Shown here piece by piece: positions 1 through 64,000 of a stretch of DNA of 64,000 nucleotides. Location: assembly GCA_918797485.1 (NCBI GenBank), contig CAKKNE010000001.1, forward strand, positions 3,286,001 through 3,350,000. The letters are read 5' to 3'. The translations under genes were made by a program, and so were the position numbers. This DNA is from Pelagomonas calceolata (Eukaryota; Sar; Pelagophyceae; Pelagomonadales; Pelagomonadaceae). The notes under the pieces are model-generated. The model worked only from the letters and a program-made list of their open reading frames with translations, made no database searches and had not been told where the DNA came from. Positions within the stretch are counted from its first letter, which is position 1, and each line of letters begins with the position of its first letter.

Positions 1-1172
1 GAGGCCCACTTGTCAAACAATCTACGAGAAACACCACTCTGGAGCATACCAGGAGCCGCCATGACGACGCAGGGCCCCGTGTCGTCGAGATCATCTACCG
101 AATTCAAATTTTGCACATGTGCAAACCTAAAGGGGTTCGCGACGTCCATCTGGTCCCTCACCTGCGTGTGTACGCGTGGACTCGCGCGAAGACGCCATCG
201 CCGCGAGTTTCGACACTGGTCGCGGACGTGCTGGTTCATCATGTTTATATACGTCTGGTAGACCCTCAAAGCGCGCGTCGCCATCTTGGAAGCGTAGAAG
301 ACGGGAATCCGGTGGAGATCCTCCCGCTCCTTCCAGTACTCGTCCAGGATCAACAGTAACTCTTGCGCCCGCCCGAGGGCAAAGGCCGGGATCAAACATC
401 TACCGCCCCGTTGCACGATGCGCTCGATCGTCGACGTGAACAAAGCTTCTCGGACATCTCTGGATTCATGTTTTTGAGTTCCGTAAGTGCTCTCCATAAT
501 TAACACGTGCGGTTCCAGAGAAGGTACCTCCGCAGGTACTAAATGACGATCCTCCTCCATACTGTAGTCTCCGGTATATAGCAAGCGCACGCCCCCGATC
601 TCGATGTAGAACATCGCCGCGCCAAGAACATGTCCAGCGTTATAGCTCCAGAACCTAATGCCGTTGTGTTCGACGACCTGGTGGAAGTCGACCAACTCGA
701 CCTTGTCGCAACAATTAGCTAGGTCCGCTTCGTCGTACAAGCCGTCCCTGCCACCGCTCCCTTCGCCGCCTTGCTTCCTGCCGTCGCCCGACGGTAGTAA
801 ACGAATGTAATCGGACAGTAGTAGTCTCATGACGGCTCTTGTGGCGTGGGTCATGAAGATCCTGCCTTTAAAACCCGTTTTCTCCGTCAAGTACGGGACG
901 CCGGCCGCGTGGTCGATGTGGAAATGAGAAACGAGGAGTAGGTCTACGGTTGATAAGTCTACGGTGTCTAAGAATGGGAGGGCATCTAAGCCGGATCTAC
1001 CGGGATGAATGCCGCAATCTAATAAAACGGACCTCCCTCGAAATTCCAGTAGATGGCAGGAACGACCGACTTCTTTGCCGCCGCCCAAAGGTGTTATTTG
1101 TAAGGTGTCCTCCATGGGCTGCGGGGCTTGTGTGGCGCCCGCGACGACCTGGACGGGCGGGGGCTCGGCCAT
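1..1172 (-). CDS. CPSF3: Cleavage and polyadenylation specificity factor subunit 3 (CPSF73), N-terminal part
   Basis: Endonuclease that cuts pre-mRNA 3' ends in the nucleus; a metallo-beta-lactamase/beta-CASP protein. The reading frame starts with an ATG at 1172 and runs off the left window edge. Residues 83-88 are HFHIDH, the zinc-binding HxHxDH signature, preceded by the typical ITPLGGGKEVGRSCH segment. Later segments YTGDYSMEEDRHL, ESTYGTQ and PAFALGRAQELLLILDEYW match the family well. The coding sequence is 1172..228 and 161..1, interrupted by a 66-nt phase-0 introner intron (162-227); splicing restores NQH-VRDQMDVANPF. Divergent from the MYND gene at 1451. The C-terminal part lies outside the window. 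Confidence 0.95.
   Translation of the reverse strand, partial: MAEPPPVQVVAGATQAPQPMEDTLQITPLGGGKEVGRSCHLLEFRGRSVLLDCGIHPGRSGLDALPFLDTVDLSTVDLLLVSHFHIDHAAGVPYLTEKTGFKGRIFMTHATRAVMRLLLSDYIRLLPSGDGRKQGGEGSGGRDGLYDEADLANCCDKVELVDFHQVVEHNGIRFWSYNAGHVLGAAMFYIEIGGVRLLYTGDYSMEEDRHLVPAEVPSLEPHVLIMESTYGTQKHESRDVREALFTSTIERIVQRGGRCLIPAFALGRAQELLLILDEYWKEREDLHRIPVFYASKMATRALRVYQTYINMMNQHVRDQCRNSRRWRLRASPRVHTQVRDQMDVANPFRFAHVQNLNSVDDLDDTGPCVVMAAPGMLQSGVSRRLFDKWA
162..227 (-). mobile_element. Introner intron in CPSF3 (66 nt)
   Basis: On the minus strand the donor is CAC|GTCCGCGACC and the acceptor CACACGCAG|GTGAGGGACC. The two flanks GTCCGCGACCAG and GTGAGGGACCAG agree at 9 of 12 bases, so they look like a diverged target duplication. 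The core contains CGGCGATGGCGTC, related to the CGCGTCGATGGCGT core of other copies. Length is a multiple of three and stop-free. Confidence 0.85.
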
Positions 1173-1450
1173 GATGACTGCTGCTGTTTAGAGCCGGCTC
1201 GAGGCGCTCGCGAGGTGTGGGGCTTGCAGGGGCTGTTTCGGAGCGCGGCGTGGCAGCGCAGCGGCGCCAGGCGCTTGTGTATTATAAAGTGGTGCTGCGG
1301 CGACCGCGTCTGGCTGCTTAAGGCCAACAGCGAGTGCTTTTAGCCTGCTTTTGCTCTCTGCTCCCCCTAGTGTCGATGTACGCTAGCCCAGCCAATCTCG
1401 ACGCTGCTCGTCTGAAGGGCTAGAATTTGTGTCTTGGTGTGATCTGGGCC

Positions 1451-2335
1451 ATGTCGGACCGACCCTGTGGCCCACCGATTCCGAAACGCCAGCCGGAGAC
1501 GGCTGCGGCGACGTGCGGCCCGCACATCCGGCGCCCTGGCTCTGCGCAGCCGCGCGCATCCGTGCCGGCGCGGGAAACCGGGCCACCGATCCCCGCGCGC
1601 GCGAGCGCTGCCGACGCCGGGCCCTGTGGACCACCGATTCCCGCGCGCGCGAGCGCTGCCGAGCAAGTGTCGGTCGTCCCGCAGCGCGCCGCGTCCGCAA
1701 CGACGCTAACGCGCGCGAGGGCCGCCAAGGCCGACGCCGCCGCCGCGCTCAAAAAAATGCCGAAGCGGTCCGCCCTCTTCAGCAAGACGCTGATGCAAGC
1801 TCAGAAGACGAGGGACGGCCGGACGTGCTCCTGGTGTAAATTGGTCGGCAAGCGCAATTTAGACAATGTGACGCTGGCCCCCTGCGGGCCCTGCCTGCGG
1901 CGGCGCGGCGTTTCTGTCCTTTATTGTTCTAGAAAATGCCAGCGCGAGGCGTGGCAGACGCACAAACCAATTTGTGCCGCGACGCCCTGGTCCCTCGCGC
2001 AGCACCGCTTCCATGGAAAGGGCCAGCGGGACTATGTCAGACGCCTCGTGCAGGACCACCTCATCCACACGCTCGCGTGGAAGCGCGAGCCGTCGCACGC
2101 TTCAGTACTACTCACGGGCCGCATCCTGCCCTACCTGCTCTCCTATTCACCGCCGCCGCCGGGCTGGTCGCGGCACTGGTCGCCGGCCGTCCGACGGTAC
2201 GCGCTGTCGCTGACCCTGGTCTGGGCGCGGACGCTGGCCTACGAGCGCGAATCGGCGAACGCGCGCGGCGTCTGGCGCGACCACGTGTTGCCCTTTCTGC
2301 TGGACGCGTCGACGGTCGTGCCGGAGGGGTGGTAG
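1451..2335 (+). CDS. MYND zinc-finger protein
   Basis: About 294 residues from the first ATG (1451). The N-terminal ~110 residues are low-complexity Ala/Pro/Arg and contain an imperfect tandem repeat (GPPIPARASAAD/E twice). A MYND-type zinc finger follows, with CSWC, CGPC, YCSRKCQ, W and HKPIC (about residues 122-170). The rest is a helical domain with no family I can name. MYND fingers bind proline-rich peptides; the target here is unknown. It ends 160 nt before the kelch gene on the same strand. Possible roles include transcriptional or signalling adaptor, but no SET-domain motif is visible. Confidence 0.75.
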   Translation: MSDRPCGPPIPKRQPETAAATCGPHIRRPGSAQPRASVPARETGPPIPARASAADAGPCGPPIPARASAAEQVSVVPQRAASATTLTRARAAKADAAAALKKMPKRSALFSKTLMQAQKTRDGRTCSWCKLVGKRNLDNVTLAPCGPCLRRRGVSVLYCSRKCQREAWQTHKPICAATPWSLAQHRFHGKGQRDYVRRLVQDHLIHTLAWKREPSHASVLLTGRILPYLLSYSPPPPGWSRHWSPAVRRYALSLTLVWARTLAYERESANARGVWRDHVLPFLLDASTVVPEGW

Positions 2336-2357
2336 GGTTTGTTTTTGTATTCTTCGG

Positions 2358-2384
2358 TTGCTAGTGTCTTTACAGGGCGCTAGC
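2358..2384 (+). repeat. GCTAG palindromic element, copy 1
   Basis: TTGCTAGTGTCTTTACA followed by GGGCGCTAGC: one of seven copies of an imperfect palindrome that begins with TTGCTAGTGTCTTACA and ends with CGCTAGC. It lies 111 nt upstream of the kelch start codon. Confidence 0.7.
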
Positions 2385-2494
2385 CCCTGGCGCGCGCGCA
2401 TTTTTGAGCGCGCGGGACATCCTTTGCGACGCGGTCACGCTGCAAACGCATCGCTAACGATCCGTGCGCACGCTGCGCATCGCTTGTTGCACGA

Positions 2495-3721
2495 ATGGCG
2501 GCCTCCGGCGAGACATTGCCCGCGGCGCCCTCGGACAGCCTCATGCGGCTAGGGTCGGTGCGCGACGTCGTGCTCGCGCGCGTACCGATCGAGGCTCACC
2601 GCGCGCTCGCCCAGACCTGCAAGGCACTGCGGCGCCTCGTCTATAGCGACGACTTTGCGAAGCTACGGAAGACGCTGGGCTTCGAGGAATACGGGCTCCT
2701 GCTGCTGGCGGGGCGCATTTACGAAGATGGCGGGGCAATGGTGGAGCGGGGGAAGCAATTCGTGTGTCTAACGCACAACCTGGAGTCGCTCGGGTTCGCA
2801 GCTCAGACCGATTGCCCCTTGGATCTTGATGAGTTCACGACAGCGCTCTCGACGGAAGGACGACTCTTCGTTTGTGGCGATGCAAACCACGATAGAAAGC
2901 TGCTCATTTACGACACGCGGAAGCATGAATGGGTCCGAGACCCGCGTTACCCGGCGAGCATACCTGTAGTTATGTACGGTCAGTGCACTGCTTTCCTCGA
3001 CAACACGCTCGTCGTGGTTGCGGGTGGGACTAACGCGGTTGGCAGACCTTGGGGATTCTCGTGGGATGAGCAGTTGAGGATGTGGCAGTCATTACCCCCG
3101 GTGCCCACTGTCGTCGCGCATGCTAGTTATGGCGTCATTGGATCCTGTCTCTTCGTTGTGGGTGGCTATTCAAGAGGCGGAGCTCATGCGGAGCAATATG
3201 GTGGGGTTATGGTCCCGGGTGCGACCATGGGCCGGATGTCCAGTTATACAGCACGCCTCCAGATCTTCGACATGACAACGAGAACTTGGTCTCTAGGGCC
3301 GCCTCTGGATGCGCTCAAGGATAGAATGGAGGAACCAACAACCGCGGCAGTTTTCCACAGGCGCTTGTACGTCTTTTGTCAGCGTGCCATGGATTCATGC
3401 CCTGACGCTGAACTTTGCGCCCAACCTTACCATGTGTACTGCTTTGACCCTAACTCAAATTCGTGGTCGGAACTGCCCGCTCTGCCCGTAGGTTCGCACA
3501 GCGAGTTGGCAGCGTGCGTCCACGACGGCCGCCTCGTTGTTGCGGGCACTGTGAACTACGACCCAGAGCCTTTCCATGAAATAAATCCGCCCGCGACGTA
3601 CCATTATGAATGGGACGACGGTGCGGAAATGTGGAAGGAACGGCCCCTGCTGATCGACGACGGAGCGTGGCCCCGAGGAAAGCTGGGATCCCTCGTCTCC
3701 GTCCCCCTGCGGATCCGGTAG
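2495..3721 (+). CDS. F-box-like/kelch-repeat protein
   Basis: 408 residues. Residues ~18-60 (LGSVRDVVLARVPIEAHRAL...TCKALRRLV) resemble an F-box, and the remainder has kelch-type blades with recurrent hydrophobic strands ending in GG (VVVAGG, LFVVGG) followed by W-containing strands (MWQSLPPVP, SWSELPALP). Such proteins act as substrate adaptors of SCF ubiquitin ligases; the F-box call is weaker than the kelch call. The start is the first ATG. A GTAAGT donor-like hexamer sits one base after the stop codon, and a copy of the 3'-flank repeat follows 44 nt downstream. Confidence 0.75.
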   Translation: MAASGETLPAAPSDSLMRLGSVRDVVLARVPIEAHRALAQTCKALRRLVYSDDFAKLRKTLGFEEYGLLLLAGRIYEDGGAMVERGKQFVCLTHNLESLGFAAQTDCPLDLDEFTTALSTEGRLFVCGDANHDRKLLIYDTRKHEWVRDPRYPASIPVVMYGQCTAFLDNTLVVVAGGTNAVGRPWGFSWDEQLRMWQSLPPVPTVVAHASYGVIGSCLFVVGGYSRGGAHAEQYGGVMVPGATMGRMSSYTARLQIFDMTTRTWSLGPPLDALKDRMEEPTTAAVFHRRLYVFCQRAMDSCPDAELCAQPYHVYCFDPNSNSWSELPALPVGSHSELAACVHDGRLVVAGTVNYDPEPFHEINPPATYHYEWDDGAEMWKERPLLIDDGAWPRGKLGSLVSVPLRIR

Positions 3722-3737
3722 AGTAAGTTTCCTTGTT

Positions 3738-3796
3738 GATGTGCATTCTGGACTTGTATCTGTCACGGTGCTAGGACTAGTGGTGTGCATTCTGGA
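3738..3796. repeat. Direct repeat framing a 3'-flank element
   Basis: The 14-mer TGTGCATTCTGGAC occurs at about 3740 and again at about 3784, framing a short segment that carries ACGGTGCTAGGACTAGTGG (3765-3783). The latter is the conserved part of the dispersed repeat found downstream of four other genes. The direct repeats could be a duplication made when the element inserted. Confidence 0.6.
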
Positions 3797-4028
3797 CGCG
3801 GCGGCGCGCCGACCGCACGCGAATCGCGCGAATCGCGCCCACGGCCCTCCAAGCGTCGTATCAGGTGCAGAGGCCCTCTCTGACGCGTCGAAGGGCTCGT
3901 CATCGTGATCTTCCACGCGAGCTTGACAAGCTCCGCCGTTCTCAGTGCCACCGTCTCTGCGGCTGGAGGAGCACTCGAAACCCACTTTTGCTAAAGCCGA
4001 CGTTCTCCAAGTACCCGACCCGAGCCAA

Positions 4029-4473
4029 ATGAAGCTCCGGTGGGCCGCCGCAGCGTGCCTCGCGCCGCTGACCCAGGGTTTTGTCCCAGCTCGCACTGCT
4101 GCTGCCCGATCCGCCGTCGTCGTGCGCTCCGAGCCAATTGAGATCAATGCGCCAACTGTCTACAGCCATTGGAGCGCGAACGTGAACGAGGAGGCGTGTC
4201 CCCGGCGTCAATGACTGCTTTTCGGACGCCTCCTGCCCCAGAACGTCGAGGCCAGCAACCTATTACGCGCAGGTCCAGACCATCCGCGCCCAGGAGATGT
4301 ACACCGCGCTCAAGACGCACAAGTACGAGCGCGAGGCGCGCGCCGCGGCGCTCGAGGACCACAAGTCCTTCTTCGCGGGCCTCCTCGGCCGCGCCGACTC
4401 GAATGCGCGGGCTGTTAACCCGGCAACCGACCCCTCCCTGGCCAAGGCCGCCGTCGCGGCGCGCCGGTCCTGA
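4029..4473 (+). CDS. Small plastid-targeted protein, unknown function
   Basis: 117 residues after splicing (4029..4181, 4273..4473). It begins MKLRWAAAACLAPLTQG|FVPARTAAARS: a signal peptide followed by a Phe-led basic transit segment, the bipartite plastid-import signal of heterokont algae. The mature part reads EPIEINAPTVYSHWSAN-VQTIRAQEMYTAL..., a charged, largely helical stretch ending AKAAVAARRS. No family is recognised. The intron position was chosen because it joins two open frames in phase 0 (GTGAACGA donor, ACGCGCAG acceptor). Without splicing the frame would stop at 4212. Confidence 0.65.
4182..4272 (+). mobile_element. Introner-type intron in the small plastid gene (91 nt)
   Basis: AAC|GTGAACGA to TTACGCGCAG|GTCCAGAC, phase 0. 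The acceptor has the CGCAG ending shared by the intron set, but the flanks have diverged and no TIR is clear, so assignment to the introner family rests on the acceptor and the phase only. Confidence 0.55.
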
Positions 4474-4566
4474 CGCGGCTCCTCAAAAAAGCCGCCCATA
4501 TGCTACCCCGCCCTCTCTCCGATAGGACGTCCAGGGGGTTGCCTATAGCATCTTCGTGTGACTTAC

Positions 4567-6339
4567 TCATTCCACGCGCTGCGCCGCCACGAGCCCCGAC
4601 CGCGCCGCGAGCACGCGGTCCGTCTGCGCGGCGACGCACGACGCCGCGGCGTCGCGGCGCCAGTCGCGGACCGAGAGCGCGAGGTCGCCGTCGGCCGCCT
4701 CGAGCGCGGCGAGCGCGCCGACGACGTCGCCCATCTCCAACGCCGCGTCGCAGGCCTCCACCGCCGCGAGCGGGCTGCCCGGCGGCGCGCGGCCCCCGGG
4801 CAGGCGCAGCGCCGCGAAGAGGCCCCCGAGCGCCGAGCGCGCGACGGGGCCCGCGTGCTGCGGCTCCAGCGCCTGCGTCGAATCGCGGTGAGTCGAGGCG
4901 ATGGCGGCGATGGCGTGTAGAGCTCCTACGCCATCGACGCGACTCGTTCCCACCGTGCCGAATGGTCGCGGCGACGTCGACAAATGGACTGCGCCATGGT
5001 CGCGGCGACGGCGTCCACGGGTGTCTCGCGCTTGACGCACTCGCCGCGACGGCGCCGCGGCCAGGGCCAAGGAAAAAAAAGGGACGCCGGAAAGGACCGC
5101 CGCGCGCGCCGCCGGCCGCACGCGCTCGACCCACCGCGCGCGCAGCGCCGCGACGTCCGTAGACACACCGGGCGCCTCGGCCCGCGCCCGTAAGGCAACG
5201 CCGACAACAGCATCATCGGCCACGGCGCCGACGGCGCGCGAGCCCGCCGCGCCGCGCGCGACCACCGCGTGCTCCGACAGAATCCTGGCGTCGCTGTCGG
5301 GCGGGACCGCGTCGGCCGCGCGGTGCGCCGCCGCGACGCGGACCTCGAGCTCCCTCAACGACATTAAACGTGAGACCGCCGCGTCGCCCGTGGCTTGGGC
5401 CGCGTCCGCGCGCGCCGCGTCGACCAGCGCCCGGGCGCCGCTCTCGACGGCTCCGATGGCGTCCTCGACCGCGCGCTGGCCTTCACTTGCCCAGCGCGCG
5501 TCTATTTCTTTCCGCTGCGTTTCTAGGACAGACTCCTTCTCCGCCCGCAACGCTCTACGACGCTCTGCCGCAATACGGTCACTGTCCGCCGCGTCCGCTT
5601 GTACGAGTGAACCCATCTCCTCGAGCAGTTTAAGGCGCTGGGCCTTCACTAAATCTTCCGTCCGCTTCGCGTAGACCCGCGACGCTTCGTCTCTCGCGGT
5701 CGCTGCTCTCGCCGCTTCCCGAGACGCCTCCTTCGTTTGAGCCGCCTCGGCCGCCGCCAACCTTTGGGAAAGCTCGTCCACACTCAGCCCCTGGAGGTCT
5801 CTCGCTAATCGTGTAACTAAGTCGTCGGCCGCCTCCTCGGGGACACTTTGCACCGCGTCCACGATCTCCGAAGCTCTCTGCACTACTTTGACGGCTCTCT
5901 CGTCGAGCTCGCGCTGCTTGATGGCCTCGGCCTCAGCTTGAGCCTTCTTCCTGGCGTCCTCGAGCGCATCTAGCCGCTCCCGTTCGAGAGAAGGATCTAG
6001 GACCTCGTCGTCGTCGTCGTCGAGGTCGGGCTCCGCAATCTGCACGAGGTCGTCCTCCTCCACCTGGGGCTCGGCGATTGCGGTCACCGGTGTTGCGGTT
6101 CTTGTTAACGCTCTACCCGTGGCCTCCCTGTACAACTTGAGCCACCAGGCGTCTCTCACCGACGCCGGGCAATTGTCTCCGAGCTGGACGGGTAATTCTA
6201 AACAAGTGAGCCACGCGCCGGCGACGACGCCCGTTGCGAGTAAGGGCACGTTCGTTTTTGTGGTAGCTCTAGCGTCGACGACCTTGCGCGGTGTCGAGAG
6301 ACGCCTCGTCGCCGCGAGGCGGGCGGCTGCGGCGCGCAT
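4567..6339 (-). CDS. MIC60: MICOS complex subunit MIC60 (mitofilin)
   Basis: Inner-mitochondrial-membrane organiser of crista junctions. The chosen start (ATG at 6339) gives MRAAAARLAATRRLSTPRK, a mitochondrial presequence, then a single membrane segment at residues ~31-48. Next come an acidic linker (DLDDDDDEV), a long Ala/Glu/Arg-rich coiled coil, and a C-terminal mitofilin domain (SALGGLFAALRLPGG, VVGALAALEAADG, VRDWRRDAAASCVAAQTDRVL). Coding parts are 6339..5041 and 4872..4567 (534 residues). The 168-nt intron between them is stop-free and in frame, so an unspliced reading frame looks intact. GTAAGT follows the stop codon directly. Confidence 0.85.
   Translation of the reverse strand: MRAAAARLAATRRLSTPRKVVDARATTKTNVPLLATGVVAGAWLTCLELPVQLGDNCPASVRDAWWLKLYREATGRALTRTATPVTAIAEPQVEEDDLVQIAEPDLDDDDDEVLDPSLERERLDALEDARKKAQAEAEAIKQRELDERAVKVVQRASEIVDAVQSVPEEAADDLVTRLARDLQGLSVDELSQRLAAAEAAQTKEASREAARAATARDEASRVYAKRTEDLVKAQRLKLLEEMGSLVQADAADSDRIAAERRRALRAEKESVLETQRKEIDARWASEGQRAVEDAIGAVESGARALVDAARADAAQATGDAAVSRLMSLRELEVRVAAAHRAADAVPPDSDARILSEHAVVARGAAGSRAVGAVADDAVVGVALRARAEAPGVSTDVAALRARWVERVRPAARAAVLSGVPFFSLALAAAPSRRVRQARDTRGRRRRDHGAVHLSTSPRPFGTVGTSRVDGVGALHAIAAIASTHRDSTQALEPQHAGPVARSALGGLFAALRLPGGRAPPGSPLAAVEACDAALEMGDVVGALAALEAADGDLALSVRDWRRDAAASCVAAQTDRVLAARSGLVAAQRVE
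4873..5040 (-). mobile_element. Introner intron in MIC60 (168 nt)
   Basis: Minus-strand donor CGA|GTGCGTCA, acceptor CGACGCAG|GCGCTGGA, phase 0. It contains the core GTCGCGTCGATGGCGT. Removing it joins AAPSRR to ALEPQHAGPVARS, giving a continuous mitofilin domain. Its length is 56 codons without a stop. Confidence 0.8.
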
Positions 6340-6943
6340 GGTTTTACTCGCTTCTGTATAATTTAGCACAGATAACCGGGTCGCGACGCACGCGCGCGAG
6401 GAAGCTGGTATGGGTGGTCCTGGAGCTCGCAGGTGGCGTGCGCCGAGCGGCCAATGTGGCTCACGGCTTCGGTGGCGAAGCTGGTGACTCGGAGAGGTCT
6501 TAGTTGCTGCAAATCTGCAGCTACAGACCCCGTAGGCTGGGCCTGGCTGGTTTGGGCGGAAGAGTTAGCTAGCGGCATGTAAGACACTAGCAAGAACCGA
6601 TCCGCCCATACGTCATCAAGGAAGTCAGGAGAGCTTGTTAGCGCGGACGGACGACTGCTTGCGCCTAGATAGGAACTCGACCTCAGCTCACGAGCTTGTG
6701 CGGCGAGCTGGATTTTTCGGCCCTTAGACATTGGTTACGCGACGTCAGACGCACGATACATTGCTCACTTGCTGTCGCACGACCGCTGCTGCCACTCGCG
6801 CACAGCACCGAGCAGCAAAGCGCATTGATATCGCTTGCCTGCTAACCCACCAGCTTGGAAACGCGCCGCCGCAGCAGCGCTAGAAACACCGCAGCGCTCG
6901 CAGCACGCCGCCGACGCGCCGCTTGCACCCAGAACACGACAAT
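6340..6943. other. Divergent intergenic region MIC60 / cysteinyl-tRNA synthetase
   Basis: About 600 nt between two divergent starts. It holds one palindromic GCTAG element (6568-6594). A 122-codon minus-strand frame (6363-6731) crosses the element, shows no family features, and is not called as a gene. Nothing else is recognised. Confidence 0.5.
6568..6594 (-). repeat. GCTAG palindromic element, copy 2
   Basis: Plus strand reads GCTAGCGGCATG then TAAGACACTAGCAAG. It lies 229 nt upstream of the MIC60 start, in minus orientation relative to copy 1. Confidence 0.7.
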
Positions 6944-9052
6944 ATGGCCGCGTTGAGCGAAAAAGCCGCCGCCGTCTTCGGCCGCTGGTGCCGGCCCTGC
7001 GACCAGGCGCCTCCAAAATTACACATCTACAATTCGTTGACGCGAAGCAAGGTGCCCTTCTACCCCATCGATCCTTCCGGCCAGCGCGTGACGATGTACG
7101 TCTGCGGCCCGACGGTTTATGACGCGGCACATTTGGGCCATGCCCGTACGTATCTCCAGTTCGATGTTATAAGAAGGATCTTGAGGGATGTGCTGGGGTA
7201 TGACGTCGTCTACGTCATGAACGTGACGGACGTCGACGACAAAATCATTGTGAGAAGCCAGGAGCGAGGCATCACGCCCGAAGCACTCGCGAGGGAATGG
7301 GAGAGAAAGTTCCTGGAAGACATGACGGCGCTAGGCGTCGAACGTCCCAGTGCGATGCCTAGAGTGACGGAGTACGTGCCGGAGATCGTCTCGTTCGTGG
7401 AAACGTGCGTCAGCAACGGCTTCGCGTACGAAGATCGGGGGTCGGTCTATTTCGACACCAAAGCGTTTGAGAGCAAGGGCCACGACTACGGCAAGCTCTG
7501 CCCCGAGAACGTCGGCAACGAAGGCCTCATGGCGGAAGGCGAAGGGAAACTGGCCAGTACAACCTTCACGAAACGCGATGATCGCGATTTCGCGTTGTGG
7601 AAGGCTTCGAAGCCCGGCGAGCCGACGTGGCCGTCGCCCTGGGGGGCGGGCCGGCCCGGCTGGCACATCGAGTGTAGTGCCATGATCGAGCACACGATCG
7701 GGCACGGCGGGCCTATTGATATCCATGGGGGAGGTGTGGATTTGAAGTTTCCCCACCACGACAACGAGCTCGCGCAACAGGAGGCTTTCTGTAATTGCCG
7801 GCAGACCGTGAACTACTTTGCGCACACGGGCCACTTGCATATTCGTGGTTTAAAAATGTCGAAGAGTCTCAAGAACTTCATCACGATCCGACAGGCGCTG
7901 GAGGGCGTCGATGGGTTAGAAGGTGTGAGACCTAGTACGATGCGCATCATGTTCTGCCTCGTGCAGTACAACGCGCCTTGTGATTATTCGGACAACATGT
8001 GTCGAGCGGCGTCCGAGTTACATCGCCACGCGGTCGCCGCGATCACGCGGTCGCGGCGATGGCGTCGACGCGATGCCGCACCGCCGTGACGCCGTCGACG
8101 CGGCCTCCCCCCACGCCGTCGCCGCGCACGCACGCGCACCGACGCAACGCGCCGCCACCGCGCCATCGAACGCAGGCTCGCGAACGCGCGCGCCATGGAG
8201 AAGAAGTTCCGCGAGTTCTTCCTCAACGTCGCCGCGGCGCTACGAGTGGTCGATAGTGACGTGAACGCGAAGTTCAAAGTACGGCCCGAGGATGCATCCC
8301 TGTTGAAAGCGCGAGATGATTGCGCAAAGGAGGTGCGCGCGCGCTTTTTAGATGATTTCGACACGCCGAACGCGGTGAAAGCATTGCAGAAATTAGTTGA
8401 TTCTACGGGAAGCTACTTGTCGACCCTCGAAGCGACGAATTCGCAACCGTCGTCGCTAGCCTTATGCGCGGCAGCGAGGTACGTCGCCGAGACCTGGCTC
8501 AAGCTCGGCGTCCAGGGTTTGTGCTCGGACGAGGTGCTCGACGCGCTGCGAGTCTATCCTTCCCAAACCTCGGCAAAGAAGAGTTCGGGAGCGGCGTCCG
8601 CGCCGTTGTTGGATGCGCTATCGAACTTCAGAGACGGCGTACGAGGTGCTGGTAGAACTCAAGATACGGCTGGGGTCTTGCGGTTATGTGATGAATTGAG
8701 GGATTTAGTACTGCCGGAGCTCGGCGTTCGCTTAGAGGACAAGGGCGCCGGTAGCGTCTGGAAGCTCGACGATCCGGAAGTTTTACGGGCTGAAAGGGCA
8801 AGAAAAGTCGAGGAAGCTCAAGCCAAGGCCGACGCGAAACGGTTAGCCGCGGAGAAGGCCGCCGCTAAAGAAGCTGCGGCTCGTGTTGATCCTCGGGACA
8901 TGTTCAAGAACGGGCCTTATAAAGCGTTCGACGCCGACGGCGTGCCCACCCAGAATGACAAGGGCGAGCCTTTACCGAAGTCGCAATTCAAAAAACTGAA
9001 GAAGCAGTGGGAAGCGCAGAAGAAGGCGTTCGAGAAGGCCAGCGCGAAGTGA
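6944..9052 (+). CDS. CARS: Cysteinyl-tRNA synthetase
   Basis: Charges tRNA-Cys with cysteine. Class I synthetase, 647 residues after splicing (6944..8010, 8176..9052). HIGH motif HLGH at residues 63-66 within YVCGPTVYDAAHLGHARTY. The zinc-site cysteine region (GWHIECSAM) and HGGGVDLKFPHHDNE follow, then KMSKS at ~304-308. After the intron, CRAALANARAMEKKFREFFLNV aligns with the eukaryotic enzymes' EFFLNV region, and the protein ends in a Lys-rich helix (FKKLKKQWEAQKKAFEKASAK), as in eukaryotic cytosolic forms. No clear organelle leader is seen. GTAAGT occurs 16 nt after the stop. Confidence 0.95.
8011..8175 (+). mobile_element. Introner intron in cysteinyl-tRNA synthetase (165 nt)
   Basis: GC|GTCCGAGT to GAACGCAG|GCTCGCGA, phase 2. 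Inside it, GGCGATGGCGTCGACGCGA and GACGCCGTCGACGCGGCC form an inverted pair related to the introner core. The splice was placed to restore the conserved FREFFLNV spacing. Confidence 0.75.
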
Positions 9053-9358
9053 GGGGGGGGGGCTTGGGTAAGTCTCGGTTCCTCATGGTTCTTCCTCAGG
9101 CTGCGGGGGCTTCGGCACTGGTGCGCGGCGACGGCGTCGTCGGGGGCCCTGCGCTTTGTACTTGTGCGCGGCCGCGACGGGCCCGCGTTTTGCCTTTGGG
9201 GCCGTTGGACGTCGTTCTTGTTGCCGGAGCGGGTGGGGAGGCGTCCCGGACGGAGCGTTATGTGGTCCGTGGACCGCGGTATGACCCTAGCGAGTCTGGG
9301 CACGCGGTTGCACCGAGTCAGAGCTCGTAAATTCGAACATCGCGCATACGTACCTAAG

Positions 9359-10195
9359 ATGGCGCGCATCATTTTGGCGCTCATCTGCTGTACCGTGGGA
9401 CACTCCCTGCAGCGCGCCACCAGCCGCCGCGCGCTAGCGGCGCCAAAAACTGCGCTGCAACATGTGCCAAGTTCGCGCGGCCTAATCACGACGCACGCGG
9501 TGTCGTGCCCCGAAGCGGACGCGCTCCTGGCCCAGGCGAAGCACCTGCGCGACCAGGCCGAGATCCAGGAGAGGCAACTCAACGCGCTCAAGGATGAGGC
9601 CAAGCCGCAGGCCGTCGAAGGCAAAAACAACATCCTGCCGCTCGAGCGGCTGAAGGCGTGGCGCACGCGCCTCTCCTTCGAGGGCAACAAGGTCGTATCA
9701 GCAGCCTGGACGAAGTTCCAGGAGGGCGGTAAAGCGGAGGTCGACGGCGCCGAGGCCGGCTGGAAGATGTACGAGGACGCGCACACGGCGCCCACCGGCG
9801 CGAAGGTCCTCGAGTGCTGGTTCACCCAGGGCGAGAAGACGTATCGGTTGACGACCAAGGCCACGCCCCGCGCCGAGGTCGAAAAACTACTGAAAGTTGA
9901 GCAGGACGCCTTCGAGCTCATAGAGCGGCTGAGCCAGAAGCTCGCCGACGCCGAGCGGAGGCTGGCCGACGCCAAGGGTCCCCTGGACATGATCCCGCGG
10001 GCGTTGGCGCGGTCGATGGCCATGGACGAGCTAGACATGGCCTACGTGGTCCAAAAGTCCTGCGTGGCTCAGGCCGAGCCCGTGCGCGCGGGCCACTTCG
10101 TGGATCTGGACGGGCGATCATTCTTCATCTCGAACCGCGGCGAGGTCGAAAGCGAAGGTGAGCGGGGCACGTTCGCGGCGTACGTGACGAACTGA
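9359..10195 (+). CDS. Secreted or organelle-targeted coiled-coil protein, unknown
   Basis: 278 residues from the ATG at 9359, where MARIILALICCTVGHSLQ forms a signal peptide. Two further open upstream codon stretches lack such a leader, so this start is preferred. Residues ~60-90 (EADALLAQAKHLRDQAEIQERQLNALKDEAK) and ~190-220 (LIERLSQKLADAERRLADA) are predicted coiled coils. Between them lies a globular region with AWTKFQEGGKAEVDGAEAG. No family recognised. The leader followed by an Arg-rich stretch could also serve plastid import, but no FAP-type cleavage motif is present. Confidence 0.6.
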   Translation: MARIILALICCTVGHSLQRATSRRALAAPKTALQHVPSSRGLITTHAVSCPEADALLAQAKHLRDQAEIQERQLNALKDEAKPQAVEGKNNILPLERLKAWRTRLSFEGNKVVSAAWTKFQEGGKAEVDGAEAGWKMYEDAHTAPTGAKVLECWFTQGEKTYRLTTKATPRAEVEKLLKVEQDAFELIERLSQKLADAERRLADAKGPLDMIPRALARSMAMDELDMAYVVQKSCVAQAEPVRAGHFVDLDGRSFFISNRGEVESEGERGTFAAYVTN

Positions 10196-10275
10196 CTGTC
10201 CCCCCCTTCCCTGTCCGAAGTGTGTGTCCATATTGTGTTCAAGTTCATAAGAATGTGTTCACAAGTCGTCACTAA

Positions 10276-10292
10276 GGCGTCGCGTCGATGGC
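10276..10292 (+). repeat. Isolated introner core in intergenic DNA
   Basis: GTCGCGTCGATGGCGTTTC in the leader region of the ankyrin gene. It is the same core found within the introner introns, here without identifiable terminal repeats. Confidence 0.5.
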
Positions 10293-10477
10293 GTTTCGCG
10301 GTCGAAACCCGTACACATGCGAGACGCGCGCGGCCGCGGCCGCGCAGCCCTAACCAGACGCAGTTCTGCACCAGAGATCACGCGCGCGTGATTTTTTTGC
10401 TGCGCGCAAGTGCTTGTTCATCGCTGCACGCGCGCGAGGCGCTGAAACCATCTCTGCTCTCCTGGCTGTGTGAGAGC

Positions 10478-11581
10478 ATGGAGCAGCCGCGCGCGCCCAC
10501 GGCGCCCATGGATCGCGTAACCGGTCCAAGACTCACGGGGATCTCTCCCGACGCGCTGCGCGTCGTGGCGTCCTTCGTCTGGACGCCGGCCCTGCTCATG
10601 GCGCTTCCACGCGACCTGCAGCGATCCGTCCAGAGCGTCTTCGACAAGCGCGAGCTGCCCGGCGAAACGCGTCTCATGGAACTCACCATCCTAGACGAAC
10701 CCAAGCGGCTCATGGCGACGTACTATTACGGTGGTTTAACGCCTGGCTCGCACTGGATTAAATGGCGCCGCATGGACAGCAATTGCGTATACGTAGAGGC
10801 CGACGCTACTATAGAGCCATACAGTCACACTTTCCATAACAGTGCCGGTTTCCGCCTCGTGCGTTACCTCGGATACGATTCTTACGCGCCCGGCAAGCCT
10901 GGCGGGATTTACTACAACCACAACAACGGGGAAGAGGTCCCGCGAGACTGGTCTGTTTTCGCCCCGGACCTGGAGATCGTGCGGGGGTATATTGGCTTTG
11001 GCGCGCGGTTCGACGTCGAGTACGTAAGCGGCGGCTTTTACAACGAGGGCATCACGGCGCTTCACTTCGCCGCCGTCGAGGGCCACCTGGAGCTCACGAA
11101 GCTGTTGGTGTCGGCCGGCGCGGACGTGAACATCAAGGCCAATCCGCATTGGTGCGTGGCTGGCGTGCACCCGCTGTCGTTTGCCATGTCCCGCGCTTCG
11201 ACCGCGATCAAGGACTTTCGGGCCGACACGTTACGCGTCGCGCTCTACCTCTCTTCGCAGGGCGCCGACGTGCGCTCCGCTGATGCAAGCCTAGAGTCAC
11301 GAGAGCATCTAATAAATGAGTACGGCGATGGCGCTGCCGGCGCAAATTTGAAGGAGATCATCGTCGGGACGCGAGAGCGCCTGCAGACCGTCGCGGAAAA
11401 CTGCGACATGGAATTCACGGATTCGGACGACGACGACTATTACTTCGACAACGACGCCTGGGAAATGAAGAAGCTCCTCGAGAAATACGAGGAAGTCCGC
11501 TTCGACCCGGACCGGCGCCAGAGGGTGCTCGACGACCTCGACCGGCTCGAGGCGGCCTGGCGGCCGCTGGTCTGGTATTAG
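10478..11581 (+). CDS. Ankyrin-repeat protein
   Basis: 367 residues from ATG 10478 (MEQPRAPTAPMDRV). The N-terminal region (ISPDALRVVASFVWTPALLMALPRDLQRSV) resembles the short helical domain that often precedes ankyrin repeats in this type of alga. A clear repeat is ITALHFAAVEGHLELTKLLVSAGADVN (residues ~190-217), and a degenerate second unit follows (HPLSFAMSR...ALYLSSQGADVRS). The C-terminus is strongly acidic (DSDDDDYYFDNDAWEMKK). Likely a protein-binding adaptor; partner unknown. Confidence 0.75.
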   Translation: MEQPRAPTAPMDRVTGPRLTGISPDALRVVASFVWTPALLMALPRDLQRSVQSVFDKRELPGETRLMELTILDEPKRLMATYYYGGLTPGSHWIKWRRMDSNCVYVEADATIEPYSHTFHNSAGFRLVRYLGYDSYAPGKPGGIYYNHNNGEEVPRDWSVFAPDLEIVRGYIGFGARFDVEYVSGGFYNEGITALHFAAVEGHLELTKLLVSAGADVNIKANPHWCVAGVHPLSFAMSRASTAIKDFRADTLRVALYLSSQGADVRSADASLESREHLINEYGDGAAGANLKEIIVGTRERLQTVAENCDMEFTDSDDDDYYFDNDAWEMKKLLEKYEEVRFDPDRRQRVLDDLDRLEAAWRPLVWY

Positions 11582-11603
11582 GAATGTAAAAGTGTGAGAA
11601 ACC

Positions 11604-12584
11604 TTAAAACGCCGGCCGCCCCGCCCCGAAGGGATACAAGGGATGCGCGATATCGCGCGGCGACCCGTCCGCGCTCAAAGGACCGCCCCAGCCGTTCCGG
11701 CAGTCCTTGTTGAGCGCGTCGACCTTCGCAATGTCCTCGGCGGAGAGCTCGAACTTGACCTCGCGGTTCTGCAGGACCCGCGCCGGCGTCACGGACTTCG
11801 GGATGACGACCAAGCCGCGCGACGCCAGCCAGCAGATCGCCACCTGGGCCGAGGACTTTCCGTACTTTTCGCCGATTTCCTTGAGGACAGGGTTCCCGAC
11901 GACCGTAGAACCGTCAATGACCGCGCCAGTCCCGAGCGGCGAGTAGGCCGTCACCACGATGTTCCGGGCTTGGCAGAACGCGACAAGAGGTTGTTGAGAA
12001 TGATACGGATGGATCTCGACCTGCAAAACCGCGGGCTGGATGCGCGCACCGTCACAAATACCGGCAATCTGCTCGGAGTTGAAGTTCGACAGGCCGATGC
12101 TCCTCGTGAGGCCCGCGTCCACACACTGTTCCAGGGCCGCCCACGTCTTCTGGGACGGCGTCGCCAGGTCATATTTTATAGACCCATCATCATTCTTCGG
12201 GATCGACCGATTCCCCTCGCTCTCCTTGGCGAAGCACTGGGGCCAGTGGATCAGATACAAATCGAGGTAGTCCAGCCGTAATTCCTTGAGCGTGACTTCG
12301 AGGGCCGGGCGCACGTTCTCTGGTGAATGCTCCGAGTTCCACAATTTGGACGTCACGAAGAGGTCTTCTCGTTTGACTAAACCCGAAGCGAAGGCCTCCG
12401 CAAACACGGCGCCGATCTCGGCCTCGTTGCCGTAGATAGCGGCGCAGTCGATGTGGCGGTAGCCTCCTTCCAAAGCTGCTTTGACGGCGGCGCCGACCTG
12501 GCCGGCGGGCGCCTGCCACGTGCCCAGGCCGATGACGGGCATGGCCTGGCCGGAGTTGAGCGTCAGGGTGGCGTCTTGGGCCAT
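11604..12584 (-). CDS. Aldo-keto reductase
   Basis: 326 residues, full length for the NADPH-dependent AKR superfamily. The catalytic tetrad is visible: Asp46 and Tyr51 (GYRHIDCAAIYGNE), Lys80 (FVTSKLW) and His113 (YLIHWP). Family signatures GLSNFNSEQI, LQVEIHPY and the cofactor motif IPKSVTPARVLQN are present. It most resembles AKR1/AKR4-type aldose reductases, which reduce sugar aldehydes and carbonyls; the substrate cannot be told from sequence. The leader region has two introner cores in tandem and a palindromic GCTAG element 155 nt upstream of the start. Confidence 0.93.
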   Translation of the reverse strand: MAQDATLTLNSGQAMPVIGLGTWQAPAGQVGAAVKAALEGGYRHIDCAAIYGNEAEIGAVFAEAFASGLVKREDLFVTSKLWNSEHSPENVRPALEVTLKELRLDYLDLYLIHWPQCFAKESEGNRSIPKNDDGSIKYDLATPSQKTWAALEQCVDAGLTRSIGLSNFNSEQIAGICDGARIQPAVLQVEIHPYHSQQPLVAFCQARNIVVTAYSPLGTGAVIDGSTVVGNPVLKEIGEKYGKSSAQVAICWLASRGLVVIPKSVTPARVLQNREVKFELSAEDIAKVDALNKDCRNGWGGPLSADGSPRDIAHPLYPFGAGRPAF

Positions 12585-12594
12585 GGGAGTGCGG

Positions 12595-12656
12595 GGCGCG
12601 TCGATGGCGTCTTGCGTTGAGTGCTGTCTGCGTGCGCGTCGATGGCGTCTTTGCGT
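12595..12656 (+). repeat. Two introner cores upstream of the aldo-keto reductase
   Basis: GCGCGTCGATGGCGTCTTGCG appears twice about 45 nt apart, with GAGTGCTGTC after each copy: a short tandem duplication in the 5' flank. Confidence 0.6.
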
Positions 12657-12738
12657 GAGTGCTGTCCGTGATCAAGAGCTTCTGGCGTGCTAGTTACGCT
12701 GAGTTTAGGCCCGGAAAGAGCGCTGAAAAAAGAAATTA

Positions 12739-12762
12739 GCTAGCGTCTTGTAAGACACTAGC
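12739..12762 (-). repeat. GCTAG palindromic element, copy 3
   Basis: GCTAGCGTCTTG then TAAGACACTAGC: the most symmetrical copy, a near-perfect palindrome, 155 nt upstream of the aldo-keto reductase start. Confidence 0.75.
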
Positions 12763-12992
12763 AAAAAATGCCACGACTGGCCGCCGCTGCAACGTACGAG
12801 CCTGTACGCACCTATAAGTGCGTGCAGGGCGTGGAGCGTTGGCCACCGGCGTGCGAAGGTCGCGCTGAGGCAGTCGCGCCGCACCAAACCGCCCGGCGGG
12901 GGCAGCAGTAGCCGCACAGACAAGGAGGCCGCTGAGGCTGCCGCGTCGCGGGGAAGCAACAGCACCCAAAAATGCCGAACTGACGCTCCTGA

Positions 12993-14021
12993 CACGGCTC
13001 GGCGTGTCGCGTCGCGCCCGCGCCGGCGACGCCGCAGCGCCGGGGCAGCTCCTTCGACGATGCGTCTGCCGGGCTGCCCCACGACGCCGACACGTGGACG
13101 GTCGACGAGGTCGGAGGATTTCTCGCGCGGCTCGGCGCGTCGGAGGCGCTTGTCCGGCACTTCGCCGCGGAGTGCATCGACGGCGAAGCTTTGCTCTTGC
13201 TGACGGAAACACACCTGGACAAATATTTTGAAGCCGAATCCGCTCTGGGCCTGCGCCTCAAGCTCCTGAAGGGCATCGACCGGGCCAAGCACCACCGCCA
13301 CGACGGCATCCTGAGTCCCATGTCGCAGATGCTCGGCGCCGGCTTAGCTACCGCGGGCGCCGTCGCCGGGGCGGCGGCGGTCGTGGCCTTCGGCAGCGAT
13401 GGGAACGCGCCCGACTGGCAAGTGAAAGGCTTCAAGCAGGCGCGGGACGTCGTGACCGGCGTCGCCGTCGGCTACGAGTCCATTCTGCTCGTGGGAGGTG
13501 TCTTTGTGTCGTGGATTCCCCCGGGAGCGCATCTCATCGTGCTGCTGCCGGTCGTCTTTGGTCTAGCGTTTGAGGTGTTGGTTTACTTTAAGACCTGACC
13601 CCCCTCGGGTAAGAAGGGCGGCCAATGCAAGGGCAAGTCGCAGAAGGAACATGACGCGCTGCTGGAAACGGCGACGAGCGATCCGCGCCTCGCGTACAAC
13701 TACGCGCAGACGGAGGACGGCGACGCGGACGTAGCCCAAGGACGGAAGGTCCAGGAGCGCACAGTGCGCGTGATGCGGTTTTCGCTCTTCCTGGGGCTTC
13801 TGGTCGTCGCGGGCGTCTTCCTCGGGTTCTTGCTGGGAGGGCTCCTGAAGGATAAAGCGACGCTGATCATCGCGTGCATCATGTTCCCTCTGGCCTTCCT
13901 GTTGGTTCTTATGCTGAACCTCAAATACGCGCTCGGCGTGAGCAAAGACGACCAGGCTGACTTCGACAAGCTCTACCGCGCGACCGACGCGGAAGCGCCC
14001 GCGCCGGCCGCGGAACCCTAG
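12993..14021 (+). CDS. SAM-domain multi-pass membrane protein with one in-frame TGA
   Basis: The frame encodes a SAM domain (DTWTVDEVGGFLARLGASEA...HLDKYF, starting near 13083), then a Gly/Ala segment and membrane helices (YESILLVGGVFVSWI, LIVLLPVVFGLAFEVLVYF). A TGA follows at 13596-13598. The same frame stays open beyond it (PPSGKKGGQCKGKSQ...) into two more obvious membrane helices (FSLFLGLLVVAGVFLGFLL, LIIACIMFPLAFLLVLML) and ends at 14021. The TGA may be a true end, a disabling change, or a recoded selenocysteine codon. No ATG exists in frame before the SAM domain, so an upstream exon is expected; 12993 is simply where the frame opens. Confidence 0.55.
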
Positions 14022-14042
14022 GCGAGTCGTTTCATCCGCGCC

Positions 14043-14082
14043 ATGACGGCGCGCGAGGGTGCTAGCCCCTCGCGCGCCCGAC
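14043..14082 (+). promoter_or_regulatory. 3'-UTR hairpin, partly SECIS-like
   Basis: After the distal stop of the SAM gene, ATGAC is followed by a perfect 12-bp stem (GGCGCGCGAGGG / CCCTCGCGCGCC, 14048-14059 with 14067-14078), a 7-nt loop TGCTAGC, then CGAC. ATGA and GA flanking a 12-bp helix resemble a SECIS quartet, but the apical AA motif is missing and a C-C mismatch sits above the quartet. It could equally be a transcript-end hairpin. Confidence 0.3.
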
Positions 14083-14203
14083 CTGCGGTTCACGACTCGA
14101 CGTGTACATGTAACAGTTGTGCTTAAACATATCCCTGGCTCGAAGCCTAAGCGCGGGGCCAGGGATTGGCCAGGGGCGTAGAGAGGCGACATCGAGAGAA
14201 CAC

Positions 14204-14986
14204 TTACCCCGGCTCCTCCAGATCGGACACGTCCTCCTCGGCCTCGTCGATCGTCAGCGACCGGTCCTTTGAGGAAGGGCTACCTTCAATCGCACCACCG
14301 TCATCAATATCCGGGTTCCGGCGGCCCGCGAACTGGCCATATAAAATAGGAAACTCCGCCTCGAGGGCCGCCGTCTCGGCCTTGAGCCGCCGCCGCCGCT
14401 CCCGTCGTAAAGTGGCCGACACGGTGTGCCGCGCGTCGAGCGCTTCCAGCCCCCGCATGGCGCGCTTTCGCGTCTTCACCATCTCGGCCTCGTCTCCAAC
14501 TAACTCATCGAGCACGACGACAAAGTCCCGCCTGGCAGATTCGGGGTCGCCCTTGGCCGCGAGCGTCTCCGCGATCTGCAATCTCGTTGAAAGAGTCCGG
14601 TGGTGGCTTCTCCCTAACCCTTCGGCATACAGCGCGAGCGCGACCCTTATGGTATCGAGAGCCACATCAAAGACCTTGGGCCTGCCTTCTGCCGCGTCTT
14701 TGAGGACCTCGCCGGCCTTGGCCAACGCCAAAGCCGTAGCCAGCGGGTCGTCCTTCTGGGCGAGCGCCGTGAGTGTGCGCTGGAGGACGGCCTTCGCCGA
14801 CGGGTGCACCACCCTTTGGACGACGCTGCTCTCCAGGAGTTCCGCGACGAAGGCCGCCGCGCCTCGGTACGTCTCGCGGTCGCCGATGCTGGAGCAGGTA
14901 TCATAATTGGAGGGTAAACTCCCGTCGACGTCCCACGGCGGCACCGCGTCATCTGTTAATGTCGCGAGCTGGTCCGGCGACAGCAT
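14204..14986 (-). CDS. Helical repeat (TPR-like) protein, unknown
   Basis: 260 residues from the ATG at 14986 (MLSPDQLATLTDD). Mostly helical with TPR-like spacing (YRGAAAFVAELLESS, PLATALALAKAGEVL, RLQIAETLAAKGDPESARRDFVVVLDEL), followed by a basic RRERRRRLKAE segment and an acidic tail. No named family. Oddity: the stop codon lies inside a consensus splice donor (CCGG|GGTAAGTG), so the true protein may continue after an intron whose acceptor I cannot place, or this may mark the transcript end as at other genes here. Confidence 0.6.
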   Translation of the reverse strand: MLSPDQLATLTDDAVPPWDVDGSLPSNYDTCSSIGDRETYRGAAAFVAELLESSVVQRVVHPSAKAVLQRTLTALAQKDDPLATALALAKAGEVLKDAAEGRPKVFDVALDTIRVALALYAEGLGRSHHRTLSTRLQIAETLAAKGDPESARRDFVVVLDELVGDEAEMVKTRKRAMRGLEALDARHTVSATLRRERRRRLKAETAALEAEFPILYGQFAGRRNPDIDDGGAIEGSPSSKDRSLTIDEAEEDVSDLEEPG

Positions 14987-15344
14987 GGTCGTTGTCCGCG
15001 GCGGTGCGCGGCGTCCCGGTGGTCGTGTTGGTCGAGCTGTGCCGCGGCGGCGGGCGTGGGGGCAGCCCTGTTCCCACCCAGCACTGATCGAAGCGTGTAG
15101 AGGCAAGCCCTCGCGCGTCGGCGGCGTCGAGCGGTGGTGTCCGGCGGCTTTTACGTAACACCAAGCTCGGCCGGCGAGAAGGGGCTGCGCAAGGGCGGCT
15201 GTGGCGCGGCGAAGCGGATAGCAGCCCGGCAGTTTGATGAGTGTCGGGGCGCTGTGATAAAAGGCTGCCTACAAGCTCGTAAAAGGCTGCCCTGGCGCGC
15301 TCACGCACACACCAGGACGCGCGACGCAGCCCAGACGACGCACG
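14987..15344. other. Divergent intergenic region
   Basis: About 360 nt between the TPR-like gene and the UBX gene. A direct repeat TGTGATAAAAGGCTGCCT... / CGTAAAAGGCTGCCC lies near 15255-15292. No gene or RNA recognised. Confidence 0.4.
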
Positions 15345-16550
15345 ATGGCCGGCGCGCCCGCCGCCGCGGCGCGCAAGCCCCTGCCCGAGCGCCTGCGCGA
15401 CAAGCTGCGCGAGCAGAACGAGGCGCGGCGCCAGGTCTACAACCCCTACGCTCCATTGGAGGCGCCGCCGGACGAGTACGATGCGGAGCGGCGCATGATG
15501 GACGAAATATTGCGAGGCGCGGGACGCGCTCCGCCGGCGCCGGCCGCACCCGAGACATCATCGGGAGACCTCGTGGGCCAGATGGCCGGTAGGCTGCGCA
15601 AGCTCGAAGAAAGTGTCTTGAAACTGCGACAGGAGGCGTCGAAGCGCGATTTAGAACTAAGACGATTAAGACATGAAAACGCCGAGCTCCGCAAATTAGT
15701 TGGCGACGACTCGACAGTGACCTCCTTCGACGAGTGCGAGAGCCTGAGGAAGGAAATAGCGGGCATGAAGGCCTTCCTGGCGGACTACGGGCTGGTCTGG
15801 GTCGGCGGCCCGGCGCCGGCGCCGGCGTTTGATAGCGACAAGTTGCTGAAGAAGCTCAACGACTTAAATGAGAAGGTCGCCGACAAGAAGATCGTGCAGA
15901 ACGGTTCTTCCGCAAGATTCGAGCATGCGAAGATGCTCCGTGTTTGTGTTTATGCGGACGGGCTGCTCGTTGGTGGTGGACCGGCTAGATCATTTGAAGA
16001 CTCCGAAGCCTTCGTCAAGGACGTGTGCGACGGCTATTTTCCGCAGGAGTTCAAGGCGACATATCCCGACGGCATCAAGTTGGATGTGCGAGACTGTAGG
16101 ACTGAAAGAGCGCCCTTCCAGGGCGCGGGCCAGGCGTCGGGTCGGAAGGCTCGGACCTTGTCAGATATCGGTGCCACGGATATGCGCGTCGACGACTTTT
16201 TGAATAAACTACCGCAGAAGACCATCGTCGACGGACGGCCGGTCGACGTGCGCGACGCGATCCGGGAGCGGCTCGTGCCGTCCGTCGAGGCGCCCGTGCC
16301 GTCCGACGCCTTCGCGACGATCCAAGTCCGGGCTTTTACTGGTGCGCGCTTCGTGCTGAAGTTCGGCGCGGGCGCGACGGTCGCGGATTTGAGGGATCGC
16401 ATCGACGCCGAGGCGGCGTCGCCGGAGCCCTACGAGATCCGCACGGCCTTCCCGCCGCGGAGCTATCGTGATAATGAAGCGACGCTCGAGGCCGAGGGCC
16501 TCGTGCCGACGGCCGTCGTCGTGCTGCAGAAGGTAAGTGCGTCTACTTAG
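15345..16550 (+). CDS. SEP/UBX-domain protein (UBXN11-like)
   Basis: 401 residues. Order: basic N-terminus; coiled coil at ~85-150 (LVGQMAGRLRKLEESVLKLRQ, LELRRLRHENAELRKLV); SEP domain at ~200-260 (RVCVYADGLLVGGGPARSFEDSEAFVKDV...GYFPQEF); UBX domain at ~325-398 (ATIQVRAFTGARFVLKFGAGATVADLRDRI...IRTAFPPRSY...LEAEGLVPTAVVVLQK). Coiled coil + SEP + UBX is the arrangement of UBXN11; such proteins recruit the AAA ATPase p97/CDC48. The terminal codons read AAG|GTAAGTGCG, a perfect splice donor just after the UBX domain, so the last six residues may be intron sequence. Confidence 0.85.
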   Translation: MAGAPAAAARKPLPERLRDKLREQNEARRQVYNPYAPLEAPPDEYDAERRMMDEILRGAGRAPPAPAAPETSSGDLVGQMAGRLRKLEESVLKLRQEASKRDLELRRLRHENAELRKLVGDDSTVTSFDECESLRKEIAGMKAFLADYGLVWVGGPAPAPAFDSDKLLKKLNDLNEKVADKKIVQNGSSARFEHAKMLRVCVYADGLLVGGGPARSFEDSEAFVKDVCDGYFPQEFKATYPDGIKLDVRDCRTERAPFQGAGQASGRKARTLSDIGATDMRVDDFLNKLPQKTIVDGRPVDVRDAIRERLVPSVEAPVPSDAFATIQVRAFTGARFVLKFGAGATVADLRDRIDAEAASPEPYEIRTAFPPRSYRDNEATLEAEGLVPTAVVVLQKVSAST

Positions 16551-16907
16551 TAGTTGTTGTCCGCGCGTCGGGACCTCACGCCGTGGTAGCTTGTGTCCGA
16601 GTCCGGATAAACCAAGGGCTTAGACCGGATGTCCTGGGCCCTGCGAGCGCCGTGCTGAGGGAAATCGCGCCGGAGACGCGTGATCGTGCGGGGCATCACC
16701 CAAAAGCTGGCCTGGCGGAAGCTCGGCTAAAAGCCCTTAGGGCTGCGACCAGCCATTCCCGGTAACGTCCAGGACACCGACGGGTCCTCCTGGGGAGCCC
16801 TCGTGGTCGGGGGCAGCCCTGCGCGGTCAGGACCTCGGCAGCCACAGACTGGTGGTGGCCAGCATCTCAGATACGAGGTCGTAGCGCCGCCGAGGCGGCA
16901 CTAGACC
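16551..16907. other. Intergenic region after the UBX gene
   Basis: About 360 nt between two plus-strand genes. If the GTAAGT at 16533 is a used donor, the acceptor and the last UBX exon would lie here. No coding or RNA feature is identifiable. Confidence 0.35.
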
Positions 16908-19459
16908 ATGGTCTGGATCCCCGGCCTCACCAGCAACGCGGTCCTCCCGCCGCGGATCCAACACCTACTGAACCTCGGCGGCACGTTACTGGTGTGCACG
17001 CTCGGCATGGTGGCGAGGTTCGTGGGCCTGGGCCCCACGTGGCCCGACCAGTCGGTGGTAAAATTAGAAAAATACGAGCGGCACCGGGGCAAGCGCATTT
17101 TGCACGTCCTGCTCATCGTCAAAGCAAGAATAATCGTGCTCGGTCTACTGTACGTAGTAGTACCACGGTGGCTCCCCGACTACCTTTTGAGAAAGGTGTG
17201 GTGGTGGGCCGGGTTCTGGCTTACAGCGACGACGTGGGGTCTGCAAGTCGGCGCCCTCGTCTCAGTGATAGCTTATTACGGCTGGAGGCACCGCTGCAGG
17301 ATCATCGGCTCATATATAGCGCCCTACTTCGTCGGATTGGAGCTGGGAATGACGGCCATCGACCTTGACATAGAATGGGACCCCTTGTTTCGACAGTCGT
17401 GTATCGCTCTTTACAGAAACGAGTGCGAGAGTCGGTCCGCGGCGTTGCGGGAGATCCGACGGCGACTGAAGCGCTGCAACAACCTGCCCGTGTCTCGCAT
17501 ATACATTTCCATCGAGCGATTAGTTGTGTTCACGCCCAACAAGGAGCGGCCTCGGGAGGAGCGCTTCCTACTAGCGAGGAGGGTCCACGCCACGCTCATC
17601 AACGAGTGGCATGCTGCCGCGTGGAGATCAAATTTCCGGATTGCGCCCGCTCGATGGCGTAGAGTGTTCTCACGGGTCGGCCTCCGCGCAGGTACCCGGA
17701 GAAGGCGAGGAGGAAGTCCCACCTCCAGCAGGCGCGCGACAAGGTGGCTGGCGGCGCGCGCAAGGTCAAGGAGAGCATCCACAAGGTCGCCTACTCCCGT
17801 CACGAGACTAAGGAAAGACCGCACATACATAGGATCGGTTCGACGCGATTGACCCTTGCTTCGAAGAAGGAGGCTCGAAAAGCTGAGAAGGAGGTACGAG
17901 ACAACGCCGCGGAGCCCCCTCCTGCGGAGAAAGGTGATCGATGGATGACCATCAAGGTCGCTCTACACGATGTTGTGATAAATCTAGTAGGATACGACTT
18001 CCACTTCAGTCACACGAACCTGATGAAGCTGATCGAAGCGTTAGTTGGTGATGAAGAGTACCCCGAGGATTATGATGAGGAGGAGGAGGGTTTTATAGTG
18101 TTCGAGAAGGCTAAGGTAGAAGATCTAAAAGTGAACCTGTACGGCGTGAGCCACCGCCATACACTCTACGATGGTTTGGTGGAAAAGATGAGCCACCACG
18201 CTGAAGAACAACCTAAGAACATTGAGCTACCCGATACTTACGAGTTTGAGTACGAGTATCGACCAGTAGTACCTTTGACACTAAAGGACGTGACCGTGGC
18301 GTCGCAGGTGTTCCAGTCGAAGCGTAGATTGGCCTTGTTCCTGCACCGAGTGGTTTTCAAGGCCCTGTCGTCGACGGCGCTCGATGGGCTGGATCTGGCG
18401 GTAGGTGGCGCTTCTACAGCTGTCGAAAAAGTGCTCAAAACAACTCTAGGAGGTGTAGATAGGCAAGCGTCGAAGTTAGGCGGTCCCTTCAAGGACGTCG
18501 TGCAAGGGAGCACGGGTGCCGCTTTGAATACGTCGGTAGGCGCCTTGGAAGCCACAAAATCAGTTGTAGATGGTGTCACGCATGGTGCTAAAACAATAAC
18601 CTCGGGCGTCGTCAACGGCGTGACGCGGGGGAAGGCCTCGGACGTCGCCAAAGGTTTGGGCGACGGCACGGGCGACGTCATCGATGGAGTTGACGAGGGG
18701 ACGCGGACGGCTATCAGTGGTGTCGCGGATGGGACCGGGGCGGTCGTCCACGGCGTCGGCGCGGCGTTGCGGTACGTGCCAATTGTGGGCAAGTCTGTCG
18801 GTGGGATCGTCGACGCGACCGGCCATGTGGTCACGGGAACCCTGGGCGTCGCGGGCGGTGTGGTCGGTGGGGTTTTGGGTGGCGTCGGGGCCGCGGGGCG
18901 CGGCTTGGCGAGAGGTGATGCTAAAGGTGCCGCGAAAGGAGCATTCAAAGAGGTCAAGGGGGGCCTGGGTGCCGCGGGTGATGCTGTGAAACAGGCTGGT
19001 AAAGACGCGTCGTCGTCGTTGGGCCGGGGCCTGCGCGACACGATGCATGATGGTGTCAAAGCCGCAAAAATTTTGTCGTCTACGGAGGGCCAGAGGCGAG
19101 CTTTGGGCATCGCGGCGCCGCGCGAAGCGCAGCCCGTCGGCGACCTCGACGACACCGCGGGCGGCGACGAGCCGCTGCCCGCCGCGATCACGCCCGAGGC
19201 CGGGCCCGGCACCGTAGCGAAAGGCGCGGGGCCTTCGTCGCAAAAAAAGAGCGGCGCGCGGTCCATTCGCAAAGCGGTCGCGAAAGCAACCGGCATGCAT
19301 GGAACCTTCTCAGGGAAACCAAAGGCGGACCCCGTGCCGCGGCGGCTCTTTCCGGAGGTCGACGACGACTCGGACGACGGGCCGCCGCTGCGCGTGCCGC
19401 CCGAGGTGGCCGCCGCGCCGGCTCCTGCTCCGCCCGTCGAGGAGATCGACGACTGGTAG
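16908..19459 (+). CDS. Large membrane protein with a Gly/Val amphipathic repeat region
   Basis: 821 residues after splicing (16908..17605, 17692..19459). The N-terminus has two to three membrane segments (~20-45, ~65-85, ~100-130), then GLELGMTAIDLDIEWDP and IYISIERLVVFTPN, beta-rich strands similar in feel to lipid-transfer proteins. Residues ~380-640 are a Gly/Val/Asp/Thr-rich stretch with recurring VxxGVxxG units (VVDGVTHGAKTITSGVVNGV, DVIDGVDEGTRTAISGVADG), reminiscent of amphipathic repeats that bind lipid surfaces. The tail is disordered and acidic (EEIDDW). No family recognised; a membrane-contact or lipid role is only a guess. Confidence 0.7.
17606..17691 (+). mobile_element. Introner intron (86 nt)
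   Basis: GA|GTGGCATG to CTCCGCGCAG|GTACCCGG, phase 2; splicing yields ATLINE-YPEKARRKSH. Left terminal sequence GCGTGGAGATCAAATTTCC and core CGCTCGATGGCGTAG match the family. Confidence 0.85.
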
Positions 19460-19527
19460 CGGCCCGTGGCGATTAAATTAACAGTATTCACTCTCATGAT
19501 GATCACAGTAGCACTATTTACAATCCC

Positions 19528-20721
19528 CTAGCCGCCCTCCGCTTCGAAGCCCCGCACGCCGCACGCCGACGAGGCGCGGGGCCGCCGACTGTCGTCGTCC
19601 TCGCGGATGAAGGAGGCCGCGCGAGGCCGCGCGTCCCTGACAACTACCGAGGTCACGACCCGCACGGGCGGCGCCGCGACGCCCGGAAAGAACCACACGT
19701 GCGTCGCTTCCGACGGGTCCCACCGGAACGGCCGGCCCTCGAAGGCCGCGGCCGCGGCCACGAGCGAGGGCTTCGACCGCCGCCGCCGCAGGCGCCCGCC
19801 AGTTGACGACGGCGCTTGCACCGCGGTCGCCTCGTAGAGCCCCGCCAGGCCCTTGCCCGGCCGGGCCCGGGCCTCGAGACCATCGAACGCCCTTCGGACG
19901 CGGTCGACCGTGCCCCGCTTCTGGAACTGCGTCGACCGCGCAAGCCAGCCATCGGTTGAATCCTCCCGCAACACGGTAGCGCTGAGCGGACACTTGTCGG
20001 AGGCGCAGCCCAGCCAGAACAGCAGCGCCGCGTCCGTCGACGGCACGAGCACGCCCTCCACGCGCCGCGCCGCAGCTAAACTCGCGAGCGCCGCCCAGGC
20101 GCGCGACCCGTGGCCTCTACCACGCTGAGTAGACGGCGCACACAACCATAGCACCTCCCATACCACTTTCCGCGGCGCCGCCTTGCCTTGAAACACGCGC
20201 CGCTCCGCGACGACGCCCGCCGCATGTACGACGCCGCCCGCGCGCCACGCCACGACGAACGTGCGGTCGTTCTCCTGGTTCGCGCAGGCGTCGCCGTTCA
20301 GGACGCCGTCTAATTCATCACCGTAGTGCTCGCCGAAGGCGCCCTTGAGGATCGCGCCGGCCTGATCGGCGACGGCGTTTGAGGAGGCGGCGTGGAGGAC
20401 CTCGAGGCGCGGTCGCGGGGGCGGCGGCGGCGCGTGCGGCGCCGCGTCGCCGTCGCTCGCCGTCTCGTCGCCCGAGTCCGTGACCAGGCGGCACAGCGGC
20501 GGCGGCGGTGGCGGCGTGGCGGTCTCCGTCGCCGCCGCGAGGAGGGCCAGGCACATGCGCCACTCGTTTGTGTCTCGCAAGTGGAGCGTTGAGGCTAGAT
20601 GCTCCTGCGCCTCCTTCAGGGCGTTGGCGAGCTCGGGCGCGGGCACTTGCTCTCCTTTGGCGACCTTCTTTGCCACTGACTCGCAGTAGGCGCTCAGCAA
20701 AAGCCGCTTTCTAGGCGGCAT
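19528..20721 (-). CDS. GNAT-type N-acetyltransferase-like protein
   Basis: 397 residues. An N-terminal helical part and a Pro-rich linker (TPPPPPPL, APPPPPRPRLE) precede a GNAT-like core: VFQGKAAPRKVVWEVLWLCAPSTQ-RGRGHGSRAWAALASLAAARRVEGVLVPS. RGRGHG fits the Q/RxxGxG/A acetyl-CoA loop, with the preceding strand and following helix in place. The acceptor substrate is unknown. The C-terminal half (GLEARARPGKGLAGLYEA, WFFPGVAAPPVRV) does not match a family I can name. Confidence 0.6.
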   Translation of the reverse strand: MPPRKRLLLSAYCESVAKKVAKGEQVPAPELANALKEAQEHLASTLHLRDTNEWRMCLALLAAATETATPPPPPPLCRLVTDSGDETASDGDAAPHAPPPPPRPRLEVLHAASSNAVADQAGAILKGAFGEHYGDELDGVLNGDACANQENDRTFVVAWRAGGVVHAAGVVAERRVFQGKAAPRKVVWEVLWLCAPSTQRGRGHGSRAWAALASLAAARRVEGVLVPSTDAALLFWLGCASDKCPLSATVLREDSTDGWLARSTQFQKRGTVDRVRRAFDGLEARARPGKGLAGLYEATAVQAPSSTGGRLRRRRSKPSLVAAAAAFEGRPFRWDPSEATHVWFFPGVAAPPVRVVTSVVVRDARPRAASFIREDDDSRRPRASSACGVRGFEAEGG

Positions 20722-21105
20722 GATATTTTTGCTTTTTGCTCAGATAGCGGTGGTTTCACACGTGGCGTCACGGCCGCAGCAATACGGGACGTGGTGAAGA
20801 TGACGCGCTGCAAGTGATACACCCAGCGAATGCCTTTGCGATGCGGACGCTGCACCGCAGGCGACTTGACATCATCGCTTGCTCAAAAACGATCGTTGCA
20901 TGGCAAAACCGTCGCCCGAGGCATATACTCGCCGGCCAGCTGAAGGCTGAGGTGAGGAATATGAATGCTCCAAGGAAGGAGTACGGAGACCCAGGGAATG
21001 CACCGCCGACAGTCGCGCAGCGCGCGGTCCGCGGTCGAGATTTATAAATTGCCTTGCTTGAGCTAGGCCGCCTAGCCACCCGGCCGCAGGTAAATTAAAA
21101 CATTC
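20722..21105. other. Intergenic region
   Basis: About 380 nt between a gene start and the Lon gene end, less GC-rich than its neighbours. Short frames are present on both strands without recognisable content. Nothing else seen. Confidence 0.4.
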
Positions 21106-24100
21106 TTAGTCCGCGAACGCCAGCCCCACGACGTCCTCGAAGGTCGCCGCGAAGTGCGCCTCCAGGTCTTTTTTCAGGTGCTCGGGCAGCTCGTCGAAGT
21201 CGCGCCGGTTCTCGTCGGGCAGGCACACGTGCGCCACGCCCGCGCGTCTCGCCGCGATGACCTTCTCCTTGATGCCGCCGACCGGTAGCACCTTACCCGT
21301 CAAGGATAATTCACCGGTCATCGCTAAATCTTGGCGCACGGGTTTGTCGGTCGCCAGCGACAGCAGCGCCGTCGCCACAGTAACTCCAGCCGAAGGACCG
21401 TCTTTAGGGGTTGCGCCGTCGGGCACATGAATATGCAACTCATCCCCGTCCAACTCTCCATCTAAACGTGATCTCACATGATTCAGCGCGACGCGCGTGC
21501 TTTCCTCCATGACTGACCCTAACTGCCCCGTCGTCGACAGCTTCGGCGCGCCCTTGTCGCCTCCACTCAACTTCGTAGCTTCCACATACAACGCCGCGCC
21601 GCCCATGGACGTCCAGGCGAGGCCCATGACGACCCCGACCGGGGCAGCATCGTCGTACAACCGGTCCTTGGAAAACCGGGGCTTGCCCACGAAGTCCTCC
21701 AAGGTGTCCACCGTCACGGCATATCCAGAACCCTTCTCCGACTCCGGTCTCGTAGCAGCAGCTGATGGGTCATTGTCGCGCACGACCCGTAAAGCAACTT
21801 TTCTCCCAATCTTCTCCACGAGCTTCTGGAGCGTTCGAACACCGGCCTCCCGCGCGTGGCCCCGGATCAACGCTACGAGAGCATCATCATCAAAAGAAAC
21901 ACCATCGGTAGACTGGAGACCGGCCTCCTCGAGCGCCTTGGGCACCAGATGTTGACGCGCGATGGCGACCTTGTCCTCCAGGTCGTAGCCCGCCAACCTA
22001 ACGACCTCCATGCGATCCAGCAACGGCCCGGGGATGAGTGACGCGTCGTTTGCCGTACAGACAAATAGACACCTCGATAAGTCTACCGGTACATCTAAAT
22101 AGTGGTCCAGGAAGTTCGCATTTTGCGAGGGGTCCAGCAGCTCAAGTAACGCCGACGCGGGGTCGCCCGAATTGCCGCCGCGCCCCAATTTATCCACTTC
22201 ATCAATTAACACCACGGGATTGAATTTTTTTGTCGCTTTCAGGCATTGAATCGGTTTCCCCGGCATGGCTCCGACATAAGTTCGGCGGTGGCCCTTGATC
22301 TCCGCCACGTCCCCGAGACCACCGACGCTAAAGCGGTAGAACTCCCTCCCGAGCGCCTGGGCGATGCTACTCCCAATGCTGGTCTTGCCCGTTCCTGGGG
22401 GCCCTACTAAACACAAGATCTTGCCTCGCACGCCGCCTACTAAACTCCCTACGGCTACGAGCTCCAGGATGCGCTCCTTGACCTGTGTGGGTACCCACGC
22501 GTCTCTCTACGCCATCGACGCGACTCGCGACTCGCATCCACGAGAGCTCATACGCCATCGACGCGGCGACGGCGTGATGACACTGCAATCGCACGTCGTC
22601 CATGCCGTAGTGCACGTCGTCTAAAGCCTCCTTCGCGGCCGCCACGTCAAAAACCTCACCCGACACGCTTCCCCAGGGCAGGCCCGTGAGCCAGTCCAAG
22701 TAATTGCGCGTCACATTAAACTCAGCGGAATTCTTCTCGAGCGCCTCCAATTTCGAAAGTTCCTCCTCGATGGCCGCCCTTGCTACTGCTGGTATCACAC
22801 CATCTTTCCACTTCTCCTCCGCCGACTCCTCCTCGACATCCTCGACACCTTCGATCGACGCGATGCGGTTCCTGAATTTCTTGACCAGCGCATCCTTGTC
22901 GTCCGTCTCGACGCCCAGCTCCTTCTTGATGGTTTTTAACTGTTCATTCAGTAAAAACGTGCGCTGCTGGGACGATAATTTTGTCTCGACCTGTTGCGAG
23001 ATCTCCTGTTGGAGTTTACTTAGTTCGCGTTCTTGGGAAACGAGATCCAGAGCCAACCTCAATCGCTTGACGACGTCGCGCTCCTCCAGAGCAATCTGGA
23101 GATCCGGACCTTTGGCAGTAGCCAAGGACGCCGCGAAGTCGGCCTGCGCGGGGCATCGTATTCACTGGAAGCGGTCCAATGTGGCATCGCGTCGACGGCG
23201 TCCTGATGACCACGTAGACTCTCGTGGGATCACGACGACGGCGTCGCGGCGGCGCTGTCTCGTGAAGACGCCATCGACGCGACCGCTGTCTCTCTGACAC
23301 GCCGCGACGGCCCCGACGCGGTCCGAAACAGCTCAAATTCGAACAAGAAACCACACCCGGCATCGTGCGATGGCCACGAGTTGATGGCGTGACTCTACGC
23401 GACGGGACGCCGCGAGCGCACCAGCTTGAACGGGTCCGCGATGTCGACCCTCTGCGTAAAGTACTGCATGTGTTCCCGGTATAATGGATTGAGCTGCACT
23501 AATTCCCGGATGGCCGCCACGATCTCATTCGACAGAGCTCGCACGAGGTCGCCCCTCGACGCGTCCTTCTTTCTCCTTCCCGTTTTGGTAGGTGGGATCG
23601 TGCCATCGTCCTCGTCGATCCACGCTTCTCTCGGCCAGTGTTCTACTCCTAACCTAGGTGGTGGGCCGGCATCTACTACGGTCGAGGCGTCGACTCTTCG
23701 ATGGACTAACAACAAAGCTTGAGATTGGCCGTCGGAGCCCTCGGCGACGTTGTGCACCTGGGCGAAGGCGCCCGTGCCGTGGACTGTATCCAAACATTCG
23801 TCCAAATCAGAAGGCGTAAATAATTCGGCGGCCTCGTGTTCCTCCGCGGGTTCTTTTCGTAGGAATAGGGCGACGTAAGGTCTACCCGCGTCGCGTTCAG
23901 CTTGCAAGGCTGCGGCCGCAGTAGGACCCAGAGACAAGGAGTGGACCATGCCCGGGAACAACGGTCGCCGCGCCAACGCCAACGCTAATACTCGATCCGG
24001 CGTCGGCGCGCCGTCGCCGACGCCGACGCTCGCGGGCGCGTCGCTGTCGTCGTCGTCGATGGTCACGGCGACGGGGCCGCCGTCGTCGTCGTCGCCGTCG

Positions 24101-24231
24101 TTCTTGGAGCTGAGGCATCTCCATGCGTTGCGGCGCAGTTGTGTGGGCCGCGGGCGCCAGCGCCGCGCGGCGACTGGCGTCCGGCGCTGCACCCTTGCCG
24201 CGTGGCGCGCGAGTGCGGCGGCGGCTCGCAT
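21106..24231 (-). CDS. LONP1: Lon protease, mitochondrial
   Basis: ATP-dependent serine protease of the mitochondrial matrix. Coding parts 24231..23422, 23143..22595 and 22482..21106 (911 residues). The start [24 protein letters not shown] is a mitochondrial presequence. A LON substrate-binding domain ([17 protein letters not shown]..., residues ~80-300) is followed by helical bundle [20 protein letters not shown]. The AAA module has Walker [10 protein letters not shown] and Walker [12 protein letters not shown]. The protease domain has the catalytic Ser in [10 protein letters not shown] and Lys in [15 protein letters not shown]. Both introns restore expected sequence: [17 protein letters not shown] and YGMDD-VKERILE. 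Confidence 0.96.
22483..22594 (-). mobile_element. Introner intron 2 in Lon (112 nt)
   Basis: GAC|GTGCGATT to CCCACACAG|GTCAAGGA, phase 0. It contains two cores, CGCGTCGATGGCGTATGAG and CGCGTCGATGGCGTAGAG. Splicing gives YGMDDVKERILE, the exact conserved Lon sequence. Confidence 0.9.
23144..23421 (-). mobile_element. Introner intron 1 in Lon (278 nt)
   Basis: CTG|GTGCGCTC to CCCGCGCAG|GCCGACTT, phase 0. The longest intron in the window, with GTCGCGTCGATGGCGTCTTC and, further on, inverted cores (GACGCCGTCGACGCGATG). It may be a composite of two insertions. Confidence 0.85.
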
Positions 24232-24693
24232 CGATGCTCGCTGGTTTTCTACTGGTGGGAAACGTATGTAAGTTGTCTTTGCTGGTCGCGCTGCGTGTCT
24301 ATTACCGTCTGTGCCGCAGCACTGCTCCTGAGCAAGTTGAGACTCAGTCTGTACCCGCACGAAAGATCGTGAAGTCCCGCAGCCGGTTTACGCCTGATAT
24401 CATGCCGTAGTCTACTTCTAAGGTTCCTGGACGCGGTCTATGCTTCATTTGTTCTGGGCGTTCAAGGACTGAGTGCTGCCAGCTGGGCGCATTGGCCGCT
24501 GCTCGAACGCCCGCATTCGTGGGCTCAGCCGCTTCAAAGCTCTCTCATAGTAGAGCATAGATCGAAACAAGCGCGAAACTGCAGCAACGAGGCTTCAAAT
24601 AGCCTCTCAGACTCCACCACTCCGCACCACGCCAGCCGCAGCGTCGCGCCAGGCAACACGACGCGTGCCGCGATTCTACTCCTCGCACGAGCG
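24232..24693. other. Divergent intergenic region Lon / basic conserved protein
   Basis: About 460 nt between two divergent starts. No gene, palindromic element or introner recognised. Confidence 0.4.
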
Positions 24694-25563
24694 ATGGCGT
24701 CGCGCGCCCTGAAGCTCGCCGCGCGCAAAGCAGCGACGCCGAAGACGCCGGCTTGGTTCGTCGGCACGGACCCGCTCGGCGACGGCCTCGTCGAGGACCC
24801 GCCGACGCGCTCAAAAACGGGCGAGTTCATCTTTAATGATGCCCCCGATTTTAAGCCCAACCTGTCTCCAGCTGAAGTGCTGCAGGCCGGTAGTTTCGGA
24901 GGTGGCTATTTTCGCGACATTACGTCCTCCGTAACGAAGACAACCTATAAAGACGCCTGGAAGGAGTTACCTGCAGATTGGTTGGAAGGTTTGGATATCA
25001 AGACGCAAGTAGCGTCGCAGACGTATCGAACGTCGATCAATCGTTATGGCGTGAACTGCGGCGTGAAGACCGATAAATCCGATAGTTTCGGCCTCAAGGC
25101 CTGGGAAGCAAGTGGCTGGATGGCCGCCCAGGACCCGTACGGGTGGTTCCAGTGGTACTGCCGTTTTTTTCAGGGAAGACGCTCTGATGATGACGAGCGC
25201 CAACTCAGCCGGTGGATGAAGTGCTGCGGTCCTAAAGGTAGGTGGAAGTCGAACTTGATCGGGAAGTGTTTGAGAGATGGCAAGTCGTATGACGACGCTT
25301 CTGTGTCTCCAGTCGTCCGGCAAACTTTACAGCACTGGGGCTACCGTCTGACGCGGGCGCATTTTGATGCTGGAAGCGCTAGGGTCAAGGCGAAGGGCGC
25401 CGCTTATTTGCCGCGGTCCCAATTACAACACGTGCTGGACAAGAAGCCCGCGGCGGCGGCGCCGGCGCCCAAGAAGCCGCGGGCGCCGCCGCGGAAGCGC
25501 GGCGACGACTCCGACGCCGACGAAGCGCCCAAGAAGCCGGCGGCGCGGAAGAAGCGCCGCTGA
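24694..25563 (+). CDS. Conserved basic protein, unknown function
   Basis: 289 residues. The central region (SFGLKAWEASGWMAAQDPYGWFQWYCRFF...SDDDERQLSRWMKCCGPKGRW) with its dense Trp/Tyr pattern, and SPVVRQTLQHWGY, looks like a conserved domain that I have seen as an uncharacterised family in fungi and algae; I cannot give it a function. The tail is Lys/Arg/Pro-rich (KKPRAPPRKRG, KKPAARKKRR), suggesting a nuclear or nucleic-acid role. A GTAAGG donor-like sequence follows 21 nt after the stop. Confidence 0.7.
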   Translation: MASRALKLAARKAATPKTPAWFVGTDPLGDGLVEDPPTRSKTGEFIFNDAPDFKPNLSPAEVLQAGSFGGGYFRDITSSVTKTTYKDAWKELPADWLEGLDIKTQVASQTYRTSINRYGVNCGVKTDKSDSFGLKAWEASGWMAAQDPYGWFQWYCRFFQGRRSDDDERQLSRWMKCCGPKGRWKSNLIGKCLRDGKSYDDASVSPVVRQTLQHWGYRLTRAHFDAGSARVKAKGAAYLPRSQLQHVLDKKPAAAAPAPKKPRAPPRKRGDDSDADEAPKKPAARKKRR

Positions 25564-25603
25564 GTCCTGTCTCCCCTCCCCAGGTAAGGCTTGTTGTTCA
25601 ATC

Positions 25604-25830
25604 TTACGCACTGCTCGACGGCGTTTCGCGGGCGCGGAGCTTGGCTCGCGCATCTACCATGAATTGCTCAATCGACCCTGTTTTCGGGTGGGCACCCCCC
25701 AGCACGCGCCGCGCAATCGGTTCAATCTCTTCGAGCGTCGTCACGGCTTCGCGGAGATCGTCGAGCGTGACGTCGGGGTTCGTGTAGAGCGCCGCTGCAT
25801 ACTGATACCGACGGGGAAGGCGCTCATCGA
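25604..25830 (-). pseudogene. C-terminal fragment of a MYND/TPR-family gene
   Basis: The minus strand encodes RRYQYAAALYTNPDVTLDDLREAVTTLEEIEPIARRVLGGAHPKTGSIEQF, closely related to the last ~75 residues of the MYND/RINGv/TPR protein at 30131-31264 (LDDLRESVTTLEEIEPIARRVLGGAHPTALSIEA). No zinc-finger or upstream TPR part is present. It is therefore a duplicated tail, overlapping antisense to the sulfotransferase-like reading frame. Confidence 0.7.
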
Positions 25831-26287
25831 CCAACTGACGTACCTGGCTGTGTGGAAATCGGACACCATCGCGTCGATGGCGTGGAATCGCCACGCCATC
25901 GCGCAGACGCGGCTACGGAAGCACGTCGCGTCGATGGCGTGGGGCGCCCGAGATTTGATTTCCCACAGGTACCTGGAGAACGAGTTCGCGAAGATGGACC
26001 GCATGCGGGACGACGCCCTGGCGCGCGGCATCCGAACTTTGAAAGTCACGTACGAGGATCTCGTCGAGGACAAGGGCGCGGGCCTGGAACGCGTCGCGAA
26101 ATTTGTTTCGGCCGGCACGGGCTGCGACGCGGCGGGCTTCACGTACACGGGCGAGGAGGCGTCCTGGCACGTCGTCCACCCGCACCCCATGTCGTCCTAC
26201 GTCGCGGACTGGAAGGATGTTGTATCAACATTGCGCGGGACGCGCTTCGAGAAATTCCTGGCCATGGACGGGTCGTCGGCGGGCTAG
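25800..26287 (+). pseudogene. Sulfotransferase C-terminal fragment
   Basis: After removing an introner (25840-25968), the frame reads KALIDQLT-YLENEFAKMDRMRDDALARGIRTLKVTYEDLVEDKGAGLERVAKFV...WHVVHPHPMSSYVADWKDVVSTLRGTRFEKFLAMDG. YEDLV and the following helix resemble the C-terminal part of Golgi-type sulfotransferases. The N-terminal PAPS-binding region (PKSGTT type) is absent: upstream sequence is antisense to a TPR-gene tail. Hence a truncated remnant or an exon of a gene whose 5' part is elsewhere. The 25800 boundary is approximate. Confidence 0.5.
25840..25968 (+). mobile_element. Introner with perfect 8-bp target duplication (129 nt intron)
   Basis: Left: GTACCTGG then CTGTGTGGAAATC. 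Right: GATTTCCCACAG then GTACCTGG. The terminal repeats are inverted copies with one mismatch, and the 8-bp duplication GTACCTGG is perfect. The interior has two copies of CGCGTCGATGGCGTGG. The donor GT is the start of the upstream duplication; the acceptor AG is the last dinucleotide of the element. A young copy. Confidence 0.93.
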
Positions 26288-26337
26288 CGGACCTGGTACC
26301 TGCCCCCCGAAAACGCGGCCCGGTGTCTCCCTCCCCC

Positions 26338-26357
26338 ACACTCGTCCTAGCACCGTA
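26338..26357 (-). repeat. Dispersed 3'-flank repeat, copy
   Basis: CACTCGTCCTAGCACCGTA, preceded by GCGGCCCGGTGTCTCCCTCC: same order of motifs as the copies near 38.3 and 49.65 kb. Lies ~40 nt beyond the dolichol kinase stop, in the same orientation relative to the gene as the other copies. Confidence 0.65.
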
Positions 26358-26391
26358 TGGTAATCGGGAGGATAAGAAAACAACATCAAAA

Positions 26392-27999
26392 TTAAAGGTC
26401 GTGGAGCAGCTCCACGAGCGGGAATTGCTGAGAGCGGTCGACCGCGACGGCGCAGAGCGCCAGCGCGGAGAAGTAGAGGGGCAACACCAAATTGTCCACG
26501 CTTGCGACCGTGGCCTCGAGTATTGCGATTATCACCGAATCCAACACGAGTTGGCCGCGCGACAGGTAGATGGGCCTGTAGAAGAGGAAGAAGGCGAAAG
26601 TGCCTCCCACGAAGGCGGCCGATCCAACATAAGTCTTCTGGGAGCCGGGCCACCGTTTAGTTCCGAAACGTCTTCCTACCACACAGGCGAGCGCGTCGCC
26701 GGCACCGAGCACGGCGACTCCCCCCAACTTGAGCACGAGGCAGTCCGCTCCATCATGTTTGAGGACGAGGTTGAGCCCGTGGGGCAGGGCGCAGCCCAAC
26801 AATAAATAAAGATGCGTCAGCGCGATGCTCGAGTCGCGCTGATCGAGGAAGCGCCCGTAGAAGTCATCCAGCGACAGCAAGCGCCGCGCCCGCGCCTCCT
26901 CGACGGCGAGCATCAGGAAGGCGGCGCCGCCGAAGGCCACGCCCAATAACGCGTCGTCGTGGGACGGCGCAAACAGCAGAATCACGAGCGCGTGGAAGAG
27001 CTTGCGCCGCTCGATCCTCGGCAGAACGATAGAAGTGGACGCGTAGACGCCTCCTACAATGGCTAAGGCCCAATACAAGACGTGCGCGAGGCGTCTCCAT
27101 GTAAGAACGAAGGCCAGCATACTGATAATGGGTTCGCGGCGCGTCGCCACCAGCAAAATCAGCGAGACGGCGCCGTAGTAGCCCCCCAGGCGCTTCATGA
27201 GAGCGTGGTTCACATCAACGTGGAAGACGCCCGCGAGGAACGCGTCGGCGTCGTCGTCGACGGGCGTCCCGAGTAACGCGGCCCCAGCTATCAAAGGTGC
27301 GACGCGCGCCGCGAGCATTGGTGAGAGGCCGCAGGTCCCTCGCCACAGATCCATGGCCACATGTACACAAGCGAGGGCCCCGAGCTGGGCGACGAGCTGC
27401 AGCTCGCCCCTCCTATCAGTGGTGGAGGGCTCCGGGAGCGGCGCGCGGCCGCGGAGCGGCGACGTCGGCACGGCCCTGCTCGGCGGCATGGCCACGCGCC
27501 GCGTCAGGCGCATTTGGGCTGCGTCCTGGAGGACCATGGCCAGGGCGCACCAGATGAACGATCGCGGGGCTTCCAGGAGCGCGAGCACCGCGGCGAGGAC
27601 GGCGGCCAGCGCCTTCCACGATTGTTCAGGCGCCGTCGCGTAGGCGGCCGTCGCGATCGTGGCCGCACGCAAGGCGTCCATGTGCGACGTGGATAGGGCC
27701 GACGCGAGGGCCGTGGCCGCGCACGGCAGCGCGAGAGTCGTGGAGGCGCTCCCGTCGCGGCACGCGACGAGCAGCAGCACGAGTTCGAGCGCTTGTGTAG
27801 GCGTCGCGAGGTAGGCGACGCGGGCGACGCAGAGCACCACGGGCACGAGCTCGAGGTCGCGCGGTGTTACTCGTTTCTGTTTCTGCGGCGAGCGCTTAGC
27901 GGCCGGCCGCGGCGGCGAGTTCGGCGGCGTCTTGCGCAGGTTGCGCCGCGCGACGTCGATGTCACAGGCCGAGATGCCGGCGGGAGTGTAGGTGGACAT
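26392..27999 (-). CDS. DOLK: Dolichol kinase
   Basis: Phosphorylates dolichol with CTP in the ER membrane to feed N-glycosylation and other mannose-transfer pathways. 535 residues with about 13 hydrophobic segments. The C-terminal third has the CTP-binding pattern GAGDALACVVGRRFGTKRWPGSQKTYVGSAAF (given in parts: GDALACVVGRRFG, then WPGSQKTYVGS), typical of the dolichol kinase/phosphatidate cytidylyltransferase-like family. RIERRKLFHALVILLF, another conserved stretch, precedes it. The N-terminal ~150 residues are Ala-rich membrane helices. Divergent from the FKBP/TPR gene. Confidence 0.85.
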   Translation of the reverse strand: MSTYTPAGISACDIDVARRNLRKTPPNSPPRPAAKRSPQKQKRVTPRDLELVPVVLCVARVAYLATPTQALELVLLLVACRDGSASTTLALPCAATALASALSTSHMDALRAATIATAAYATAPEQSWKALAAVLAAVLALLEAPRSFIWCALAMVLQDAAQMRLTRRVAMPPSRAVPTSPLRGRAPLPEPSTTDRRGELQLVAQLGALACVHVAMDLWRGTCGLSPMLAARVAPLIAGAALLGTPVDDDADAFLAGVFHVDVNHALMKRLGGYYGAVSLILLVATRREPIISMLAFVLTWRRLAHVLYWALAIVGGVYASTSIVLPRIERRKLFHALVILLFAPSHDDALLGVAFGGAAFLMLAVEEARARRLLSLDDFYGRFLDQRDSSIALTHLYLLLGCALPHGLNLVLKHDGADCLVLKLGGVAVLGAGDALACVVGRRFGTKRWPGSQKTYVGSAAFVGGTFAFFLFYRPIYLSRGQLVLDSVIIAILEATVASVDNLVLPLYFSALALCAVAVDRSQQFPLVELLHDL

Positions 28000-28399
28000 T
28001 TTTTATTACCGCACGGCGGCGGCGTACCGCGTAACGGATGGGCGCACTCTGGCAGCCTTTTTTTGTGACCAGTAGGCGTTCGAAGGGATCGAGCGCTCGT
28101 GCTCTGTGGCAACTACCGTTGCTTTTGCGCTTGCTCCTGCGTTCTTAGCCGCCTCAGCGCAACGGATAGCACAAGCTGGGAAAAATGCCAGCTAGCGGCA
28201 TGAACACACTAGAGTTCCAAGGCTGTCGCGACAAAAGCAGGTGCTACGCACCGCATAGAGCTGCATCGGTTAGGAGGAGACTACCAGAGCTTCACACAAC
28301 CTCTGCGGACGACAAGCGGTGCAAATTTTGCGTAAATTTTAGCTCACTGGGGAGAGCACACCAGTCGCCTCTCCAAAACAAACTCGCCGTCGCGGCACG
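28000..28399. other. Divergent intergenic region DOLK / FKBP-TPR
   Basis: About 400 nt. It contains a palindromic GCTAG element (28191-28212) and no recognised gene. Confidence 0.5.
28191..28212 (-). repeat. GCTAG palindromic element, copy 4 (degenerate)
   Basis: GCTAGCGGCATGAACACACTAG: the 3' arm has lost part of the TAAGACACTAG sequence. Midway between divergent starts at 27999 and 28400. Confidence 0.55.
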
Positions 28400-30112
28400 A
28401 TGGACGAGCGACAACACGTCACGAAATCGCTCACGGACCCAAGCGCGTGCGGCTGGGAGACGCCGCGCAGGGGCCAGCGCGTCCTCGCGTCGTTCACGTG
28501 CTGGCCGCGCGCGACGGGCCCGCTGCGAGACGCGCCCGCCATTGATGCAGCACGCAACACAGCACCACCGCTCTGCAAGGTCGAGCAGGAAGTCATCACC
28601 GTAGACGCGCCCCCTCCCCCAAAACCGCCGTTCCATAACGATGACGACGGCCTCGACGAGTGGTTGATGATACCGAGGCCCTCGGTCTTCCAAAAACCAG
28701 ATTACATAAAAGCCGTCGACGCCGCTCTCCTCAGATGCAAGGACGGCGAACGTATCATCTATGAAACGGTGGACGGGTTCGTCGTGGATGTGGAAGTCCA
28801 CGAGATCCTCGCCGAGAAGAATTTGATCGAATCAACGGCGGGTTTTACGAGGACGCAGCGCCTGCGAGCAACGAAATCTCAGGTCGTGCGGCCGCCTTCC
28901 TCCGGATGTGTTGTGCGCGGTACGTTGAAAGTGTTACGAGGGTCGCTACCAGATCGATCATGGTTCGGCCTCGATGGAAATGATTTCGAAGCTAAACTAG
29001 GGGACGGGTTACTGTCCGAAGGCTTCGTGGCTTGCTTAACAGATATCAAACAGGGCTCCTCGGCGAAGTGTACGATTGCCGGCGAATGCCTGCTGCCCGA
29101 TCTCTGTAGCGAAGAAGAGCAGCATGCCATCGTACCCGTTGAGTATTGGAACAGTGATCAATCAGAGGACATAGACCTCCCGTCAGTAATACTGGAGGTC
29201 TCCGTCACGGCCATCGACGACACCGGCAAAAAACGTAGAGACCCGATGACCATGAGTCTCCAGCAGAAAGAAGAACGGTCCCAAGTTCTTAAAGAGCGAG
29301 GTACGGCACTCTACAAAGCGCGACGCTTCCGACGAGCCGAAAGCGTCTGGCACGAGGGCGTGAGGCTCTTCGGCTTCTGGAAGCCCGAGGACTCCGTCAT
29401 GGACCCGCACGACCACCACCTGAGGGAGAACAATCGGTTGCGGGCGCTGTCGAACCCGTTGCTGTTGAACGAAGCGTTGCTGATGCGGCGGCGCGGCGCC
29501 TTCAAGGAATGTGAACAGAACTGTAATGAAGTGATCGAGAACGACCCGAGCCTCGCGAAGGCCTTTTTTAGGCGGGGCCAGGTGCGTGTGGATCTGCAGA
29601 AGTGGGAGGACGCGCGTCACGACTTTATGAAAGCGGTCGAGTGCGGCGCTGTTTCTGGTGACGTCGACAAGGAGCTTAACAGGTTGCGGAAATTAGAGCG
29701 GCAACAGGATGCGAAGGATGGCAAAGCTCTAAAACACACGTTCGATCCTGATAGACCGTCGATCTACGACACAGCGACGTCCAAGGGCGTCGAGAAGGCT
29801 TTAAGGGATATCAAGGAAGATGCATTGCGGCGGAAAGCACGCGGTCCTTCGACGCGAAAGCCCGTCACGAAGACGTCTTCTCAAAAAAACTACGACTGGA
29901 CGACGTCGTATACCAAGGAACGGCCGGCCTATACTACTAGTAGCGACGATAGACATGAGCCTGTGGTGGTTGAGGACCTGGCCGCGGAGATCGAAGATAT
30001 ATCTGATGAAGAAGAGGAAGCTAGACGCCGGGCGAAGCAGGACTACTACAACGCGCAGATCGCCCTCGGGAACATGCGGGTCCAGCTGCCGAAGCCTGGG
30101 GAGGGGGTTTAA
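28400..30112 (+). CDS. FKBP-type immunophilin-like protein with TPR domain
   Basis: 570 residues. Residues ~95-300 contain FKBP-like segments (VDAALLRCKDGERIIYETVDGFVVDVEV, DRSWFGLDGNDFEAKLGDGLLSEGFVACL), probably without full peptidyl-prolyl isomerase active sites. A three-motif TPR domain follows at ~290-430 (LKERGTALYKARRFRRAESVW, LLLNEALLMRRRGAFKECEQN, AKAFFRRGQVRVDLQKWEDA), the arrangement of HSP90-binding immunophilins such as FKBP4/AIP. The tail is acidic with a disordered Ser/Thr-rich stretch. A role as an HSP90 co-chaperone is inferred. Confidence 0.75.
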   Translation: MDERQHVTKSLTDPSACGWETPRRGQRVLASFTCWPRATGPLRDAPAIDAARNTAPPLCKVEQEVITVDAPPPPKPPFHNDDDGLDEWLMIPRPSVFQKPDYIKAVDAALLRCKDGERIIYETVDGFVVDVEVHEILAEKNLIESTAGFTRTQRLRATKSQVVRPPSSGCVVRGTLKVLRGSLPDRSWFGLDGNDFEAKLGDGLLSEGFVACLTDIKQGSSAKCTIAGECLLPDLCSEEEQHAIVPVEYWNSDQSEDIDLPSVILEVSVTAIDDTGKKRRDPMTMSLQQKEERSQVLKERGTALYKARRFRRAESVWHEGVRLFGFWKPEDSVMDPHDHHLRENNRLRALSNPLLLNEALLMRRRGAFKECEQNCNEVIENDPSLAKAFFRRGQVRVDLQKWEDARHDFMKAVECGAVSGDVDKELNRLRKLERQQDAKDGKALKHTFDPDRPSIYDTATSKGVEKALRDIKEDALRRKARGPSTRKPVTKTSSQKNYDWTTSYTKERPAYTTSSDDRHEPVVVEDLAAEIEDISDEEEEARRRAKQDYYNAQIALGNMRVQLPKPGEGV

Positions 30113-30130
30113 TGTGATTTTTGTATCTAC

Positions 30131-31264
30131 TTATCCTGAGCGCTCGACAGCGTCTCGCAGGCATTGGAGCATTCCTCGCACAATTCGCAAAGTCGCCTCA
30201 ATCGACAATGCGGTCGGGTGCGCGCCACCGAGCACACGCCGCGCGATCGGTTCTATCTCCTCGAGCGTCGTCACGGACTCGCGGAGATCGTCGAGCGTGG
30301 CGGCGGGGTCCTCGCAGAGCACCCGCGCGTAAATCCACCTCGACTTGAACGTGGTGTCATGGTCCTCGCCGAGGGATCGTAGCGCCACGCGCGTCGTTTT
30401 GCGCAGCAATGATTTGGCCTCTCCAAAGTGCTTCAGTCGTTTTAGCAAAGACGCGTAGTTGTTGGCTTCTCGGAGAGTCTCTCTATGTTCTTCGCCTTCG
30501 ATCTTCACCCATCCAGAGTATACGTCTCGCCGTAGGGGTAGGGCCTCTTCAAGCCGTCCGAGCTCTTGATACGTGTTCGCAAGATTGCCCTGCGCGACAA
30601 GAATGTTGTATTCTGCTTCGCCAAGGCGCCGCAGCACAGACAACTCGGCCTCTTGCACGGACAACGCTTCCTCGTAGAGGTCTGCTCCGGCCAAACCGTT
30701 CCCAAGCAGTGACAACGAACACATTCGAGGCCAGCTCGTCTCCGGTCGCCCCAGGTACGTCTTCCAGCTTGCCCACCCGAGCGCGCGCCGCACGACGCCG
30801 TGGTATTGTTGCTTGCAAAGACTGCAGGTGTGCCACCGATTCCACCTCGGCATAAACCTATCGTTGTCCCAATTGTTCTCCTCGGCCTCCGCGACCAAAA
30901 TCTTCGCCTGCTCCGCCAAGCACGACACGTGCGCGAAGCCCGCCGTCCCGCGGCACGAGCACCCGCGCACGAGGCCCTCCTTCGTTTTCCAGTGGAGGGC
31001 CTGCGTGCAGATGAAGCACGTCTGGCCCTTCGTGTCGTCCGCGCATTTCTCGACCGCCTCCGCGACGGCCTCCTTGTATTTTTTGTCGGCGTGATATTGT
31101 TCTGCGTTGCCGCCGCGGTGTATTTTCTTACACATCTGCTTGTGGCCGCGGCGCCAGTGGTCATGCTGGCAAGTTTGATTGCAGTATCTCGTGTGGCATC
31201 TAACGCATCGCGGCGCGTTGTGGGCCAGTGGGGCGGCGCAGGCGGCGCATGTTGTGAGGATCAT
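30131..31264 (-). CDS. MYND / RINGv zinc-finger and TPR protein
   Basis: 377 residues. N-terminal MYND finger (CAACAAPL, CVRCHTRYCNQTCQ, W, GHKQMC; residues 7-45). A RING-variant finger follows at ~82-155 (CFICTQ, GCSCRGTAGFAHVSCL, HTCSLCKQQY), the C4HC3 type of membrane-linked or viral E3 ligases. Kinesin-light-chain-like TPRs occupy ~190-370 (NILVAQGNLANTYQELGRLEEAL, REANNYASLLKRLKHFGEA). It is likely a ubiquitin ligase or adaptor; its family seems multicopy, since a tail fragment lies at 25.6 kb. It converges on the FKBP/TPR gene with 18 nt between stop codons. Confidence 0.8.
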   Translation of the reverse strand: MILTTCAACAAPLAHNAPRCVRCHTRYCNQTCQHDHWRRGHKQMCKKIHRGGNAEQYHADKKYKEAVAEAVEKCADDTKGQTCFICTQALHWKTKEGLVRGCSCRGTAGFAHVSCLAEQAKILVAEAEENNWDNDRFMPRWNRWHTCSLCKQQYHGVVRRALGWASWKTYLGRPETSWPRMCSLSLLGNGLAGADLYEEALSVQEAELSVLRRLGEAEYNILVAQGNLANTYQELGRLEEALPLRRDVYSGWVKIEGEEHRETLREANNYASLLKRLKHFGEAKSLLRKTTRVALRSLGEDHDTTFKSRWIYARVLCEDPAATLDDLRESVTTLEEIEPIARRVLGGAHPTALSIEATLRIVRGMLQCLRDAVERSG

Positions 31265-31320
31265 TTTGCGTTGGGCGGGGGCGTTTTCGCGTTTGCGTAG
31301 CGGCTTGAGTGTTTTTTTAG

Positions 31321-31347
31321 CTTGCTAGTGTCTTACAGGCCGCTAGC
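31321..31347 (+). repeat. GCTAG palindromic element, copy 5
   Basis: CTTGCTAGTGTCTTACAG then GCCGCTAGC, 57 nt upstream of the MYND/RINGv/TPR start and in opposite orientation to copies 2-3 relative to their gene. Confidence 0.7.
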
Positions 31348-31523
31348 CTACCGCGTCCGCAATTGACGCCTACCGGTTCATTATCGAGACACTGGTCATA
31401 TATAGTAAGTTCCAGGCCATCGCCGACTGCTCTGACACGAGGAGAGACCATTTGAGCTGCTACAGGCCCCACAAATGGTACAATATAAAATTCCCATGAC
31501 TCTGCCGTGAGCGCACGCGCAAT

Positions 31524-31841
31524 ATGATCGGCGAGGACGACCAAGACTACGCCACAGACGACGCCTACGACGCCGCGCCGCTCCTAACGAAGAACTACGG
31601 CTCGTGCGCCAACGCGTCGCGGCTACGACTCGACCCGCCGTCGAAGCGTCGTCGCAGTTTCGCGAAGCGCCGCCGCTACGTCTGCCTGCTCTACGGCGCC
31701 GGCCTGGCTTTTCTGGTGGGCGGTGTGTTGGACGTGATCTTTCGAATAGGACCGTACCGCGGCAAGCCAAAGTGGCGGCGGCGCGGCTACCGACGCGCGA
31801 CACATACACCAACAGCTTCACCGAGTATAAGCGACACTTAG
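31524..31841 (+). CDS. Small single-pass membrane protein
   Basis: 105 residues: acidic N-terminus (GEDDQDYATDDAYDAAPLL), an Arg/Lys-rich stretch (PPSKRRRSFAKRRRY), one membrane helix (VCLLYGAGLAFLVGGVLDVIF), and a basic tail with Ser/Thr. The basic stretch before the helix suggests a type II orientation with a cytosolic N-terminus. No family recognised. It sits tail to tail with tryptophan synthase, 19 nt apart. Confidence 0.55.
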   Translation: MIGEDDQDYATDDAYDAAPLLTKNYGSCANASRLRLDPPSKRRRSFAKRRRYVCLLYGAGLAFLVGGVLDVIFRIGPYRGKPKWRRRGYRRATHTPTASPSISDT

Positions 31842-31860
31842 TAAACGAGAAAGGCACCCC

Positions 31861-32767
31861 CTAGGCGTCCTTGCCGTCGTAGGTGATGCGGTCCGTGAAC
31901 GACTCCCACTTGCCGTCGGTGGGCGTGTAGTCGTTCAGGTCGACGTTGAGGGCTTTCGCGACGGTGATCATGTCCTTGTCGCCGCGGCCGCAGAGGTTCA
32001 CGACGACGTTCTTGCCCTTGCCCAGGCGCTTGGCGACCTTCATGGCGAGAGCGACCGCATGACTGGGCTCCAGGGCCGGGATGATGCCTTCCGTAGAAGC
32101 ACATTTCTGGAAGGCCGCTAAAGCTTCGTCGTTGTTGATGGGCTCGTAGGACGCCCGCCCCGAGTCCTTGAGGAAGGCGTGCTCCGGGCCGACGCCGGGG
32201 TAGTCCAAGCCCGCAGAGATACTATGAGTGGCCTGGACCTGGCCCGTTTCTTCGTCCTGTAACAGATACGTTCGAGTGCCGTGCAAGACGCCCGGCGAGC
32301 CCCTTGCTAAAGTAGCCGAGCCCTGCGTGCTATCGCCGTCGGCCTCCGCTCCATAAATGGCGACACCGTCATCTTGCGTAAACGGGTGGAACATACCTAT
32401 CGCATTCGACCCGCCACCCACACATGCTACCACAGCATCGGGCAAGGCCCCGTCGTTCATGTCCATGTACTGTTCGCGAGCCTCCTTGCCGATGATGGCC
32501 TGGAAGTCCCGCACGATCGTAGGAAAGGGGTGGGGGCCAATGGCCGAACCGATGAGGTAATGCGTGTCCCTCACATTCGTCACCCAGTCCCGCATCGCCT
32601 CGTTGATGGCGTCCTTCAGGGTAGCTTCACCTGCCCGAACAGGCACGCACTTCCCTCCTAATACATTCATCCGGAACACGTTGAGCGACTGCCGCGCGCA
32701 GTCGACGGCGCCCATGTAGATCACACATTCGAGGCCGAGTAAAGCACAGACGGTCGCCGTCGCGACG

Positions 32768-32801
<34 letters not shown>

Positions 32802-34122
32802 TGGTCTTACCTAACCTTTTGGCGAGTAGAGCCTGACCCACGGCGTTGTTGATCTTGTGCGCGCCCGTATGGGCTAATTCCTCTCTTTTAAGCCAGATCG
32901 TAGCACCTCCTACCGCTTCTGAGAGTCGTTCAGCCTTGTAGAGGGGCGTGGGACCTCCAATAAATTGTTTTCTATAAAACGCGAGCTCCTCGACGAACGC
33001 GGGGTCGGCCATCGCCTTCTCGTACTCCACTTCCAGCTCGGCGTGGGCCGCCGCCAGCGTTTCGGGGATATATCTACCTCCAAAGGCGCCGAAATGGTCC
33101 GGTAATGAGGTCTGCTTGAAGCCTGAAGCTTCGGCGGCTTTGCCCGACGGTTGACCGGGTCTCGTCGCACGCGTGGCCGCGGATAATGTCGAAACAAAGT
33201 CAGCTAGTTTGTCGGCGCGGTCCTTCGGTTTCAGGTCCGCCGTGGCGTCCATCTGGCGGATGATCGCACTTCCTACAACAACACCATCAGCGAGCGGCGC
33301 AAACGACTGGACGTTGTCCGGCGTCGAAATCCCGAACCCGACGGCCGCGGGCACGTCGCCCGCCGCCGCCCGGACGCGCTCCATGAAAGGAGTTAAATCG
33401 GCTACGGTCGCGGACTGCGTCCCGGTCACACCAGTAACACTGACGCAATACAGCATGCCGCCACCCGTCGAACGGGCCGCATCCGCGAGGTAGGACATCC
33501 GTTCGTCGGTCGTCGTCGGTGCGATCAAGGGTACGTAGCCCAGAGAGCCGCCAGGTGCTTTTTGACAGGCCTCCAACACTCCCTCGAGAGCTGCCTCCTC
33601 CGGGGGTAAATCCACAATGATAAATCCGTCCACGCCACAAGCCGCCGCATCGCTCGCGAGCTTCTCCAACCCATAAGCTCGGAAGGGGTTATAGTACCCC
33701 ATAAGTATTACAGGGGTCTCGAGACCGCTTTCCCGAGCCTTCTTCACGTAGTCCAGGCATTGGGTGAGACCCACACCCTGCTGCAGGGCGACTTCGTTGC
33801 AGACCTGGATCGTGGCGCCGTCGGCCATGGGGTCCGTAAATGGGACTCCCAATTCAATAACATCGGCACCACCTTTTTCTAGAGCTAGGAGCAAATCTAC
33901 GGTCTCTTCCTTCGCCGGGTAGCCTCCCGTCAGATAGCCGACTAACGAGGCTCTCCCATCATCTTTGGCGGAATCAAAAGCTTGCTTGAGCGCGGCGCCG
34001 CCGACGGCCGTGCGCTCGGCCGGGGCTATCGTGGCTTTTGTCGTTATACTTGTTTTGGGCGCGCGCGGCGCGAGCAGGGCGTGCACGCCCGCGACGCAGA
34101 GGAACGCTCTCCTCAGGACCAT
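31861..34122 (-). CDS. trpA-trpB: Tryptophan synthase, alpha-beta fusion (plastid-targeted)
   Basis: Catalyses the last two steps of tryptophan synthesis: indole-3-glycerol phosphate to indole, then indole plus serine to tryptophan. 753 residues from the ATG at 34122. [21 protein letters not shown] is a signal-peptide-like leader. The alpha domain (~35-300) has the catalytic Glu in [15 protein letters not shown] and the GFGIS...[10 protein letters not shown] phosphate loop. The beta domain (~330-753) starts [13 protein letters not shown] and has the PLP-binding Lys in [10 protein letters not shown], plus ETGAGQHG and GGGSNAIG. The alpha-then-beta order is that of the fungal TRP5 enzyme. Divergent from WDR18. 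Confidence 0.97.
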
Positions 34123-34584
34123 GGCGCTTTGCAATCCGCTCTCTGCAGCAACCTCTCTGAGAGCTCTACGTGCAAAGCGACTGAGAGCTTATCGCTGGTG
34201 TGCAGCGCGCTTGCTGCCGTAAAATGAGTGTTGCTCGGCACCGATGCTTCGCTTTACGTTACGGCGTGCCAGCAGTGCGTGCCCTCGCCACACAGCAAGT
34301 ACAAAGAGGTCTGCTCGCTCGCTGGCGTTGCGGACCTTTCACACCCTTCTGCCGCTCTCGACTCGTGCAATGAGCCGTACGAAAGGAGGAGTGGCGCTTC
34401 ACTCTAGCGCACATGGATACTAGGATGAGCTCCTGCCCAGCTTAGCACAAGCCAGCGAGCGCGCCAACGTCGAGACTGCGCAAGTTGTGAACCTGTGCAT
34501 CGCAGCACGAGTGCGCGCAACTTCCATTGCTGCATCAATTTCCAGCGTAGGAGCTGCAACAAAGCAGTGCTGCAGGCTGCAGCA
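34123..34584. other. Divergent intergenic region trpA-trpB / WDR18
   Basis: About 460 nt, less GC-rich than coding DNA. Short repeats of GCTGCAGCA / TGCAGGCTGCAGC occur near the WDR18 start. No gene or palindromic element is seen. Confidence 0.4.
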
Positions 34585-35805
34585 ATGGCTGAGACGCCGC
34601 AACAAGACGACGACCCCTGGCGCCGCCTCCAACCAAAACGAGCGCACGTCGTCTGCGCGACGGACGAGGCATTGATAAGCGTCGACCTCGACGGCTACCA
34701 GCCGCGCGCGTCGCTGTCCATCCCAGCACAACCCGCATCCATCACGGCGAACGGCGGTTTAGTAATAGCATCCATGGCGAAGGATGCAAGTATCGCGGGC
34801 GGGCCCCTCGGCAAGAACGCTCCACAACTTAACTCTCGTGTCCCTGAGAAGTTATCGTCGATAACGGTGACGCCGGACGGGCTCTGGCTTTGTGGGGGCG
34901 GCGCGGCGTCGGGCCGATTATATCTCTGGGAGCTCTGGAGTGGAAGACTAGCGAGAAGGTGGGAGGGCCACTTCCGCGGCGTCACCGCTCTTTGTGTAGA
35001 CGAGCGGGGCGAGCACGTGGTCAGTGGCGGCGGCGACGGCTTGGTCAGGCCCTGGTGCCTATCAATAGCGTGCGACGCGGAGCGGTGCCGCGGCCCGCGC
35101 GACGCCTTTGCGCCTTTGTATGATGATTGGAGCGACCACACGTTACCAGTCGTTGGTATCGTGTTACAGGGCGGGCGGTGCTGGTCCGTCTCCAGCGATA
35201 GGACTCTGTGCGGCCGCGAATTATATGGAGGGCGCAAGGTCTTCCAGGCGTCGCTCGCCGGGGCGCCGTCGTGTCTGGCTCTCGACGCGCTCGACTCGTT
35301 CGCGTTGGTGGGCACGGCCGAGGGTCCGATTCTCCGGGTAGATCTGGACGCCTGGGCGCACGCCCTGACCAAGCGCGAGGAGCCCTCTCTCAACATAGCG
35401 ACCTACGACGGCCACTCCCAAAAAGTCGTGGGCGTCGTCGCTTCCAATGAAACTCAATTCGTGAGCGCGTCGCAGGACGGCACGCTCCGGGTCTGGGACG
35501 TCGCCGCGCGCCGCGAGGTCCGGCGGGTCGAGGTCGCGCCCGGCGCGCCGCCGCTGCGGAGCCTGGCGCCTTTGCCGAGCGCGACTGCGCCGCCCGTCGC
35601 ATCTATCTTAAAGCGGGACGCCGACGAGGCGCCGGATGACGTTCCCTGCGCGCTGCTGCGGCCGCGCGCGCGCGTTTCGGAACCCGCGTCCGTCGACGCG
35701 GCCGCCCTGCGCGCGCGCGCCGACGCCGCGCGGCGCGACGCGCAGCGGTGGGCCGCGGTCGCCGAGGCGCTGTGGGAGGCGGCGCCGATGGATGATGCTT
35801 CTTAA
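34585..35805 (+). CDS. WDR18: WD-repeat protein, WDR18/IPI3-like
   Basis: 406 residues from ATG 34585 (MAETPQQDDDPW). IPI3/WDR18 is a Rix1-complex subunit needed for 60S ribosome maturation in the nucleolus and nucleoplasm. The WD blades include GRLYLWELWSGRLARRWEGHFRGVTAL, HVVSGGGDGLVRPW, a blade with the family-typical WSDHTLPVVGI, then CWSVSSDRTL and a last ETQFVSASQDGTLRVWDVAARREV. WSDHTLPV after a long loop is a good WDR18 marker. The C-terminus is an Ala/Arg-rich helix (VDAAALRARADAARRDAQRW), also usual for the family. Confidence 0.8.
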   Translation: MAETPQQDDDPWRRLQPKRAHVVCATDEALISVDLDGYQPRASLSIPAQPASITANGGLVIASMAKDASIAGGPLGKNAPQLNSRVPEKLSSITVTPDGLWLCGGGAASGRLYLWELWSGRLARRWEGHFRGVTALCVDERGEHVVSGGGDGLVRPWCLSIACDAERCRGPRDAFAPLYDDWSDHTLPVVGIVLQGGRCWSVSSDRTLCGRELYGGRKVFQASLAGAPSCLALDALDSFALVGTAEGPILRVDLDAWAHALTKREEPSLNIATYDGHSQKVVGVVASNETQFVSASQDGTLRVWDVAARREVRRVEVAPGAPPLRSLAPLPSATAPPVASILKRDADEAPDDVPCALLRPRARVSEPASVDAAALRARADAARRDAQRWAAVAEALWEAAPMDDAS

Positions 35806-36122
35806 ATTCGTTGTGTACTTATGAAACCTCTGGATGCGGCGGGGCAATTCGTGTCTACTGTCACGCGTCGAGCAGGCGCTTGAAGAAGTGCTTGAAGAGC
35901 GTGGGGTTAACATATCCCGTCGATTTTTAGGGTGTTTGCCGTTTTTAGCTCTCTTGGAGATTAGGCGTTTTCAAGAGATTCAGGCTAAATCTATTTTTCC
36001 GCTTTAAAATTAATCCATTTTGGCTTACGATTTTGCGTTTTGTGTCTGCGCGTTGTCGTCTACCCTTTTAAAGGGAAAGCGGGTTTTTTGAGTTTGGGCC
36101 GAGTGCCCCGTTTGAGGTCTCC
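35806..36122. other. AT-rich convergent spacer with inverted repeat
   Basis: About 315 nt between two convergent genes, strikingly AT-rich (35.93-36.07 kb) against its surroundings. It holds AACATATCCCGTCGA (35909-35923), half of the palindrome found at 36142. An interrupted stem TTAGC-TCTCTTG ... CAAGAGA-ttcag-GCTAA spans 35945-35988. It may be a transcription-end region or a remnant of an inserted element. Confidence 0.5.
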
Positions 36123-37879
36123 CTAAGTGAAAGTGCCGTATAACATATCCCGTCGACGGGATATGTTAGGGTTCGCGATCGCGTCGGCGGGGACCATCTC
36201 GGCGTCCGTATCCGCACTGAGCCACTCGAGTGAGACCACATTTCCATCTTCATCGTAGATGATCTCGACGGACCTGGCAACGTCGGCGATAAGGACGGCG
36301 CCGAAGCGGACGACGCCAATGACAATGACGGCGCCGACGGCCACGACGGCCACGACGACGATGTAGTACAGGATGTTTCTTGCGGGTTCGAGCCACGCTT
36401 CACGACGAGCCATCCGCTCGTCCCCCTCATGCCACTCTTGCCATCGTTCCCGCTCCTCTCGCTCCTCTTGCTCCCGACGCGCCTCTTTTTTCCTCTTGAC
36501 GCGTTCCTCTTCGGCGCGCTCGCGCTCCTCTGCCGCCGCTCGCTCGTCGCCCGACGGGTCCGGGAAGACCCTAGCCACAATCGCGCCGTCGTCCTCCATG
36601 ACGACCTCGCCGGCACCGGTGTCGATCTTCGTCACGTAAATACTGACAGGCTTGCCGTCGTCCATGGTCTTGGCCGGCGCCCAGGACTTGCCCTCCTTGA
36701 GGATGAGGACCATCTCGGCCATCTCTACGGACTCTACTTCATATGAACTGCGCGACGTCGGTCGCAACGTCAGCTCGGTGCCGTCCAATGAGAAACCAGA
36801 ACCTCGTACAATGAGTCGTTTCGTGAGCGTCGCGTAGATCTTGCGCTCCGAGGCCTCGATGGTCGGGTCCGCGAGCACCGTCGCCACCACGATGCCCGGG
36901 CCCCAACCGTTGGCGAGTTCCACGGGCGCATCAGAACCGCACTGGATCGACATGAGATATAAGGGCCCGGCCTTGTAGCGCCACTTCTTGTGCGGCTTTT
37001 GGGTTAATGAGAGTTTCTCCGAGGTAGCCCTGGTAATAGAGTAGTCGACACCATCGGTCAAAGGAGGCTGGAACGCTAATGAGGGTCGCTGGCAGAACGA
37101 ACTACCTTGAATCTCGAGCTTGCGGATGGCCGCCTGCGTTGGGGAGACGCGTCGATGGCTTAGGGGTGGGCAATGCGTCCACCGCCACGCCATCGATGCG
37201 ACGATGCCGCGACCGCGTCGAAGGTTCAGACACCGTAGAAAACAGTCTGGTAGAGGATTTGGACCTTTGCCCGGAGAACGACGGGCTGGTCCGCCGCTTT
37301 TTCGCAATGTTGGCCGCTCCAGGCTTCCTGGCAGCGGCAGACAGGGCTCGGGTCGGGCGCCGGCGCCCAGCTCGGCCCGGCGGTCTCCTCGGGCTCAGGC
37401 TCAGGTTCCGGCTCAGGCTCAGGTTCGGGTGCAGGCGCAGGTTCGGGTTCAGGCTCAGGCTCGGGCTCAGGCTCTGGTTCGGGCAATATCGACGCTCCTG
37501 TGTTCAGTTTGCGTCGCCACGCGTCCTTTGGTGGCGACGCAAAGACGTGCTCGACTTGTTCCGCCACCTCGTGCTCGCGCTGCTGCCGTTCGGCATCTTC
37601 GCGCTTTTTGTTGGCTCGTTTCCTTGCCTCCTCTTCGTCCCGCCGCACGCACGTGCCGTGGCCGTTGCAGGGGGGGCGCCCGCAGGGGTAGAGTCTGCCG
37701 TAGATAAGCGCCGGCCCGGAGATATCCAGATTCCTCAACCCATGGAAACTCCCGAAGACCAAGACAGAAATGAATGCGGCGAGCGCGTACCACGGCACGC
37801 GTCGCGTCAATGCGCGGCTGACGCGGACTGGCGGCGCCTGCTTTCTTTCCAGCTTCGCCCCCCTCGGCGGGCGACGCAT
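36123..37879 (-). CDS. Membrane protein with a split EGF-like domain
   Basis: 548 residues after splicing (37879..37244, 37133..36123). An Arg-rich N-terminus precedes a membrane anchor ([18 protein letters not shown], ~28-45). Then [15 protein letters not shown] holds three EGF-type cysteines, and [13 protein letters not shown] holds the other three, about 100 residues later; between them are a charged coiled coil and an (EP)n tract. A globular region ([22 protein letters not shown]...) follows, then a Glu/Arg coiled coil and a second membrane helix ([22 protein letters not shown]). The last residues are coded by a 26-bp perfect palindrome. Function unknown. Confidence 0.65.
36142..36167. 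repeat. Perfect 26-bp palindrome in a C-terminal coding end
   Basis: AACATATCCCGTC and its inverse GACGGGATATGTT form a perfect palindrome over the last codons of the split-EGF gene. Related copies lie at 35909-35923 (half) and 61885-61906. Confidence 0.9.
37134..37243 (-). mobile_element. Introner-type intron (110 nt) in the split-EGF gene
   Basis: ACT|GTTTTCTA to CCCCAACGCAG|GCGGCCAT, phase 0, with GTCGCATCGATGGCGTGG inside. The next possible donor (GTCTGAACC) would add four residues; the upstream one follows the rule seen at the other introners. Confidence 0.7.
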
Positions 37880-38504
37880 CGTGCACCTCTGCGCTGGGCC
37901 ACTCAACGACTCTCCCTCTTAGCGAGTCGTGAGCGCTCGCTGACTTGTGGCACGCGGCCACAGACCGGGCACGCGAAGTTCAGACGATCACACCGCCTAC
38001 GCGCTGCATCGACGCTAACATTACGTCGTCGCTGGACCGGGCTCGAGGCACGCACGCAATCACAGCTCCGGGCGACGCCGTGCTCGTCCCGTCGCGTCAC
38101 CGACGTGAGCGCTCTCAGAGGCCGGCACTTTCCTATACGGGCGTGAGATTAGGGTCCGGGGAGTCGCCTGAAGCTGCCCCAGGCTCGGCGGCGGGGCTGC
38201 TGGGCATGCGCAGGCTGGGGTTTTGACTCCTCACTAGTGACTCTTATAGATCTAGATCGCGCGGATTGCCGGAGGCGGTTCTGCTTAGAAGGAGGTACGC
38301 TGTTATGAAAGAAGCGGCCCGCGCCCGCCGCCGATGAATCGGCGACGCGCGGTGTCTCCCCCCCAGGGGCTCCGCCCACTAGTCCTAGCACCGTAACATC
38401 GACTATACGCGGAGCATGGCGCCGTCGACGACGCGGCCCCAGCAACCTCGAGAGACAAGCTAGAAACCGAGAGAAACTTACGCGCGCAACCCGACGGAAG
38501 ACCT
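37880..38504. other. Intergenic region with a dispersed repeat
   Basis: About 620 nt between the split-EGF gene start and the transporter stop. It contains the 3'-flank repeat (38305-38405) and no clear gene; the plus-strand frame over 37079-38146 is antisense to the EGF gene. Confidence 0.45.
38305..38405 (-). repeat. Dispersed 3'-flank repeat, longest copy
   Basis: TATGAAAGAAGCGGCCCG ... GAATCGGCGACGCGCGGTG ... GGGGCTCCGCCCACTAGTCC then TAGCACCGTAACATCGACTA. The last ~40 bp recur almost exactly at 40635-40680. Downstream of the nucleotide-sugar transporter. Confidence 0.8.
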
Positions 38505-39440
38505 CTACTTCGGCAGGTCAGTAGGCGCGTCGCGGAGCGGCGCCTGCTTGTAGAAGTAGGCCGCGACGAGGCAGAACATGAGGCAGGCGATCCCAAACGG
38601 CGACGCGTGCTTGTCCCACAGCGACACGTTGATGCCGATACTGACCACTTTGCACACGTTGCCGAGGATCGTAAATAAGGTAGCCGACACGAGTGAGCGA
38701 GCCAGCCAGGCGTAGTAGGACATGGCCGTCCCCAACACCACGGTCACCATGACCACCATCAACGCTTCGGTGGATGCGTTCTGGATGGCCTCCTGTTCTC
38801 CGAGCGCCATGAAGAATAATGGGAGAGAAGCCAGCAGATTCGAGTAGAGCACCCTACCCCAGTTCGACTCCATCTTCACGGTGGACGTGACGTGCTTCAG
38901 GTAGATCTGGTCCATGCAAAATATGAAGTACCATAAACCACAAAACATGTAGCCCCTTACCACATAAGCTGCATCGGTTAATGCGTAGCCCATGGCTCCT
39001 AGCAAGAGCATGACGAGGCACAACCAGCTACGAGCGGAGGGTAGGTGTCTTCCCAGAAATATATAGTCTGCTATCGAGATGCACAGCGGCGTCGAGAACC
39101 GAAAAATCATGAACGTCTCGACGTTGGCGTACTCCAGCGATTTGATGTTCGTGAAGATCGTCGCGCAGAAGATCAGCGCCACGGGGAAGAAGGCTCTCAA
39201 TTTATCGTACTCGAGCGCATCGAGATGAGAAATGAGCCCACCCATGTGCGCCGTTTTCACGGCGACGGCCGTCCCAAACAACTGGGCCCAGAGGATGAAG
39301 GAGGGCGCGGGCAATTTGTGCACCGCGTACTTGTTGCCAATTAACAGTGTCGCGGAGCACATCATGTAGCCGCCTACCGCCCATAATGTTTTAGCGGCGG
39401 AGGTCTGGGGGGGCATGGCTGCGGGCGTGTCTGTGGGCAT
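38505..39440 (-). CDS. Nucleotide-sugar transporter-like protein (GDP-mannose type)
   Basis: 311 residues with about ten membrane helices, the drug/metabolite-transporter fold of Golgi nucleotide-sugar antiporters. LLIGNKYAVHKLPAPSFILWAQL at the start and SYYAWLARSLVSATLFTILGNVCKV near the end resemble the GDP-mannose/GDP-fucose transporter subgroup (VRG4/GONST-like), but the GALNK nucleotide motif is not exact, so the substrate is uncertain. Short Pro/Thr-rich N-terminus; a second ATG lies at 39416. GTAAGT occurs 24 nt after the stop. Confidence 0.75.
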   Translation of the reverse strand: MPTDTPAAMPPQTSAAKTLWAVGGYMMCSATLLIGNKYAVHKLPAPSFILWAQLFGTAVAVKTAHMGGLISHLDALEYDKLRAFFPVALIFCATIFTNIKSLEYANVETFMIFRFSTPLCISIADYIFLGRHLPSARSWLCLVMLLLGAMGYALTDAAYVVRGYMFCGLWYFIFCMDQIYLKHVTSTVKMESNWGRVLYSNLLASLPLFFMALGEQEAIQNASTEALMVVMVTVVLGTAMSYYAWLARSLVSATLFTILGNVCKVVSIGINVSLWDKHASPFGIACLMFCLVAAYFYKQAPLRDAPTDLPK

Positions 39441-39661
39441 TCACGGTTGGCAGGTTGTGTGGTGGTGTGGGCGCCGCGGCGGCTCGTGCGCGCAGCCTAT
39501 TGGTGTCGGGAGTTTTGCCCTCTGGTGTCCACAAAAAGGAGCCGGGCGGGCGCAGTTGTTGCGAGCGATGTCGCAGCAATTGGCCGCTTCTTCGACGGCG
39601 TTATGGCAGCCTGGGTTAGTCCCGTGCCGAAACAAAACTTGGAATCGAAAAAATTGGTGGG

Positions 39662-39686
39662 GCTAGCGTCCTTGTAAGACACTAGC
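39662..39686 (-). repeat. GCTAG palindromic element, copy 6
   Basis: GCTAGCGTCCTTG then TAAGACACTAGC, 222 nt upstream of the transporter start. Confidence 0.7.
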
Positions 39687-39862
39687 CAGACTTACTAGCC
39701 TTACTAGCCTTTGATTTTAGCATTAATCTTCGCAATCTGCACCTCAAAAGGCTGCCCGCTTACTCTTGAAACATCAGGCAGGGGGACGCCGTACTCCACG
39801 GGGAGATCGTCGCCGCGGAGAGTGGAGCGACGAGGCGTTCGCCCGGTCGCGGCACCCACACG

Positions 39863-40492
39863 ATGCAGCCCCAGGTTCCGCCGGGCTTCTCTCCAGAACT
39901 TGAGGGAGAAGGAGAGTCCAATGCTGCCCATGTCGTCGAGGGAACCGTCGTCGAGGGAACAGTCGTTCAGCCGCCCTCCCAGCCCGTAACAGTCATGTCG
40001 GACAAGGCCGCAAAGCTGAAGGAGTTAAAGGAGCTGCTCGACTCCGGCGTGCTGACGCAAGCAGAGTTCGACGCGGAGAAGGCGAAAGTCCTGGCTGGCA
40101 GCGCCCCTGTCGCTCCCGCTGCCCCTCAAGCTATGGTTCGCGGTCAGGCACAGGTGCAAGTGTCACCCGGCGCCATTCCGTGCCCCACCAATCCCGCGGC
40201 GACAGGCCCCTACACCGAGAAGTGGCACGGTCCGAATACCCAAATGGCGAGGACACTTATGTTTTTCGGAGGGTGCTGGCTCTGCTGCTGTTTGATCGCA
40301 GCCGGACCCGGTCTCGATGACCGCCAGGTATGGACCGGCCCCGCCGGAGAGAAGTACTTGTACCCGACGGGTGAGCTGCTTCCGGCGGGTGGTGGTGTCC
40401 ATCATGGGCATCCTATCACCATTGGCCAAGGTCAAAATTTTATTGTCGTCGAGCACCGTGGACGGCGTGGAGGTAGACGTGGCCGCCGGTAA
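39863..40492 (+). CDS. SHOCT-domain protein with hydrophobic segment
   Basis: 209 residues. Residues ~46-80 (SDKAAKLKELKELLDSGVLT...AEFDAEKAKVL) form a SHOCT domain, a short helical module common in small membrane-associated proteins. A Pro/Ala linker is followed by MARTLMFFGGCWLCCCLIAAG, one Cys-rich membrane helix, and the tail is Gly/Arg-rich (GRRGGRRGRR). A 15-nt tandem duplication (GTCGTCGAGGGAACC) codes for VVEGT twice near the N-terminus. Function unknown. Confidence 0.65.
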   Translation: MQPQVPPGFSPELEGEGESNAAHVVEGTVVEGTVVQPPSQPVTVMSDKAAKLKELKELLDSGVLTQAEFDAEKAKVLAGSAPVAPAAPQAMVRGQAQVQVSPGAIPCPTNPAATGPYTEKWHGPNTQMARTLMFFGGCWLCCCLIAAGPGLDDRQVWTGPAGEKYLYPTGELLPAGGGVHHGHPITIGQGQNFIVVEHRGRRGGRRGRR

Positions 40493-40634
40493 ATAACCGT
40501 CGACCTCGACGACGCGCCACGAGCCCGCTCGAGCTACCAAGGGTGGAGCTACCACAGAGCTGGGTTTTGGGGGCGCTAGCGCCTTGGGGATCGAGCTAAA
40601 AACACCCGTCGGTAGGCCCGTAGTATGGGTACTT

Positions 40635-40681
40635 CGTCAAAGGGGCTCCGCCCACTAGTCCTAGCACCGTAACATCGACTA
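40635..40681 (-). repeat. Dispersed 3'-flank repeat, copy
   Basis: AGGGGCTCCGCCCACTAGTC then CTAGCACCGTAACATCGACTA, nearly identical to 38366-38405. It is downstream of the JmjC gene in the same relative orientation. Confidence 0.85.
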
Positions 40682-40729
40682 CGCCAGTCGTCGCAATAAA
40701 GGTAGAACACAAGGTCACTTACACACAAA

Positions 40730-42241
40730 CTACTCCGTGATGTAGTTCCGCCCGTCGTAGTTGTTGTCCAGCGGCGAGACCCGGTCGCGCTTCTCGATCA
40801 ATTCTTGGGAAGCCACGTCGCGCCACGGTCTATAGATACTATAAGGCTCGTCGCCGCCATACAACTCATAAAGCGCACCGTAACACGTGTCGAGCGCATC
40901 ACATAAAGCACCAGAAAATTTAAAGTCGAGGACCTCTCGGGTACATTCTCCGTAGAGTTTATCAGCGACAGCCGCATAATTGCGAGAATGAACAGCGGTA
41001 TCCGTCAAGGTGATGGTGGGCGAATCGACGTTCTGCGTTTCGTGCGACCAGCCCCGCCCATAGTAGAGCACCTCGCCCGGCCCTACAACACCCTCGAAGC
41101 ATTTCGACGAAGACTCGTTCGATAACGTACCACAGACATACCACCACTTCCTACCGGATACCGTCAGGTGCCACGACGACGTCTGTAGACTGTCCGAGTG
41201 GTTGAACATGCCCGCACCTCTCGCTCCCACGAGCAATATCTTCCAGTGCGTCTTCAGGTGGTACTCGGCTGCTACGGCGTCGTCGGGGTATCCTAAGCAT
41301 GATCGTAGCCAGGCGTCGTTCTCGAGGTGAACATGTCTCTCGACAGGTATGTCGCTTTTCTCAAGCTCGAGCCACTGCGCCGGTGTTAACTGAAGGTGCA
41401 TGTACCTCCCTTCCAAAGCCCCACCTTTGGTCTCATACCTAAACTTCGACTCCTGGGTCCTTGGATCTACTTTCAACTCCTCGACCGCTGTTGATAATCG
41501 AGTTAAATACGGCGACTGCCTGCTATGACTGAGCATGTTGTGCGGGTAGAAGTCCGTCACTGCCTTAGGCCACCTTCGTGCGAGTTCTTCTAACCATGAC
41601 CAGCCGTCCTTCGCCTTCTCTACGATCGGCCAATCAGCTGCTCCTAGTAGGATGAACGGGTCTCTTCGTTCCAGAAAGTGTTGGTACTGATCAAGATCGT
41701 TCACGTGGATTCTAGGTAAATCAATACCAGGTTCCACGGGCACGCGATGTAACAGTAAACCGTCCCTATCGGAACCGTCATTACGCTTGAGCCAAGAATC
41801 ATCATGTGCCGGCGGTGGTGCCCCGCACATCTGCGGGTCCGCCTCTAAGACCTCTTCTTGGTCAAAAGGCACGTGCTCAATCTCAAAGTTCGTCATGAGG
41901 TGGCCCCAGTTCTCTCCATATAATCGCTGGTCCTCGTCGTCCTGGACCAATTCTCCACCTCTCCGCATCGCGTCTCTTGAAAGTCCATACAGCTCGACCT
42001 TGCGCGCTCGATGAGCAGACGCGCTCGCCATGCGCATGTAGCACACGCCCAAGTTGACGAGGGTCGAGGTCGTCGGTGTAAATCTAGCTGCGGCCTCGAA
42101 CGCGCGCCGCGAGTCGGCCCTTCTCCCTTCGCCGTCAAACCGGATGGCCATGGACGTGTGCGGCGCGTCGGGATCGTTGAAATCATAAGCTAGCGTTACG
42201 GCGACGAGCAATAGGACACGCATCGCTGCGGCGCCGCGCAT
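40730..42241 (-). CDS. Secreted/ER JmjC-domain protein
   Basis: 503 residues from the ATG at 42241; MRGAAAMRVLLLVAVTLAYDF is a signal peptide. A long open extension to 42937 is Arg/Pro-rich and overlaps the divergent IQ gene, so it is not used. A helical TPR-like part (~30-90) leads to a JmjC domain (~280-430). Iron ligands: His-x-Asp in GAGMFNHSDSLQTSSWHL and a distal His in GRGWSHETQN, with GRKWWYVCG between. JmjC proteins are Fe(II)/2-oxoglutarate hydroxylases; a signal peptide suggests a JMJD8-like lumenal or cell-surface role. GTAAGT occurs 8 nt after the stop. Confidence 0.8.
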   Translation of the reverse strand: MRGAAAMRVLLLVAVTLAYDFNDPDAPHTSMAIRFDGEGRRADSRRAFEAAARFTPTTSTLVNLGVCYMRMASASAHRARKVELYGLSRDAMRRGGELVQDDEDQRLYGENWGHLMTNFEIEHVPFDQEEVLEADPQMCGAPPPAHDDSWLKRNDGSDRDGLLLHRVPVEPGIDLPRIHVNDLDQYQHFLERRDPFILLGAADWPIVEKAKDGWSWLEELARRWPKAVTDFYPHNMLSHSRQSPYLTRLSTAVEELKVDPRTQESKFRYETKGGALEGRYMHLQLTPAQWLELEKSDIPVERHVHLENDAWLRSCLGYPDDAVAAEYHLKTHWKILLVGARGAGMFNHSDSLQTSSWHLTVSGRKWWYVCGTLSNESSSKCFEGVVGPGEVLYYGRGWSHETQNVDSPTITLTDTAVHSRNYAAVADKLYGECTREVLDFKFSGALCDALDTCYGALYELYGGDEPYSIYRPWRDVASQELIEKRDRVSPLDNNYDGRNYITE

Positions 42242-42711
42242 CGCGCTGCTGTGGGAACCACTGTGGGAACCACCACTGCTCTCCTGAGCCGCTATCGGCC
42301 GCACCGCTGGAACTGCGTCGGCAGGCGTTGCTAAGGGGTCTGTAGATGCTGTCTCGCTGCGAAACGACGAGTCGTATGGGTCTAACGCGGCAGCAGCGCC
42401 CGCAATAGACTCAGGCTCCAGCTGGAGATGCAACCCGCGAGATAGCAGGTACCCTCTTCCAGCCCCACCAGGCACGGGTCTTCGGGGTCTTCGACCTCCA
42501 GGTGTCCCCGAGCGGCATGCGCTTCCGTGCGGGTGCCGACCCGTACCTGGACAAACAACCAGGGCGCGAGAGCGGGTAGCTGCCCTCGGGCTGCAGCCCC
42601 CGACGATCGCTCGGCGCGCATCGATTGAACGGGAGACGAATCGCATCGGGCCGGCACGAATCGATTGTCGGGCAGCAGATCGATTGGACGAATCGATTGG
42701 CAGGCAAAACC
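42242..42711. other. Divergent intergenic region JmjC / IQ-motif gene
   Basis: About 470 nt, open on both strands but with Arg/Pro-rich, non-conserved translations. Tandem GTGGGAACCACTGTGGGAACC (42251-42271) and several ATCGATTG repeats (42620-42700) occur. Likely a shared promoter. Confidence 0.45.
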
Positions 42712-45330
42712 ATGCCGCCGCGCCGGCCCCGCCGCGGCGGCGGCCTGCCGGGGACACCTGGGTATGACGCGCAGCTGCGCGAGGCCGAGGAGCTCCTGAA
42801 CAGCCTGACGGGCGCGGCCGACATGACGACCGCAGAAATCCAGCGCACGCTGCGGGCGCCGCGGCTCGACGCGCTGCCGCGTCGGCCCGAGGTTTCGAGA
42901 AGGCGCAACGTCCCGGAGCTCGGGGGCATCGATGCACTACGTCTGGCGGCCGGAGAACCGGCCAACATCCGCTTCGAGTGGCGCCAGGGGGCGTTGACCG
43001 TCGTCGGCTTCGTCGATGCCGCGTCGGAGGCGCGAGCGAAGCGCGCGGGCGCCGTGCTCGACGCGCGGCTCGTGAGCTGCAACGGCGTCGCGCTGCAGGG
43101 CAAGAGCCAGGGCCAGGTCATGCAGCGCATGCAGAGCACCGCCTCAGTCGCGAGGCAACTCGGCTTCGCGCCGCCGCTGAATACAGAGCCGCCGCCACCA
43201 GGGCCAAAATCGCCTCCAGCAAAGGCCAAGCGCTTCGCGGCCGAAGACGACCCCGCCGCCGCGCGAAAGCGGCGCCTCGCGCGCGCCGCCGCCGCCGCGA
43301 ATTTATTAAAGGCGAAGGACGAGCCCCAAAAGCCCTTCGCGGCGATGGAACCTTCCCAGGTCGACCTCCAGCCGCAGCCGCCGTCGCTCGACGCCTGGCT
43401 CGGGCGGGCGCCGGCGCCGGCCGTGACGAAAGCGCCGGCGCACGCGGACCCCTACTCGACGGGCGCGCGGCGGCGGCGCATCACGCACGAGCACGCGAGC
43501 CGCGTCGCGCGGCCGCTGATTGCCGAGGCGCTCCGGCGCGTGCAACGGCGGCGGCTCGAGAGGCTCGCGGCCGTCGCGGCGCAGCGGCGGCGCCGCGGTA
43601 CTTGTGGAAGGCGCAAGGCGGCCCAGCGACGGTATTGGCGGCTCTACGCCGCCGCGGTCGCGGTACAATCATGCATTCGTGGGCACCAGTATCGATTAAG
43701 ACGGCTCGTCGCCGCCGTGTTGCTCGCGCAGTGCTTCATCCGGCGGCTCCGTGCTTTACGGTTACTGCGGCGGATGCGCGCGCAGCGCTTCCGGACGCGC
43801 GCGGAGGCGTGCCTCACGGCGCAGCGCGTGCTGCGGGGCCGCCGCGGGCGCCGCGTCGCCGCGCGGCTGCGGCGGGCGCGCGTCGGCGCGCGGCGCTTCT
43901 TCGCGATCGCGCGCGAGGGCGTCCGTGCGCGCGTCTTCCTGCGGTGGCTCCGGGACACGAAGCGGGGGAAGCGCCTGGCCGCCGCGGCGCAGCGCTGGTG
44001 GCGCCTTTTGGTAAAGCGGTGGAGGTGGCGCGCGATGCTCCGGCGGTGCCGGACGCTCTTCCCCGTCGCGCGCGCGCGCGCGACGCGCATGCGGCGCGAC
44101 GCCGCGTGGGCCGCGTGGCGCGCCGCGTTTCAGAAGCGGCGCCGCGACGACGCCATCCGCGCTTTTCAGGCGGCGCGCGCGGCGGCGGAGCTGCTGCGGC
44201 TACTCGCCGCCAAGCGCGGCTACTCGTCGTCGTCGTCGTCGGCCGCCTCCGTTTCCGACGACGATAATGAGGAGAAGGCGTGCCCGATGTCGCCGCGGCG
44301 GTGCATTAAATGTGGAAATGTGGGCCGCGTGCCGATGGCGTCGACGGACGGTTTGTGTGTCGAGTGCATCAATGAGCGGTACATGAGCGCCAAGCGGCTC
44401 GAGTTGAGGAGGAGGGGCCTGGCTGCGGTACGCTTACAAAGGCGCATCCGCGGCGCCGCCGCGCGGCGGTACGCGGCTTTACTAAGAGCCGCGCGCGACA
44501 AATTGCGGTGGGAGCTCCTGATGATGTCCTGCCAGAGACGCGTGGCGGCGCTCTGGCGCGGGTCTAGAGCACGTTACGCGCTCCTCATGAAACAACGAGC
44601 CACCATTGTCATACAATGTGCAGAAAGGTGCCGCCAGGCTCGAGCGCGCCGAAAGGTGCTGTTCGACGCCTGGTACGAAGGTTTACTCAAGTTGGGCGAT
44701 CATATGTTCGAAGAATTAGCAGATTGGCCGGGCCCCGACCCCGAGCGTCTCCCGGACGGCTCCTGGCCGCCGCCGCCGGGCGTGCCGCCTGTGTCGGAGT
44801 TGAAGGACTCGGACGACCCCTGGGACCAGCTCATGTGCATCGTCTTGCGGGGCGTGCAAAAAGGAGACCCGGAGAAGGACCACATTCCGACGCAGGAGGA
44901 GTGGGACCAGATGGAGCGAGACGGCGAGGACCCCGCGGCGATTGCTGTTTTGCAATTTATTTTACAACAAACACCCCCTCCACCAGGTTGCTTAGATGTG
45001 CCTAGGCTGCTGAAAATATTACGCGAGAACCTGCCAAAGAGGCCGCTCGTCCTGCCGCCGCCCCCGAAAGTCGACGTCCAGTTCGACTACCCGCCGGGCC
45101 ACCCCTTGAGGGATGAGAGCGACGAGGCCGAGCGGAAAAGGCGGCAACCGCCGCCGAAGCCGCCGCTCTCCGAGGTCGAAAAATTCTTAGAAAGGTGGTA
45201 CGAGGACCACCCGGACTGCGAGCGCATCGACATCCCCGATTGTAGTATTTGGAACCCGGACCTCCAGAAGCCGGGCGCCTTTCCGCCGCCGCCGCCCTCG
45301 GGGGGCGTGGAGGAGTCGAAGGGCGCATAA
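42712..45330 (+). CDS. IQ-motif protein with N-terminal PDZ-like domain
   Basis: 872 residues from ATG 42712 (MPPRRPRRGGGL). Residues ~80-150 (FEWRQGALTVVGFVD...AKRAGAVLDARLVSCNGVALQGKS) look PDZ-like. The middle third is very Arg-rich with many IQ-type calmodulin-binding units (AVAVQSCIRGHQYRLRRLV, AAVLLAQCFIRRLRALRLL, AAVRLQRRIRGAAARRYAAL, ATIVIQCAERCRQARARRK). A short CxxC finger (CIKCGNVGRV...LCVECI) sits at ~525-552. The C-terminus is Pro/Asp/Trp-rich. Such proteins are often flagellar or cytoskeletal scaffolds; that role is inferred. A spurious second-frame ORF in the Arg-rich part is a shadow. Confidence 0.7.
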   Translation: MPPRRPRRGGGLPGTPGYDAQLREAEELLNSLTGAADMTTAEIQRTLRAPRLDALPRRPEVSRRRNVPELGGIDALRLAAGEPANIRFEWRQGALTVVGFVDAASEARAKRAGAVLDARLVSCNGVALQGKSQGQVMQRMQSTASVARQLGFAPPLNTEPPPPGPKSPPAKAKRFAAEDDPAAARKRRLARAAAAANLLKAKDEPQKPFAAMEPSQVDLQPQPPSLDAWLGRAPAPAVTKAPAHADPYSTGARRRRITHEHASRVARPLIAEALRRVQRRRLERLAAVAAQRRRRGTCGRRKAAQRRYWRLYAAAVAVQSCIRGHQYRLRRLVAAVLLAQCFIRRLRALRLLRRMRAQRFRTRAEACLTAQRVLRGRRGRRVAARLRRARVGARRFFAIAREGVRARVFLRWLRDTKRGKRLAAAAQRWWRLLVKRWRWRAMLRRCRTLFPVARARATRMRRDAAWAAWRAAFQKRRRDDAIRAFQAARAAAELLRLLAAKRGYSSSSSSAASVSDDDNEEKACPMSPRRCIKCGNVGRVPMASTDGLCVECINERYMSAKRLELRRRGLAAVRLQRRIRGAAARRYAALLRAARDKLRWELLMMSCQRRVAALWRGSRARYALLMKQRATIVIQCAERCRQARARRKVLFDAWYEGLLKLGDHMFEELADWPGPDPERLPDGSWPPPPGVPPVSELKDSDDPWDQLMCIVLRGVQKGDPEKDHIPTQEEWDQMERDGEDPAAIAVLQFILQQTPPPPGCLDVPRLLKILRENLPKRPLVLPPPPKVDVQFDYPPGHPLRDESDEAERKRRQPPPKPPLSEVEKFLERWYEDHPDCERIDIPDCSIWNPDLQKPGAFPPPPPSGGVEESKGA

Positions 45331-45418
45331 GTGTTTGTGTTCGTGTGCTTACGCTCGAGCGATCAGCAATCGAACGGTCCGCTTCTGCCGTCGAGCTGCG
45401 GCCAGGCCGGCGGTGCAC

Positions 45419-45449
45419 GACTGAAGTAGCTCTAGACCTACTTCAGTGG
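45419..45449. repeat. GAAGTAGCTCTAGA palindromic element
   Basis: CTGAAGTAGCTCTAGACC then TACTTCAG: an inverted repeat downstream of the IQ gene. A second, longer copy lies at 46485-46526; the two flank the gene at 45543-46367. Confidence 0.75.
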
Positions 45450-45488
45450 ACATAACATTATCGCACCGAGTTTTTTTCTCCTAGCTTC

Positions 45489-45512
45489 GTAGGCGTCGCG
45501 TCGATGGCGTAG
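45489..45512 (+). repeat. Introner core in a 3' flank
   Basis: GGCGTCGCGTCGATGGCGTAG downstream of the minus-strand membrane gene; no terminal repeats identified. Confidence 0.5.
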
Positions 45513-45542
45513 TGGCGTACAAGCTTGTAGCAGTGCCCGAGA

Positions 45543-46367
45543 TCATGCTCGTGCCGGCATCGCGACCTCGAACGTCGAGCCCGCTGCACAGCCAAACGGA
45601 ATTTGGACCTGCACCGTCACGCCGTTCGGCGCTTGGAGCTGCATCACTTGACCGGCAGAGCCGTCGGGCGGCACCTGGACGGTAAACGTTGACGCGGCCA
45701 CCGTTGCCACCGGCACAACAGGTGACGCGGCCATCGTCGCCACCGGCGCAACAGGTTCGTCGCGGGCGGGCGCCACTCGGACGGTAAACATTGACGGCGA
45801 ACTTGGCGTAGCCGTCGTGACAACGTTTAGACCCTGCGGTGCTATCTGCGACGCTTGCTGTGCGGGAGGGAAACACAACCGGAGCCATTCTGATGATGAT
45901 GGACCTGATGATGGACCTTGAGTCCCATTACAAGGTATTTTTATGAACTCGACGCGAGTCACGATCCCCCTTTGCCGCCATTCCGCGAAGGCTTTTTCAT
46001 ACAGTTGGCTTACCATAATGAAATATACAAAGAAATATGAGGCGAATGACGAGACGACGAATAGAAAGGCAACCAACCCAAAAAGTTCTATCCGCGTGAT
46101 GAATACCAGGAAAACACAAAGGATCGCGCAGCCTATAGAGCCAGGGATCAGCAAATGGGTTTTACCGACACCCTTCGCGACCTGGTCGTTGACGCCACGG
46201 ACGTAAGTCCGCGCCTCCTCCTGCGAAACGCCCGCGCTCAGGACGCGCGGGTCGTTTGCTATGGTGTTCACATCGTTCACATCGATGTGCGGCAAGGAGC
46301 ACAAAGGCGCCCCGTGGTCTAGGCACACAGTTAGGTGGTTCAGCGGTGGGTTGAGCAACCTTAACAT
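45543..46367 (-). CDS. Two-pass membrane protein with C-terminal beta-repeat region
   Basis: 274 residues from the first in-frame ATG (46367); the frame is open a further 20 codons upstream without an ATG. Two membrane helices (LLIPGSIGCAILCVFLVFIT and FGLVAFLFVVSSFASYFFVYFIMV) lie at ~90-145. The C-terminal half has Val/Pro-rich strands (MFTVRVAPARDEPVAPVATM, STFTVQVPPDGSAGQVMQL, GVTVQVQIPFGCAAGSTFEV), a repeated VQVP.G..AG..F.V.VP pattern seen in many algal and oomycete proteins of unknown function. It is flanked by two GAAGTAGCTCTAGA palindromes. Confidence 0.6.
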   Translation of the reverse strand: MLRLLNPPLNHLTVCLDHGAPLCSLPHIDVNDVNTIANDPRVLSAGVSQEEARTYVRGVNDQVAKGVGKTHLLIPGSIGCAILCVFLVFITRIELFGLVAFLFVVSSFASYFFVYFIMVSQLYEKAFAEWRQRGIVTRVEFIKIPCNGTQGPSSGPSSSEWLRLCFPPAQQASQIAPQGLNVVTTATPSSPSMFTVRVAPARDEPVAPVATMAASPVVPVATVAASTFTVQVPPDGSAGQVMQLQAPNGVTVQVQIPFGCAAGSTFEVAMPARA

Positions 46368-46484
46368 GAGTTTCACGGATGGGCAGCGTGGATCCGCTGT
46401 CTGCTTTGCTTCAGTATGTATTCCCAAACGCAGCGCGGCGTTGAAGCTCCTTCTTGAAAGCTGTCACGGCGGCGGCGGCGGACT

Positions 46485-46526
46485 TACTGAAGTAGCTCTA
46501 GAGCTACTTCCTAGAGCTACTTCAGT
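46485..46526. repeat. GAAGTAGCTCTAGAGC palindromic element, double copy
   Basis: CTGAAGTAGCTCTAGAGCTA, CTTCCTAGAGCTACTTCAG: a palindrome whose right arm is duplicated. Upstream of the gene at 45543-46367; partner of 45419-45449. Confidence 0.8.
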
Positions 46527-46819
46527 CACGTTCAAGTTCAGGAGAGAAATGTTGCGTCGGCTGTGAGACCACCCTCACCCGCGACGCCCGCGACGATAGG
46601 CGCCACCCGCATCATCCAGGCTTTTTATTGGGCAGCGTGCCCTTCGTGCTTCATCAGTGCGCTATGCGTACCGCGCATCCGAGAATCTGATGGGTACCAG
46701 CGCTAAACACACTAGATTTTTCACCTGCGGCACCAGTGCTCGCAATAACAGCCATACAAGCTCTATTCGTGGACCAGAGCGCTCGCAAGCTGGCGCCTGT
46801 GCCCAAAGCACTCGCAGCC

Positions 46820-48664
46820 ATGACCGCTTTGGCCACCCTCCTCTTGGTAGCACAGTACGGCTGCTGGTCGCATGTCCAGAGCCTCCGCACCGCGAGGCGA
46901 TCCTTCGTGATCAAAGATGACCGCTTCCATAAGGAAGGTGACCCAATCAACATCAAGTCGGGCAGCGTGCACTACTCGCGGGTGCCACGTGCGTATTGGC
47001 GCGACAGGTTGGAACGCGCGAAAGCTTTGGGCTTGAACGCGATCACGACCTACGTGCCCTGGAACTTCCACGAGGATGTCGAGGGACGCTTCGACTTTTC
47101 GGAGGATAGGGACGTCTACGCCTTCGCGGACGAAGCACGCAAATTAAATCTGTTGCTCATCCTGAGGATCGGGCCCTACATGTGCGGCGAGTGGGACTTC
47201 GGCGGCTTCCCGGCGTGGCTCCTGACCAAGGCCAATATGACGCTGCGGACACACAACAAGCCTTATCTGGACGCGGTCGACAAATTCTGGGATCATCTAT
47301 TGCCGCGATTCAAGCGACGGCTGTACAGTAATGGAGGACCGATCGTGATGGTGCAGCTCGAGAACGAGTTCGGCGACTACGGCGACTGTTCTGCGAACGA
47401 GAATGACGCCGCCTACATGAAACATCTCTACAGTAAGGCGACGCAGCACCTGGGTACGTCTGTTATCTATACGACGGTGTCGCCGGCGCGGAACTTGCAC
47501 AAGGCGTCGCCCTGGCGCCACGATGCAAGAGTCCTCGCGACGATCGACGGGCCCTTATCTTCTTCATACGATGCGGACTTTGCGCTCCAGAAAGCGTTCA
47601 ACGCTAAAGGTAATTCGCCAAAAATGTGGACCGAGCTCTGGACGGGCTGGTACACGCACTGGGGCGATTCGAAAGCGGCGAACCGCACGGCCAAGGACTA
47701 CGGGGATGGTGTGAAAGCGATGGCGTCGGATAGCAACGCGTCCTTCTCGCTGTATATGGCCCACGGCGGCACGTCGTTTGGTTTTTGGGCGGGCGCGAAC
47801 ATCTTGGAGGGTAGATATGTGGCCGACGTGACGTCGTACGACTACTCGGCGCCGATCTCCGAGGACGGCACGCACCAGGTCGGGGCCGACGGTGCGGATG
47901 GCTTTGCGGCGGTCCGAAACGCTCTTCATGGTACGTCGGAGGAGCCGCCGCCACCGGTCTTCCGGGCGTACGGCGCCGTCGTCTTCGAAGACGAGGCGGA
48001 CCTGTTGGCGCAGGATGCGACCTGCGCCAGTACGGGCTGGCGGACCCAGGAGCAACTCGGCCAGGCCCACGGTTTTATTAACTACGCCCTGACGGGTCCC
48101 TTCCCGGACCGCCTCGCCTTCTCGCCGTCCACTCTGAGGGACCGAGTGCAGGTCCTCGCGGACGGCGTCCTCGTCGGCAGCGCCTACCGCGGCGACGCTA
48201 AGAACGTTAGCATCGCGCTGCCGTCGTCGATGACGCGCCTGGACCTGCTCGTGGAGAATTGTGGTAGAGTGAACTACGGCCGGGAATTGGTCGACGACCG
48301 CAAGGGCTTGCTGGAGCCGCCCCTTGATGGCACGCCCTCCGTGAGTTGCCTGCCCCTTGCTGATTTATCGGCGATCGAGTGGCATTCTATACAACCAGGA
48401 AGAAGCCCCGCGGCGCCGCGCTTCTACCGGGGCCATTTGCAGGTAGATGCTGCGCACGATACCTACCTGGATACGCGCGGCCTCTCCAAAGGTTTTATAT
48501 GGGTCAACGGGCAAAATTTAGGCCGGTTCTGGGAGACGCGCGGCCCGCAGCATACTTTATACGTGCCGGCGCCTTACTTGAGACGCGGCGCGAACGAAGT
48601 GATTATCCTAGACCTCGACGGGCGCACTGGACTAGAAAGTGTTGCGCGGCCCCGATGGAACTAA
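46820..48664 (+). CDS. Beta-galactosidase, GH35 family
   Basis: Hydrolyses terminal beta-galactose from glycans or polysaccharides, probably in the secretory pathway or outside the cell. 614 residues from the ATG at 46820; MTALATLLLVAQYGCWSHVQ is a signal peptide or anchor. The TIM barrel begins HYSRVPRAYWRDRLERAKAL and NAITTYVPWNFHE. The catalytic acid is Glu183 in MVQLENEFG, and the nucleophile is Glu272 in KMWTELWTGW. C-terminal beta domains end with SKGFIWVNGQNLGRFWE, the GH35 jelly-roll signature. Full length for the family. Confidence 0.95.
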   Translation: MTALATLLLVAQYGCWSHVQSLRTARRSFVIKDDRFHKEGDPINIKSGSVHYSRVPRAYWRDRLERAKALGLNAITTYVPWNFHEDVEGRFDFSEDRDVYAFADEARKLNLLLILRIGPYMCGEWDFGGFPAWLLTKANMTLRTHNKPYLDAVDKFWDHLLPRFKRRLYSNGGPIVMVQLENEFGDYGDCSANENDAAYMKHLYSKATQHLGTSVIYTTVSPARNLHKASPWRHDARVLATIDGPLSSSYDADFALQKAFNAKGNSPKMWTELWTGWYTHWGDSKAANRTAKDYGDGVKAMASDSNASFSLYMAHGGTSFGFWAGANILEGRYVADVTSYDYSAPISEDGTHQVGADGADGFAAVRNALHGTSEEPPPPVFRAYGAVVFEDEADLLAQDATCASTGWRTQEQLGQAHGFINYALTGPFPDRLAFSPSTLRDRVQVLADGVLVGSAYRGDAKNVSIALPSSMTRLDLLVENCGRVNYGRELVDDRKGLLEPPLDGTPSVSCLPLADLSAIEWHSIQPGRSPAAPRFYRGHLQVDAAHDTYLDTRGLSKGFIWVNGQNLGRFWETRGPQHTLYVPAPYLRRGANEVIILDLDGRTGLESVARPRWN

Positions 48665-48691
48665 TGTGTTATGTATACTACTTGGAGGGAA

Positions 48692-49636
48692 TCAGCGCTC
48701 GTCCATGCCCAGATACGCCTCGATGAAGCGCGAGGAGTTGCCCCCGTAGCCGTCCGTCGGCGTGTCGTCGTCGTCGCGCTGTAGGTGGACGACCGGCGGC
48801 CACACGACGAAGGTCCGGAGCGACCGTTCGGAGGCCATCCTAGCCAGCGTGAGGTCGAACTTGGGCTCGAGCACCGCCTTGTAGAGACCGTCGCCGGACA
48901 CTGCGGTATGTAACAACCGCGCCACGCGCGACGTGTAGCGCAGCACAACCGCAAAAGCGCAGCGCGGGTCGACGGCCGTCGCGAGGACCGCCGTGTCCCC
49001 ACCCAACGACTGGACGACGCGCCTCCTCACGGCCTTCGCTACTTCGGCAGGATCGGACCCCTTGCTCACCTTCGGTAGGGATACTACCTTCGGGTCGTTG
49101 ACGTGCTTCGCGCCTCGCAACTGGTCCCGCTGCCTCGAGAGTAACGTACCACACCCCACATCTCTCGACCTTCTCGCCAGAAAGTGCTCCTTGCCCACCT
49201 TATCATTATCTAGGCCACCTCCGAGTTGAAAGGCCGCGCTCGACAGCTTCTCGAAGGGCGGCGTCCACCAGCCGCACTCGCCGCAGTGGCCCGCGTAGAG
49301 CGCGTCCCAGCCGCCCGCTCTACCCGACTCGAGGTACGTGAGCGCCTCGTCGAGCACCGAGGCCCCGCCCGGCGTCACGACGGCCCGTTGCGACGTTAGT
49401 AACACAACAGGCTCCGCCGGCGCCTTTAATGAATAGCGAGCGATGCCCTCGACCAACCTTCGGTACGCGAGCAACTCCGCCCCGTACCTCCCGTCCTTGG
49501 TCAGTCCGTACGACGCCGTGTAGAGTTTGTCCGTCATGTTCCCCTGCTGTGGAAAACCCGTTTTGTGGGGCCTCTTGGCCACAGGCACAGGGGGTTTCGA
49601 GGCGGCTATTGCGCTTGGACGGAAGTATGTTGTCAT
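48692..49636 (-). CDS. Glycosyltransferase-like protein, uncertain
   Basis: 314 residues, or 281 from the later ATG at 49537 (MTDKLYTASYGL). VVLLTSQRAVVTPGGASVLDEALTYLES then GGWDALYAGHCGECGWWTPP resembles the aspartate/HCG portion of GT25-like glycosyltransferases, and FVVWPPVVHLQRDDDD near the end would fit such an enzyme. The N-terminal donor-binding region of a full GT25 seems short, so the gene may be truncated or have a missed 5' exon. The upstream dispersed repeat (49634-49705) overlaps the first codons. Confidence 0.45.
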   Translation of the reverse strand: MTTYFRPSAIAASKPPVPVAKRPHKTGFPQQGNMTDKLYTASYGLTKDGRYGAELLAYRRLVEGIARYSLKAPAEPVVLLTSQRAVVTPGGASVLDEALTYLESGRAGGWDALYAGHCGECGWWTPPFEKLSSAAFQLGGGLDNDKVGKEHFLARRSRDVGCGTLLSRQRDQLRGAKHVNDPKVVSLPKVSKGSDPAEVAKAVRRRVVQSLGGDTAVLATAVDPRCAFAVVLRYTSRVARLLHTAVSGDGLYKAVLEPKFDLTLARMASERSLRTFVVWPPVVHLQRDDDDTPTDGYGGNSSRFIEAYLGMDER

Positions 49637-49712
49637 GAAACGCGGCCCCTTTGAATCGGCGTCGCGCGGCGTCTCGCGCCGCGGCCCCGGGTCCGCCCAC
49701 TAGTCCGAGAGA
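49634..49712 (-). repeat. Dispersed 3'-flank repeat, diverged copy
   Basis: CATGAAACGCGGCCCC, GAATCGGCGTCGCGCGGCG, GTCCGCCCACTAGTCCGAGA: matches the 38.3-kb copy along its length. It lies ~180 nt beyond the stop of the sialic-acid-synthase gene. Confidence 0.75.
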
Positions 49713-49740
49713 ACGTACCGGCTACCGGGCTCACTCCTCT

Positions 49741-49801
49741 ACGCCATCGACGCGACCCCCGCGACTGCATCCGACCCCCCTACGCCATCGACGCGACCCC
49801 C
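49741..49801 (-). repeat. Two introner cores in tandem, intergenic
   Basis: CTACGCCATCGACGCGACCCC occurs twice, 44 nt apart, with CGCGACTGCATCCGACCC between. Confidence 0.65.
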
Positions 49802-49883
49802 CGAGCCCGCCTCCAAACAAACCTCGGCGGGACAGTTGTTACCACAGGGGGATAGGGGATAACAGGGGGAGAATGGGGAGAAC

Positions 49884-50810
49884 CTAGACGGCGGTCTTCT
49901 TGGCGAGGTCCTGGTTGTAGCAGCCCCACTTGAGCTTGGCGCGCTGCGCCGCTTCCAAGGGCAGGATGTCCGTCTTCTTGTACGACATGCACTGCCACGC
50001 GGCCTTGAGGTCGCGGCATAGCTTGCTGAGACCGGCCGGTTCTAACGAGGCCGCATGGTCGGTGCCCTTCCAGGTCCGGTCCTTGGTGAAGTGGCGCTCG
50101 TTCCACGTGGCGCCCAACGCGTACGCGGCGATGTCCACGGAGATCCCGAGGTGGTGGCCCGAGAACCCGAAGCCGCGGACCCGTCCCGCGAAGCGCTCCC
50201 GCAGCAGCTTCAATTCCAGCATGCATACGTCCTGGAAGGGCACGGGGTAGCCGCTGGTGCAGTTGTAGAGGATGACGCGTTCCTTCGCGTTGCCCTTCCC
50301 TTGCTCCCAGAAGCTCACGATCTTCTCCACTTCGTCCTTCGTCGTCATGCCCGTCGAGATGTGGACCATGCCGCTGTACTCGTCTCTGAGCACTTTCTGC
50401 ATCTCCCAGTGCTGGTTCGACGGCGAGCCGACTTTGATCAACGGCGGGTTTAAGGAAGCGATTTCTTTCGCCGACGTCGTGTCCCAGACCGAACAGGAGT
50501 ACAGCAACCCGATCTCCTCGCAGTGCTTCTGGAGGAGTCTATGTTGCTCGACGTCCAGTTCCAAGAACTCGCGGTGCTGGCCGTACGTGTCGCCGTAGGA
50601 ATTGTGGGGGTTCGGGTGCTGCGCGTTGTACTGCTCCTCCGTCAGCAGCTCCTTGGGGCAGCGCTTCTGGAACTTGCCGACGGTCGCGCCCGCGTTCTTC
50701 GCGAGCGTGAGGAGCTCCTTGGCGATCTCGAACTGGCCCATGTGGTTGCAGCCGATCTCGGCGATGACGTGCGGTTCTTCGTAGCCGTCGTCGGCTTGGA
50801 AGGCGGCCAT
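49884..50810 (-). CDS. Sialic acid synthase family enzyme (NeuB/NANS-like)
   Basis: Condenses phosphoenolpyruvate with a 6-carbon sugar (ManNAc, mannose or their phosphates) to a nine-carbon ulosonic acid such as Neu5Ac or Kdn. 308 residues from ATG 50810 (MAAFQADDGYEE). TIM-barrel markers: HVIAEIGCNHMGQFEIAKEL, TVGKFQKRCP, LLYSCSVWDTTSAKE, LIKVGSPSNQHW, ISTGMTT, ILYNCTSGYPVP, GFSGHHLGISVDIAAYALGA, WNERHFTKDRTWKGTDHAASLEP. The C-terminal antifreeze-like (SAF) domain of bacterial NeuB and human NANS is missing, so this is a barrel-only form. The open frame upstream to 51113 has no leader features. Confidence 0.88.
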   Translation of the reverse strand: MAAFQADDGYEEPHVIAEIGCNHMGQFEIAKELLTLAKNAGATVGKFQKRCPKELLTEEQYNAQHPNPHNSYGDTYGQHREFLELDVEQHRLLQKHCEEIGLLYSCSVWDTTSAKEIASLNPPLIKVGSPSNQHWEMQKVLRDEYSGMVHISTGMTTKDEVEKIVSFWEQGKGNAKERVILYNCTSGYPVPFQDVCMLELKLLRERFAGRVRGFGFSGHHLGISVDIAAYALGATWNERHFTKDRTWKGTDHAASLEPAGLSKLCRDLKAAWQCMSYKKTDILPLEAAQRAKLKWGCYNQDLAKKTAV

Positions 50811-51496
50811 GGTCGTACCTGCGCGGCGGCGGGTCGCGCGGCGCGCGTCGTTGCAACGCGTTTTGCAGGCAGTGTGTGAGCGGCGCGTTGCGGCTGCGTC
50901 GTGCGCTTGCGACGAGGCCGCGTATGCATGCGTGCGCTCTCGCAACGCAGCAAAAGCGCACAGCACTATGGGAAATATTTGTGACTGCAGCGTTTCGTTG
51001 CAGTGCAGCGGCCACGTGCGAACAGGGTGCAAACAAGAGTCGAGACAACAATCTGACGCTGCCTGCTTGCTTGTATCGTCTGCAGGGACTGGTTTATCGA
51101 GAGGCATTGTCATCCCAAATAATTCACGCTAGGTAACATACTAGAAAGAATCAACGAGTCGCGGAGCGCCTCGTACTCATCGGAACTGCCCTCGATCCGA
51201 TCGCAAGGCCATGTTATGGCTCTCGAACGGGCCCAGGTGACTTGTCACGGGTTTCCCAGACCAAATCCGTCGCGCTGCCGCTTTAGGCCTGGCGCATAGT
51301 CCCTGACCGAGGGAGACGCGGCTTTTGACCGTCCTGAGCCCGGCGCGGTCGCCGGGCCCGCGGAAAAGGCGCCTCAGAGGCGAGTCTGAAGCTCTTCCTC
51401 ACCAGAGGCTCTAGGGAGACGCGCGAGCGCGCGCGGGAGGCCGCGGGGCCACGACAGACGCCGTTGACGCCCCCGCCGCGAGCCACGACAAGCAAG
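50811..51496. other. Divergent intergenic region
   Basis: About 690 nt between the sialic-acid-synthase-family gene and the HIR gene. Both strands carry short frames without recognisable content. No palindromic element or introner core is seen. Confidence 0.4.
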
Positions 51497-52515
51497 ATGC
51501 CCTGCTGCATCGAGTGCATCCAGACGGCTGAGGTCGGCATCGTCGAACGCTGCGGGAAGTACTACAGACAAGCGGGACCAGGCGCGAACTGCGTCTGCTA
51601 CCCCGTCGACGAGATTGTGGGTGTCGTGAACATGAGAGTACAGCAATTAGATGTGGAGATCGAGACGAAGACGCTCGACAACGTTTTTGTGATGGTCGTG
51701 GTCAGCATCCAGTACTCGCCCATCCAGGAGCGATTGTGGGAGGCCTTCTACTCGCTAGAAAGCCACAAGCTGCAGATCCGAGCTTATATTGAGGACGTCG
51801 TGCGAGCCGTGCTGCCGACGCAGTCGCTCGACGACGCGTTCGAGTCGAAGGAGGCCATCGCGCTGTCCATTAAAAGAAGGTTGGACGCGACGATGCACAC
51901 GTACGGGTATCTCATCCTCAATTCGCTGGTCACGGACAGTGAGGAAATCAAAATTTTACGACGCGTCCTGATTCCTGAATCGCCGCGTCGACCTCCACGC
52001 CATCGACGCGACGCCTGCTCGACGGCGTGGCGCTGCAAGTTCCTCACCGCTCGACGGAGCCAGCACGGCCGGGCCATTGCCGAGAAATGACTTATCAGCG
52101 GATAGTGAAGAATTACGGGGTGCACCCGATACATTGGGTGATTTCCACACAGGTCACGGACATGACGCCCGACTACCGCGTGCGCAATGCCATGAACGAG
52201 ATCAACGCGTCCAAAAGATTGAAGGAGGCCGCGGCCGAGAAGGCCGAGGGCGACAAGGTGTTGAGCGTCAAGTCCGCCGAGGCCGAGGCCGAGTCGAAGT
52301 ACCTCGCGGGCGTCGGCGTCGCGCGCCAGCGCAAAGCTATCGTGGACGGCCTCAAGAACTCGATCAGCGACTTCACGTCGAACGAGCAGATCAAGGGCGC
52401 CTCGTCGAAGGACGTCGTCGACTTGCTGCTCATCACGCAGTATTTTGACATGCTCAACAGCATCGGCACGCGGCCGGACACGTTGACTGTCTTCATTGAT
52501 GAGGACGGTGAGTAA
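51497..52515 (+). CDS. HIR/prohibitin (SPFH) family protein
   Basis: 264 residues after splicing (51497..51928, 52153..52515). Plant hypersensitive-induced-reaction proteins and their algal relatives scaffold plasma-membrane microdomains. MPCCIECIQTAEVGIVERCGKYYRQAGPGANCVCYP is the HIR-type N-terminus with acylation-prone Cys residues; the SPFH core (VVSIQYSP, ESHKLQIRAYIEDVVRAVLPT) and coiled coil (INASKRLKEAAAEKAEGDKVL, SKYLAGVGVARQRKAIVDGL) follow. Splicing gives YGYLILNSL-VTDMTPD, as expected. The stop codon lies in a GTGAGTAAG donor-like sequence. Confidence 0.93.
51929..52152 (+). mobile_element. Introner with perfect 8-bp target duplication (224 nt intron)
   Basis: Left: GTCACGGA then CAGTGAGGAAATCAAAA. 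Right: GGTGATTTCCACACAG then GTCACGGA. The inverted termini CAGTGAGGAAATC and GATTTCCACACAG pair with two mismatches. The GT of the upstream duplication is the donor and the element's terminal AG the acceptor; phase 0. The interior carries the inverted core CACGCCATCGACGCGACG. Confidence 0.95.
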
Positions 52516-52557
52516 GGAGGAATGACATAGTGCTTAAGACAAAAGGGAAGGACCTAC

Positions 52558-53358
52558 TCAAGGCGCCTCGTCGCTCCCGTCGCCCGGCACGCCTTCGTCG
52601 GGTAAAGAAGCGCCCTCAGGGGCCCCCTTCCTGAGCAACACGTCGGGCACGCCGCTCTCGTCGCGCATGACCAGGATGTCCTCGTCAAGGTACGTCACGA
52701 AGAGCTTCCGGCTGTAGCGCAGGTTCGCCGGGATGTCCTGCTCCCGCCCAAACGCCTTGAGGGACGCGTAGGTCTCTTTGAGCCTAATACCGGTCTCGGC
52801 CTCGAGCGACGTCTGCACCTCGAAGTCCTGGGCGCCGAGGCCGGCCAAAGAGACACTGGTGGACGCCGTGACGCGCGGCTGGTCGCGCGTGATGGCGATT
52901 TCGAGGGAACCGACGTCGGCCAACGCATCAGGTAACATGCGCGCCGCCGTGAGCCCCGCGACGCCGGGCGTGAAGCCGCCGGCGTACAAAGCGAGCGCGA
53001 GCGGCCGCGTCGGCGAGGGTAGCGGCCCCGGTGCGTAGCCCTGGTAGGCGACGTCCCAGACGCCGTTTAAGAGAGCGGACGTGGCCGGCTCGGCCGTCGG
53101 GTTCTTGCTCTCCATCTTGACGAGGAGCTCGCTCACTTCATCTCTGAGGTCCGACGACACGCTGTCGCCGACGGCGGCGCCGACTACGGAGAGGAGCTCG
53201 TCCTTGACGTCGACGTCCTCGATTACGGCTTCGACGACGTCTACCACCGCGTCCTCGACGGTGGCCTTCGACAGCGCGACGGCACGCGGCGCCGCAGCTT
53301 TGGGCGCAAAGGCTGAGACCGCGGCAGGAGCTAGGGCGATGAGGGTGAAAGTCCGCAT
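52558..53358 (-). CDS. Plastid lipid-associated protein (PAP/fibrillin)
   Basis: 266 residues. MRTFTLIALAPAAVSA|FAPKAAAPRAVALSK is a textbook heterokont plastid signal: signal peptide, then Phe-Ala-Pro. After a helical spacer, LVKMESKNPTAEPATSALLNGVWDVAYQG is the fibrillin N-terminal motif, and LRYSRKLFVTYLDEDILVMRDESGVPDVLLRK the C-terminal one. Fibrillins are lipocalin-like proteins that bind lipids at thylakoids and plastoglobules. The stop is followed by GTAGGT. Confidence 0.9.
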   Translation of the reverse strand: MRTFTLIALAPAAVSAFAPKAAAPRAVALSKATVEDAVVDVVEAVIEDVDVKDELLSVVGAAVGDSVSSDLRDEVSELLVKMESKNPTAEPATSALLNGVWDVAYQGYAPGPLPSPTRPLALALYAGGFTPGVAGLTAARMLPDALADVGSLEIAITRDQPRVTASTSVSLAGLGAQDFEVQTSLEAETGIRLKETYASLKAFGREQDIPANLRYSRKLFVTYLDEDILVMRDESGVPDVLLRKGAPEGASLPDEGVPGDGSDEAP

Positions 53359-53793
53359 ACTTGTGCAGTCGTGTCTTTAGAAGTGTTACGTCTGTTTCGT
53401 TGCGTTAGATGAGTGGTCTATGGCGTGTAACACAGCCGAAACCGGGGCTTTGCGGACAGGTCAGACAAGCCGACCCCCTATTCAGTACCCTACCACCAGG
53501 TATAAGGTACATACGATACCTTACCTCGCGGCCGACCGTGCAAACACTTTGTCCAGCGCCCGCTGGAGCTTGCACTGAGTTGTTAGGAAATTTAGGAGCT
53601 CCTTTAACCACTGTGACACGTGCCGACGAGTTCTAGAGTGCGCAACGACAGTGCAGCCTTGTGCAAGTGCAGCCAGTGCAGCCTTGCGCAAGGACCATGC
53701 GGCGGCACCAATGCTCCAAAGCGCTGCTCGCCGCAAACCACCAGCGTCCGCGAAAAAAAAAAAAACAAGCGGGACATCTTGCGACGCACCGCG
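53359..53793. other. Divergent intergenic region fibrillin / CCB4
   Basis: About 430 nt. A tandem of GCAGCCTTGTGCAAGTGCAG / GCAGCCTTGCGCAAGG (53655-53690) and an A13 run (53754-53765) are present. No gene seen. Confidence 0.45.
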
Positions 53794-54596
53794 ATGCACG
53801 CCAGTCATCGACGGGAGCTACTAGTTCCACGCGAGAGAAGAAGGCCTGTTGAGTCCCAAAGGGCAAGCTCACACACCCCCCGGGAATTTATGGCTGTACA
53901 AAAACGCAGGTTCTATGTGTTACCAATGCCTTCGCACCGACACCCGTAAGACGACCAAGCATAAGACAAGACGCGCAGCTGACGGGCGACGCGAGGGTAG
54001 CCGGCGGCATCGTTGGATTGGCTTTAGTGGCAGCAAACAGAATTTTCCTCGCCGGCGAGCTGGCCTTTGGGGATCAGAGCCGCGCGGATCTACTCGCGGT
54101 GGCGGCGACGATGGGTTTAATACTGGACGGGCTGAGCCAGGTCGACGTCGAAACGCGCGAGTCGGAAGTCGTGCAGTTGCGAGGGGAGCGGGGGCGCGGC
54201 GTGTCGTCGTCATTGTCAGATGGTGACGCGAGCGCGGCGCGCTGGGCGGCCCGAGCCATCCGGACCATTGAAAGTGTCAAAACTGTCGTATTGTACTACA
54301 ATGACAAAACTATACTACGAGAAGGTATTCTAGGTGCGTCGCGCGACGTCGACGCCGCCTCGCCGACGTTCTCGGCGGCTCTACGCGCGTCCGTCGAGAC
54401 GTACGCGCCCGATTTACAGGCCGTGCCGGCGCGCGTCGACTTTGGGTGTTTGCCCAAAAACGCCCAATCCGCGCTCATCCAGCCCTTTTCCGGCGGCTGC
54501 GTCGCCGTGGCGTGCGACCGCAAGCGCGCGCTCTCGCCGCGCGACGTGGCGAAGATACGGGTTGTCGCGCGGCGGCTCGGGGAGCGGCTCTCGTAA
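53794..54596 (+). CDS. CCB4: CCB4-like cofactor assembly factor for cytochrome b6 (plastid)
   Basis: Member of the CCB2/CCB4 (DUF2930) family, which attaches heme ci to cytochrome b6 at the thylakoid. 238 residues after splicing (53794..53823, 53910..54596). The short first exon creates MHASHRRELLVLCVTNA|FAPTPVRR, a signal peptide followed by a Phe-Ala-Pro plastid motif. GGIVGLALVAANRIFLAGE and the key stretch DQSRADLLAVAATMGLILDGLS match CCB4, as does CLPKNAQSALIQPFSGGCVAVAC near the C-terminus. The first exon is inferred from the splice rule of the window and the meaningful signal it makes. Confidence 0.75.
53824..53909 (+). mobile_element. Introner-type intron in CCB4 (86 nt)
   Basis: CTA|GTTCCACG to AAAACGCAG|GTTCTATG, phase 0. 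The two 8-mers agree at 6 of 8 positions, as expected of an aged target duplication; the internal TIRs are no longer clear. Confidence 0.65.
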
Positions 54597-54618
54597 TTTG
54601 ATGGTTCTGTATGTGCTG

Positions 54619-54632
54619 CGCGTCGATGGCGT
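54619..54632 (+). repeat. Introner core in the CCB4-channel spacer
   Basis: GCGCGTCGATGGCGTTCGCG between the CCB4 stop and the channel start. Confidence 0.45.
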
Positions 54633-54803
54633 TCGCGCGGGTATGCAGCCATTTCTGGTCTGTGCAGATCGGGGCAGCCCCAGAGCGCTAGGCCGTCGCG
54701 CCGGAGCGACTGATCAGTGTGGAGGAAAGCGCGCATCCATCATTGATCGCCGCGCTCGCGTGCGGTTGGCTGCTCATTACTGTGGCTGCTCACACTGCCT
54801 GCC

Positions 54804-57591
54804 ATGGCCTCGCCTCGAGCACGGCTCCCGCCCGACGGGCTGTCGTCCCATCATCTTTCCAAATCCAGCCGACGGAGGAGCGATGCAGAAGAGAGCCGCG
54901 CGACTGCTCGAACCCTCCTGCTGAAGGGGCACAGCGACCCCGTGTCGTGCTTGGCGGCGCTCGACGGCGGCCGGCTGGCATCCGGCAGCTGGGACAATTC
55001 CGTCGTCATCTGGAGCCAAGACGGCACGCAACTCGCCAAGCTCGAGGGGCACAGGCGCGCTGTCTGGAGCCTGGCCGCGCTCGACGCCGGTCGGCTGGCG
55101 TCCGGCAGCTGGGATAACTCCGTCATCATCTGGAGCCTTGAAGACGGCAAACAGGTCGCCAAGCTCGAGGGCCACACGCGCCCCGTCTGGAGCCTGGTGG
55201 CGCTCGACGGCGGACGGCTCGCGTCCGGGGGCGGCGACGCTTCCATCATCATCTGGAATCTTGCGGACGGCACACAGCTCACGAAACTCGAGGGGCACAC
55301 GAGCTATGTCCAATGCCTGGCCGTGCTCGACGGCGAGCGACTCGCATCTGGGAGCCGAGACAGATCCATCATCGTCTGGAGCCTCGCGGACGGCACGCGG
55401 TTATCCACGCTCGAGGGGCACACCAGCGCGGTCCTGAGCCTGACCGTGCTTGCCGATGGCCGGCTGGCGTCAGGGAGCGGAGACAGCTCAATCATCCTCT
55501 GGAATCCCGCGGACGGTGCGCAGCTCGCCACGCTCGAGGGGCACACGGGCTCGGTCCAATGCCTGACCACGTTTGACGGCGACCGGCTCGCGTCCGGTGG
55601 CGATGATACCTCAATCATTATCTGGAATCTTGCGGACGGCAGAAAGATCGCCAAATTCGAGGGACACACGGCCATGGTCCGATGCCTAGCTACGCTCGAC
55701 GGCGCGGCGCTCGCATCAGGTGGAAGCGACGAGACGATAAGAATTCGCCCGGTGCTTCACCCGGCCGCGTACAGGTTCAACGCCTGCGCCTCGGCCGAGT
55801 ACAGGGCGTTCGAGTTCGAGGACGTCGCTCGCTCGTGTCGCAAGGAGGGCTGCCTCGGCGACCTGTTCGAAGCCGCCGCCGTGCAGCAGTTCGACGAACA
55901 CATTGGTGGCTTGAGTGCGTCTGCCTCCATCGCCAGACAGGCCCACGTCTTCGACGCGCTCGCCAAGGTGGCAAAGGAAGACGCCGGATTTCGGTCGCAA
56001 ATGATCGACAGCCTCGCGCCGAGCGTCCTCGCGCTCGTCCGCGACGACGCGTTGCTGCCCGACATGTATCGCCGCGGTGTGTCGAACGCCGCCATCCAGG
56101 AGCTCGCACCGAGTCCGCTATTCCGCGTCGTGCTGGACGCCAAGTTCGCCGCCGGGCCGAAGTTTGTGCTTTACTTCGAACTTCTTATCTTTATTGTGCT
56201 CGGGTTATGCTTTACGCGCGTCGCTCCGTACCAAGTGTTTGCTCGGGGGGAGAAGTGGTTTCCCTCGGAAAACATTGTCGAGATTGTTTTCGCGTTTGTG
56301 GTGCTGGCTTATTTCTCGGTGCGCGAGATCTACCAAATGGCATTTACGCGCGCCATCGAGCTGGAGTCGTCTGAGGAACAGCTCGACGACGCAGAAGGCC
56401 TCGCTGCGTACCTGGCGGATGCGATCGTGGTCCCGCTGCATCTCATTGCCTGTTACTGTGTGGAAATCCATCGAGCAGATGCAGTTACGAGGACGACGTC
56501 GCGTCGATGGCGTGGGGCGTCCGAAATTTGATTTCCACGCAGGCCTGCTGCGCTGGGAAACGCGACGAATTCGAGGACTGGTCCGAAAAGGCCATCCGAG
56601 AACCCATCAGATACGACGCTTTGACCTTCCTTGGCCTGTCGCGGGCGTGGCGCTATGACTACTGGAACTGGATAGACCTGGCGACGATCGGCTGCGCGTG
56701 GGCCGCCTTTTCGCGCGCGGCGATGCCTGGGGCGCGGCTCAGTCCCGACCTAGCCGTCGCCACTTCGATGCTGATGTGGGTCCGATTCTGCTGGTACCTC
56801 AAGAACATGCGGCTCGGCTGGGCCAAGTTTGTACTCATGTTCGAAGACATTGTTTGGGACCTTCGCTATTATTTATTCTACTTTCTCGTGGTTCTCCTGA
56901 TGTTCGCGAGCGCGTTCTATTTGTACCTCGGCCCGCGCAAGAGCGACGAGTTTGGATTTCACGACGGGCACAACGCGTTCCGGACCTTCCCCTATACGGT
57001 ATACAACTTGATACTGCTGGGCTTCGTCGGTGATTTCGACCCGGACAATTTCGACGAGGTCGCTGTGCGCGTCCTACTAGTATTCTTCATCCTGGTCGTA
57101 ATGGTCGTGTTCGTAGCCCGTGTAGAAATCAAATTTCGCGATGCCCCACCAGCCTATTGCACACGATGCCCCACCAGCCTATTGCACACAGGTTTCTGAA
57201 CGTCTTGATAGCAATCGTCTCCGATAGCTACGATCTCTCGATGGCGAAGGCCGAGGGCCTCTTCTTGCGCAGCCGGTGCGAGCTCATCACGGAGACGGCA
57301 CTGATCGCGTCCCTTCTACCGACGCGGTGCCTGCCGACGCATGACGAAGCGACGATCAAGGCGAGCCTCGCGCTTGCGCTCCGCAGAGCGACCAGACAAG
57401 CCGACGACGACCCGAACCGTCTGAATTACACGATCAACGCCGTCGCTGCGATTGTCGACAACCGAACGCAGAAGCTGGAGGCCGAGCTCGCAGCGACGCG
57501 GCGCGAACTCTCCGAGATGAAGGCCATGCTCCAACTCCTCGTCGACAAGGGAGAAGAGCGCCACGGCCTCCTTCGGAGGCTCATAGACTAA
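54804..57591 (+). CDS. WD40 propeller fused to a TRP/polycystin-like cation channel
   Basis: 869 residues after splicing (54804..56447, 56543..57108, 57192..57591). Residues ~38-315 are seven WD repeats, a full propeller, with nearly uniform units (LEGHT..V..L..LD..RLASGS.D.SIIIWNLADG). A linker (~316-440) is helical. The channel has membrane helices starting VLYFELLIFIVLGLCF, then IVEIVFAFVVLAYFSVREIY, ADAIVVPLHLI, IDLATIGCAWAAF, YLFYFLVVLLMFASAFYLYL; a pore region (AFRTFPYTVYNLILLGFVGDF); and a last helix VRVLLVFFILVVMVVFLNVLIAIVSDSY, where NVLIAI..DSY is typical of TRP/polycystin S6. The C-terminus is a coiled coil (LEAELAATRRELSEMKAML). The propeller plausibly senses or docks a partner. 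Confidence 0.85.
56448..56542 (+). mobile_element. Introner intron A in the channel gene (95 nt, GC donor)
   Basis: ATT|GCCTGTTA then CTGTGTGGAAATC ... GATTTCCACGCAG|GCCTGCTG, phase 0. The termini pair with one mismatch; the flanks share GCCTG. The rule implies a GC-AG intron; a GT donor at 56460 would add four residues (ACYC) in frame. Core GTCGCGTCGATGGCGTGGGG. Confidence 0.85.
57109..57191 (+). mobile_element. Introner intron B in the channel gene (83 nt)
   Basis: GT|GTTCGTAG then CCGTGTAGAAATCAAATTTC ... TATTGCACACAG|GTTTCTGA, phase 2. Inside, GATGCCCCACCAGCCTATTG plus CACAC is present twice in direct tandem (27-nt unit). Splicing forms VVMVVFLNVLIAIVSDSY, the expected S6 sequence. Confidence 0.9.
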
Positions 57592-57618
57592 TGAATCATT
57601 AGCCTGGGAGGGGTACGA

Positions 57619-59589
57619 CTAGGCGCGGCCTTGGGCCTGCTTGACCTTGGCGATCAGCAACGGCACGACGGACGGGTCCGCCAACGTCGTCACGTCCCCC
57701 AATTGATCTTCTTCCGCCGCCGCGACCTTGCGCAGGATGCGGCGCATGATCTTGCCCGACCGCGTCTTCGGGAGGCCGGCCACCGGAATCAAGAGGTCCG
57801 GCGTCGCGAAGGGCCCGATTGCAGAACGAACGGCCCCTTTCAATTCCTTGAGTAACTCCGGAGACTCGGTAATACCCTTCGTCAGCTCGAGGTAGCAGCA
57901 GATGCCCTGGCCCTTGATGTCGTGCGGGTAGCCTATGGTGGCGGCCTGCGCGACGGCCGGATGCGCTACTAGAGCCGATTCGACTTCCGCCGTGCCGATG
58001 CGGTGCCCCGACGTGTTCAGGACGTCATCAACTCTTCCAGTAATCCAGTAGTAGCCGTCCTCGTCCTTCGTGCAGCCGTCTCCGGTAAAATAGTAGGGCT
58101 TGTAGCAGTCTAGATAGGTCGCCATGTAGCGCTCGTGGTCGCCCCAGACCGTGCGGCACGCCGACGGCCACGGCTTGGCTAGCGCGAGCACACCATCAGC
58201 TCGTTGGCCTTTGGACCAGGCCACCTCCTGGCCGGACTGGGCATCTAACACTTTGGGCTCGACGCCGAAGAAGGGCAGGCAACAGGACCCCGGCTTCATG
58301 GGCGTGACACCCGGCAGCGGCGTCATCACATGGCCACCGGTTTCTGTTTGCCAGTACGTGTCGGCGATGGCGCACTTGCTATCGCCCACGACCTGGAAGT
58401 ACCAGCGCCAGGCCTCGGGGTTGATCGGTTCGCCGACCGTTCCCAGGATTCTTAACGAGCTACGGTCGTGCTTCTTGACCGGTTCATCTCCATAAGCCAT
58501 CAAGGCTCGGATGGCCGTCGGTGCCGTGTAGAACACGGAGATTTTGTGCGTAGCCACCATCTGCCAGTAGCGGCCCGGGTCCGGGTAGGTAGGTACTGAT
58601 TCGAACATGACGGTCGTGGCGCCGTTGCACAGAGGACCGTAGACGATGTAGGAGTGACCGGTGATCCACCCGACGTCGGCGACGCACGCAAAGACATCAT
58701 CATCCCGCAGATCGAACGAGTACTTCGTCGTCATCGCCGCGAATAGCAAATACCCCGCATAGCTATGCGCAACACCTTTAGGTTTTCCGGTAGAGCCGGA
58801 GGTATACAAAGTGAACATCGTCTCTTCACTCCCCATGGCCTCGGCGTGGCAGTAGGGCCTCATCTTCGGCACCACGAGATCCATGTGCACGTCCCTAGCA
58901 TGATAGGGGACGCCGTGCTCGCCCGTGCGCTTGAAGACGAATACACGTTCTACATTGGGACAGTCGTTCACGGCGGCGTCCGTGATCTCCTTGAGCTTGA
59001 TGGTCTTCGAGCCTCGTTTCCCGACGTCCGCGGTGCAGACCCACTTCGATTGGGAGTCGACAATCCGGTCCTTCAGTGAGGTTGCGGTGAACCCAGCAAA
59101 CACGACAGAGTGGGGGCAGCCGATGCGCGTGCAGGCCAACATGGCCATCGCCGTATCCGGCATCATGGGCATGTAGATCGTCACAAAGTCTCCTTTTCTA
59201 CACCCATGCAACTTGAGAGCGTTGGCTACTCTACAGGTGCCGTGGAAGACCTCGAGGTAGGACAATTTTTTGGATTGGCCCGGTTCGTCCGCCTCCCAGA
59301 GAATAGCGGTCTTGTCCGCCTTGGTTGCTAAATGGCGATCCAAGCAGCACGCACTCACATTGAGTTGGCCGCCCACGAACCACGCATGGTCACCGACCGC
59401 AAAGCCTCCTGTCGACACTCTATCGTAGGGCCGGATCCAGTCGATGAACTGCGCGGACTGCTTCCGCCAGAACTCGTCTCTCGTCGACGGGTCTATCGAC
59501 TCTTTGTACATCTCCTCGTACTGTTTCAGGCCGCCGGGGATGGCGTGGTGTTGGCCGATGGGGTCGTAGACGGGTTTTAGCTCGGCCAT
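57619..59589 (-). CDS. ACS: Acetyl-CoA synthetase (AMP-forming)
   Basis: Activates acetate to acetyl-CoA through acetyl-AMP. 656 residues from ATG 59589 (MAELKPVYDPIGQHHAIPG), the usual family length. ANL-superfamily motifs: YTSGSTGKPKGVAH (nucleotide binding), ADVGWITGHSYIVYGPL, TYWQTETGGHVMTPLPG, YYFTGDGCTKDEDGYYWITGRVDDVLN (hinge Asp), and KTRSGKIMRRILRK with the catalytic Lys that is regulated by acetylation. The frame upstream to 59670 lacks an ATG. No organelle leader, so probably cytosolic. Confidence 0.97.
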   Translation of the reverse strand: MAELKPVYDPIGQHHAIPGGLKQYEEMYKESIDPSTRDEFWRKQSAQFIDWIRPYDRVSTGGFAVGDHAWFVGGQLNVSACCLDRHLATKADKTAILWEADEPGQSKKLSYLEVFHGTCRVANALKLHGCRKGDFVTIYMPMMPDTAMAMLACTRIGCPHSVVFAGFTATSLKDRIVDSQSKWVCTADVGKRGSKTIKLKEITDAAVNDCPNVERVFVFKRTGEHGVPYHARDVHMDLVVPKMRPYCHAEAMGSEETMFTLYTSGSTGKPKGVAHSYAGYLLFAAMTTKYSFDLRDDDVFACVADVGWITGHSYIVYGPLCNGATTVMFESVPTYPDPGRYWQMVATHKISVFYTAPTAIRALMAYGDEPVKKHDRSSLRILGTVGEPINPEAWRWYFQVVGDSKCAIADTYWQTETGGHVMTPLPGVTPMKPGSCCLPFFGVEPKVLDAQSGQEVAWSKGQRADGVLALAKPWPSACRTVWGDHERYMATYLDCYKPYYFTGDGCTKDEDGYYWITGRVDDVLNTSGHRIGTAEVESALVAHPAVAQAATIGYPHDIKGQGICCYLELTKGITESPELLKELKGAVRSAIGPFATPDLLIPVAGLPKTRSGKIMRRILRKVAAAEEDQLGDVTTLADPSVVPLLIAKVKQAQGRA

Positions 59590-59948
59590 ACTGTTTGACG
59601 AGTTGGTGGTGTGCCGCAGCGATGGCGTCACACGTGCAAAACTTCGGGCGGCGCTGCGTTTTAGCGGCACGCTCTCCGCAGAAACTGTGGATTTGCTGCT
59701 TCCTAGGGCGTCGCGGCGTCGCGGTGCTTGGCTTGCGGGGTTGCTGGCGAGTCGCAGGGATGACGCACACCCGTGAAACTTCCAGCGGCGGGGCGTACAC
59801 CGGAAGAGCGCGTCTACTTTGCGACGATAAAATTTAATCCTCGCTGGCTAGCTTCATACAGGCACTAGAGCAAATTCCTAAACGCGGAAGCCCTGGAAGC
59901 CGGGGCTCTGCGAGAAAATAAGAGAAGAATGAAACAAAAACAGAAGAC

Positions 59949-60887
59949 CTAGTCCTTCGACGCCGCGTCGGCGCCGTACCACGCGTCCCGCATGCGCCGG
60001 TTGTCCCAGTCGTGCCAGTCGCGCGCGCCGGGCATCGCATCCAACATGGCCGCTCGAACCGCCCCCGCGTACGTCGCCGCGTCCGTGCGCATGAGCGGCG
60101 TCGGTCGCAAGGGCTCCAATACCCTAACGTCGATGGTTTTTCCGCGTTCGAGGAGTGATCGCACGAAGTGCCATAGAACCGCCGACGCCGTCGACTGGTT
60201 GTCCGTATACGACAGATCGAAGCCCGATGGACACGTATACGAGATCACGACGGGCAGCACGGGCGCGCGCGGCGCAAAGGCCCCGGACCGGAACGCCGCC
60301 AAACCTCTTCCCGTCGTCGTCGCGCCCTCCGGGAAGATGAGCAACGGCCACCTCACCTCGGCATCGCCGCTCAACCTTTCACTGATCTCCCGCCGCGCGC
60401 CGCCGCCGCCCGGCGACGCCGTGGCTCGTCGGTCCACGCCGACGGCGCCCATCGCGGTCAACACCCTTCCAACCACGGGCACGCCGAACAAGCCTTGTCT
60501 AGCTACAAAGGCCACGGGCCCGACGGCACACATCAAAGTCCAGGGGTCGTAGACTGCTATATGGTTTGCGACGACCGCGTGCCGGTTCTTTGTTGTGCTT
60601 GCTAAATCATCTGCGAGAGCGGCGCCCACGATGCGCACGCGGAAGCCCGCGCTTCGTAACAGGATGTAGGACGATGCCTTCGTCGCGGCTCTATATAGGG
60701 CGTCCGCGCCAGGTAGACTTCGCAGGTACGAGTACGCGAGGGTGGCTATTAATGCGAAGACCCAGACGCCGATCCAAATCGTGATGCGGATCGGTAGCAG
60801 TATTACATTTATTATTCCGACGTCGGCGAACCGGAACGGCACTACCCTCGCGCGGTGCGGCAGCTCCTCGGTTGGTGCTTGTGGCAT
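59949..60887 (-). CDS. Lysophospholipid acyltransferase (PlsC/LPCAT family)
   Basis: Acylates a lysophospholipid or lysophosphatidate in the ER membrane. 312 residues. A hydrophobic hairpin (VGIINVILLPIRITIWIGVWVFALIATLAYSYL, read in parts) anchors the N-terminus. PlsC motif I is NHIAVYD (108-114), and motif III is FPEGATTTG. VAFVARQGLFGVPVVGRVLTAMG and PVLPVVISYTCPSGFDLSY complete the fold. The size and the NH..VYD/EGATTTG pattern fit the LPCAT1/LPEAT group, but without EF-hands. Confidence 0.9.
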   Translation of the reverse strand: MPQAPTEELPHRARVVPFRFADVGIINVILLPIRITIWIGVWVFALIATLAYSYLRSLPGADALYRAATKASSYILLRSAGFRVRIVGAALADDLASTTKNRHAVVANHIAVYDPWTLMCAVGPVAFVARQGLFGVPVVGRVLTAMGAVGVDRRATASPGGGGARREISERLSGDAEVRWPLLIFPEGATTTGRGLAAFRSGAFAPRAPVLPVVISYTCPSGFDLSYTDNQSTASAVLWHFVRSLLERGKTIDVRVLEPLRPTPLMRTDAATYAGAVRAAMLDAMPGARDWHDWDNRRMRDAWYGADAASKD

Positions 60888-61258
60888 GGCTGCTTTCTCG
60901 GGGAGCAGCCTTTTGCGACGCTCACGCGGCGGTGGCGTACAGCGCTGCGGCGGCTGCGAGATCCAGAGATGCTCTCAGGCAAGCAAGTGCTCTTCAGCGA
61001 GACGGCAGCGCCTTGGCTGGAGGTTTGCGATTTACACGTGTGCGGTGCGCGTCTTTAGACGTTGTGGGTGTGTCACGGGTGCGCACGGCGGCCAATTATT
61101 CCGCTGCAAAACTCAAGCTCGGCTCGGAGAGCAGCCCTGGTGGCAAGGCCCTGCGCGGCACTGACGGCACGAACGCACAGTGGCATTCAGCAGGACATCA
61201 TTGGTGCCCCAGAGAGTCGCGTCGTCCATCTGTTTCCATCGCTGTGGGTCCTATAAGG
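60888..61258. other. Divergent intergenic region
   Basis: About 370 nt between the acyltransferase and the START-like gene. The plus frame is open but without recognisable content; nothing else seen. Confidence 0.4.
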
Positions 61259-61864
61259 ATGCCACGCTCTCTCAGCTTTGTGGCATGTGCGAGCGTCAGC
61301 ACCGCCCTGACGCTGACGACGCGATCGCGCGTACCCAATGCATCACCCCAGGAGCTTCAGCAGTTCCTCGCTACGCCAGCGAATTGGCCGCGCATCGTGC
61401 TGTCCTCAGTCGGCGTCGAAGGTGCCTCGACCGCGGCGCCGCTGCGGCCCGGAGCTGAAGTGGACGAGCTCTTCGGCCTCCCGCCGATATTGCCGTTGCG
61501 CGTAAAGTGGCGCTGCGAAGCCGCCGGCGCCAATACGCTGGACGTTCGCTCCGCGGACGGCCTCGCCGGCGTCGCCACGGATTGCCGCATGGATTTTTCG
61601 ATAGAAGCGGACGGTGACGCCTCGGTCGTCGACCTGGCAATGTCCTACGAGCCGGCGTCTCCGCTCGCCCTGCTCGCCGCGCCTGTTCTCATCGTTGACA
61701 ATTGGCTCGCGCTCAACGTGCTGCTGCCGCGCGCGTTCTCGGGGAGTCCTCTCGTTCGACAAAGGGACGTCCCGGGACTGGCGTTTTTCGCGCTGCTCAG
61801 CACGTGGCACTTCGGAGTGGGACCGGCGATACGCGATGCCGTCCTGGCCGCGCGGGGCGGGTAA
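61259..61864 (+). CDS. START-like (SRPBCC) domain protein with leader
   Basis: 201 residues from ATG 61259. MPRSLSFVACASVSTALTLT is a signal peptide. The rest (ASPQELQQFLATPANWPRIVLSSVGVEG...GAEVDELFGLPPILPLRVKWRCEAAG...CRMDFSIEADGDASVVDLAMSYEP) has the strand order of SRPBCC/polyketide-cyclase-type lipid-binding domains. LALLAAPVLIVDNWLALNVLL near the end is a hydrophobic helix. A plastid or secretory location is possible; ligand unknown. Confidence 0.55.
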   Translation: MPRSLSFVACASVSTALTLTTRSRVPNASPQELQQFLATPANWPRIVLSSVGVEGASTAAPLRPGAEVDELFGLPPILPLRVKWRCEAAGANTLDVRSADGLAGVATDCRMDFSIEADGDASVVDLAMSYEPASPLALLAAPVLIVDNWLALNVLLPRAFSGSPLVRQRDVPGLAFFALLSTWHFGVGPAIRDAVLAARGG

Positions 61865-61880
61865 CACACTATGTTTGTTA

Positions 61881-63272
61881 CTAGCATATCCCGTCGACGA
61901 GGTATGTAGGACGGCATGGCTTGGGTTCGCCGCCGTCGCGCCTCCGCGCCTCCAATTCCGCAATCCTAGCAAGCGCGGCCGGCGGCGGCGTGGACCCCTT
62001 ATCGCGGAACTTCTCCTCCAATGCCCTGAGCTCCTCGGCCGATTTCGGGGGCGGCGGCGGCGGCGGTGGCGGCGGCGGCGGCAGATGCGGTGGCGATTCA
62101 TGGGAGAAGCTATGCAAAGGCACCAGTTCCTTCAAATACGTCGCGTCCTCGTCGCCCTTGCCCCAATTGAAGGGGTTCCGCGTCAGGATCGCTTCACAAC
62201 TTGCCTTCATCACCTCCTTGTCGTGGAGCAAGTAGGCGTCGCCGAACTGCGGGCACAAGGTAAAGCCCTGGCGCCGGTCGGGCACCCGCACGATGTGTCC
62301 CGTCAATAAATCGCCGGCGCTCGAATGTTTAAGGCCCGAGCAGTGCGTGCCCTGGTACCAGTCGATGCCATTCAGGATATACCTTTCGATGGTCGTGCCT
62401 CCCGCTCTTACGCCCGGCGTGAATTCTTTTTTACATGAATATAACTCGTGGCGGTTGTGCTCGAAGGCCCTTCTCGCATCATCTCGGCGGATCCACCAGG
62501 TCCAGTCCTGGCGCATGCGATTCAGATCGAACTCAAAGGTGCAGAACGGGCGGAACGGAATGGGCCACATGAGGTCCGCTCTCGCATATAGTATAGCGTC
62601 AAACCTAAAACCAGAACGGTTCTCGTGGCGCTTAATCATGTTATAGCATTGGTACCGGTTGTCGAGCTGGCCCTGCAAGGACTTGTAGGCCGCCCACTGG
62701 CGCGTGTCCTCCGGTAAAGCGCTTCTATCATTTTCCGAACTTCCATTGATACGAAAATGGCCATAATTCGGGCAGCGCGGCGGCTCGACATGAGCCGTGT
62801 CCTTGATGATGACATTGTCTGGCGCTATCTGGAGGTGCCTGAGCCCCTCGTCGACCTCTTCTTTTGTGGCAGTGACGTTCGCCGCTAACCTACAATTCGT
62901 GACGCACTGGCCCCCGTCCCGAATCGTGCCTCTATCATCCCCCAGTTTCAGGTAGGCGAAGGGGACCACAATGCCGCCGAGCGCGTCGATCACGTTGGCT
63001 TTAAGTGTGCGATACACCACAGGGTGGCCGAAGGTCCGCGCCGCGCCGCCGACGCACACGGCCGTGCGCTTCGGCTTCACGCCGGCGCAGACCAGATTAG
63101 GCACGGAGAACCGCGCGTGGTCCGGGAGGGCCAGTGCCTTCTCGCGCTGCGCCGCCTCCTGCTTTTTTAAGTCGGCCTCGGCCTCGGGCACGAGGTTGAC
63201 TTCCTGCAGCGTGCGGTACTCCGCGTTGCCGAGGGAGAGGGCCAGCAGCAGCGGCGCGCGCATCCACGCCAT
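61881..63272 (-). CDS. Secreted glycosyltransferase-like protein, unknown
   Basis: 463 residues with a signal peptide (MAWMRAPLLLALSLGNAEY). CVGGAARTFGHPVVYRTLKANVIDALG near the start and SGFRFDAILYARADLMWPIPFRPF in the middle resemble an algal and plant family that is probably glycosyltransferase-like (an R-x-D-x-x-W acidic motif). The C-terminus has a run of 12 prolines, then a Glu/Arg helix, and ends YLVDGIC coded by a copy of the CATATCCCGTCGAC palindrome. It converges on the START-like gene with 16 nt between stops. Confidence 0.55.
   Translation of the reverse strand: MAWMRAPLLLALSLGNAEYRTLQEVNLVPEAEADLKKQEAAQREKALALPDHARFSVPNLVCAGVKPKRTAVCVGGAARTFGHPVVYRTLKANVIDALGGIVVPFAYLKLGDDRGTIRDGGQCVTNCRLAANVTATKEEVDEGLRHLQIAPDNVIIKDTAHVEPPRCPNYGHFRINGSSENDRSALPEDTRQWAAYKSLQGQLDNRYQCYNMIKRHENRSGFRFDAILYARADLMWPIPFRPFCTFEFDLNRMRQDWTWWIRRDDARRAFEHNRHELYSCKKEFTPGVRAGGTTIERYILNGIDWYQGTHCSGLKHSSAGDLLTGHIVRVPDRRQGFTLCPQFGDAYLLHDKEVMKASCEAILTRNPFNWGKGDEDATYLKELVPLHSFSHESPPHLPPPPPPPPPPPPKSAEELRALEEKFRDKGSTPPPAALARIAELEARRRDGGEPKPCRPTYLVDGIC
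61885..61906. repeat. CATATCCCGTCGAC palindrome, copy
   Basis: CATATCCCGTCGACGAGGTATG, an imperfect palindrome over the last codons of the gene at 61881-63272; related to 36142-36167. Confidence 0.8.
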
Positions 63273-63717
63273 CGTCGCGTCGACGGCGTGGGGCTGGCAC
63301 CAGCTTATGGGCAGCCGCGGCTAAGAGGTGCCTTGGGGGCAGCCCGCTACTGCTGGTGCGATAGCCCACTATTGCTGGTAAGATGCTTGAGGCAGCGTTG
63401 TGGAATGCTTCGGCAGCCGACGCATGCGCAAAAAGCTTGCTAGTGTCTTACAGCACGCTAGGCGCCGCAGCCGCAGAGGTGCCGCACGCCTGCCGTCGCG
63501 ACGCGGCGCAGCAGTCCACACCTCGGGTGACTCGATCTGTGCAACCGCGGGTGAAAGCACTGCTCAATTCGCCGTGGAAGGCGTAGAGAGCAGGGGGCCC
63601 AAAAACTCACTTGCCCGTAGCGGTGCGAGATCGCGTCGCTGGAACCGCAGCGATCGCAGCAAGCCGCACGGCTCAGCGACAAAGAATTTCGCCAGCGGGC
63701 GTGGCATTTGGAGCGCG
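63273..63717. other. Divergent intergenic region with palindromic element
   Basis: About 445 nt. An introner-like core (GTCGCGTCGACGGCGTGG) abuts the start of the minus gene, and palindromic GCTAG copy 7 lies at 63436-63461. Confidence 0.5.
63436..63461 (+). repeat. GCTAG palindromic element, copy 7
   Basis: CTTGCTAGTGTCTTACAG then CACGCTAG, 164 nt upstream of the start at 63272. Confidence 0.7.
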
Positions 63718-64000
63718 ATGCTCGTCCTCGTCCTCGTCGCGCCCGCCCTCGCCGGCACGCAGTTCTGGCCGCGGCGCCCTTCACCACTAAAACTGCAGCG
63801 CTTCATCGCGCGGCACGCCACGGCGCGACCGAACGCGCCCGACGTCATCAAGAGCACCGAGCCCGGCCGGGATAATGGGGAGGTGCCCCGCGGCTGCCAC
63901 GCGCGGCGTCTGGAGAGAGTCATACCAGGAGGCGACTACGCGAGAGCGAAGGCCTGCGTATTGGCTTGGGGCGGCGAACCTGACAAGAAGGCGACGTCCT
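63718..64000 (+). CDS. DUF1990-like protein, N-terminal part (partial)
   Basis: The ATG at 63718 opens a frame that runs off the right edge (94 codons seen). MLVLVLVAPALAGTQFWP is a signal peptide. HARRLERVIPGGDYARAKACVLAWGGE resembles the conserved start of the DUF1990 (UPF0548) family, where a charged strand is followed by the Y-x-x-A/G-K-x-x-x-x-x-W helix. Too little is visible for certainty. Confidence 0.45.
   Translation, partial: MLVLVLVAPALAGTQFWPRRPSPLKLQRFIARHATARPNAPDVIKSTEPGRDNGEVPRGCHARRLERVIPGGDYARAKACVLAWGGEPDKKATS

What the first reader, a model, noticed from the sequence alone, without database searches (positions are those of the whole stretch)
162..57191. Thirteen introns, with nearly all donors at the upstream target duplication
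Every intron I could place in the window ends in CRCAG or CACAG at the acceptor, and the donors begin at a non-consensus GT (one GC) that is the start of an 8-bp flanking sequence. Two copies (25840-25968 and 51929-52152) have perfect 8-bp target duplications (GTACCTGG; GTCACGGA) and 13-bp inverted termini (CWGTGTGGAAATC / GATTTCCACACAG). This is the published introner mechanism (Huff, Zilberman and Roy 2016) in which the DNA transposon carries one splice site and the duplicated target supplies the other. Phases are 0 (nine) and 2 (four), never 1, consistent with codon-biased GT capture. All the seven other clear copies sit in unrelated genes, so insertion has been genome-wide. Intron lengths are 66-278 nt.
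Basis: partly seen in the sequence, partly recalled or inferred. Interest (0 to 1): 0.9.

Follow-up and report, generated by a model that had tools for sequence, protein, structure and literature searches.

The report
Transposon-made introns in an ocean alga
A small mobile DNA element in the ocean alga Pelagomonas calceolata appears to turn itself into a removable intron when it lands in a gene, a mechanism already published for a related alga, and its many copies show which splice signal it brings and which it borrows.

Summary
Partly confirmed. The window is Pelagomonas calceolata. I could place 7 of the claimed 13 introns. Three are clear introner copies with target duplication and inverted termini (25840-25968, 51929-52152, 56448-56542; none in the reversed window or 20 shuffles). 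The other four match at only 2-5 of 8 bases, so 'nearly all donors at the duplication' fails for the introns I could place. It holds for the family: of 77 confident copies sampled from the genome, 74 duplications start GT (51) or GC (23) on an independently called coding strand (background 17%), and the 3' AG is intact in 77. Phase 1 occurs (14 of 77), against 'never 1'; phases follow GT/GC availability. Copies lie in both orientations (32 versus 41), and the acceptor A is the only one of 15 terminal positions that decays significantly more on the idle side (10 versus 0, p=0.001). Related public proteins run through three insertion sites, and two carry introner ends elsewhere. Termini look hAT-like; no transposase with these ends was found. 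The mechanism is known, and introner-length introns were already noted in this species. New, as far as I could search: about 30% GC donors, use in both orientations, and no sampled copy without a GY at its insertion site.

The parts
25840..25968 (+). Introner copy in an ORF (exon frames 25352-25839 and 25969-26287), phase 2, GT donor in TSD GTACCTGG; 129 nt, divisible by 3 and without in-frame stop, so retention cannot be excluded; no Pfam domain in the joined protein
25840..25847 (+). upstream 8-bp target duplication GTACCTGG, supplies the GT donor
25969..25976 (+). downstream 8-bp target duplication GTACCTGG (exon start)
51929..52152 (+). Introner copy in a band-7/HIR-like gene (exon frames 51338-51928 and 52153-52515), phase 0, TSD GTCACGGA; the spliced protein equals the NCBI Pelagomonas calceolata protein over 264 of 264 aa
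51929..51936 (+). upstream 8-bp target duplication GTCACGGA (GT donor)
51937..51949 (+). 5' inverted terminus CAGTGAGGAAATC
52140..52152 (+). 3' inverted terminus GATTTCCACACAG, carries the CACAG acceptor
52153..52160 (+). downstream 8-bp target duplication GTCACGGA (exon start)
56448..56542 (+). Introner copy with GC donor in a WD40-repeat/channel-like gene (exon frames 54747-56447 and 56543-57199), phase 0, TSD GCCTGTTA/GCCTGCTG; relatives P0121-P0123 read through this site, P0143 reads into the same introner
162..227 (-). 66-nt intron in a beta-CASP metallo-beta-lactamase gene, GT donor, CGCAG acceptor, TSD match 5/8; placed by frame
8011..8175 (+). 165-nt intron in cysteinyl-tRNA synthetase, phase 2, TSD match 4/8; placed by eye between the two exons (the automatic listing returned none for this gene; the downstream exon's match to a solved CysRS is weak, E 0.078)
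22483..22594 (-). 112-nt intron in Lon protease, phase 0, acceptor CACAG, TSD match 2/8; placed by homology
23144..23421 (-). 278-nt intron in Lon protease, phase 0, acceptor CGCAG, TSD match 3/8; acceptor placed by homology, donor by frame and recalled Lon consensus

Best explanation
A family of short non-autonomous DNA transposons (commonest size 203 bp, hAT-like termini CTGTGTGGAAATC...GATTTCCACACAG, 8-bp target duplication) makes spliceosomal introns in Pelagomonas calceolata. On insertion the 8-bp target is duplicated. When its first two bases on the coding strand are GT, or less efficiently GC, the upstream copy becomes the 5' splice site, and the last three bases of the element (CAG) become the 3' splice site. 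The intron (duplication plus element, 211 nt at the commonest size) is removed and the original coding sequence is restored. Because the termini are inverted repeats ending in CAG on both strands, the element works in either orientation, and only the end that lands at the gene's 3' side is then held by splicing selection. Shown by sequence: termini, duplications, GY on the coding strand, selection on the AG, both orientations, read-through of the sites in related proteins. Inferred: splicing itself (one published gene model agrees), use of GC as donor, a hAT-type transposase.
For: Exact 13-base termini 889+852 in the genome, control 2+0; a 16-base end 336+381, control 0+0. Of the first 30 places of the latter (all on C1), 29 have a partner terminus (24 counted there, 5 already counted through other loci, 1 without partner) and 27 of these 29 have duplications with at most 3 mismatches. 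Coding strand called without the duplication: 74/77 sense GY against 0.173 background, p=2e-52; 24/77 antisense GY against 0.185. Sense 3' AG 77/77; the mirror bases at the sense 5' end broken in 10/77, p=0.0014; of 15 terminal positions tested singly only the acceptor A differs, p=0.001. Removing duplicated copies leaves 73/76, 76/76 and 10 broken. Orientations 32 versus 41, p=0.35, 3 unclassified. Phases of GT and GC donors fit GT/GC availability nearby, p=0.79 and 0.83. NCBI protein P0001 equals the spliced product at 51929-52152 over 264/264 aa. Relatives read through the insertion sites in three genes, among them P0123 (its only contig 523,820 bp), P0259 (37,909 bp) and P0004 (longest of 8 contigs 81,130 bp); P0122 and P0155 run into an introner end (CVEINQCVGC) at other sites of the same genes; P0143 reads into the 56448 introner. 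Commonest intron length 211 nt (18 of 77) fits the published peak near 210 bp (PMC9481584, passages).
Against: No RNA reads were available. Four of the seven introns placed in the window show no convincing duplication. 3 of 77 confident copies lack sense GY in the upstream duplication: L026 has CT upstream but GT downstream; L036 and L042 have GT on the other strand and may be miscalled. No transposase with the introner termini was found: the C4 hAT has ends CAGGGCAGCAGAAG; a C5 hAT-type ORF has nothing closer than 5 mismatches of 13 in the 1,400 bp read upstream of its domain. In all 23 GC copies a GT lies in frame 12 nt inside, an alternative donor. The 88 sampled loci come from three searches; 58 were chosen by similarity to the window's copies. 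Relatives at 84-94% identity may be paralogues or other species, and short contigs may be transcripts.
Confidence: 0.9

Rival explanations
1. In copies whose duplication starts with GC the real donor is not GC but the GT inside the 5' terminus (CTGT|GTGGAAATC), 12 nt further in. Splicing there is in frame and adds four codons, as published for an Aureococcus sp. introner family (4 bp of introner plus 8 bp of duplication).
For: GT at +12 is present in 23 of 23 GC copies and 46 of 51 GT copies, p=0.32, always in frame. PMC9860276 (section 7 with figure legend) describes exactly a 12-bp, 4+8 geometry in Aureococcus sp.
Against: If GC were not used, non-GT duplications should start at random; 23 of 26 start with GC against 13% expected, p=8.5e-18, and this is sense-specific (antisense GY in 5 of 23). 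The +12 GT is kept on the 5' side (71/77) no better than its mirror on the 3' side (70/77). Joining at GC gives an ungapped protein in TrpRS and in the WD40-channel gene, though this only shows what the empty site encoded.
Confidence: 0.15
2. The GY rule is a target preference of the transposase rather than selection for splicing.
For: All 106 copies of the first detection have GY on at least one strand (104 of 104 after removing duplicates) against 25% of random 8-mers; the far end is also enriched, 24/77 against 0.185, p=0.0075, or 23/76, p=0.012.
Against: GY is on the coding strand in 74/77 but on the other strand in 24/77, and only the sense-side AG is held; a strand-blind enzyme cannot do that.
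Confidence: 0.1
3. The three window copies are ordinary repeats that interrupt or end genes and are not spliced.
For: 25840-25968 is 129 nt, in frame and stop-free, so the protein could simply contain it.
Against: 51929-52152 (224 nt) and 56448-56542 (95 nt) shift the frame and lead to stops when retained, and the NCBI protein of P. calceolata omits the former exactly.
Confidence: 0.03

Closest known systems
Introner elements of Aureococcus anophagefferens (Huff, Zilberman and Roy 2016, Nature 538:533; paper not held; content recalled and as cited in PMC9481584 and PMC7789003)
   Same: Pelagophyte; short TIR transposons with direct repeats of constant length; one splice site from the element, one from the duplicated target (recalled); intron length near 210 bp (PMC9481584 passages; PMC7789003 passages)
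   Different: Other species; I could not compare terminus sequences. PMC7789003 says the A. anophagefferens introners have canonical splice motifs, while about 30% of the present family starts with GC.
Introner family 4 of Aureococcus sp. TARA_AOS_82_MAG_00129 (Gozashti et al. 2022, PMC9860276: abstract, sections 7 and 26, passages)
   Same: 8-bp duplication; a GT four bases inside the element, the same 4+8 geometry as the in-frame GT at +12 here
   Different: There the inner GT is the donor and four amino acids are added; here selection on the first two bases of the duplication points to the outer GT/GC.
Introners of Symbiodinium microadriaticum (PMC9860276, Fig. 2B legend)
   Same: TIRs; element carries the 3' splice site, duplicated target supplies the 5' splice site
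   Different: 4-bp duplications there, 8-bp here
hAT superfamily MITEs (recalled: 8-bp TSD, TIR starting YARNG)
   Same: 8-bp duplication; positions 1, 3 and 5 of the terminus (C, G, G) nearly invariant, 2 changes in 231 against 64 in 924 at the other positions on the 5' side, p=9e-5
   Different: Second base usually T, not A, which makes CAG at the other end; no matching transposase found

Membership tests
Introner elements (DNA-transposon type) | Many similar copies that coincide with introns in unrelated genes | tested here: met
   889+852 exact termini; 76-77 confident coding insertions; different proteins among the GC copies printed. Intron status by frame, not by RNA.
Introner elements (DNA-transposon type) | Target duplication that includes one splice site | tested here: met
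   74/77 sense GY at the duplication start; 66 of 106 copies with exact 8-bp duplications
Introner elements (DNA-transposon type) | Element carries the other splice site | tested here: met
   AG at the sense 3' end 77/77 versus 67/77 for the mirror bases
Introner elements (DNA-transposon type) | Copies spliced out of RNA | not testable with these tools
   No reads; one published protein model agrees; no NCBI P. calceolata protein was among the 31 matches of the GC-donor WD40-channel gene
Introner elements (DNA-transposon type) | Recent gain: absent at the same site in close relatives | tested here: met
   3 of 3 genes compared; orthology and genome/transcript origin of the contigs not proven, judged from identity and contig length
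hAT superfamily | 8-bp target duplication | tested here: met
hAT superfamily | Terminus of the form YARNG (recalled) | tested here: inconclusive
   C, G, G at positions 1, 3, 5 kept, but position 2 mostly T; CAGTG at 51929 and in 3 places of the capped list
hAT superfamily | Transposase with the same termini in the genome | tested here: inconclusive
   PF05699 one hit with other TIRs; PF04937 one hit below cut-off, no matching terminus in the 1,400 bp read upstream, downstream side not read; PF10551 none; PF14291 none, but that search rang in no control genome either

The most novel reading that the evidence does not exclude
The mobilising machinery delivers this element almost only into genes, and perhaps to sites with GY at a target end, so that nearly every surviving copy is born as an intron: target choice, not only selection, builds introns. 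If insertion were random and harmless outside genes, copies without GY should be common: by hand, GT plus GC discounted to 0.18 make about 7% of coding positions, so even a modest nongenic share of the genome should supply most survivors. Yet 0 of 106 copies (0 of 104 without duplicates), and 0 of the 29 paired copies of the pattern sample, lack GY on both strands. In the second detection one copy, L026, has CT upstream, but its downstream duplication starts GT.
Probability: 0.3. Interest if true: 0.8.

Novelty: new member of a known kind. Interest (0 to 1): 0.5.

Why it matters
Introners are a leading explanation for bursts of intron gain. Here one family can serve as its own control: because copies sit in both orientations, each terminus is seen both as working acceptor and as idle end, and only the acceptor A is held. 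The GC:GT ratio gives an estimate of how well GC donors are accepted in newly made introns (about 0.18 per available site). Differences between public contigs of an abundant picoalga suggest that intron gain could be studied at population level.

Tried and rejected
Autonomous partner: PF05699, PF14291, PF10551 and PF04937 searched in the own genome, and the C4 transposase against it. The PF14291 search rang in no control genome, so it shows nothing. The C4 hAT is a complete-looking element with its own ends; the C5 hAT-type ORF has no introner terminus in the 1,400 bp read upstream of its domain, 143 bp next to the domain and its downstream side were not read. Merlin, P and other transposase families were not searched.

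Carriers: a 21-base end pattern gave 0 places in viral contigs.

Hairpin: the intron at 51929 folds with z -2.16, 5 of 200 shuffles at least as well; covariation was not tested and the idea was not pursued.

Age effect on GC donors: exact duplications in 14 of 23 GC and 33 of 51 GT copies, p=0.80. Two confident copies have GT upstream and GC downstream, one non-confident copy (L013) the reverse; too few to claim improvement of GC to GT.

Distant WD40 relatives: of 8 matches aligned (of 31), P0124, P0125, P0126 and P0128 have gaps at the junction and say nothing.

Rows dropped: 30 of 106 copies were left out of the confident 76; all 30 have GY on at least one strand. 26 of 103 of the second detection were left out of 77. 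At the anchor no counted pair in 9 of 58 similarity loci (L012 and L059 have exact pairs and appear to be the published segmental duplicates of counted copies; L026 passes the second detection) and in 6 of 30 pattern loci (5 of them already counted). A later check found two copies counted twice in the 106 and one in the 77; numbers without them are and change nothing.
Full report
WHAT THE WINDOW IS. The window is base 3,286,001-3,350,000 of contig 1 of a 32,445,274-bp, 8-contig genome. That fits the published Pelagomonas calceolata assembly: six nuclear contigs (32.4 Mb) plus plastid and mitochondrion, 63% GC (PMC9481584, passages). A protein of the window is identical over 264 of 264 residues to an NCBI 'Pelagomonas calceolata' product whose cluster includes a 6,277,007-bp contig. 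[quoted passage not shown] anophagefferens'. Its supplementary note was not available to me.

THE OBSERVATION. A scan for an 8-bp duplication flanking the termini CTGTGTGGAAATC / GATTTCCACACAG finds three copies in the window, none in the reversed window and none in 20 shuffles: 25840-25968, 51929-52152 and 56448-56542. Four more introns could be placed by homology or frame: one in a beta-CASP gene, one in cysteinyl-tRNA synthetase, two in Lon protease. Their donors and downstream exon starts agree at 5, 4, 3 and 2 of 8 bases. All seven end in CACAG or CGCAG, and joining keeps an open frame in all seven. So the acceptor statement holds, the donor statement holds for three of seven, and six of the thirteen were not recovered. 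The copy at 25840 is weak as an intron: 129 nt, in frame and without a stop.

THE FAMILY. The exact 13-base terminus occurs 889+852 times in the genome; the pattern read backwards 2+0 times. A 16-base version of one end occurs 336+381 times, control 0+0. From 88 loci (58 by similarity to two window copies, 30 by the 16-base pattern in chromosome order) and the window I collected 106 copies, 66 with exact duplications. Coding strand and frame were called from codon usage of the joined empty site, without using the duplication or the termini. In the 76 confident copies the duplication starts GT in 51, GC in 23, other in 2; a second, looser detection gave 51, 23 and 3 of 77. GT plus GC make up 17.3% of positions in the flanking coding sequence. 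On the other strand GY starts 24 of 77. Removing duplicated copies gives 50, 23, 1 of 74 and 50, 23, 3 of 76.

THE TWO-ORIENTATION CONTROL. The element is asymmetric inside but its ends are inverted repeats. In confident copies 32 lie one way, 41 the other, 3 could not be classed. So a terminus is seen both as the acceptor side and as the idle side. Of 15 terminal positions tested, one differs: the base pair that forms the A of the acceptor AG is changed in 10 of 77 idle ends and 0 of 77 acceptor ends (p=0.001; about 0.02 after correction by hand for 15 tests). Positions 1, 3 and 5 are nearly fixed on the idle side too (2 of 231 against 64 of 924), which suits the recalled hAT terminus rule YARNG, as does the 8-bp duplication. 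The hAT second base would be A; here it is mostly T, which turns the opposite end into CAG. That last step is inference.

DONORS AND PHASES. GT donors fall in phases 0/1/2 as 27/6/18 and GC donors as 7/8/8; both fit the local availability of GT and GC by codon position (p=0.79 and 0.83). 'Never phase 1' is thus a small-sample effect. Per available site GC is accepted about 0.18 times as often as GT. Among non-GT copies 23 of 26 start GC (13% expected). A published Aureococcus sp. family splices at a GT four bases inside the element and adds 12 bases (PMC9860276); the present element has the same inner GT in frame in 23 of 23 GC copies. It is not better kept than its mirror on the other side (71 versus 70 of 77), and selection on GC argues that GC itself is used, but only RNA can settle this.

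RECENT GAIN. Three genes were compared with public proteins. In the HIR-like gene the ten proteins aligned beside P0001 (of 120 listed) all run through the site; the cluster of P0004 includes an 81,130-bp contig. In the WD40-channel gene (8 of 31 matches aligned) P0121, P0122 and P0123 (523,820-bp contig) run through the 56448 site, P0143 reads into it with the window's own unspliced peptide, and P0122 runs into an introner end elsewhere; four distant relatives have gaps there and are uninformative. In TrpRS (locus L088, GC donor, at the KMSAS region) 11 of 11 aligned proteins (of 120 listed) run through; P0155 carries an introner end further down. Short contigs may be transcripts and some relatives (84-94% identity) paralogues or other species; that the long contigs are genomic is inferred from their length.

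WHAT DOES NOT FIT YET. All 106 copies have GY on at least one strand (read; 104 of 104 without duplicates), also the 29 paired copies of the pattern sample, two of which have no matching duplication, against 25% of random 8-mers. If insertions were random and harmless outside genes, copies without GY should be common. Either insertion is steered to genes or to GY sites, or nongenic copies are lost. The far end of the duplication is only mildly enriched (24/77 against 18.5%, p=0.0075), so target preference alone looks too weak.

THE MOBILISER. None found. A complete-looking hAT element at C4 (L062 5541-9207: duplication TTGCTCGC, perfect 14-bp ends CAGGGCAGCAGAAG, 721-aa ORF with PF05699) shows that hAT elements exist here but with other ends. 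A second hAT-type ORF at C5 (PF04937 match below cut-off, 832-aa open frame) has no introner terminus in the 1,400 bp read upstream.

VERDICT. A real introner family, by the mechanism already published for a related alga and already hinted at for this species. The specifics (GC donors, both orientations, differences between contigs, no copies without GY) I did not find described for Pelagomonas: the search for Pelagomonas plus introner returned one paper, with one mention of the word. Its supplement, Huff 2016 and most subscription literature were not available.

Noticed in passing
L062 5541-9207 (genome C4): Apparently complete hAT transposon, the only match of its own transposase in the genome: 8-bp duplication TTGCTCGC, perfect 14-bp TIR CAGGGCAGCAGAAG, 721-aa open frame.
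   Followed up: yes
L213/L214 (genome C5 1222801-1224200): Start of a second hAT-type ORF (832-aa open frame) beside a gene that looks UTP6-like (name recalled); its ends were not identified.
   Followed up: partly
L049 1505-1707: Introner with perfect termini whose flanks are not a direct duplication but nearly inverted (GTTCTGGC / ACCAGAAC), as if an inversion or exchange between copies had occurred.
   Followed up: no
L042 1501-1698 and 1818-1927: Two introners close together with the identical duplication GTACCCGT and similar flanks, perhaps a local duplication.
   Followed up: partly
window 6565-6596, 12736-12767, 31321-31347: Short near-identical repeat TTAGCTAGCGGCATGTAAGACACTAGCAAG in three places, the third inverted.
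   Followed up: no
window 35908-35933, 36134-36169, 61881-61916: Palindromic repeat around TAACATATCCCGTCGACGGGATATGTTA.
   Followed up: no
window 3748-3783, 26334-26357, 38372-38395, 40648-40687: Repeat around CCACTAGTCCTAGCACCGTAAC, several copies.
   Followed up: no
window 10279, 12595-12647, 45495, 49742-49797, 63267: The introner core CGCCATCGACGCGAC without recognisable introner termini; decayed copies or a different element sharing the core.
   Followed up: partly
P0005, P0006 (HIR-like relatives): Both diverge after EGDKV into what looks like an unspliced intron absent from the window, a possible further polymorphic intron site.
   Followed up: no
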